A DNA stretch of 33,089 nt, taken from positions 1 to 33,089 of the forward strand of contig JAHWGK010000005.1 in NCBI GenBank assembly GCA_020054495.1, read 5' to 3'. This document shows positions 1-33,089 of the stretch, piece by piece. Within the stretch, counting starts at the first letter, position 1, and the number at the start of each line of letters is the position of its first letter. Source of the DNA: Thermoplasmata archaeon (lineage in GTDB: Archaea; Thermoplasmatota; E2; DHVEG-1). The notes under the pieces are model-generated. The model did no database searches. It had not been told where the DNA came from and saw nothing but the letters and a program-made list of their open reading frames with translations. A program made the translations under genes and the position numbers.

Positions 1-121
1 TATTTTTCATGTTGCATCATCTCAAATATCGATATGCAACACGAGCTAATCAAGAATTATCATACCATCTTTTTTTAATTGTATTTTAACTTATGAAAGG
101 ATTTGATAAAATTTTTTGAAA

Positions 122-2572
122 TCATTCATCATTACTTTCTTCATTATCGCTTTCTACTATTTTTGCAACTGAAACAACTTTATCTCCCTCGTTAAGCCTC
201 ATAACGCGGACGCCCATTGTGTTCCTTCCTTGTATTCTGATATCTTTCACAGGGATTCGTACAATCATCCCATCCTTACTTGTAAGCATCATTTCATCTT
301 CATCGGTTAATTCTTTCACATAGATGACTTTTCCGTTTCTTTCATTTGTGATGATGGTTCTTACACCTTTGCTACCTCGATGTGTTTTTCTATACTCCTT
401 GATTGGTGAACGTTTTCCAAATCCGTTCTCAGTTATTGTCAGTAGATTGCCTTCTTCTCCAACAACAGCCATTGAAACCACTTTATCATTTTTCCTGAGT
501 CGTATTCCTATTACTCCACGGGTTACTCTTCCCATTGGTCGTGTTTCTTCTTCATTGAACCTACATGCCTGTCCATTAGCTGTAGCAATCATTATGGTTT
601 GTTTTCCCTCTGAAAGCCGAGTGCCGATAAGCTCGTCATCTTCATCTAATTTTATTGCTCTAACACCATTTACTCTTACATGGCTATATGCAGATAGAAC
701 TGTTTTTTTAATTATGCCTTTCCGTGTTGAGAAAACAAGATAATGTTCATCATCAAATTCATGGATTGGAATTGCTGTTTCTACTTCTTCACCTTCTTCA
801 AGACGTGGTAACAAGTTTATTATTGCTTTTCCTTTGTGATGCCTGCTTCCTTCAGGTATCTTGTATCCTTTAAGCCAGAAGCATTTTCCATGGTTTGTGA
901 AAAACATAATATAATCATGAGTGCTCGTGATAAAAGAGTCTACGACTATGTCTTCTTCTTTTGTTTTCATACCAATTAATCCTTTTCCACCACGATGTTG
1001 GACTCTATATGTCTCACAGGGTATACGTTTTATATAACCTGTTTCTGTAATTGTAATTACCACATCTTGAACTGGGATTAAGTCTTCCATATCGATATCA
1101 ATTTCGCCTTCAACGATTTCAGTACGCCTTTCATCACCGAATTTTTCTTTTATCTCACTAAGCTCTCTTTTAATTTCGTTTAGAATATTTTGTTTATCGC
1201 TTAATAGCTCTTCGAGTTGTTTGATTAGTTCTTTTGTTTCATTGTAGTCTTCTTCGACTGCTTCTATCTCCATTCCTGTAAGCTTATGAAGACGCATATC
1301 AAGGATTGCTTTGACTTGTATCTCTGTGAATTCAAAGCGCTGCATAAGATTATTTTTTGCCTCGTCTGCAGTTTTGCTAGCTCGTATTATTTTGATTACT
1401 TCGTCAATGTTTTTCAAAGCCTTCATGAATCCTTCAAGGATATGCATTTTTTCTTGTGCCTTTTTAAGATCGTAATTTATTCTACGTGTAATTACAAGGA
1501 CACGGTATTCTATAAAATGTTGAATTATTTCTTTAAGTTGTAGTATCTTCGGCTCTCCATCAACTATTGCAAGATTATTTACTCCAAAAGTAGTTTGCAT
1601 ATCAGTGTGCTTGAAAAGCATAGATAATACAACATCTTCTATAGCATCGCGTTTCAAATCTATTACAACACGCATACCATCTCTATCACTTTCATCACGA
1701 AGATCGCTAATCCCCTCTATTTTTTTGTTTTTAACAAGATCTGCAATTGTTTTCAAAAGATTTGCTTTGTTGACTTGATAAGGAAGCTCTGTTATGATTA
1801 TTTTCTTTTTCTCGTCACCCTCAAAATGTGTTTTTGCACGAACACGGACAAGTCCTTTTCCTTCAGAGTATGCCTGTAGAATTCCTCCTTTCCCGTAGAT
1901 GATTCCACCGGTTGGAAAGTCTGGTCCTTTAATGGTTTCCATCAACTCTACTGTGTTTATCTCAGGATTATCAATTACTTGAATTGTTCCGTCTATTGCT
2001 TCTGTTATATTATGTGGGGCCATATTAGTTGCCATACCAACCGCGATTCCTGATGCACCATTAATCAAAAGATTTGGAAGGACGGCGGGAAGCATAACTG
2101 GCTCTTTGAGAGAACCATCAAAATTATCTGTCCAGTCAACAGTATCCTTTTCAATATCTTGAAGCATAAAACCAGATATCTTAGACATACGACTTTCCGT
2201 GTATCTCATAGCAGCCGCGCTGTCTCCATCAACTGATCCCCAGTTGCCCTGGCCATCAATCAGTGGATAGCGCAGGGAAAAATCTTGGGCCATACGAACC
2301 ATACTATCATAAACTGCTTGATCGCCGTGAGGATGATATTTTCCAAGAACGTTTCCAACGACACGTGCTGACTTTTTATAACTTTTATTTGCAGTAAGAC
2401 CCATATCATTCATAGCATACAAAATACGCCTGTGAACAGGTTTAAGACCATCGCGAACATCAGGGAGTGCTCTGCTCATAATAACACTCATAGAGTAATC
2501 TATGAATGCACGCTTCATCTCTGATTCAAGTGCTCGGACATATTCCTTTTTTGGTTGTTCTCCGTCAGTCAT
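122..2572 (-). CDS. gyrA: DNA gyrase subunit A
   Basis: This is the DNA breakage-reunion subunit of gyrase, which with GyrB introduces negative supercoils using ATP. The N-terminal winged-helix/tower core is complete: the KYHPHGD motif at residues 78-84, and the catalytic tyrosine Tyr124 in AMRYTES, matching Tyr122 of E. coli. A GyrA box, QHRGGKG, lies at residues 525-531 at the start of the C-terminal DNA-wrapping beta-pinwheel, so true gyrase rather than topoisomerase IV activity is expected. The length of 816 residues is normal. The ATG is set by a strong ribosome binding site, AGGGTGAT, which begins right at the stop of gyrB, 9 bases upstream, so the two are translated as an operon. The residue at the quinolone-critical Ser83 position is Gln85. 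Archaeal gyrases of this type are known to derive from bacteria. Confidence 0.97.
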
Positions 2573-2581
2573 AATATCACC

Positions 2582-4522
<1,941 letters not shown>

Positions 4523-4717
4523 TTACACTAATTCAGTATGTTTTTTACAAGGATTTTTCCATCCCATCATAAACGCCGAATTCTACTAGTTTTCATATGG
4601 AGTAAACGCTAATAAATGTTACTATGTTTTTTGTCATTTTTTGCTATTTTTTATGATTTTGAAAAAGGATTAAAAATGAAACCCTATATTACTAGCTAGA
4701 AGTTGAGAAGGGAAAAC

Positions 4718-6529
4718 ATGAGGAGAAAATTTGCTTTAATAAGTATTTTGTTGTTGGCTTTGATACCGTTATTTGGTGTATCTTGTAGCGGCCAGATTAA
4801 TGCTAGTGATTACGCTCCAATTTTTTACTTTGAGGCTGAAGAGACTTGTTATCCAATTGATGCTTCATATCATCTGGATAATTCAGACTATATTTGCGTT
4901 AATGAGTTTTTGGAGGAGACTTGTTTCTATGATAATACTCATGGTACAATAAATGATGAGGGGGTAATAAACCATTATCAAAGTGTAATGAGTACCTATG
5001 GATATACTGTATATTATCAAACTTTTTCTTCAGAAACAAGTGAGATAATTCAATATTGGATGTTTTATGTCTTCAACAAAGGTGAATTAAACCAACATGA
5101 AGGGGACTGGGAGATGGTTCAGATAGTTTTTGAAAATGATGAACCAACTGGGGTTGCATATAGTCAGCATCATTCCGGTCAGAAGGCAACCTGGTCACAG
5201 GTTGAAAAAGAAGGCAATCACATTAAAGTTTATGTAGCACGTGGCAGTCATGCTAATTATCTTAGATCTTTCTCTGGTAAAATTGGGATTGCAAGTGATA
5301 TAGTAGGAGCTAATGGTAAGGTACTTAAACCTAGTGATTACACCTTAGATGATTTAGAGGATGAAACTTGGCTTAATTTTACTGGTAGATGGGGAGAGGC
5401 TCCTGATACTGAAGCCAGTGCTCTAGAAGCTGAATTTTTGGGGCAAGCTGGGCCAAACGGTCCAAAGTACAGAGAAGATGGTGCTATGTGGGATGGAGCT
5501 TCGTGGGGAAATAGCTTATTTCCGGCTAATGACATGATGTTCATGGCGGAATGGTTTTTTTACAATTTCATTCTGATATTTATCATTATTACGATAGTTA
5601 TTCTTGCCTTGATGGCTTTTCGTATTTACCGTCGTCATAAAAAATATGGTCTTGGGCCTCGAATTGTTTCAATGCTTTATATAAAGGGTCTCAACTTACA
5701 TAGTATAGGAAATATTCTTTGTATCGTAGGAATAATTCTTGCATTTATTGGACTATTTAATCCTTGGTATTTTATCTCATATGAGGCATCTGGTTCAGTA
5801 ATAACTGGAACATCGTTTCAAACTGAAGGAATAGTTAATCTTCTTAGTTTTGATGGATTAAATGGCCTTCATGTTACTATTCCAGGTGCTAGTGGCCCTA
5901 TTCCAATGGGTTCATTTGTTTTACCTTTTTCTGTGTTTATTGCAATTGGTCTAATATTTATGATTATAGCAACTATCGGAATACCTCTTAGTAAAAAATT
6001 GGGTACGAAATATATATGGAGGGGAGTTAGACTTTTAATTCCATTTATTTTGATTTTGGTTCTAATACTAGCAATAGGTTCTATTGTTCCCTCAATGGCC
6101 GGAGGGGGTCAAGCATCTTCATATATACAAGATATAATCGACCCATTAGCTAGCTCTCCTTTTGGTGGACAATCATCCACCTCTTTTGATGTTTCAGGGG
6201 GTACAGCCCAAATAAACCTTCAATGGGGCCTTGGTTTAGGTGCATGGCTTCTTTTATTTGCAGGTATTATCATTCTTGTTTCTGGCATTTTAGAAATAAT
6301 TGCTAATTCCCAATTTTTTGTTACAAAAATACCACTACCTGGTAAAGCTCTAACTAGGATGCCAGCTCAACATCCTCCCTTAGTGCAACAACAACCACCT
6401 CAACAACAAGCTCCTCAAAAACAAGCATCACCCAAAGAAAAATCCAAAGTTACATTTTGTACCGAGTGTGGAGCAGAGCTAGGAGATAAAGCCACTTTTT
6501 GTACTGAATGTGGAAAAAAACTGAAATAA
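4718..6529 (+). CDS. Secreted/membrane protein: Vps62-like ectodomain, 5 TM helices, zinc ribbon
   Basis: Function is unknown. Residues 1-23 form a signal peptide (MRRKF, then a Leu/Ile-rich core ending FGVSC, a poor lipobox). The ectodomain carries HEGDWEMVQIVF near residue 127, YSQHHSG near 148 and VYVARGSHANYL near 170, the pattern of the Vps62/DUF946 family. Five hydrophobic segments follow near residues 278-302, 328-350, 398-425, 437-460 and 506-528. A Pro/Gln-rich linker then leads to a terminal zinc ribbon with two FCTECG knuckles near 578-601. The basic YRRHKK after the first helix puts that loop inside, so the ectodomain is outside and the zinc ribbon cytoplasmic. An in-frame TTG at 4703 is possible, but the ATG at 4718 has GAGAAGGG just upstream. 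Confidence 0.8.
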   Translation: MRRKFALISILLLALIPLFGVSCSGQINASDYAPIFYFEAEETCYPIDASYHLDNSDYICVNEFLEETCFYDNTHGTINDEGVINHYQSVMSTYGYTVYYQTFSSETSEIIQYWMFYVFNKGELNQHEGDWEMVQIVFENDEPTGVAYSQHHSGQKATWSQVEKEGNHIKVYVARGSHANYLRSFSGKIGIASDIVGANGKVLKPSDYTLDDLEDETWLNFTGRWGEAPDTEASALEAEFLGQAGPNGPKYREDGAMWDGASWGNSLFPANDMMFMAEWFFYNFILIFIIITIVILALMAFRIYRRHKKYGLGPRIVSMLYIKGLNLHSIGNILCIVGIILAFIGLFNPWYFISYEASGSVITGTSFQTEGIVNLLSFDGLNGLHVTIPGASGPIPMGSFVLPFSVFIAIGLIFMIIATIGIPLSKKLGTKYIWRGVRLLIPFILILVLILAIGSIVPSMAGGGQASSYIQDIIDPLASSPFGGQSSTSFDVSGGTAQINLQWGLGLGAWLLLFAGIIILVSGILEIIANSQFFVTKIPLPGKALTRMPAQHPPLVQQQPPQQQAPQKQASPKEKSKVTFCTECGAELGDKATFCTECGKKLK

Positions 6530-6601
6530 AATTTACTATTGGCAAAACTAATTTATTCAGTAAATACTAAAATAGAGTTGTATATATCAATTTGGGGATT
6601 T

Positions 6602-7831
6602 ATGCTCATTAATGCTGATCTACACATTCATTCTCGTTTTTCGGCTGCTACAAGTGAAAAAATGACTATTCAAAATATTGCTTTTGTAGCACCTCTTAAG
6701 GGTATTGATATTGTTGGTACTGGTGATTGTCTTCACAGTGGATGGATGGAAGAGATTAAACGTTGTGAGGTTGTTGATGAAGGAACTTTTAAGTTTGATA
6801 AAACACGTTTCATCCTTAGCTGTGAAATTGAAGCTCATAAACGGGTTCATCATCTGTTGTATTTCCCTAGTTTTTCTGCAGCTGAGGATTTTAAAGAAAG
6901 GATAAGATCTAAATCTAAGAACCTTGAAACTGATGGTAGGCCTAATGTTGATATGAGTGGTGAAGAACTTGCTGAGATTGCAAGGGATGTCGATGCTCTT
7001 GTTGGTCCCGCGCATGCCTTTACACCATATACAGCAATATATGCTTCATTCAATTCACTAAAAGAGTGCTATGGTGATCTTACAGATTATATTTCGTTCG
7101 TTGAACTTGGTCTTAGTGCTGATACTGATTTTGCCGATAAAATTCAGGAGTTGCACCGTCTTACTTTTTTAACAAATTCTGATTGTCATAGCCCGCATCC
7201 TGCAAGGGTGGCTAGGGAGTTTAATCGTTTTGAAGTAAATGATGCAACTTTTAATGAAATTAAAAAAGCAATTCTTAGAACTGGCGGAAATAAACCTTTG
7301 CTAAATGTAGGTTTGCCGCCACAAGAGGGAAAATATCATGAGTCAGCATGCCGGTCATGTTATACTCACTATACTCTTGAGGAAGCTCAGCGTAGACGTT
7401 GGAAATGTAGCTGTGGTAAACGGATTAAAAAAGGTGTGAAAGATAGAATTAATGAAAGAGCTGATTTTCCTGAGCCGCAGCATCCCGATCATAGACCACC
7501 ATATGTTCATCTTATCCCTATGACTGAAATTATTACTAAGGCTGTAGGCCAGCAAAATCCGTTTACCCAAACAGTAAACCGCAGGTGGAGTGAACTTGTA
7601 TCAATTTTTAAAAGCGAAATTAATGTATTACTTGATTGTGAAATTGAGGATATAGCAAAAGCTACAGCACCAGCTATAACAGAGGCAATACAGGCATTTC
7701 GTGAGAAAAAAGTTATTATTCATCCTGGTGGCGGTGGACAATATGGACGAATCGAACTTCCCACAAATGAGGAAGCAATTGAAGTGTCTTATGGCCCTAA
7801 GGATACTCAAACAAGTCTTTCTGATTACTAA
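6602..7831 (+). CDS. Endonuclease Q (PHP-domain, TIGR00375 family)
   Basis: EndoQ cuts DNA 5' of deaminated bases (hypoxanthine, uracil) and abasic sites and serves archaeal base-damage repair. The PHP metallo-phosphoesterase domain starts at once with DLHIHSRFS (Asp6, His8, His10), continues with TGDCLHSG, CEIEAH, GPAHAF and ends with NSDCHSPHP. A zinc finger follows, with Cys250, Cys253, Cys269 and Cys271, and the family's C-terminal IHPGGGGQYGRIEL closes the protein. The length of 409 residues is close to the roughly 420 of the Pyrococcus enzyme. The frame is open back to a TTG at 6539, but family homology begins at MLINADLHIH and GGGGAT stands three bases before that ATG. The GAF-domain gene follows after a few bases, suggesting co-transcription. 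Confidence 0.9.
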   Translation: MLINADLHIHSRFSAATSEKMTIQNIAFVAPLKGIDIVGTGDCLHSGWMEEIKRCEVVDEGTFKFDKTRFILSCEIEAHKRVHHLLYFPSFSAAEDFKERIRSKSKNLETDGRPNVDMSGEELAEIARDVDALVGPAHAFTPYTAIYASFNSLKECYGDLTDYISFVELGLSADTDFADKIQELHRLTFLTNSDCHSPHPARVAREFNRFEVNDATFNEIKKAILRTGGNKPLLNVGLPPQEGKYHESACRSCYTHYTLEEAQRRRWKCSCGKRIKKGVKDRINERADFPEPQHPDHRPPYVHLIPMTEIITKAVGQQNPFTQTVNRRWSELVSIFKSEINVLLDCEIEDIAKATAPAITEAIQAFREKKVIIHPGGGGQYGRIELPTNEEAIEVSYGPKDTQTSLSDY

Positions 7832-7843
7832 AAGATGATAGTA

Positions 7844-8284
7844 ATGGATTATCAAGAGGCTGAAGATAAAATCTGGGAGATTGTTTCAAATTCATCAAAT
7901 GTTTTAGAAGATGTTGTAGTTTTTCTTTTTAAAAATTTTGATCATTACAGTTGGGTAAGTATTTACCTTGTTGAAGGTAATGATCTTGTTTTAGGTCCTT
8001 GGAAGGGTCCAATTGCAACAGAGCATACTAGGATATCGATTGGTCAGGGTATTTGCGGTTCTGCAGCAGCATCTGGTAAAACCGAGGTTATTTCTGATGT
8101 AAATGCTGATAGTAGGTATCTATCTTGTTTTATTTCTACTAAATCCGAGATTGTTGTTCCAATAAAAAAAGATAAGAAAATTATTGGTGAAATAGACATT
8201 GATTCGGATGTTAAAGATGCTTTTAAAGAAGAAGATACAGTTTTTTTAGAAAAAATTGCAGATATGCTTCATAAGCATATCTAG
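7844..8284 (+). CDS. GAF-domain protein, free methionine-R-sulfoxide reductase-like
   Basis: This small stand-alone GAF-domain protein has 146 residues. The segment IGQGICGSAAASGKTEVISDV followed by SRYLSC and KSEIVVPI is the signature of the fRMsr family, which reduces free methionine-(R)-sulfoxide and uses cysteines equivalent to Cys84, Cys94 and Cys118 of E. coli. Here the ICGS and YLSC cysteines are kept, but the Cys84 position (PACVRI in E. coli) reads EHTRI. Reduction could therefore use only two cysteines, or the protein may be a ligand-binding GAF relative. It starts just after endonuclease Q, implying an operon. ATG codons exist at 7835 and 7844; the second is chosen because GATGAT lies four bases before it. 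A run of seven T follows the stop. Confidence 0.8.
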   Translation: MDYQEAEDKIWEIVSNSSNVLEDVVVFLFKNFDHYSWVSIYLVEGNDLVLGPWKGPIATEHTRISIGQGICGSAAASGKTEVISDVNADSRYLSCFISTKSEIVVPIKKDKKIIGEIDIDSDVKDAFKEEDTVFLEKIADMLHKHI

Positions 8285-8288
8285 CAAA

Positions 8289-8295
8289 TTTTTTT
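8289..8295 (+). terminator. T-rich terminator after endonuclease Q/GAF operon
   Basis: Seven consecutive T begin four bases after the stop codon of the GAF gene. Archaeal transcription ends at such T-runs without a required hairpin. A weak 5-base inverted repeat, AGACC/GGTCT, lies 23 bases further on and may be chance. Confidence 0.45.
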
Positions 8296-8383
8296 CAGTA
8301 CTCAAGATCTTCATCACAGACCCAAAGGTCTCAGAAAGGGTTCGTTCATCACTGGTTATTACAATACCTCTACTGTGATTTAA

Positions 8384-8683
8384 TATTTTTGTTTATGTTT
8401 CAATTTACGGATTACAAGAATACGGGCATTAACCTATATAATTGGCAAAACAACTGCGAAAGTGAACATTACAACCAATGAAAAAATTAATAGTGTATAT
8501 TTCGGAATTGACGGGTACATTTGACATATCTGTAATGAACCCCCTTATGAATATAAAATTGGAAAAGGGTACTTTGCAACTTTTAGATTAAAAGGTCATC
8601 ATAGGTTAACAGTTTGTGTCACAACAAATACAGGTAAAAGAGCATATGATGAAATGGACATCTACGTTGTTAAATTATTGTGA
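8384..8683 (+). pseudogene. Remnant of a C-terminal Ig-like domain of a surface protein
   Basis: The frame ending at the TGA at 8681-8683 reads as the last domain of a secreted archaeal protein. Recognisable pieces are IIGKTTAKVNITTNEKINSV, YFGIDGY, EPPYEYKIGKGYF and KRAYDEMDIYVVKLL. This follows the pattern of bacterial/archaeal Ig-like domains (VEFYIDG..., PPYEW..., HTIKVVAYD..., DEMDVWIF). The frame is broken by an in-frame TGA at 8522-8524, no start codon with a ribosome binding site precedes it, and the frame is closed upstream at 8381. It is best read as a decayed 3' end of a lost gene on the plus strand. The assignment rests on remembered family patterns and is moderately sure. Confidence 0.55.
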
Positions 8684-8717
8684 TCCTACCAAAATATGCT
8701 AGATATTGTTCTAATAT

Positions 8718-11072
8718 TTAACCCATGATATTCCAGATAGAATTCTTCCAACTGTCACGGAGATCTGAAACATCAACATTAATATACTCTTTCTTGCCAT
8801 CTGTGACGACAAGTTTTTTTCCTCGAGTTTCACCGATGTTTACAAAAGGAGTATGTTTCTTCTCTAAGAGTTTTTCAAAATCTCTTTGTTTCTCTTTTTT
8901 CGCCTCAACGATCCATCTAGTATTTGATTCAGAAAAAAGTTTGAAATCGGTTCTAAGATCACTTCCTGCTATAGAGATATCTGCCATAGCTCCAATATCT
9001 CCACCAATTGCCATTTCAGAAAGACAAACACCAATACCCCCTTCACTTACATCATGACATGAAGAAATATATTCTTTATCAATTGCGGTAAGAATACCAT
9101 CCATACACTTCTTAAGAATTTTAGTATCACATCGGGGAACGACTCCATTGTTTTTTCCTATAATATTATAATATTCTGAACCACCCATTTCCTGTTCGGT
9201 TTTTTTCCCAACTAAATATAATGGATTACCTTTATTTTTTAGTTCAGATGTTACACACTTTCGTATATCTGGCACTATTCCAACACCCATTATTTCAGGT
9301 GTTGGAGGAACGGCTGTTTTTATTGACTCATTATAAAAACTGACATTTCCAGACATAAAGGGTAACTTTAGTTCTCTAGCAGTATCACCAAGACCTCTGC
9401 ATGCTTCATAAAATTCTCCCATTTTTTCAGGTTTTTCAGGATTACCAAAATTCAAACAATCAAGCAATGCATCAGGTTTTGCTCCAACAGAAACAAGATT
9501 ACGACATGTTTCATCAATAGCAGAACATGCCCCCCAATAAGGATCTCTTTCCATAAAACGAGGATTAATATTTGCCGTTACCGCTAGTCCTCTAAATGAA
9601 TTTTCAAGCGGCTTTAAAACAGTTGAATCACCATGAGTTTCATAATTTAGTTTACCCTGTAGAGGTTTAATAACAGTATTTCCGCGAACTTCATGGTCAT
9701 ATTGACGAATAACCCATTCTTTTGAGGCAATATTTGGTGAGGCAATTACTTTTTTAAGGATCTCATTTAAATCAGGCATTTTAAATTCTTTTTCTAATTC
9801 TTTCTTAGGTTTTGGAATAACATAAGGTCTCTGGCAGCTATCATAAACAGGACCACCTGTGTAAAAATCCATTTCCATTTCAAGGATTTTTTCACCCTTG
9901 TAAAATAATCTTGTTATTTTTTCATCAATTACTTTGCCAATAACAACTGCATTTACATCCCATTGTTTGCAGATATGTAGAACCTTATCGACATTTTTAG
10001 GTGAGACAAGAAACATCATACGTTCCTGACTTTCAGAAACCCATATCTCCCAAGGTGAAAGTCCTTCCTCTTTCAAGGGAACATCATCAAGGTGTATCTC
10101 TGCACCGAATCCTGCCTCATAAGCAAGTTCTCCACAAACACATGAAAGACCACCACCTCCAAAATCTTTTAATCCTTCTAGTAGTCCTTTTCTATTACAC
10201 TCAAGAGTGACATGAATTAATGGCTCTTTTGTAATTGGATCACCGACTTGAACTGCCGATCTGCTTCCTTCTTCACTTTCTTCGGTTAGTTCAGCTGATG
10301 CAAATGTCACCCCATGAATTCCGTCCCTTCCGGTTTTACCACCGACATATACATAAACATTACCTGGAGCTTTTGCTCTGCTATGAATAAGTTCTTCTTT
10401 TTTCATAACCCCTATACATCCGACATTTACAAGACAATTTCCAGTATAACCTTTATGAAAATATACCTGACCTGAAAGGGTTGGAATGCCAATTCTATTA
10501 CCATAATCTCGAATACCGTCGACAACACCTTTAAACAAATATCTAGGATGTTTTACTCCTTTGGGTAGTTCTTTTAATGGGTAATCAAGAGGACCAAAGA
10601 ATAATGGATCAATGTATGCTATTGGTTGTGATCCCATGCATACCACGTCTCTCACGATCCCACCAACTCCTGTTGCTGCCCCTCCATATGGTTCGACTGC
10701 GGATGGATGATTGTGAGATTCAAGTGCTGCACAGTAATAATGATCTTTATCAAACTCTACAACACCAGCATCCTCCCGGGCAAGTATCTTTTCTTCTTCT
10801 ATTCCAAAAACATGCATTTTTAATGGGACTTTTGATGATTTATAACAGCAGTGTTCTGACCAAGCTTGTCCAAGAGCCTCTAGTTCTACATCTGTTGGAT
10901 TTCTATTTTTATTATTGAAATAATCTCTTATACGTTTCATCTCAGGTAAAGCAAGAGCAATTCCCAGCTTATCACTAATCCCTATTAATTCTTTATCAGA
11001 AGCAGAATTAAGGTCAATTTCGAAAAGAGGAAAGGAACTACTTTTTTTTATGAAAAATTTATCTAAATCCAA
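8718..11072 (-). CDS. purL: Phosphoribosylformylglycinamidine synthase subunit PurL
   Basis: PurL is the ATP-dependent synthetase subunit that converts FGAR and ammonia to FGAM, the fourth step of de novo purine synthesis. It works in a complex with PurS and the glutaminase PurQ. At 784 residues it is the small archaeal/Gram-positive type. Visible motifs are QAWSEHCCYKSSK with His74, ESHNHPSAVEP at 118-128, GGAATGVGGIVRD for nucleotide binding at 130-142, GGGGLSCV in the middle, and MSGNVSFYNES in the second half. The start is a TTG, supported by GGGGAG six bases upstream and by a gap of only 15 bases to purS, which lies before it. No alternative ATG fits the family start. purQ is not in this window. 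Confidence 0.96.
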   Translation of the reverse strand: MDLDKFFIKKSSSFPLFEIDLNSASDKELIGISDKLGIALALPEMKRIRDYFNNKNRNPTDVELEALGQAWSEHCCYKSSKVPLKMHVFGIEEEKILAREDAGVVEFDKDHYYCAALESHNHPSAVEPYGGAATGVGGIVRDVVCMGSQPIAYIDPLFFGPLDYPLKELPKGVKHPRYLFKGVVDGIRDYGNRIGIPTLSGQVYFHKGYTGNCLVNVGCIGVMKKEELIHSRAKAPGNVYVYVGGKTGRDGIHGVTFASAELTEESEEGSRSAVQVGDPITKEPLIHVTLECNRKGLLEGLKDFGGGGLSCVCGELAYEAGFGAEIHLDDVPLKEEGLSPWEIWVSESQERMMFLVSPKNVDKVLHICKQWDVNAVVIGKVIDEKITRLFYKGEKILEMEMDFYTGGPVYDSCQRPYVIPKPKKELEKEFKMPDLNEILKKVIASPNIASKEWVIRQYDHEVRGNTVIKPLQGKLNYETHGDSTVLKPLENSFRGLAVTANINPRFMERDPYWGACSAIDETCRNLVSVGAKPDALLDCLNFGNPEKPEKMGEFYEACRGLGDTARELKLPFMSGNVSFYNESIKTAVPPTPEIMGVGIVPDIRKCVTSELKNKGNPLYLVGKKTEQEMGGSEYYNIIGKNNGVVPRCDTKILKKCMDGILTAIDKEYISSCHDVSEGGIGVCLSEMAIGGDIGAMADISIAGSDLRTDFKLFSESNTRWIVEAKKEKQRDFEKLLEKKHTPFVNIGETRGKKLVVTDGKKEYINVDVSDLRDSWKNSIWNIMG

Positions 11073-11087
11073 TGGGACTCCCCAATT

Positions 11088-11336
11088 TTATCTTTCTTCT
11101 ATTTGAATTTCATATGTATGAATAACTGGATTTGTAAGTAATCTTTGACACATCTGTTCAACTTTTTTTCTAACCTCTTCCTTGTTTTTTCCATCCATTA
11201 GAAGATCTACAGTTCGAATTGTTTTTGCTTCTTTTACTGTATTAAAACCAAGGAGATGTAACGCTTTTAATGTATTTGTACCCTCAGGATCAGAAACACC
11301 TTTTTTAAGCCCAATTTTAACCTTTGCTTCATACAT
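11088..11336 (-). CDS. purS: Phosphoribosylformylglycinamidine synthase subunit PurS
   Basis: PurS is the small bridging subunit that lets PurL and PurQ form the FGAM synthase complex. The 82-residue sequence has the family pattern: YEAKVKIGLKKGVSDPEG at the start, TLKALHLLGF, then VRTVDLLMDG-like RTVDLLMDGK and a C-terminal NPVIHTYEIQ. The ATG at 11336 is chosen; a TTG one codon earlier at 11339 is also open. There is no clear ribosome binding site, while a TATA-like AATATAAT on the minus strand (11361-11368) is 25-32 bases away, which suggests a leaderless transcript. It is followed 15 bases later by purL, so the two form an operon. Confidence 0.95.
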   Translation of the reverse strand: MYEAKVKIGLKKGVSDPEGTNTLKALHLLGFNTVKEAKTIRTVDLLMDGKNKEEVRKKVEQMCQRLLTNPVIHTYEIQIEER

Positions 11337-11360
11337 CAATATCTAAGCGGAAAATAAGGA

Positions 11361-11368
11361 ATTATATT
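11361..11368 (-). promoter_or_regulatory. Putative TATA box of purSL
   Basis: On the minus strand this reads AATATAAT, 25-32 bases before the purS ATG. That spacing would place the transcription start at or near the start codon, which agrees with the absence of a ribosome binding site for purS. Confidence 0.35.
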
Positions 11369-11457
11369 GATTAAGTTATCGTTTTTAAATTGATTAACTT
11401 TATTTGTAAAAATTTTAATTTTGCCAACTCCCTTATATATCTCAAAAAAGCACAAGT

Positions 11458-11470
11458 TATATATATTTTA
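11458..11470 (+). promoter_or_regulatory. Putative TATA box of the 2006-residue surface protein gene
   Basis: TTATATATATTTT lies about 60 bases before the TTG start at 11528. It would give a leader of roughly 30 bases that contains the GGATGGGGAC ribosome-binding region. A second A/T-rich stretch (GATATATA) follows within 20 bases, so the exact box is uncertain. Confidence 0.4.
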
Positions 11471-11527
11471 GGATATATACCATTGATTAATATACATTAT
11501 TAGAGAGCGTGGATGGGGACCTGCTAG

Positions 11528-14500
11528 TTGTTTTCAAAGAAACCTAAGAATTGGATAAGAAAGCACAAAAAAAATACTTTAAATAATTTAGACTATCGAA
11601 ATATTGCTAAGAAAAAAACTGCATCTATTGATAATATTGATGAATTAGTTGATAGTATTTTAGCAAAGGTTAAAATTAATTCTTTTGAGAAATATGCAAA
11701 TGTGAAAACTGTTATTAGAATAGGAAAAAGATTATCTGCTAAAAAATTACTATCAATTGCATTGTCGTTTACTTTGTTGTTTGCTGTCATTGCTTCTGCA
11801 AGTTCTTTGGTTGATCCTGATCTGATGGGGGCATCTGCTGATGCTGGAGGAGGATCTATTGGTGATTCTTTGTCTTCTAATTCAAATATTTCTGAACATA
11901 ATCTATCTGATGATGTTTTGGATAATTCTACATTTTCAAATAATCAGAACGGAACTGATGTAGATGGTAATGAGAGTGTGATAAATGAATCGATCCATCC
12001 AGTGGATGATGTTAATGGGAACGATACTTCAAATAAATCAATTGTTCCTTCGAGGTTAAATCTCTCATTGCAGAGTGATAAAGATGTTTATACTGTTAAT
12101 GAAACAGTCTTTGTCGAGGGTAGTGTCTCATATAATGATTTGTTAGTAAATGCATCAGTCAGCCTCTTAATTATTGGTCCAGGAATTCATTTGTCTGAAG
12201 TTTTGGATACTACAAATAAAGAGTTTTCTTATGAATTTGTTCCTACTGCCATAGGTAATTATTCTGTTCATGGTAATGTTTTGTTTGAGAATGAATCTGC
12301 AGAAAAAATCATAGTTTTCAATGTTATTGATTTACCATTTAATGATTCAGATGATGATCCTTCTGATGATCAAAAAATTCCAGATGTTGTAGATGACGCA
12401 GGTATTCATGGGACGCCATTTACTGTAGTTGAAGCACCGGATAACAGCTTAGGACCTTCATCTTTTAAAGTAATAAATATGGATTATTTTTGGGATTATT
12501 TTGATCGATATAGTGGTTGGTATTTAGACGCTTGGGATGCCAATAATGGTAGTTGGTTTGATGTAACTGAAAATTTGAATATAATTCGTGATAGAAGCGT
12601 TGATAATCAATTTGAAAAAGTTTCATTGGAGTTTACTGCTCCCATGACAGCTGATTATCGTCTCACTTATATTATTGATAGGCCAGTCAAAGAGTTTATT
12701 GATTTAAGTGATCAATATGAATATCAGCTGATTTTCTCAGTAGGTAATGATGAAGAATATTCAACTTTTTTTAACTTTAGTGACATTGCTAGTCTTCCAA
12801 ATGTTTTAATAAAATATGGTATTGATAAAATTAATGGGGAGAATAAGTTTTGGTTCAGTGTCCAACGTAATAATATCCTTGCAGGAACTAACGTAATACT
12901 AGATCCAACTTTTGGAAATGAAGCCACTAGTACTAATAGTCGTGATGGAGATGATGTACCCGGCGGGTATTTCCAGATGGGTCCTGTAGGAGGAACTGCT
13001 GATAGTATAACTGGATTTTTTTCTACAGCAGGTGGAGCAAATGCTGGTAGAGCAGCAATATACGATAGTGGTGGAAATCTTCTCACCAATGGTTTTACTG
13101 CCGAAAATTCAGCTGTTCAAGATGGCTGGGAAACATTTACATATATTACTGGTCCAACGTTACAAGCAGGTGCTTGGTATTATCTAGTTGCATTCACTGA
13201 TGATGCTAAATCTGATTTACGATATGCTTTATCTGGTGGTAATGGTCTTTATGTAGATACTGGTGAATCTTATCCAACCTTTCCAGATCCCTATGCAGCT
13301 ACTCAAATTGACGGTGATGCACTTGTTAGTATTTATTGTACATATACAGAGTGGGATGATGATTCACCAACTCCTGATCCAATGACATGGTCTACTGAAC
13401 CATATAATGTGAGTTCTTCAAGTATCACAATGATTGCAACAACAGCCGCTGATGCTACTCCACCAATTGAATATTATTTCAATGAAACTACGGGTAGTTC
13501 AGGTGGATCCGATAGTGGGTGGCAACAGAGTACAACTTATTCTGATGATGGGCTATCTGAAAATACTCAATATGGTTATGAAGTAAAAGCAAGAGATAGT
13601 AATGCAACTACAAATGAAGGCAAATATAGTACTCCAATGTCCTATGAATATACAAGTATAGATCCAGCAACTAATGCTGAACTTACTTTTACCAATGGAA
13701 CAACTTGGATAAATGCAACAGTTGTTCAACCTCCGAATCCAACAAGTGGCTGGACTGCTAGTAATTTTAGTTGGACTACGGGAGGTGTAGTTTATAGCGA
13801 TTGGCAAAATGGTACTTATTATCATAATCGGTCGGGATTATCGGAAAATACTGAATATGGTTGTCAGGTACAGTTTCGTAATGGTGATGGGGATGCATGT
13901 GGATTTAATCCAACTGAAAAAACTAATTATACGCGTTGTATCGCTCCTGCTGATGGAGAATTTTCCCTTGATTCAAAAGGCATAACGTGGATTAATATGA
14001 GCGTTCTTGATGTTGATAATAATCCAACTGCAGGTAGTACAGCCGCATATTTTGAATGTGTAACAGGCGGTGCTAGTGATAGCGGCTGGATTACTGCAAT
14101 ATCTGGAGGTCGATATTATTATAATGCAACTGGATTAACCGCTGATACTACTTATGGTTTTAGAGTTAAGTACCGTAATGCAGAGAGTGTAGAAACAACT
14201 TACACTATTGAGAAACAAGATACAACAGACTCACCTATTGCACCAACAGTTACAACCAATGCAACAACAGCAGTGGAGGCTACAAATGCTACACTCCATG
14301 GATGGCTTCAAGATAATAGTGGTGTAGATACAACATGTTACTTTTTATTAAATGATACAAATGATTTCGGGAGTCCAATATTTAACCTGTCAAAAGGAGT
14401 TATTGCAAATGGAGTCGAATTTGAAAACGACACTGCCGGAGAGACAACCTTAACTCCTGGAAAATTGTATTATTTTAAAGCAATAGCAAATAACAGTGCA

Positions 14501-17500
14501 GGATGGTCTGAGGGTAGTGTTAAAATCTTTTTAACCAAACCTGAAAACATTTCATCATTTACTGCGACTTTAAACGGTGCAACCCAAATTGATCTTACTT
14601 GGACTGATGAATTAAGGGGAGATGGAGCATATATAGAATACGCTAAAAATGCACCTCCAAGTCCTTGGAATGAAGGTGATGGAACACCTGTAGATGCTGA
14701 TGGAAATGTTACATCGTTGTTTGCCCATGCAGGTTTAGATCCTGGAACACACTATTATTACAAAGCTTGGGCGTATGCTACTGATGGTAGTTGGACAAGT
14801 AGTGGAAACCAAAGTTCTCCACGCGGTAATCCAATGACTGCTGATGACACAACAACTGGAATGCCAACAGTGGCTACAAATGATACTACTGGAATTGAAG
14901 AAACTAATGCAACACTTGAAGGATGGCTACAATCAAATGGTACTTTAGATTCATATTGTTATTTCTTATGGGGAACCCAAAATCCACCGACTGATAATAA
15001 TGTATCTCAAGGTATAATTGGTAATGGTGTAAGTTTCAGTTATGATACAAGTGGTACAGGGCCTTTGGCAAAAGCAACGCTTTATTATGTTGATACAAAA
15101 GCAAATAACTCAGGTGGATGGGATGAATCTGGAGGTGTAAAAGCATTTCTTACAAAACCAGATCCGCCATCTAATCTTTTTATTCAAACAAATACTTCAT
15201 CTGTGATTTATTTAACTTGGAGTACTGGAACAGGTTATAATACAACTTATATTGAAAGAAATGCTAGTGGTGAAACATCTTGGGCATTGGGTGAGGGAAC
15301 AATGATTTATAATGGAACGGCTACTCAATATGAAGATACGGGCCTTACAGAAGGTGTAAATTATTATTACCAAGCCTGGACTTTCGCAAACTGGACTAAT
15401 GGCACTCAAACATGGCATCAATATTCGGATAATAACGAGAGTGATAGTAATACAACTAACAATATTCCAACTATCTCTAATGAAGATCCTACAAACGGAA
15501 GTACAGGTGAGAGTGTTCCAAGAGAATTGAGTATAACTGTGAATGATGCCGAGGGAGAGCCTATGACAATAACCTGGTATAGCAATAGCAGTGGTCAATG
15601 GCTAGCTTTTGCCACTAATGTAACTGGTGCAGATGGTAATGGGACCTATTATCAGACAAATGATAACTTCAGTAATTACTCTAACACATACTATTGGAAT
15701 GTAAGTGTAACTGACAGTAAAGATGCAAACCTGTCTGATACATTTCACTTTTCAACTGAAACTCTAGTCACCTCAGTAGATGCTATTACTCCTTATATAG
15801 TAACAGCGTCACCTAAAACCACTACTGCAAATGGAGATTCAGCTTTAGATGAAGTTAGATTGTATTATAGATGGTCTAATGATAATCAAACTTGGGATTC
15901 TTGGGATACTTTAACCTATGATGATTTCGAAGGTGGGTTTGGTAGCTATACTGATGGTGGAGGAGACTGTTCTCTCTATACAGGTGGTACATATGCTCAT
16001 CAAGGTAGTAATGCTGCAGACATCCAATCTGGTAACGGAGATGCTTCTTCGTTTTATCATACATCTGGAATAGATGTTGATACAACAGGATATGAATTTA
16101 TAAAAGTTGATTTTTGGTACTATGCTGTAGGTATGGAATCCGGTGAAGATTTCTATTTAGAGTATTATGATGGAGGTGGCTGGCAGCTTATATCAATATA
16201 TGAATCTGGTGCAGATTTTTCAAACGGTCAGTTTTATCATGAAATTGTTTGGATTAATGAATCAACCTATACATTTCCCTCCAATATGCAAATTAAATTC
16301 AGGTGCGCTGCTGATCAAACCAATGATGATGTTTACATAGATGAAATATACGTAAACGCTACTACTCAGAATACTTTTGGAAATGGTATAAACTGGACAA
16401 TATGGAGTGATGCAACTAATCCTGATATTAATTATCCATGGAGTTGGGACTTCAATTTCCCAAATGGTTCTGGTTATTATGAGTTTTATAGCATTGGAAA
16501 CAAATCAGGGTCTGGTGATGAATCTGCACCAGGCAGTGCTGATGCAAGTTGTCGATTAAACTATATACCTATCATTAGCAATGAGGTTCCGTCAAATCAG
16601 AGTACAAATATTCAACTACTGCCACAACTGAATATAACAGTAAATGATATGGAAAATGAGACCATGAATATCACTTGGTATAGTAACAGCAGTGGTTCAT
16701 GGCAGATATTTGGAACAAATAATTCAGTTAATAATGGTACTTACTATCAAACTAACGCCAATTTCAGTGACCCCGGTAAAACATATTGGTGGAACATATC
16801 TGTTTATGACGGGATTCATACAAACACAACAACATATTATTTTAAATTAAGTTATGAACCTGTATTTGGTAATCCCGGACCAAGTAATCAAAGTACTGGG
16901 CAATATACAACACCAGTTTGTAATGTAACAGTTTCAGATCAAGATGGAAGCACTGTTACTGTACGATTTTTAGAAAATACAACCGGACCATGGATTTTGC
17001 AGCAAATAAATGGTAGTGTCGATGTGACAACTCCTGCAAACGTTGTATGGGACAACTACAATAACGCATCACAAGATTTTACAACGTACTGGTGGAAAGT
17101 TAACGTTACTGATGGAAAGGGGAATTTCATAGAAGAAATATATAATTTTAGAACTGCTAACGTTACAATAGAAGCCACTCCAGCACGATGGGATCAAGGA
17201 TTATTATCTATGGGTGGATCCAATGAAACAAGCGGCTTTTATTTCAATCTTACAAATCAAGGAGATGCTCCTTTATTCATACAAATAAATGCAACTAATG
17301 CTACAAATTCAACAACTGGTGCTTTATGGCGACTTAATGCAACACCGGATTTTGATAATTTTACTTTACAATACAATAAGAGTGGTGTTGGCACCTGGAC
17401 CAATATTAACCTCACTTACGATACTTTTGTTACCAGTCTTGCTGTTGGTTCTTGGCAAACTTTTGATTTGAAACTATTTATGGCTCCTAAGGCAACCTAT

Positions 17501-17548
17501 GGCCACCCGCTTACTGTAACTATTACATTTAGATCGGTTGCAGCATAA
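11528..17548 (+). CDS. Giant secreted multi-domain surface protein (FnIII/Ig-like repeats), 2006 aa
   Basis: Exact function is unknown; this is a probable cell-surface adhesin or structural glycoprotein. About 73 mostly basic residues precede a hydrophobic segment at 74-95, an unusually long N-region that may act as a signal anchor. Next come an Asn/Ser/Asp-rich linker, an Ig-like domain at about 177-268, two unassigned beta domains (298-465, 466-610) and a series of FnIII-like units from about 617. Repeats with PTNGSTG and GYYEFYS motifs follow, one split by a MAM-like beta domain (about residues 1464-1615). The C-terminal domain at 1877-2006 ends TITFRSVAA and matches that of the 4053-residue protein. 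N-glycosylation sequons are very dense. The TTG start is forced by a stop codon (TAG) directly before it, and ATGGGGACC provides the ribosome binding site. Confidence 0.9.
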   Translation: MFSKKPKNWIRKHKKNTLNNLDYRNIAKKKTASIDNIDELVDSILAKVKINSFEKYANVKTVIRIGKRLSAKKLLSIALSFTLLFAVIASASSLVDPDLMGASADAGGGSIGDSLSSNSNISEHNLSDDVLDNSTFSNNQNGTDVDGNESVINESIHPVDDVNGNDTSNKSIVPSRLNLSLQSDKDVYTVNETVFVEGSVSYNDLLVNASVSLLIIGPGIHLSEVLDTTNKEFSYEFVPTAIGNYSVHGNVLFENESAEKIIVFNVIDLPFNDSDDDPSDDQKIPDVVDDAGIHGTPFTVVEAPDNSLGPSSFKVINMDYFWDYFDRYSGWYLDAWDANNGSWFDVTENLNIIRDRSVDNQFEKVSLEFTAPMTADYRLTYIIDRPVKEFIDLSDQYEYQLIFSVGNDEEYSTFFNFSDIASLPNVLIKYGIDKINGENKFWFSVQRNNILAGTNVILDPTFGNEATSTNSRDGDDVPGGYFQMGPVGGTADSITGFFSTAGGANAGRAAIYDSGGNLLTNGFTAENSAVQDGWETFTYITGPTLQAGAWYYLVAFTDDAKSDLRYALSGGNGLYVDTGESYPTFPDPYAATQIDGDALVSIYCTYTEWDDDSPTPDPMTWSTEPYNVSSSSITMIATTAADATPPIEYYFNETTGSSGGSDSGWQQSTTYSDDGLSENTQYGYEVKARDSNATTNEGKYSTPMSYEYTSIDPATNAELTFTNGTTWINATVVQPPNPTSGWTASNFSWTTGGVVYSDWQNGTYYHNRSGLSENTEYGCQVQFRNGDGDACGFNPTEKTNYTRCIAPADGEFSLDSKGITWINMSVLDVDNNPTAGSTAAYFECVTGGASDSGWITAISGGRYYYNATGLTADTTYGFRVKYRNAESVETTYTIEKQDTTDSPIAPTVTTNATTAVEATNATLHGWLQDNSGVDTTCYFLLNDTNDFGSPIFNLSKGVIANGVEFENDTAGETTLTPGKLYYFKAIANNSAGWSEGSVKIFLTKPENISSFTATLNGATQIDLTWTDELRGDGAYIEYAKNAPPSPWNEGDGTPVDADGNVTSLFAHAGLDPGTHYYYKAWAYATDGSWTSSGNQSSPRGNPMTADDTTTGMPTVATNDTTGIEETNATLEGWLQSNGTLDSYCYFLWGTQNPPTDNNVSQGIIGNGVSFSYDTSGTGPLAKATLYYVDTKANNSGGWDESGGVKAFLTKPDPPSNLFIQTNTSSVIYLTWSTGTGYNTTYIERNASGETSWALGEGTMIYNGTATQYEDTGLTEGVNYYYQAWTFANWTNGTQTWHQYSDNNESDSNTTNNIPTISNEDPTNGSTGESVPRELSITVNDAEGEPMTITWYSNSSGQWLAFATNVTGADGNGTYYQTNDNFSNYSNTYYWNVSVTDSKDANLSDTFHFSTETLVTSVDAITPYIVTASPKTTTANGDSALDEVRLYYRWSNDNQTWDSWDTLTYDDFEGGFGSYTDGGGDCSLYTGGTYAHQGSNAADIQSGNGDASSFYHTSGIDVDTTGYEFIKVDFWYYAVGMESGEDFYLEYYDGGGWQLISIYESGADFSNGQFYHEIVWINESTYTFPSNMQIKFRCAADQTNDDVYIDEIYVNATTQNTFGNGINWTIWSDATNPDINYPWSWDFNFPNGSGYYEFYSIGNKSGSGDESAPGSADASCRLNYIPIISNEVPSNQSTNIQLLPQLNITVNDMENETMNITWYSNSSGSWQIFGTNNSVNNGTYYQTNANFSDPGKTYWWNISVYDGIHTNTTTYYFKLSYEPVFGNPGPSNQSTGQYTTPVCNVTVSDQDGSTVTVRFLENTTGPWILQQINGSVDVTTPANVVWDNYNNASQDFTTYWWKVNVTDGKGNFIEEIYNFRTANVTIEATPARWDQGLLSMGGSNETSGFYFNLTNQGDAPLFIQINATNATNSTTGALWRLNATPDFDNFTLQYNKSGVGTWTNINLTYDTFVTSLAVGSWQTFDLKLFMAPKATYGHPLTVTITFRSVAA
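15918..16370 (+). other. MAM-like beta-sandwich inserted within a host repeat domain
   Basis: Within the 2006-residue protein, a repeat begins TSVDAITPY and runs to LYYRWSNDNQTWDSW. It is then interrupted by about 150 residues starting DDFEGGFGSYTDGGG and ending NDDVYIDEIYVNAT. The host resumes with NWTIWSDATNPD and PWSWDFNFPNGSGYYEFYS. The inserted part has the order of a MAM/jelly-roll carbohydrate-binding fold (YEFIKVDFWYYAVGMESGED, then IKFRCAADQTNDDVYIDEI). Boundaries are by eye and may be off by about ten residues. Confidence 0.5.
17158..17545 (+). other. Shared C-terminal domain, copy in the 2006-residue protein
   Basis: Residues 1877-2006 begin VTIEATPARWDQG, contain FYFNLTNQGDAPLFIQINAT, NINLTYDTFVTSLAVGSWQT and end VTITFRSVAA. 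The domain aligns along its length with the last 129 residues of the 4053-residue protein. It has no membrane helix and no recognised sorting motif. Its fixed terminal place in both giants suggests attachment, assembly or secretion. Confidence 0.75.
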
Positions 17549-17617
17549 AACTTCTAGTTCTTCCTCATTTTAGAAAATAGAACTTTTTAGTTTAATCAAG
17601 ACTCATAGTTCTAGCTA

Positions 17618-17835
17618 TTAATCGTCAAATTAAAAGTTGATTTACTAGAAAAAGTAAATATAATATTTATATACTAGTTTTTGATATGTAAATTGAGCGG
17701 ATGGGTAAATTTACTAAGGGGGTGGGCAATTACTTTGATGTTGTTTGTTAATCGTCAAATTAAAAGTTGATTTATTAGATAAACAAAATGTAACATTTAT
17801 AAACTAATTTTAAATACATACATTGAACGGGATGG
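17618..17835 (+). repeat. Tandem 88-base direct repeat carrying two TATA boxes
   Basis: Copy 1 is 17618-17705 and copy 2 is 17748-17835, offset by 130 bases. The first 27 bases are identical and the rest diverges, but both copies keep a TTTATA box (17666-17672 and 17796-17802) and end in a matching TTGARCGG...ATGG. The second copy supplies the probable promoter and start region of the zinc-ribbon gene. The first drives at most a 16-codon frame (17701-17751). The identical block upstream of the TATA box looks like a conserved regulatory site. Confidence 0.8.
17701..17751 (+). other. 16-codon reading frame behind the first promoter copy
   Basis: ATG at 17701 opens a frame coding MGKFTKGVGNYFDVVC and closing with TAA inside the second repeat copy. 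Its ATG aligns with the ATG of the zinc-ribbon gene in copy 2. It could be a leader peptide or the decayed start of a former gene. Nothing else supports expression. Confidence 0.2.
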
Positions 17836-18467
17836 TTGGCTCACGACGAGGAGTGGATGGAAAATTATTGCATTTTTGCCCACATTGTCACAGTAAAAAA
17901 ATTGTAAAAAACGGCCATCATTATGGAGGGAAACTCCAATTTTTATGTAATAGTTGTCACAAACATTTTACAGAAGAAGTTGCAAAAGGATATCCAACTA
18001 CAAAAATCCCGTTCCCTGTTATTTCTTATTTATTGTACTTCCGTCGAAAACTTCCAGAGTTTTCAAATATGAGGAAGTACAGACGGTTTGTCAACCATTG
18101 GTTAAGATATCTTCAAGTTAATAACCAGGATATATCCAGACAAACCATTCACCATTGGAATAATGAGTTTGACCATCTCCTAGATAGAGTAATCACATTT
18201 GAAGAATCTCGTGATTACTGCAAAAATCGAATAAAACAACTTGCAAAAGCACGTCCACCACAACAAACCATCCCGTATCAACGTGCTTTGGAAGTTATGG
18301 TAAGAAAGTTTGGGAGAGCCGCCGTAGTTCGATTGATCAAAACAGATGAAATTTTCTTCAAAGAACTTGTGAATGTGATTAGCAGACACGGCGTGTTTAA
18401 TTGGGAATTTCTAGAAGGAAATTATGAAAGGAGGAGCGGAAGCCAGCGTCCCTTAGCTGCAGGGTAA
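17832..18467 (+). CDS. Transposase-like zinc-ribbon/HTH protein without a DDE domain
   Basis: This 211-residue DNA-binding-type protein begins with a zinc ribbon, CPHCHSKKIVKNGHH then FLCNSCHKHF, as at the N-terminus of IS1/IS6-like transposases (InsA-type finger). A helix-turn-helix-like segment, DISRQTIHHWNNEF, follows near residue 100. The C-terminal half is charged, and no DDE catalytic residues are recognised. No terminal inverted repeats of an insertion sequence were seen around it. It ends 17 bases before the 4053-residue surface protein gene, so they are probably co-transcribed. A duplicated promoter precedes it. The ATG at 17832 is preferred over a TTG at 17823 because both promoter copies keep an ATG there; the TATA spacing implies a very short leader. 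It may be a domesticated regulator or a truncated transposase. Confidence 0.7.
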   Translation: MVGSRRGVDGKLLHFCPHCHSKKIVKNGHHYGGKLQFLCNSCHKHFTEEVAKGYPTTKIPFPVISYLLYFRRKLPEFSNMRKYRRFVNHWLRYLQVNNQDISRQTIHHWNNEFDHLLDRVITFEESRDYCKNRIKQLAKARPPQQTIPYQRALEVMVRKFGRAAVVRLIKTDEIFFKELVNVISRHGVFNWEFLEGNYERRSGSQRPLAAG

Positions 18468-18484
18468 CAAACGTGTGATATAAT

Positions 18485-21400
18485 ATGTTAGATGAAGATA
18501 AGAATCGAAAATTGAACACAATTCGTGAGGAGATTGATAGCCTTAGCTATAAGTCTCGACGTTGTGTTTATTCTAAGAAATCTTCTTCTAATGTTGATTA
18601 TCTTGTTGACCGAGCTTTTGCAAAGCAAAATGGAAAACAAATAATCCGAAACAAGATCAAAAAGAAACTACCTTGGAAGCAAACTCTTGCAATATTAGTA
18701 ACTCTTATTGTGGTTCTTGCAGCAATTCCATATGTTCTACCTCCATTGTATGGTGATTTTGGTACTGATGTTTCAATTGTTTTGGATCCTGATGAAGTTC
18801 ATGTGAATGAGAGTGTGCTAATTAATGTGTCAATACCATCGTTTTATAATATTACTAATGTTAGTGCTGATATGGCGGGTGTTGAAACAATTAACTTGAG
18901 TTTATTTGATAATTCAACTAGTTTACATCTTTGGCAGGCTGTTTGGTTAGTCCATGATCTCCTTCCAGATGAGTATATTATGACTATTACTGCATCTGAT
19001 GGATTAAATATGACTTATTCTGCTGGTACAAGGTTGAGTGTTGTTTCTGATGATATACATAGTGACAATCAATCTTCTGAACCTGATGACAATGATACTT
19101 TACCACCTGGTTATAATGAGACAATTCCCCCTGATGTTGATGATGATCATGATGAAGATAATAATTCAATTATACCTGCAGGATTAGATATTTCAATGTT
19201 GATTGAAAATCATTCTTATTACATTAATGAAACAGTATTGATTACTGGCGAAGTTACATATAATTATACATTTATCAATACAGCAATTAATCTCTCATTT
19301 ATTGGTCCTTCATTCAATAAAACAGCTGTAATTAATGCTACAAATGGAACATTTTCATACAAAATTAAATTCTTCAATATTGGCATTTATAAAGTCCAGG
19401 GACAAATATCGTATAACAATGAAACTAAAGATGTTGAAAGAATGTTTTATATTGACAAGCCAACTGAGGACATATCGATTCAAACTAAAATAGATCAGAG
19501 TATAAATAAGGGCAAACCTGTTTTATTGTTCTTCTACACAAATGGCTGTAATCCCTGTCAAGAGGAAGAAAAAGTTCTAATTGAATTGATAAATATTTAT
19601 GCTGAGGAAATTGATTTCATTTATGTCCATGAAACTGGAAATCAGAGCATAATCGAAGATTTTGATGTGAAAAACTATCCGACTATGTTTCTGATTATTG
19701 ATAAAGTCCATGAAGGTTATCTCTATAAATATCTTGAAGGAATTGTTAACAAAACTGAATTAATGAGTTATATTGATCAAGCACTTGATAAAAATGAGAG
19801 TAATAATTTTGCAGGTTGGTGGCGGGGCGAAATTGTAAGTCAGAGTCCTTTAGAATTACCTTCTGAGATAGATTCTATAATATCAAATAATGAACCAATC
19901 CAAATCATAATAAAATGTAAGGATGGTGAAAATCTTACAGAAAAAGTAACTTACTTGAAATCAATTGGTTTTGTTCCAACTGCAGAAATTGAATCATTAG
20001 GATTTATTGCCGGAGTTATTGATAAAGTAGTTTATGATAAAATCAAATTTGATAGTGGTTTAGACGATGTTTATACTGATGATGGATTTACTGTTTTACT
20101 TAATGAAAGCTTACCATTAGTAAGATATAATGAGGCTGCTCAAAGCTTTAATGTAACTGGTAGTGGTAAAAAGATATGTATTATTGATACAGGTGTTGAT
20201 TCATCAATAGTTAACTATAGTTATGGTTATGATTTTGTTCATGATGATAACATACCTGATGATGAACATGGTCATGGAACAAGGGTTGCCGCAGTCATTG
20301 CAAGTATTGCACCAGATTCAGAGCTAGTTGTTGCAAAGGTAATTGATGGAAGTGGAGTTGGATATGAGTCTGACGTTCTTGAGGCACTTGAGTGGTGTAT
20401 AGAGCAAAGCCCTGATGTAATTAGTTTCAGTATTGGAACTGAAGATAGTTGCGATGGCTTCTGTAATACAAACTTTGTAGCAAATATGAGTAATGATGCA
20501 TTCGATTCAGGAATCTTTGTAGTTGCTGCTTCTGGTAATGATGGTAGTAAAAGTCTTAAATCTCCAGCATGTGGCTCAAATGTATTTTCAGTAGGTGCAA
20601 CAGATGATTATGACAATATTGCATCATTTTCAAATGTAAATCCAACACTTGACCTATTTGCTCCAGGTGTTGATATTACAACATTTGCCGGAACTGGTAG
20701 TGGAACGTCATATAGCGCGCCTCATGTTGCAGCTGCGTCTCTTCTTGTTTTGGAGCTGGTTGATCTTAATCCAATTGATTTGAAGTATCGTTTGAGAAGT
20801 ACTGGTGTGCCTGTAGGTTATGTTTATAATGAGAGTTTGAGTCTTGATATTGCTCGTTTAGATGTCTATAATGTTTTGGCTAATAATAAGACGATGGAGC
20901 CATATGATTATAGTTGGTGGTGGCAGGGTATTCTTGGTGATGGGGAGGTTTATGAACCATTAGATGTCGTTAGTCTTCTTCCTGATGCAGAGGGAGATAC
21001 CCAAACGTGGACAATATTTCCAGCAGATAGGGGAGGCCTTCATTGGAATAAGGTTGATGATCCTGTTGGAAGTCCTGACGGTGATAGTACGTATGTTTAT
21101 TCAACTACTGTTCAAAATGAAGAGTTCAATCATACAACTGATGAAAAATTAGAGGGAGCTACAATTTCAGAGGTTAAGGTTGTTGCTAGAATGAAATATG
21201 TGGGTGTGGCAGTCACAGTAAATATTGGATTAAACGTTGGGGGAACACGTTTTCCAGGAGGATCAAATAATGCATTGACTGCTTCTTATGCTTATTATGA
21301 GCAAAAATGGAATCAGAATCCTGCTGATAGTCAAGATTGGGAGAAATCTGATATCGATAGTTTACAAACCAGTCTTAGGTATATGATAGGAATGTTTCCG

Positions 21401-24400
21401 GGTGATGCAGCTAGATGTACTCAGGTTTATCTTAACGTTACCTATACACCGGTAACAAATAATGCACCAACACAATCAAATCCTGGTCCCACTAATGGAA
21501 GCACAGGACAGGATTTAACACCACCATTAAATGTTACTTGTTATGATACTGATGATGATACTATGAATGCTACATGGTGGAGTAATTCATCTGGTAGCTG
21601 GGTACAATTTGCATCAAACACAAGTATTGCATCAAGTTACACAAATATAATACAAACAAACAGTAACTTCAGTAACTACAGCACAACATACTACTGGAGC
21701 GTAAACCTATCAGATGGAGAAGGTGGCTGGGATAATGAAACTTATCATTTCACAACAGAAAATATAACTACATCAGTTGATACTATACAACCATATAACC
21801 TTTCCTCCTCTACAAAAACCCTTACTGCTACTTGCTCATCAAGTTTGGATAATGTTACACTTTGGTATCGATATTCTTCTGACAATTTAACTTGGGGAGG
21901 TGAAGATCCAGATAATGAAATTGGAGTTCTTTATGCTGAACAGAATACCGAACAATCTCAACAAGGAGCCACAGAGAAAACATTAGCAGCAATAGATTCT
22001 GCTGATTTTGTAGTTGGAGATGATTACATAATTATTGCCTCCTGTCATGTAAGTGCTAGTACTTCATCAACAAGAGCTGAAACATATCTTAAACATGGAT
22101 CTTCGATATTTACAGTTACTCAAGAAGAACAAGAACCACCTTTTGATAGTACAACAGCTTGGATTTATTCAACAGTGATAAAATGGACAGCAATCAGTGG
22201 AGAAAGTATTGAGTTAACAGGACAAGAAGCAGATGATACAGCAGGATATGCGTATTGGGATGAAATTTCACTTATGGTGATTCCATTGAAAAATTTAACA
22301 GAAGGAATTGATTATTGGTATGATTCTGAAACTACCGCTGATAATAATATGGATGATACTTGGGCTAATAATGAAGGAGCTAGTATTACATTTACTCCAG
22401 ACGGGACAAGTAATTATCTTGCAATGGCTTCAAGCAGGATTGAGGCAGATACAACTGAAAATGATTTAATGGCAATGAGAATTGCTGAAGGAGGTAGTGG
22501 TCTCGGTCAAGTTGAAAGAGATTGTGAAGATTCAAATGATGAGTCAGTATTAACATACATACGAATTTTAGAAGCTCCATCAGCAAGTTCAACTGAATAT
22601 ACTGTTCAATTCCAAGGTGACAGTGTTCATGATAAACTATCTAGTCAATTATTTATTCTGAATCTTAGTGCATTCAAAAATAGTTCATATAACCAAACTT
22701 CAGCTACTAATGAAATAAGTAGTTCCTGGGAAGAATTAGGAAATGCTAGTATGAATTTAACATATGCCGGTAATGTAATTGTGATCTGGGCGGACTTATA
22801 TGAATACACACAAGACAAAACGACCCTCCCTCCTAATGAAGCATGGATTGGAGCAATAAGATACCGTGCAAATTATGGAAATAGTAGTTCATCTTCCATA
22901 AGTAAACTAACAGTTACTAATCGCCTCTGTAGCTGGAATAGATATGACTATACTGAAGGAGCGGACAGAGGATGTGGAATAATGTTTGACCGAATTAACA
23001 TAGAAGATACAAGTGAGCATTGGTATACATTAGATGGCGATGGAGAAAGTGTGTTTGTTGTTCATTCCGATTATGGAACTAGAATAATAGCTTTTAGCGA
23101 GTCAACGATAAATGAAGGATGGAAGATTTGGAATAATGCAAACAATCCAGACACTGCAAGTCCTTGGAGTTGGGACTTTAACTTCCCCGATGGATCTGGT
23201 TATTATGAATTCTATAGTATGGGAAACAAAACGGGTTCACCTAATGAAACTGCCCCAAGAAGTGCTAATGCAATTTGTTATTTAGGTGATAATACTAAAC
23301 CAACTGTTGACTTTGAATTACCAACTCCTGCAAATAATACTGAATTAGCTAACACCTGGGCAGATGTGAACGTATCAGTTTCAGATACAGGTGGTAATGT
23401 CTCAAGCTTTATTGATTGGGATGGTAGCCTAAGAGGATATTGGTCAATGGAATATCTAAATTCAACTGGAGTATTTGATAATTCGACGTATGATAACTTT
23501 GCAACTTATAATGGAGATGATTTTGATGAAAACAACCAAACATCTGCAATATATGGAGATGGTTTAGAGTTTGATGGAGATGATGATTATCTATTAGTAA
23601 GTGATCATAGTAGCCTTGATATAACAGATGAAATAACAATTGAAGCTTGGGCAAAGGATCCACCATTGATACCATCAAAAGATAAAGATACTAAGGATTC
23701 ATTTGAAGAAATTGAAAGTATAAAATCTCAATTAGATAAAAACAAAGAAATTATTAATTACAATATCAGTGATATAACCTTATATAAAACAAAAAAAGAT
23801 ACTTTCTATCTTTACAATCTTTTAGAAACATTTGATCTTCTTAAAAAATTCTACTTTAATTATTTAGGAATAGAAAACATTGAATCAGATAATAACTATG
23901 GTAATAATTCTAAATTATCTCTTGATAAATCAATTAAGCAGTTTGATGAATATCTTATTGAATGCTGTAACTCTAAAACTGAAAAGGATAAAACAAGAGC
24001 AATTTTAAAGTTCAAAGAAGGTATTACACCTCAGAAATTTACGAAAATTACATCTGATTTAGAAAATTCTGGTTTCATAAAAACAATGGAGATTTTCTCA
24101 GAGAGGATTGTTGCAGGTTATATTAATAACACAATTTTAGAGAAAATAAACATTATAGATGATATTGAAGAGGTTTATACTGATAGAGAGTTTGAAATTT
24201 TATTAACTGAAAGTATGCCATTAATAGGAGTAGAAAAAACCTCCTTAGAATATAACCTCACTGGTAAGGGTAAAAAGATTTGTATACTGGATACGGGTGT
24301 AGATTCCACTGTTGTTAATTATAGTAGTGGATACGACTTTGTATATAATGATAATATTTCTGATGATAATTACGGTCATGGAACTATAGTTGCAAGTATT

Positions 24401-27400
24401 ATTGATAGAATTGCCCCTGATGCAGAGCTTATTGTAGCAAAGGTCATAGGTGATGATGGAACTGGGTATGAGTCAGATGTATTGGAAGGATTACAATGGT
24501 GTATCAACCAAGATCCTGATGTAATAAGTTTCAGTATTGGTGCAGGTAGTTACGATGGTTTCTGTGATAATAACCTTATTGCCCAATTATGTGATCAAGC
24601 ATTCACTAGAGGAATCTTTATTGTAGCTGCCGCTGGAAGTGATGGTAACAGAAATTTAAGAGCTCCAGCATGTGGATCAAATGTATTTTCGGTAGGAGCC
24701 ACAGATGATCAAGACAATATTGCATCATTTTCTTCTGTCAATCCAACAATTGATATGTTTGCTCCTGGAGTAAATATAGTAACAAAAGCAGGCTCAGGAT
24801 CTGGAACCTCCTTATCTGCCCCACATGTTGCAGCATCTTCATTATTGTTATTAGAAAAGGAAGATTTGGATGTACAGGATTTAAAATACAGGCTAAAAAC
24901 AACTGGTAAACCAATTCTTTATCAATACAATGATACTCTTGATATATACATACCTCGTTTAGATATTTACAACTCGTTGATTAACAATAAGACGATGGAA
25001 CCATATGATTACTCATGGTATAACTATGTTGAAAGTGGAGATAAAAATGAAGAATATATTGTTTTAACCACAGATATATTCTATTCTGATAATAATGATA
25101 CGTGTCTATATGAAGCCAGTCCAGATGCTAATTTTGGTAATGATAGTTTTATGTATGTTGATTCTAGATCAACTCAGAATAATCGTATGATGGTTCAGTT
25201 TGATTTATTATCTGAAGTACCATATGGATGCGATATCATTGATGCAAAGTTAGAAATCTATTACTATGGCAAGAGTATTTTCAGTCCTGTAGGTCGAACA
25301 TATAGATGTCACAGAATTTTCGGTTCTTGGGAAGAATGGTATCCTACTTGGAATAATTGGGTCGGTAAATTTTGGGGATCAGGTTATAGCACAGATACGG
25401 TTCCAGGTAGTTATGGATATATGGAATGGGATGTAACAGATCATGTTCAAGGTATTGTTGATCAAAATTCTAGTTATTATAATAATGGATGGCTGATAAA
25501 AGATAGCGATGAAACAACAGCTGTTAACAGATGGGCAAAATTCTATTCAAGTGAGCATGGAAGCAATAAACCAAAACTTACTGTACAATGGAGTTGTAAT
25601 TCGCCAACAGTTACAAACAACGGTGGAGCAACGAGCGTTGAAGAAACCACTGCTACATTAAGAGGAGAAGTAACAGAAACTGGAGGATGTGACCCTACAG
25701 CCATTATTTACTATGGAGATAATGAAGGTTCAACTAATCCTTTAAGCTGGGATGAAAATGTAAACGCTGGAGCAGAATCTGGCTCATTTAGTGAAGGTGT
25801 TACTGGACTTACTTCAGCAGATCTTTATTACTATAGATGCTATGCATCTAATTCAGGTGGTGGCGATTGGGCAGACAGTGCCGAGAAATTCTTAACAAAG
25901 CCTAATGCACCGTCTACTCTGACTGCTTCATCGCAGACTAAAAATTGTATAACATACACATGGAATGCTACGTCTAAAGGAACAGGCGCAACCCTTAATA
26001 CAAAAGTAATGGCAAACATATCAGGATTTCCATCTGATCATGAAGATGGAACAGAGTGGTATAATAGTACGAGTGAAAGTGATACTCAATGTATTCTTCT
26101 AATGGGACAGATATACTATGTGAGAGCATGGTCCTGGGCCACCGAAGGAGGATATAACAAGTGGAGTGACGGATATGATAGTGAAATAATGTATACAAAA
26201 CCAGGTGATCCAACTTCTTTAACTGCGGACAATCCAACTATCTCAACTATAAATCTAAGCTGGACAATAGAAGGAAGCAATGGTGGGGATAGAGTAGTTA
26301 TAAGGAATAGTACATCAGGTTATCCCTCAGATCCAACAGGTGGTTACGAGACATATAATAGTACTGATATGTCTGGTCCTCATACTGATACGGGTCTTGA
26401 GCCTGGTACAACATATTACTACAGCTTATGGATATATGATAGTGAATCAGGATATTTCAGTGACGTCAAGGAAACAGCTTACAACACAACCAATTTAGCA
26501 TTGCCAACAGTCGTTACGCTTTCAGCTATAGGTGTAGAAGAAACAAATGCAACCATTAGAGCCGAGATAACTTCAACAGGAGGAAAAGAGCCATATCGTT
26601 GGATAGTATGGAATACCTCCGGTTCACCGTTTACAGATCCATCTAAAAACGAAAGCTTTGTCCCAGATGGAATAGGGATATATAGTAAAGATATCACTGG
26701 TCTTTCAAATGGAACTCAATATCACTTCAGAGGATTAGCTAACAATTCAGTTGGATGGAGTAATGGTACTAATATTACATTTTGGACGAAACCTCAACCA
26801 CCCAGTGATTTTGGAGCTATAGCAATAAATAACACCCGGATAAATCTCACATGGACTATTGGAAACGGCGCTGTGAATACAACAATTATCCAAAAAGCAG
26901 GGAGCTCTCCGACTAGTAGATCAGATTATGATAAAATTGTATATAACGGAACTGGGACAAGTTGCAATGATACTTTATTAGATGGGTTTACAACATATTA
27001 TTATAGAGCTTGGTCAACTACTAATCCTGATTCAGATCCACCAGATCCAACGGCAAGTGCTACCACTTGGTCACCAAAAACAATACTTGCTAAAGGGGAT
27101 GCTTATGAGCTTTTCATCAATGGCACAACATTGTATGGGTATCTTAATGGTACGTTGATTGTAAATACATCTATAGATGAGGAGTGGCATCATGTCGCTT
27201 TCACCTATAATGGCTCTGTTGCATGTCTCTATGTCGATGGAAACCTCAATGATACAAATAGTAGTTATAATGAGCCGATTAAAACAAATAATAACAACCT
27301 TGTTTTAGGTCAAGATTTCCAGGGTACTCTTGATGAGGTTCGTCTTTGGAGTCGGGAGCTTAGCTGGGAAGAGGTCAACGCTTCTTATGATGCTTCTAGT

Positions 27401-30400
27401 TATTATTCCCATAATTTCACTGGATTATCATGTAATAATTATTCATATTATGCTCATGCCATTGACGAATTGGGTAATGAAAACGTTACTGAGACAAGAT
27501 ATTATAACTGTACAAATAATTGCCCTGTGTCACCTTCAAATGGTGCCCCGACATTTAACAATCCAGATGATGGAGATAACTGCTATGCACAGATTGGGAA
27601 ATGGTATAATGTTACTGTTAAATACACTGATAACAATGGATACAGTGATTTTGATTATGTCGAACTCCGGCTGTTGAATCAGAGTGATACAACCCGAGCT
27701 ATTTTTAGATATACAGAATCAACTAATACGTTTTCTCAACAGGATAGTCTTAAAAAGTTCGAGTTCAACACATCATCGTCCTTTGCTGAAGAACTAGATA
27801 ATAACATAACTATTTACTGGCTTTTCAAACCACATTGGAATGCAGAAAATGAAACCGATTATGACATACAATGTTATTGTATCGATGGCACTGGTTTAAG
27901 TGATAATGATACAACAGCTGACCAGTTTGATGTCATTACAAACCTACTTGTATCTAGCATCGAATGTAACGATACAACAGAGGACAGTGGTGTCGATCGC
28001 ATAAGTTTAAACATACAAACACAGGTAAACCTTAGCATACGTTATGCTAACGATCCTGGTTCAAGTACACCTTCTAGCTCTTATCCTCCTGATGATGAAT
28101 TCACAAGTGTTTCACTTTATAACAGTTCAGATTATAACTGGGGGACTAATAATTCTATTTCAAATGGTAATGGAACAATCTGCTTCACACCAGATGAAAT
28201 CGGAATTGATAACTACACTCTCTACATAAACATGAAAGACGGTGATTACAGTGACGGAGAAAAAATTAATCCATATGAGACAATTATCGTTGATCGAGTG
28301 AACGTTACCAGCATTGCTGTATCTGAACATATCTATTATGATGGTTCACGTTATTGGGATAAAAATACTCCAATAAATCTTACATATACAGCAAAACTCG
28401 ATTATGATGGAACAAACTTTACTACTGTCAACGGAGAATTAAACGCAGGATATCTAGGGGACTCTACTGCATGGGGAGGAACAACTAGTTTGAACATATC
28501 TGTTAATGACTCCTCATCAGGTAACATTGTAATTAGAGATGACGCAACCGCAGGCTCAGTCTACGATGGTGGTGATTATGGTATAACAGCTCTTACAGTA
28601 ACCGCGAGTAAACCAGATATCGGTTGGGATTGGGAAGCACCCTCTATTAGTGTAACTGGTGAAAACGAAAGCAGCGAGTATCTTTACGCGGGTTATGGCA
28701 CAGGGTCGCAAGGAGTTTATGGATCAGGCATGGGAGGTACCCTTAAATCATATAATGTGAGTGGTACTGCATCTGACAACAGTGGCTCTGGTATGACATC
28801 TGTCATAGATGATACAAGCTTTGGAGATAATCCTTCAAACGATGGAATTACCACAAACTGGTGGTTTATCTACCAGATCGATCAGAACGATAATGGTGAT
28901 GTAATTGTCAATTACACCGCGGAGGACAATGTGGGTAATACCAATACTGTTAACTATACTTTCTACGAGGACAATGATGATCCAACACTTTCTGATGCTA
29001 TGTTTGATTACAGTGAGTCTGGCGATACAGATGAAGTCTACGGTAACACTTCTAGTAACATCTTCTACTTCTCCAATTCATTTGATAGTTATGCAAATAT
29101 ATACATCAATGCAACAGGTAGTGACACTGGAGAAGCAGGTGTTCGAGGGGTTGATTTCAGCTTGTTTGGCGCTGATGATCCATCTGAGGATACCAACAGC
29201 CCGTACACTGGCAATTACACGATAAACGATGATGATTCATCTGGTTCAATAACCGTTATTATCTATGATAATGTTAACAACTCAGCTTCAGATACAATAA
29301 CTTGTACAGGGGATGATACATCGCCAGATACAACGATAGATAACATCCCAGATACTATAACTGATTTAGATATTATATCTGGTAGCGCCACAGATAATAT
29401 ACGATTAGCTCGACAATATTTTTATATTAAAAATACAACGACTAATAAGTATTATAATGAACTAGGCTGGACTGATAGTGAAACCTGGCTTGACGCTGAT
29501 GCTAATGACAGCTTTGATTCAGGAGCTGAAAACTGGAATTACAATACTTCCCTTATATCCTGGGCTAACAGTCATAGCTATGAAATAAAAGCAAAGGCTC
29601 AGGATATCGTTGGGAATAATGATTCATCACCAGCAGCTGATACATTCACTATTACTATTGCAAGTACTCCAACAGTAACAACCAACGCTTCTACTGGTGT
29701 TGAGGAAATGAATGCAACCTTATGGGGTTGGCTACAAAACAATGGAAGCGCTGATACAACCTGTGGATTCAGACATGGCACCTCTTCTGGAAGCTACGAT
29801 ACTAATATTACCAACGGTATCGTCCAAAACAATACTGAATTCTCAAACGACACAACAGGACTTACACCCGGCCAGATTTATTACTATCAAGCCTGGGCGA
29901 ACAACAGTGGAGGATTTGCAAATGGCTCAGAATTAACATTCCTCACAAAACCAAATGTTACAGCCAATTTCAACGCGGCAACATACAACTCAACACAGAT
30001 CAACTTAAGTTGGAATAAAGGAGATGGGGCAAATAATACCTATATCGAAAGAAACCAAACAGGAGCAACTGTTTGGGCACGCGGAGAAGGAATATTAATC
30101 TACAATGGAACAGGAACATATTATGAAGATACTGGACTTACACCCGAGACAACATACTATTACCAGGCCTGGAGCTATGCAAACTGGACCTATGATTCAA
30201 CCACTCTTCATAAATGGTCAGATAACAACGCAAGTGTAAGCAATACAACTCAAGAGACTAACACCACTCTAGAGATTACCCCTGCTTCGTGGGATATAGG
30301 AACTACTACAATCGGAAGTTATAATTACTCTACATCAGACTTTTATTTCAACCTAACAAACGAAGGAAATGTCGTTCTTAACATACAGATTAAGGCGAGT

Positions 30401-30646
30401 AATGCAACGAATGCTACAACTGGTGCTAATTGGACTCTTACTTCCACACCCGGCTTTGATAACTACAGTCTGCTGTATAATAAGAGTAATAGTTGGAATA
30501 ATATCAACCTTACATATGATACATTTGTTACCGGTCTTGGTGTTGGTAGTTGGCAGACATTTGATTTGAACATATTTATGGCAACGACATCATCAAAAAG
30601 TGATCCATTATCTGTTACTATTACATTTAGATCTGTAATTTCCTAG
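18485..30646 (+). CDS. Giant secreted protein with thioredoxin-like and two subtilisin (S8) domains, 4053 aa
   Basis: This is a probable surface-attached protease/adhesin. A long basic N-region precedes a hydrophobic segment near residues 65-90. Then come Ig-like domains (97-180, 233-325), a thioredoxin-like domain (about 325-435, Cys355-Asn-Pro-Cys358, cis-Pro399), a propeptide-like part and S8 domain 1 (Asp568, His597, Asn685, Ser742). A beta domain, an Ig-like repeat holding a 400-residue insert, and the first LamG half (1641-1724) follow. The inserted block (1725-2850) contains S8 domain 2, a DNRLRE-like domain (about 2190-2370) and FnIII units. After it come the second LamG half (to about 2968), Ig-like and FnIII modules, and a C-terminal domain (3925-4053) shared with the 2006-residue protein. 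The frame is unbroken over 12 kb. The ATG has GTGTGATA upstream. N-glycosylation sequons abound. Confidence 0.92.
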   Translation: MLDEDKNRKLNTIREEIDSLSYKSRRCVYSKKSSSNVDYLVDRAFAKQNGKQIIRNKIKKKLPWKQTLAILVTLIVVLAAIPYVLPPLYGDFGTDVSIVLDPDEVHVNESVLINVSIPSFYNITNVSADMAGVETINLSLFDNSTSLHLWQAVWLVHDLLPDEYIMTITASDGLNMTYSAGTRLSVVSDDIHSDNQSSEPDDNDTLPPGYNETIPPDVDDDHDEDNNSIIPAGLDISMLIENHSYYINETVLITGEVTYNYTFINTAINLSFIGPSFNKTAVINATNGTFSYKIKFFNIGIYKVQGQISYNNETKDVERMFYIDKPTEDISIQTKIDQSINKGKPVLLFFYTNGCNPCQEEEKVLIELINIYAEEIDFIYVHETGNQSIIEDFDVKNYPTMFLIIDKVHEGYLYKYLEGIVNKTELMSYIDQALDKNESNNFAGWWRGEIVSQSPLELPSEIDSIISNNEPIQIIIKCKDGENLTEKVTYLKSIGFVPTAEIESLGFIAGVIDKVVYDKIKFDSGLDDVYTDDGFTVLLNESLPLVRYNEAAQSFNVTGSGKKICIIDTGVDSSIVNYSYGYDFVHDDNIPDDEHGHGTRVAAVIASIAPDSELVVAKVIDGSGVGYESDVLEALEWCIEQSPDVISFSIGTEDSCDGFCNTNFVANMSNDAFDSGIFVVAASGNDGSKSLKSPACGSNVFSVGATDDYDNIASFSNVNPTLDLFAPGVDITTFAGTGSGTSYSAPHVAAASLLVLELVDLNPIDLKYRLRSTGVPVGYVYNESLSLDIARLDVYNVLANNKTMEPYDYSWWWQGILGDGEVYEPLDVVSLLPDAEGDTQTWTIFPADRGGLHWNKVDDPVGSPDGDSTYVYSTTVQNEEFNHTTDEKLEGATISEVKVVARMKYVGVAVTVNIGLNVGGTRFPGGSNNALTASYAYYEQKWNQNPADSQDWEKSDIDSLQTSLRYMIGMFPGDAARCTQVYLNVTYTPVTNNAPTQSNPGPTNGSTGQDLTPPLNVTCYDTDDDTMNATWWSNSSGSWVQFASNTSIASSYTNIIQTNSNFSNYSTTYYWSVNLSDGEGGWDNETYHFTTENITTSVDTIQPYNLSSSTKTLTATCSSSLDNVTLWYRYSSDNLTWGGEDPDNEIGVLYAEQNTEQSQQGATEKTLAAIDSADFVVGDDYIIIASCHVSASTSSTRAETYLKHGSSIFTVTQEEQEPPFDSTTAWIYSTVIKWTAISGESIELTGQEADDTAGYAYWDEISLMVIPLKNLTEGIDYWYDSETTADNNMDDTWANNEGASITFTPDGTSNYLAMASSRIEADTTENDLMAMRIAEGGSGLGQVERDCEDSNDESVLTYIRILEAPSASSTEYTVQFQGDSVHDKLSSQLFILNLSAFKNSSYNQTSATNEISSSWEELGNASMNLTYAGNVIVIWADLYEYTQDKTTLPPNEAWIGAIRYRANYGNSSSSSISKLTVTNRLCSWNRYDYTEGADRGCGIMFDRINIEDTSEHWYTLDGDGESVFVVHSDYGTRIIAFSESTINEGWKIWNNANNPDTASPWSWDFNFPDGSGYYEFYSMGNKTGSPNETAPRSANAICYLGDNTKPTVDFELPTPANNTELANTWADVNVSVSDTGGNVSSFIDWDGSLRGYWSMEYLNSTGVFDNSTYDNFATYNGDDFDENNQTSAIYGDGLEFDGDDDYLLVSDHSSLDITDEITIEAWAKDPPLIPSKDKDTKDSFEEIESIKSQLDKNKEIINYNISDITLYKTKKDTFYLYNLLETFDLLKKFYFNYLGIENIESDNNYGNNSKLSLDKSIKQFDEYLIECCNSKTEKDKTRAILKFKEGITPQKFTKITSDLENSGFIKTMEIFSERIVAGYINNTILEKINIIDDIEEVYTDREFEILLTESMPLIGVEKTSLEYNLTGKGKKICILDTGVDSTVVNYSSGYDFVYNDNISDDNYGHGTIVASIIDRIAPDAELIVAKVIGDDGTGYESDVLEGLQWCINQDPDVISFSIGAGSYDGFCDNNLIAQLCDQAFTRGIFIVAAAGSDGNRNLRAPACGSNVFSVGATDDQDNIASFSSVNPTIDMFAPGVNIVTKAGSGSGTSLSAPHVAASSLLLLEKEDLDVQDLKYRLKTTGKPILYQYNDTLDIYIPRLDIYNSLINNKTMEPYDYSWYNYVESGDKNEEYIVLTTDIFYSDNNDTCLYEASPDANFGNDSFMYVDSRSTQNNRMMVQFDLLSEVPYGCDIIDAKLEIYYYGKSIFSPVGRTYRCHRIFGSWEEWYPTWNNWVGKFWGSGYSTDTVPGSYGYMEWDVTDHVQGIVDQNSSYYNNGWLIKDSDETTAVNRWAKFYSSEHGSNKPKLTVQWSCNSPTVTNNGGATSVEETTATLRGEVTETGGCDPTAIIYYGDNEGSTNPLSWDENVNAGAESGSFSEGVTGLTSADLYYYRCYASNSGGGDWADSAEKFLTKPNAPSTLTASSQTKNCITYTWNATSKGTGATLNTKVMANISGFPSDHEDGTEWYNSTSESDTQCILLMGQIYYVRAWSWATEGGYNKWSDGYDSEIMYTKPGDPTSLTADNPTISTINLSWTIEGSNGGDRVVIRNSTSGYPSDPTGGYETYNSTDMSGPHTDTGLEPGTTYYYSLWIYDSESGYFSDVKETAYNTTNLALPTVVTLSAIGVEETNATIRAEITSTGGKEPYRWIVWNTSGSPFTDPSKNESFVPDGIGIYSKDITGLSNGTQYHFRGLANNSVGWSNGTNITFWTKPQPPSDFGAIAINNTRINLTWTIGNGAVNTTIIQKAGSSPTSRSDYDKIVYNGTGTSCNDTLLDGFTTYYYRAWSTTNPDSDPPDPTASATTWSPKTILAKGDAYELFINGTTLYGYLNGTLIVNTSIDEEWHHVAFTYNGSVACLYVDGNLNDTNSSYNEPIKTNNNNLVLGQDFQGTLDEVRLWSRELSWEEVNASYDASSYYSHNFTGLSCNNYSYYAHAIDELGNENVTETRYYNCTNNCPVSPSNGAPTFNNPDDGDNCYAQIGKWYNVTVKYTDNNGYSDFDYVELRLLNQSDTTRAIFRYTESTNTFSQQDSLKKFEFNTSSSFAEELDNNITIYWLFKPHWNAENETDYDIQCYCIDGTGLSDNDTTADQFDVITNLLVSSIECNDTTEDSGVDRISLNIQTQVNLSIRYANDPGSSTPSSSYPPDDEFTSVSLYNSSDYNWGTNNSISNGNGTICFTPDEIGIDNYTLYINMKDGDYSDGEKINPYETIIVDRVNVTSIAVSEHIYYDGSRYWDKNTPINLTYTAKLDYDGTNFTTVNGELNAGYLGDSTAWGGTTSLNISVNDSSSGNIVIRDDATAGSVYDGGDYGITALTVTASKPDIGWDWEAPSISVTGENESSEYLYAGYGTGSQGVYGSGMGGTLKSYNVSGTASDNSGSGMTSVIDDTSFGDNPSNDGITTNWWFIYQIDQNDNGDVIVNYTAEDNVGNTNTVNYTFYEDNDDPTLSDAMFDYSESGDTDEVYGNTSSNIFYFSNSFDSYANIYINATGSDTGEAGVRGVDFSLFGADDPSEDTNSPYTGNYTINDDDSSGSITVIIYDNVNNSASDTITCTGDDTSPDTTIDNIPDTITDLDIISGSATDNIRLARQYFYIKNTTTNKYYNELGWTDSETWLDADANDSFDSGAENWNYNTSLISWANSHSYEIKAKAQDIVGNNDSSPAADTFTITIASTPTVTTNASTGVEEMNATLWGWLQNNGSADTTCGFRHGTSSGSYDTNITNGIVQNNTEFSNDTTGLTPGQIYYYQAWANNSGGFANGSELTFLTKPNVTANFNAATYNSTQINLSWNKGDGANNTYIERNQTGATVWARGEGILIYNGTGTYYEDTGLTPETTYYYQAWSYANWTYDSTTLHKWSDNNASVSNTTQETNTTLEITPASWDIGTTTIGSYNYSTSDFYFNLTNEGNVVLNIQIKASNATNATTGANWTLTSTPGFDNYSLLYNKSNSWNNINLTYDTFVTGLGVGSWQTFDLNIFMATTSSKSDPLSVTITFRSVIS
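19440..19790 (+). other. Thioredoxin-like domain with CNPC motif
   Basis: Residues about 325-435 of the 4053-residue protein read GKPVLLFFYTNGCNPCQEEE, then DFDVKNYPTMFLI. That is the thioredoxin order of strand, CxxC at Cys355/Cys358 and cis-proline at Pro399. The domain lies after the membrane segment, so it acts outside the cell. It could form or reshuffle the disulfides of the neighbouring S8 domains, which contain several cysteines. Confidence 0.75.
20080..20810 (+). other. Subtilisin-family (S8) protease domain 1
   Basis: The complete catalytic set is visible: IIDTGVDS with Asp568, HGHGTRVAA with His597, AASGNDG with oxyanion Asn685, and GSGTSYSAPHVAA with Ser742. About 80 residues before it resemble an I9-type propeptide (IQIIIKCKDGENLTEKVTYL... 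DDVYTDDGFTVLLNESLP). It is therefore expected to be an active serine protease, possibly self-processing. Confidence 0.9.
21905..23105 (+). other. 400-residue beta domain inserted in a host Ig-like repeat
   Basis: The host repeat begins TSVDTIQPY and runs to LWYRYSSDNLTWGG. It is interrupted at residue about 1141 and resumes near 1541 with GWKIWNNANNPD, then PWSWDFNFPDGSGYYEFYS. The inserted part is not recognised. It contains two similar-looking halves, each with a phrase of the type ...YAYWDEISLMVIPL and ...QLFILNLSAF, suggesting a duplicated beta-sandwich. The break falls at the same place in the host repeat as the MAM-like insert of the 2006-residue paralogue. Confidence 0.5.
23407..23656 (+). 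other. LamG (concanavalin-like) domain, N-terminal half
   Basis: Residues 1641-1724 carry LRGYWSMEYLNSTGVFDNST, then GDGLEFDGDDDYLLVSDHSS and DEITIEAWAK. This is the standard opening of a LamG/concanavalin-like jelly roll. The domain stops abruptly at AWAK-DPP, and its continuation (KTILAKGDAYELFI) is found 1126 codons later. Confidence 0.8.
23657..23665 (+). repeat. 9-base direct repeat at left border of inserted block
   Basis: GATCCACCA here is identical to 27035-27043 at the right border. Both are read in the same codon phase as Asp-Pro-Pro. It may be a target duplication or the microhomology used in recombination. Confidence 0.6.
24180..24910 (+). other. Subtilisin-family (S8) protease domain 2, altered oxyanion residue
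   Basis: This domain is paralogous to S8 domain 1 of the same protein. The catalytic triad is kept: ILDTGVDS with Asp1936, YGHGTIVAS with His1965, and GSGTSLSAPHVAA with Ser2109. The oxyanion-hole asparagine is replaced: AAAGSDGN has Ser2052 where domain 1 has Asn685 in AASGNDGS. A propeptide-like stretch (RAILKFKEGITPQKFTKI... EEVYTDREFEILL) precedes it. Reduced or altered activity is possible. Confidence 0.85.
25046..25596 (+). other. DNRLRE-like beta domain
   Basis: Residues about 2188-2371 show LYEASPDANFGNDSFMYVDS, MMVQFDLLSEVPYGCDIIDA, KLEIYYYG, a Trp-rich PTWNNW, EWDVTDHVQGIVD, then NGWLIKD and AKFYSSEHGSNKPKLTVQW. This is the order of the DNRLRE/CBM-like domain of secreted proteins, thought to bind polymers or stabilise extracellular chains. 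It directly follows S8 domain 2. Confidence 0.7.
27035..27043 (+). repeat. 9-base direct repeat at right border of inserted block
   Basis: This is the second copy of GATCCACCA. It is followed by GATCCAACGG, and then the LamG domain resumes within about twelve codons. Confidence 0.6.
27044..27390 (+). other. LamG domain, C-terminal half
   Basis: Residues about 2854-2968 read KTILAKGDAYELFINGTTLY, then DEEWHHVAFTYNGSVACLYV, LVLGQDFQGTLDEVRLWSRE. These are the second-half strands of a LamG domain, completing the half at 23407-23656. Confidence 0.8.
30259..30643 (+). other. Shared C-terminal domain, copy in the 4053-residue protein
   Basis: Residues 3925-4053 begin TLEITPASWDIG, contain FYFNLTNEGNVVLNIQIKAS, NINLTYDTFVTGLGVGSWQT and end VTITFRSVIS. 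It closely matches the C-terminus of the 2006-residue protein (17158-17545). Confidence 0.75.
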
Positions 30647-30736
30647 AAGAAATAAAAAGTAAATCATAAAATATAAAATTAATTTTAAACCTAAGCATAT
30701 CCAATTAGTCGATAGCAACAGCTAATAAGTAAGTTG

Positions 30737-31135
30737 TTAATAATTTGGATTTGATGTTTTTAACAATTTAAGTTTTTTATTCGTTAAAACTGTAAGTATT
30801 TTTAATACGATTATGCAGGTAAGGATTAGTTGTATAGAAATGCATATTAATTCTTGAAGCAGATCTGCCCATATTGGTCTATCATTAAAGGACCCAGGAT
30901 AGGCTTCTCTTATTATGACGAATCCCATAGCTGATGAAAGGATCGATTCTCCGTTTTGGAAAGAATTATCATCAAAAAAATGGAATTCCACAGGTTCGAT
31001 ATATGGATCTATGTCTGACATTATCCAATGAGCGGCTTCGTGTAGTGGTGTAGTTACAACGATTATAACAAAGGATAACAAAAAACTAATGAATATCATT
31101 TGAAAGTTAATTTGTAGATTATTGCCTTTCCCCAT
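30737..31135 (-). CDS. Small membrane protein with HEAAH motif, possible metalloprotease
   Basis: Function is unknown. The 132 residues contain two hydrophobic segments: about residues 12-32 (FQMIFISFLLSFVIIVV) and about 93-115 (ELICISIQLILTCIIVLKIL). The motif TTPLHEAAHWI follows the first helix and fits the zinc-binding HExxH of membrane metalloproteases such as M50. However, the second metal-ligand motif of M50 (NxxPxxxLDG) is not seen, and the protein is much shorter. It could be a minimal protease-like family or an inactive relative. It converges with the giant S8 gene and diverges from the PKD gene. The ATG at 31135 has no ribosome binding site; A/T-rich AAATATTTAAA about 30 bases before suggests a leaderless transcript. 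Confidence 0.7.
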   Translation of the reverse strand: MGKGNNLQINFQMIFISFLLSFVIIVVTTPLHEAAHWIMSDIDPYIEPVEFHFFDDNSFQNGESILSSAMGFVIIREAYPGSFNDRPIWADLLQELICISIQLILTCIIVLKILTVLTNKKLKLLKTSNPNY

Positions 31136-31206
31136 TGGATATATAAATAAAATTCTAGTTTAAATATTTTATTAGTTTTATTTATAAACAATCTTGGAAA
31201 TTTTTC

Positions 31207-31238
31207 CAGATTGTCATTTTGTCAGATTGCAATTTTAA
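31207..31238 (+). promoter_or_regulatory. Pair of CAGATTG direct repeats upstream of the PKD gene promoter
   Basis: CAGATTGTCATTTTGT and CAGATTGCAATTTTAA stand head to tail with a 16-base period, just upstream of TTTAAATA (about 31249-31256), the likely TATA box of the PKD gene. A small hairpin (AATC-TGGAA/TTCCA-GATT, 31191-31213) overlaps the first repeat. The spacing suits a regulator site, but nothing proves it. Confidence 0.3.
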
Positions 31239-31327
31239 CAGGTTAGCTTTAAATATAATCATTGACAAAATGTATCGTGCTATCACTTAACATCATATGG
31301 AAAAAAACGAAAACGGAAGGAAACGAG

Positions 31328-32782
31328 ATGAAAGGAAGAGAAAGAAATAAAATAGTAACATTACACTTTGTTTTACTTACTGTTTTATTTTCTCTATTAT
31401 TACCAATTCAAATAACATTAGCCAGTGATCAGGTAGTAATCTCTTTTGATCCTCATCCTAGCGAGCCACCATATGCGCCAATAAACCCAGATCCTCCAGA
31501 TGGTGCTTTGGATGTTGGACTACCAGTAACGCTTAGTGTTGATGTCTACGATATAACCGAAGACCCAGTAGACGTGTATTTTTATAATGCATTAAATGAC
31601 TCACTTATTGGAGTGGACTATAATGTACCTTCAGATTGGTCAGTTGCATCTGTTGTTTGGAACGGACTACTAAAGGGGCAAGTCTATTCATGGTACGCAA
31701 TAGCTAGAGCTCATGGTTATGAAAACAAATCTGAGACATGGATATTTTATACAGAAGAACCAAGTAGTCCGCCGTCTTCTCCCCCAGGAGGCGTTACTCC
31801 TCAGCCAAATCAACCTCCTATAGCAAATATTACAGGTCCTTTTACTGGATATGTTAATGAAACTCTGGTTTTCCATGCATATAACAGCTATGATCCAGAT
31901 GGAAATATCACCGGATACAGGTGGGATTTTGAGAATGATGGAATATTTGACACTGACTGGTTGGAGGATGTACTTATCACCTGTAACTATCCTAGCCCTG
32001 GGAATTATACAATAATATTAGAAGTAAAAGATGATGATGGTGCTAATGCAACAGCCTCCCATAATATTCAAATTATAATACTTGAAGTACCATTACAGCT
32101 TCCAATACCTCGAGTCAACGGTCCATTCTATGCATACACAAATGAAACCATCTTGTTCAGCAGCAATGGAAGCTACGATCCAGATGGAACAATAACTAAC
32201 TTCACCTGGTACTTCGGCGATGGTAACATGTCATATCTAGAGAACCCGGTACATTCATATGCCAAATCAGGTAATTATACAATAATCCTCAAAATCACAG
32301 ATAACGATACATTAAACAATATTACCACAGCAAAAGCCATTATTATTGAGCGGGAGAAACCTAAAAAGGATAAAGATGAAAGAAATCTGCCTTTGCTATT
32401 TCTATTGATTTTAATCATGGCAATTATTGCTACTATCATTGTAATAATCATCCGATCAAAAACATACAGATTCACAGTATTGATAGAAAAACTTGATGAA
32501 TCAAAGAAAAACAAGTATAAAAATGTAGAATTTGTATTAGATAAAAACTCAGATGAAGATGTAAAACTAGAGTTGGATAAAAAAACAGGTAATGATTTAG
32601 AACAAGACTTAGATAATAAAATAAGTGAAGATGTAGAACTAGAATTAGATAAAAGTATTAGTAACAATGGAGAACCGAAATTAGATAAAAACAAAGATTT
32701 AGATATAAAACCAGTTGACGACAAAGATGTATCTAGAAGAATAAATAAACTACTATCAGAGTTAAATAAAAAACAAGAATAA
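31328..32782 (+). CDS. PKD-domain membrane protein with repetitive cytoplasmic tail
   Basis: This 484-residue surface protein of unknown role has a signal peptide at about 1-32 (MKGRERNK, then a Leu-rich core ending ITLASDQ). An Ig-like N-terminal domain contains NPDPPDGALDVGL. Two PKD domains follow (about 165-255, with SYDPDGNITGYRWDFENDG, and about 258-340, with SYDPDGTITNFTWYFGDGN). One membrane helix lies at about 355-380, and then a charged tail. The tail at 399-470 is six tandem 12-residue units of the pattern DVELELDKxxxx. The PKD domains face outside and the tail the cytoplasm. The frame opens at a TTG at 31262, but the ATG at 31328 with GGAAGG before it begins a proper signal peptide. 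It belongs to the same surface-protein island as the giants. Confidence 0.85.
   Translation: MKGRERNKIVTLHFVLLTVLFSLLLPIQITLASDQVVISFDPHPSEPPYAPINPDPPDGALDVGLPVTLSVDVYDITEDPVDVYFYNALNDSLIGVDYNVPSDWSVASVVWNGLLKGQVYSWYAIARAHGYENKSETWIFYTEEPSSPPSSPPGGVTPQPNQPPIANITGPFTGYVNETLVFHAYNSYDPDGNITGYRWDFENDGIFDTDWLEDVLITCNYPSPGNYTIILEVKDDDGANATASHNIQIIILEVPLQLPIPRVNGPFYAYTNETILFSSNGSYDPDGTITNFTWYFGDGNMSYLENPVHSYAKSGNYTIILKITDNDTLNNITTAKAIIIEREKPKKDKDERNLPLLFLLILIMAIIATIIVIIIRSKTYRFTVLIEKLDESKKNKYKNVEFVLDKNSDEDVKLELDKKTGNDLEQDLDNKISEDVELELDKSISNNGEPKLDKNKDLDIKPVDDKDVSRRINKLLSELNKKQE
32522..32737 (+). repeat. Six 36-base tandem units coding 12-residue acidic/basic repeats
   Basis: The units read NVEFVLDKNSDE, DVKLELDKKTGN, DLEQDLDNKISE, DVELELDKSISN, NGEPKLDKNKDL and DIKPVDDKDVSR in exact 12-residue register. 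DNA identity between units is imperfect, so the repeat is old or under selection for protein pattern. Confidence 0.75.
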
Positions 32783-32879
32783 ATATATATTAAATATTTT
32801 TAGATCAATCTCCACAGTAAAAAATAGGTAGTTGAGAGATAATTATTAATAGATTTTTATCGAATAGGCTGAGAATACT

Positions 32880-33020
32880 GCGTGGTCCGAAACGTTAGTG
32901 TAAGACCCGCAGATGAAAAGCCGTCACATTTTTTCATGTTTTTTTAACATTAACTTTTTCTGTTGCGTGCGGCAGACCAAAGGTCTGCCCATTAACGACG
33001 CAACAGGAACGTGAAAAAAT
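32880..33020 (+). ncRNA. Candidate structured RNA with nested hairpins
   Basis: A first hairpin pairs GCGtGGTC (32880-32887) with GACCCGC (32904-32910). A larger nested structure follows. ATTTTTTCATGTT (32928-32940) pairs with AACGTGAAAAAAT (33008-33020) with one G-T pair, CTGTTGCGT (32960-32968) pairs with ACGCAACAG (32998-33006), and GGCAGACC (32971-32978) pairs with GGTCTGCC (32982-32989) over an AAA loop. A TATA-like stretch lies about 25 bases before 32880. No known RNA family was recognised. It could be an RNA gene, a small mobile element with inverted arms, or a terminator region. The strand is not certain. Confidence 0.4.
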
Positions 33021-33044
33021 TATGGAAAATGTAAGTAGCGGATG

Positions 33045-33053
33045 CTATAAAAA
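33045..33053 (+). promoter_or_regulatory. Putative TATA box of a gene beyond the window end
   Basis: CTATAAAAA stands about 35 bases before a GGGTGAC element at 33080-33086, which looks like the AGGGTGAT ribosome binding site of gyrA. The nine bases TGGGTGACA occur twice, at 33059 and 33079. A gene starting just after base 33089 is likely. Confidence 0.35.
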
Positions 33054-33089
33054 GCTAGTGGGTGACACAAGAAATAACTGGGTGACAAT

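Follow-up and report, generated by a model that had tools for sequence, protein, structure and literature searches.

Two very large surface proteins lie one after the other on the stretch of DNA analyzed here (the window: 33,089 nucleotides, contig C204:1-33089 of a genome totaling 2.72 Mb in 248 contigs), and the locus raises the question of how proteins that match at both ends and vary between them are held at the cell surface, and what they might do there. MBG-D archaea are uncultured and widespread in sediments. The window genome, that of a seafloor archaeon, appears to be of the Thermoprofundales type (MBG-D) within the Thermoplasmatota, a placement made by kinship and not by direct name, because the relatives that bear the C-terminal domain of the giants include SG8-52-3, one of the Thermoprofundales genomes listed in PMC6461988. 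The named relatives recovered in that search were Thermoplasmatales/Thermoplasmatota MAGs; one bacterial match (L089, E of 3e-4) was taken as chance. The same source reports extracellular peptidases and a peptide-degrading lifestyle for Thermoprofundales. The features discussed below are collected in Table 1.

Table 1. Features of the two giants and their surroundings (window coordinates; the last four lines give other loci).
Feature	Coordinates	Strand	Basis or remark
Giant 1 (P0001), 2006 aa, type-1 N-region	11528..17548	+	ORF and translation
Giant 1, cytoplasmic motif DNIDELVDSILAK	11630..11668	+	E 1.1e-5 genome-wide; instance in training set
Giant 1, single hydrophobic segment, residues 77-95	11756..11812	+	hydropathy
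Giant 1, first Ig-like domain, NETVFVEGSVSYN, LLIIGP	12059..12337	+	approximate boundaries
Giant 1, C-terminal domain	17141..17545	+	homologous to small secreted subunits
P0003, 214 aa, IS1/IS1595-type zinc-ribbon protein	17823..18467	+	ends 17 nt before giant 2
Giant 2 (P0002), 4053 aa, type-2 N-region	18485..30646	+	ORF and translation
Giant 2, cytoplasmic motif SNVDYLVDRAFAK	18587..18625	+	E 0.004; not in profile training set
Giant 2, single hydrophobic segment, residues 67-85	18683..18739	+	
Giant 2, first Ig-like domain, NETVLITGEVTYN, LSFIGP	19187..19459	+	approximate boundaries
Giant 2, thioredoxin domain, residues 336-431, CNPC	19490..19777	+	Pfam PF00085, E 8.7e-9
Giant 2, subtilase domain 1, residues 559-759	20159..20761	+	PF00082; Asp/His/Ser and oxyanion-hole Asn present
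Giant 2, LamG domain, first part, residues 1689-1724	23549..23656	+	HMM of intact relatives, i-E 6e-9
Giant 2, subtilase domain 2, residues 1926-2141	24260..24907	+	triad present, oxyanion-hole Asn replaced by Ser
Giant 2, LamG domain, second part, residues 2898-2970	27176..27394	+	i-E 1e-7, collinear with first part
Giant 2, C-terminal domain	30245..30643	+	homologous to small secreted subunits
HEAAH protein, 132 aa, two-segment membrane protein	30737..31135	-	no Pfam or NCBIfam match
PKD-domain membrane protein, C-terminal segment and cytoplasmic tail	31262..32782	+	PKD_4, E 7e-33
PKD protein tail, motif variant DVSRRINKLLSELNKK	32717..32779	+	E 0.003; in training set
P0003 relative upstream of type-2 giant	L081 10694-11335		
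P0003 relative upstream of type-2 giant	L085 4081-4743		
P0003 relative upstream of type-2 giant	L112 4156-4809		
P0003 relative upstream of type-2 giant	L159 1662-2285		

Each giant opens with a basic N-region (76 residues with a net charge of +14 in giant 1, 66 residues with +10 in giant 2), followed by a single hydrophobic segment and an acidic ectodomain carrying 89 and 155 N-glycosylation-type sequons, respectively. A second, weak hydrophobic segment in giant 1 (residues 205 to 223) lies inside the Ig-like domain and was taken as a beta strand. The N-termini of the two proteins align over about 300 residues (26% identity, E of 3e-22). A sequence-only reading had described a similar first Ig-like domain and matching C-ends, and both descriptions hold: both giants contain the NETVxxxGxVxY and IIGP/FIGP phrases, the phrase NET/NES...G.V.Y recurring in 11 of 16 family members, and the terminal 133 to 135 residues are 61% identical, with TITFRSV in both and two more residues after it. 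The same reading held that the middles differ greatly, which is right for the payload and wrong for the FnIII/Ig-type repeat stretches that both middles share (E of 6e-62). Its larger claim, that the ends stay constant within a modular family while the centers vary, is borne out by 10 full-length members that carry both ends.

The middle of a giant reads as a modular payload. Of the two window giants, only the 4053-residue one has thioredoxin, two Peptidase_S8 domains, and LamG. Its match to the subtilase profile (E of 2.9e-64 for the whole protein) falls into two stretches that are 70% identical in DNA, and membership in subtilase family S8 follows from the profile match together with the catalytic Asp, His, and Ser of both copies, residues whose roles, like that of the oxyanion-hole position, are those of subtilases generally. 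The oxyanion Asn is found in copy 1 only; copy 2 reads GSDG in place of GNDG, a change to Ser by which this copy may be weakened. The two LamG parts (window 23549-27394) match consecutive parts of one profile and are split by about 1170 residues, the gap including the second subtilase and FnIII-type domains. Elsewhere in the family, a subtilase is carried by three members (giant 2 itself; L047, with rhodanese and thioredoxin; and L116), and LamG together with DUF2341 by the relatives L081, L083, L084, L085, and L087; Pfam found DUF2341 in neither window giant.

The C-terminal domain was followed by profile search. An HMM of the two C-ends found both giants and one weak match (E of 0.0025) in their own genome, and matches in 17 of 60 genomes, the own genome included. 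Among the 28 matches listed, in open frames ranging from about 90 to 4053 residues, 27 end 0 to 16 residues before the stop and one ends 30 before it. The domain is therefore almost strictly a terminal one, as the sequence-only reading had supposed, and not an FnIII-like unit found at any position. Proteins of about 262 to 299 residues have the C-domain without the cytoplasmic motif described below, so that the two ends of the giants are separable.

The C-domain has kin close at hand. When an alignment of 18 C-domains was compared with one of 12 small secreted proteins (165 to 194 residues) encoded in the same clusters, the two proved homologous (hhalign probability 99.0, E of 9e-18). With a cutoff of E<=0.001, a profile of the small protein found matches in 14 of 60 genomes, a few of the weak rows being the C-domains of giants themselves. 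The small protein was present in 8 of 8 relatives with a long giant versus 4 of 51 others (Fisher p of 2e-7), where a relative counted among the eight if it had a long C-domain ORF or recognizable pieces of one, and weak or short-ORF matches, G015 among them, were left out. Sequence and profile searches of Pfam, NCBIfam, and PDB gave no useful-score match for either the C-domain or the small protein.

AlphaFold gave a poor model of the giant C-domain (pLDDT 45.4) and, for the small protein (eight sequences), a moderate ten-stranded one (pLDDT 65.9, pTM 0.60). The VIA rows for the latter included enterovirus capsid proteins, WSSV VP37, TasA, PRD1 P5, a fimbrial protein, and others. TasA (5of2) ranked third, with a Z of 6.8 that falls within the range of unrelated beta-sandwiches, an rmsd of 2.8, and 111 aligned residues; 5of1_A scored Z 5.5. 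Foldseek returned no PDB match for the model at E<=0.001, and its weak rows included several donor-strand pilus subunits. The moderate model fits a jelly-roll or Ig-like subunit whose family is not assignable from it. By eye, the small cluster proteins begin with ordinary-looking signal sequences and not with class III signals.

By analogy, giant and small subunit might work like a scaled-up TasA/TapA or thread/cap pair, or like a tetrabrachion with a built-in protease. In TasA/TapA-type filaments and archaeal bundling pili, a low-copy partner initiates the filament, according to PMC10151520. The TasA/camelysin and TapA system of Bacillus has a small secreted beta-sandwich subunit, as the moderate model (pLDDT 65.9) suggests here, but the partner here is a membrane protein of 2000 to 4000 residues. 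The camelysin family (Pfam PF12389) gave no row at E<=1 for the 12 small proteins, nor for the two scanned against Pfam. Archaeal threads have the subunit Saci_0406 and a putative cap, Saci_0405 (PMC9715654); a subunit and a partner of related fold are likewise encoded side by side, with an ordinary Sec signal on the subunit, but that system is crenarchaeal and its cap is a small protein. The small-protein and C-domain profiles matched no PDB chain of Saci_0406 at E<=10. The relatives with DUF2341 and LamG recall the PilY-like adhesins, bearing DUF2341, of archaeal type IV pili (PMC4858521), and T2SSE ATPases of the order share the giants' cytosolic motif, but DUF2341 is absent from the window giants and the cluster showed no pilus genes. 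In Staphylothermus marinus, Tetrabrachion-STABLE forms a long surface assembly that includes a protease of the subtilisin family and has been proposed to supply peptides for fermentation (PMC5744192); giant 2 is similarly a long cell-surface structure carrying such a protease, but the protease of tetrabrachion is a protein of its own, borne on a coiled-coil stalk, whereas the subtilase is built into the chain of giant 2.

At the other end, the earlier description of the N-region as basic was correct and incomplete, for the region holds a specific conserved motif in addition to its basic residues. The consensus [ND][IV][DE]xxVDx[LVI]L[SA]K precedes the membrane segment in 16 of 16 giants examined (variants in L084 and L088), 10 of which had been found through the C-domain alone; a 3802-residue giant on contig C248 of the own genome lacks it. 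A first regular expression gave 11 matches in 337 distinct ORFs (150,525 residues), 10 of them in giant N-regions. A matrix made from the giants' motifs alone was applied to 35 tails at the C-termini of candidate type I membrane proteins, with random segments of 35 residues as background. Twelve tails, with the motif in the same register, reached or exceeded the 99th percentile of that background; the PKD tail of the window fell below it (p of 0.15). Tails with the motif belong to PKD-type proteins, beta-helix proteins, and one further protein type, and, being kin among themselves, amount to about three independent cases. A loose regular expression matched 15 of 51 tails, one of them by eye a chance match, and was superseded by a profile search.

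That profile has 22 positions and was trained on 24 peptides from the giant and cluster system. In ten genomes it found 16 places at E<=0.01, giant 2 included though outside the training set, and the reversed profile found none in the same genomes at that threshold (best, 0.02). Across the order, 48 places at E<=0.01, many of them training members, were distributed over 27 of 52 genomes, with none in 28 genomes of the class's other families; at E<=0.05, 37 of the 52 have a place, and the other 15, some of them incomplete, have none. Outside the training set were giant 2, most of the small soluble proteins described below, several tails and loops, and the ATPases except that of G001 (L123/L189). 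The statistical case for the motif is strong, and its partner putative.

Sorted by hand, 33 of the 48 places lie in predicted cytosolic segments (15 in the N-regions of giants, 6 in loops of giants with three segments, and 12 in C-terminal tails); the remainder are in the small soluble protein (12 places), at ATPase N-termini (2), and in a 102-residue protein (1). The loops join the second and third segments in another family of giants, represented in the own genome by a 2307-residue protein on contig C193. Of the two ATPase places, one is confirmed and the other sits on a fragment at a contig edge, the end of that fragment being identical to the beginning of an ATPase ORF. The motif stands at the N-terminus of five T2SSE-type ATPases with a readable N-terminus (L189, L191, L201, L203, and the G010 pieces L176/L202), from G001, G007, G010, G023, and G067; Pfam, run on two of them (L189 and L191), confirmed T2SSE. 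For T2SSE as a whole, there were 39 matches in 8 genomes of this set. The copy of this ATPase in the own genome is truncated by a contig end. The motif is likewise N-terminal in a 756-residue multi-PAS protein (L190 1322-3592, minus strand) and, as a variant, in a pair of proteins of 102 to 105 residues (L199 1037-1354, own genome, contig C215; L174 2269-2577).

The small soluble protein (78 to 139 residues; alignment A12 of 14 sequences, L171, L134, L130, and 11 others) is found across a number of genera and families within the order. Its N-terminus mostly shows a WKLF..SK-like patch; it also has a Y.ETL box, a W that never varies, and an IE..(V/I)D half-motif, and it ends in the complete motif (KVDRLLSKKK). 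The ORFs next to it resemble, by eye, a tRNA methyltransferase of the archaeal type and a protein of the HD type. Three motif matches that initially had no ORF turned out to be two small proteins and one membrane-protein tail beside a masked stretch. One motif-like match is extracellular (L043, residue 1042), and two weak matches in the order-wide search fall in other kinds of protein (L182 and L183, E of 0.027 and 0.034).

Because the motif sits in predicted cytosolic N-regions, C-terminal tails, loops, and soluble proteins, the simplest reading of these sequences is that it may dock its carriers to a single cytosolic partner. The sequence-only reading had proposed a dedicated route of export and attachment for the family; the family stands, but a dedicated export route stays conjectural. 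The N-region looks like a docking segment joined to a signal-anchor, because its motif turns up again in secretion ATPases, a soluble protein, and the tails and loops of further membrane proteins.

The genes around the giants are conserved as well. P0003 relatives stand directly upstream of 5 of 5 type-2 giants, that of the window included. The zinc ribbon of P0003 matches NF050000 (E of 5e-12) over residues 19 to 55 only, and no catalytic domain, which IS1/IS1595 transposases have alongside the zinc ribbon, was found in its 214 residues. Given the constant position upstream of type-2 giants, an insertion sequence remnant was rejected as the sole explanation, and proteins of this type are possibly domesticated regulators. 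The interval between giant 1 and P0003 contains a direct repeat of 88 bases, 83% identical (window 17618-17704 and 17748-17835). The HEAAH protein, possibly a membrane protease, is kept at the same place after eight giants, that of the window and seven from other genomes. In several relatives, the cluster runs from the giant through the HEAAH protein (opposite strand), a PKD or similar protein with a C-terminal segment, one small secreted protein or a pair, an Ig-like protein of about 210 residues with a C-terminal segment, and a beta-helix protein of about 730 residues (Pfam Beta_helix/NosD; C-terminal segment and tail) to a protein of about 201 residues with a C-terminal segment; most of this order is visible in L084-L088 and part in L082. 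No pilin or ATPase genes were seen among the cluster genes beside the giants. In the own genome, an N run and unrelated sequence follow the PKD protein (L060, C204:32500-52000, near 589), and the remaining cluster genes are at the start of contig C11 (L042, 207-5808); we infer that the PKD gene on C204 and the start of C11 were once adjacent.

The start of giant 1 calls for separate comment. Window positions 11513-11530 read ATG GGG ACC TGC TAG TTG, where the TTG start follows directly on a stop codon in the same frame. Relatives have TAG (G010), TAA (G002), or sense codons at the stop position, and this variation led us to reject TAG as a coded residue; initiation at TTG, after a GGATGGGGA run resembling a ribosome site, would be the simpler account.

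Several other readings of the giants were weighed. We consider it rather unlikely that N-region and hydrophobic segment together form a cleaved, unusually long signal peptide, such that the motif would act during export, by targeting to a particular translocon site, and be left behind, the giants being held by the C-domain only. Type-1 giants do have a run of small residues (IASAS, ITSAS, GSAS) directly after the hydrophobic segment, in which SAS/ASA-like residues could be a signal-peptidase site, but type-2 members lack a clear one, and the motif also occurs in permanent cytosolic tails and in an inter-segment loop of polytopic proteins, where no cleaved leader is expected. The n-region measures 66 to 76 residues in the window giants; that of a Sec signal peptide (SPase I) is short. 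It strikes us as quite improbable that the motif forms an amphipathic or coiled-coil helix of a general kind, sticking to the membrane surface with no specific partner. It is amphipathic when drawn as a helix, and lysines often come next, but the Asp of the VD position is kept in 44 of 45 aligned instances, the carriers are confined to few protein classes, and neither the reversed profile at E<=0.01 nor the motif profile in the 28 related genomes outside the order yielded a match.

It is unlikely, too, that the giants are type IV pilus-like adhesins which the motif gathers at a T2SSE base, their C-domain being an ordinary beta-sandwich that builds no filament of its own. The motif-bearing ATPases and the DUF2341 of several relatives, a domain proposed for archaeal pilus-tip adhesins (PMC4858521), would fit a pilus connection, but the cluster beside the giants is devoid of visible pilin and ATPase genes, neither window giant has DUF2341, and the signals of the small proteins look ordinary by eye. 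Little probability attaches to the view that the giants are surface-layer stalks of the tetrabrachion kind, with the protease as attached enzyme and the small proteins as canopy: a long ectodomain with a subtilase, a conserved small secreted partner, and the peptide-degrading lifestyle reported for Thermoprofundales (PMC6461988) would suit it, but the subtilase lies within the chain and not in a separate protein, and Pfam gave no match to a known S-layer family.

The observations suggest instead that the giants act as cables between the interior of the cell and a protein layer or filament on its outside. We regard it as an even call that they are membrane signal-anchor cables, docked inside by the motif and joined outside, by way of the C-domain, to small subunits assembled as a layer or filament. 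The uncleaved basic N-region of 66 to 76 residues would remain cytosolic, its short helical address motif docking the giant to a putative common partner that would also be bound by neighboring surface proteins, by the order's T2SSE ATPases, and by the small soluble protein. The hydrophobic segment would serve as signal-anchor, and the ectodomain as a chain of Ig/FnIII-type domains with exchangeable payload, thioredoxin and subtilase here and LamG/DUF2341 in relatives. At the far end, the C-domain may join, cap, or nucleate the layer or filament that the small secreted proteins would build, co-assembling with them; a filament of these subunits is a plausible hypothesis. Held between inner docking and outer layer, the payload would bind and cut polymers, a possible role in the capture and digestion of protein.

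Somewhat short of an even chance, in our judgment, is the wider proposal of an order-wide cytosolic address code, in which one short helical motif would send to a single intracellular scaffold not only adhesins and surface proteases but also secretion ATPases, a protein with PAS domains, and the small soluble protein, the Thermoprofundales surface being organized from inside in a manner unrelated to sortases, archaeosortases, or pilus cores. Among open-licence PMC papers, the scope of our literature search, no description of the motif or of MBG-D surface appendages was found. If true, a common cytosolic tag on adhesins, surface proteases, and secretion ATPases would be a first handle on how MBG-D archaea organize their surface. 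The 22-residue motif peptide could serve as bait for finding the cytosolic hub, and the kinship of the giant C-domain with the small subunit provides a testable model of a new filament or layer.

Follow-up and report, generated by a model that had tools for sequence, protein, structure and literature searches.

How does one small domain come to have a whole protease between its two halves? The question is raised by a giant gene in the stretch of DNA that we have analyzed (hereafter the window, the first 33089 bases of contig C204 in a Thermoplasmata archaeon draft genome of 2.72 Mb and 248 contigs). The first-pass annotation of this sequence had proposed that an enzyme cassette entered a LamG domain of this gene recently, with a chimeric assembly as the main alternative. 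What we have found is more general than the insertion into a single gene proposed at first, and we describe here the split domain, its recurrence in other genomes and the variety of sequences that it encloses.

A LamG domain interrupted by a protease cassette

One LamG, a small domain of carbohydrate-binding type, is truly interrupted by a whole protease cassette (Table 1). When the two halves were joined, they matched Laminin_G_3 (PF13385) with 79.2 bits over profile positions 1-151 of 151 (cut-off 27.6). The C-terminal half by itself covered only positions 74-151, with 67.5 bits, and the N-terminal half by itself gave no PF13385 match in the profile search. The sequence of the domain is broken by 1136 intervening residues and the whole block lies within one open frame, kept over 3.4 kb, so that the in-frame split noticed at first holds. 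In the same way, the joined LamGs of four proteins matched PF13385 over its whole length or lacked only 1-2 end positions, with scores of 62-83 bits. A Pfam scan of the whole window protein did not call this LamG, a miss which shows that domain annotation overlooks split LamGs.

Table 1. Features of the giant gene and of its discontinuous LamG, in window coordinates
Feature	Position	Strand	Basis or remarks
ORF of 4053 aa, predicted surface protein anchored to the membrane near its N-terminus; two subtilases, one discontinuous LamG	18485..30646	+	
Lone hydrophobic N-terminal segment, probable membrane anchor	18680..18742	+	Inferred from translation
Thioredoxin domain	19490..19777	+	Pfam PF00085, E 8.7e-9, residues 336-431
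First subtilase with propeptide-like region, not within the split LamG	19901..20920	+	Pfam PF00082; motifs DTGVD, GHGT, GTSYSA
LamG N-terminal half, last residues 'ITIEAWAKDPP'	23450..23665	+	HMM hits, alignment, profile extension of joined domain
Left GATCCACCA, encoding the conserved DPP border	23657..23665	+	
Insert separating the LamG halves, 1136 aa	23666..27073	+	
Second subtilase with propeptide-like region; catalytic codons Asp 24290, His 24377, Ser 24809	23996..25021	+	Motifs DTGVD, GHGT, GTSLSA
CBM96 (DNRLRE-like) domain	25091..25588	+	Pfam PF24517, E 8.5e-15
FnIII-like units, the last one continuing into the LamG C-terminal half	25613..27073	+	Pfam fn3, Pur_ac_phosph_N; similar to FnIII units further on in the protein
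Right GATCCACCA, in the FnIII tail	27035..27043	+	Identical 9 bases in G009
LamG C-terminal half, first residues 'PKTILAKG'	27074..27391	+	PF13385 partial match, HMM hits

The content of the block agrees with the first description of a subtilisin, a DNRLRE-like domain and FnIII units. The first ~110 residues had no match, and they are followed by the propeptide-like region and the subtilase, by CBM96 (the DNRLRE-like part) and by fn3-type units. Over 343 aa, propeptide-like region included, the inserted subtilase shares 59% identity with the first copy. Both copies retain intact D, H and S motifs, and the inserted one is a putative active protease. In the subtilase tree it joins the five-row set with which the first copy also groups; the order inside this set is not settled by the tree, hence no donor can be named. 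Besides, the FnIII-like units of the insert resemble those close to the C-terminus of the protein. Another ORF of the window (11528-17548, plus strand, 2006 aa) has no Pfam match, and its FnIII-like stretches share ~37% identity with the FnIII units inside the insert.

The borders of the block had been described as identical in-phase repeats 3378 bases apart, and this is correct: the window contains two copies of GATCCACCA and no more, at this spacing and both in codon phase. The repeats had been read as the mark of microhomology or of a target-site-duplicating element that brought the cassette recently into this gene alone, and the fact that two or more copies were found in only 1 of 100 shuffled sequences speaks for such a reading. 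Against it, the protein contains only two DPP tripeptides, each encoded GAT CCA CCA, and the probability that a given DPP has these codons is about 0.24 at the codon usage of the gene. Most relatives do not have the same codons at the left DPP. The right-border 9-mer is kept in the related genome G009 and is part of the tail of the last FnIII unit, about ten residues ahead of the LamG C-terminal half. This position in a tail common to G009, together with the DPP codons, explains the identity and leaves target-site duplication unsupported; the pair appears to be a coincidence of two DPP tripeptides. The related claim that collapsing the repeats restores the LamG stands in part, given that the match is full when the domain is joined at 23450-23665/27074-27391, but about ten FnIII-tail residues ('DPTASATTWS') remain in the loop after the collapse.

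Other origins of the block were considered. Base composition says nothing on a recent origin, since the GC of the insert (0.349) is close to that of the flanks (0.351 and 0.386) and its GC3 is uneven (0.20 in the protease, 0.41 in CBM96 and FnIII). The window protein gave no match to a Hint family in Pfam, which speaks against an intein as the origin of its insert, and a circular permutation of the LamG is disfavoured, no N-terminal half having been found after the C-terminal one. As for the surroundings, a short ORF (17823-18467, plus strand), which matches an InsA-type zinc ribbon weakly, lies directly upstream of the giant gene and a PKD-domain protein (31262-32782, plus strand) immediately downstream. 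The adjoining genes for DNA gyrase subunits A and B (122-4507, minus strand) are found in the same window of this archaeal genome.

The same split in a paralogue and in related genomes

We have examined related genomes, of which those with names are Ca. Thermoplasmatota MAGs from separate projects; all of the evidence comes from draft MAGs. N-terminal halves of the type that ends in DPP were found at eight loci of seven MAGs (the window and contig C248 in the same genome, and G011, G023, G001, G018, G019 and G041). The split follows 'E-[AG]-W-x-[KQM]-DPP', in which W, D, P and P do not vary among the eight loci (six of them in the alignment); this invariance with differing codons fits an old feature of the protein. 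The paralogue on C248 (3833 aa) is cut at the same position, its halves lying 2679 aa apart in the order DUF2341, LamG N-terminal half ending 'LEGWAKDPPL', rhodanese, thioredoxin, subtilase, FnIII-type modules and LamG C-terminal half 'NKEIISKGQNAYSLEM'. In the closest relative, G011, the LamG halves are 69% and 74% identical to those of the window and stand 498 aa apart with unrelated modules between them; no protease was found in this insert, and a subtilase is located upstream of the split LamG. The halves of G023 are separated by 3036 aa that include at least two intact LamGs. Actually, in these three proteins (C248, G011 and G023) N-terminal half, cargo and C-terminal half all lie in a single frame. 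In G001 the two halves are on different contigs (C159 and C134), both collinear with C248, and in G018, G019 and G041 the N-terminal halves end in DPP with the C-terminal side beyond the available sequence. A subtilase with propeptide-like region is the cargo at 5 of the 8 loci (window, C248, G001, G041 and G023).

These data bear directly on the two explanations offered at first. A recent insertion limited to this gene is now very improbable: the paralogue and several other genomes, including MAGs of other genera, are split at the same position, and across the right junction the window and a contig of G009 run collinear, at 53% identity over 1061 aa. The first-pass annotation had also called for a homologue with an uninterrupted LamG, and among the related genomes examined no such orthologue was found, the closest relatives being split too. 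An assembly chimera that joins two related genes could be suspected in a draft MAG of this many contigs, where a single ORF carries two related subtilases. It is even harder to credit than the recent insertion, given that separately assembled MAGs have the same junction with different DNA and cargo, that the frame is intact through the 3.4 kb and that the flanking halves have their orthologue in G011 at the identities given above.

The relationships among the joined LamGs point in the same direction. The proteins whose joined LamGs come nearest to that of the window are split without exception (G011 71%, the G001 pair 50%, C248 47% and an Aenigmatarchaeota protein 46%), and all rank above any intact LamG. 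A tree built from the joined LamGs places the window in one group with G011 and the Aenigmatarchaeota protein (100/91) and C248, G001 and G023 in another (100/92); a third type with beta-propeller cargo, described below, is one group in 92% of the bootstrap trees, with modest support (90/68). Given the well-supported branches, a minimum of two changes is needed to account for the split 'giant' type, which appears to be present in at least two lineages. Trees built from the N-terminal or the C-terminal halves only both pair the window with G011 and C248 with G001, and the identities between proteins in one half correlate with those in the other (r 0.84, 10 pairs), as expected of one domain inherited as a unit. 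From the sequences compared, the split architecture appears to be old and recurrent in surface proteins of Thermoplasmatota, neither a recent accident nor an assembly error. The DPP border and the subtilase cargo are common to two LamG lineages, which may reflect either exchange of cargo or repeated insertion.

Several stretches next to these domains deserve a record. In G019 (contig C106, L126:5461-6918) an intein-like stretch, 'CYDEKTQILTLDGWKYF...', comes directly after the LamG N-terminal half and DPP, with weak Pfam matches to Intein_splicing (E 0.05) and Hint_2 (E 0.10). Its ends have several further occurrences on contig C133 of the same genome, and in other genomes its middle matches frames full of stops, a sign that the opposite strand may hold a second gene. 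In G047 (contig C62, L055, ORF 150-8930) a thioredoxin-subtilase protein continues into a tandem array of about eight Hint-like units ('CFPPGT..MADGS...HNTC'), spotted by eye. A conserved module of ~150 aa that belongs to no known family ('IVDKREE..ERT...ISYLV..DGTYDYESTTH') follows the DPP in L051 (C248), L054, L056 and L057; in G007 and G037 the same module stands ahead of a LamG and is not inserted in one.

One loop and its cargoes

A wider survey used HMMs of both halves over 520 ORFs from ~75 loci, which were picked by a match to the N-terminal half, so that its counts show recurrence and not population frequency. The halves were adjacent in 52 LamGs and 372 to 2676 aa apart in 24; a further 14 N-terminal halves had no C-terminal half in reach, many of them at contig ends. 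When we scanned with no fixed cut point, 17 of 18 complementary pairs were cut at model position ~70-85 of 179. The halves of the host are thus complementary and the cargo is independent of them, differing from one relative to the next. Even the Aenigmatarchaeota protein has its LamG cut in the same loop, in this case by 372 aa.

Most of the split pairs belong to one type, with inserted repeats of ~390 or 740-820 aa. They form a pilin-like family in which the LamG is split by one beta-propeller (~390 aa) or by a double-length stretch (740-820 aa), found at L127-L131, L137, L147, L163, L166, L177 and others, often with several genes in a row. Both scanned members have the N-terminus of archaeal type IV pilins (Pilin_N). 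In the member that was modelled the insert is predicted with confidence and resembles beta-propellers such as Photorhabdus lectins; the N-terminal half had no confident prediction. No protease is carried by the inserts of this type.

Whether the halves meet in one fold was approached with an AlphaFold model of the G011 split domain (691 aa), for which the input alignment included intact LamGs. The pLDDT was mostly 67-95 in the N-terminal half, mostly 86-97 in the C-terminal half and mostly below 50 in the insert, a pattern that fits one LamG with the insert looped out. A fold search with this model gave LamG-like lectins over ~130 columns, probably the C-terminal half alone, so that it is no test of the pairing of the halves. 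It is likely, judging from the model, that both halves fold jointly into one LamG beta-sandwich. They could instead be unrelated pieces of LamG, with each half a degenerate or minimal domain in its own right and no fold in common, as the 67 bits of the C-terminal half alone might suggest. We consider this improbable: there is one of each half per protein, complementary and cut at the same model position in ~25 proteins, the N-terminal half provides the profile positions before ~43-74 that the C-terminal half lacks, and the trees and identities of the two halves agree.

The explanation that we favour, and hold to be probable, is that the LamG acts as a clasp, a discontinuous beta-sandwich in a giant surface-anchored protein, one loop of which repeatedly accepts very large cargo. 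The first strands (to 'EAWAKDPP') would pack together with the last ones (from 'PKTILAKG'), while the cargo (subtilase with its propeptide, CBM96 and FnIII spacers) would loop out of a single inter-strand loop. Both ends of the cargo would be held together by the clasp and joined to the anchored chain, and the enzyme would in this way be displayed at the cell surface. The same loop has taken up large cargo in several lineages of Thermoplasmatota, be it proteases, beta-propellers or other modules.

A special form of the clasp could work as a staple. Autocleavage between propeptide and subtilase would sever the chain within the insert, leaving two chains that the LamG sandwich would keep together non-covalently. 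The frequency of propeptide-bearing subtilases as cargo (5 of the 8 DPP-type loci) speaks for this, and so does the membrane anchor ahead of the LamG N-terminal half in the proteins read, as a cut would otherwise free the enzyme. The inserts of the propeller type and of G011, with no protease in them, speak against it, and we regard the staple as unlikely, if conceivable. A broader statement would make the LamG a general cargo socket in Thermoplasmatota and at least one member of Aenigmatarchaeota, with one inter-strand loop that takes in whole enzymes, beta-propellers or multi-domain blocks of several kilobases, with such cargo exchanged between genes and, where the cargo is a self-processing subtilase, a non-covalent staple on the cell surface; we offer it tentatively and give it similarly low odds. 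For the clasp itself, if the halves do fold together, LamG would be a natural scaffold for extreme insertions, which bears on the assembly of giant archaeal surface proteins and on protein engineering.

Comparison with known systems

We found no earlier description of split LamGs in these archaea in the open-access literature. Members of the PF13385 family are continuous; the LamG described here matches the whole length of the family once its halves are joined, but 1136 aa lie between them in the chain. Measured against the subtilases of family S8 (PF00082), both copies in the window protein carry a propeptide-like region as well as the D, H and S motifs, and the second differs in its location within a LamG. 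PAPP-A, which appeared in our fold search, likewise has a LamG and a protease in one secreted protein, but its LG domain (82-324) is continuous and stands ahead of the catalytic domain (PMC9579167). The pilin-like propeller proteins described here have the same loop of the LamG cut and differ from the window protein by their Pilin_N N-terminus, their beta-propeller cargo and their separate LamG lineage.

Discontinuous domain architecture is already known; the size of the inserts and their recurrence are what is unusual here. As in the domain insertions of A1-B-A2 type (PMC13114784), one domain breaks another at a loop within a single chain. Domain insertions are usually small, unlike those in these LamGs: in the survey of such events the median insert has 115 residues, in hosts of 199, and the insert is smaller than the host in 77% of the events (PMC13114784). 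Here the inserts have 372-3036 aa in a host of ~180 aa, that is, 2 to 17 times the host. Besides, the cargo is often multi-domain and recurs at one loop with varied content: in several lineages the same loop of a ~180-residue host accommodates inserts of between 370 and 3000 residues.
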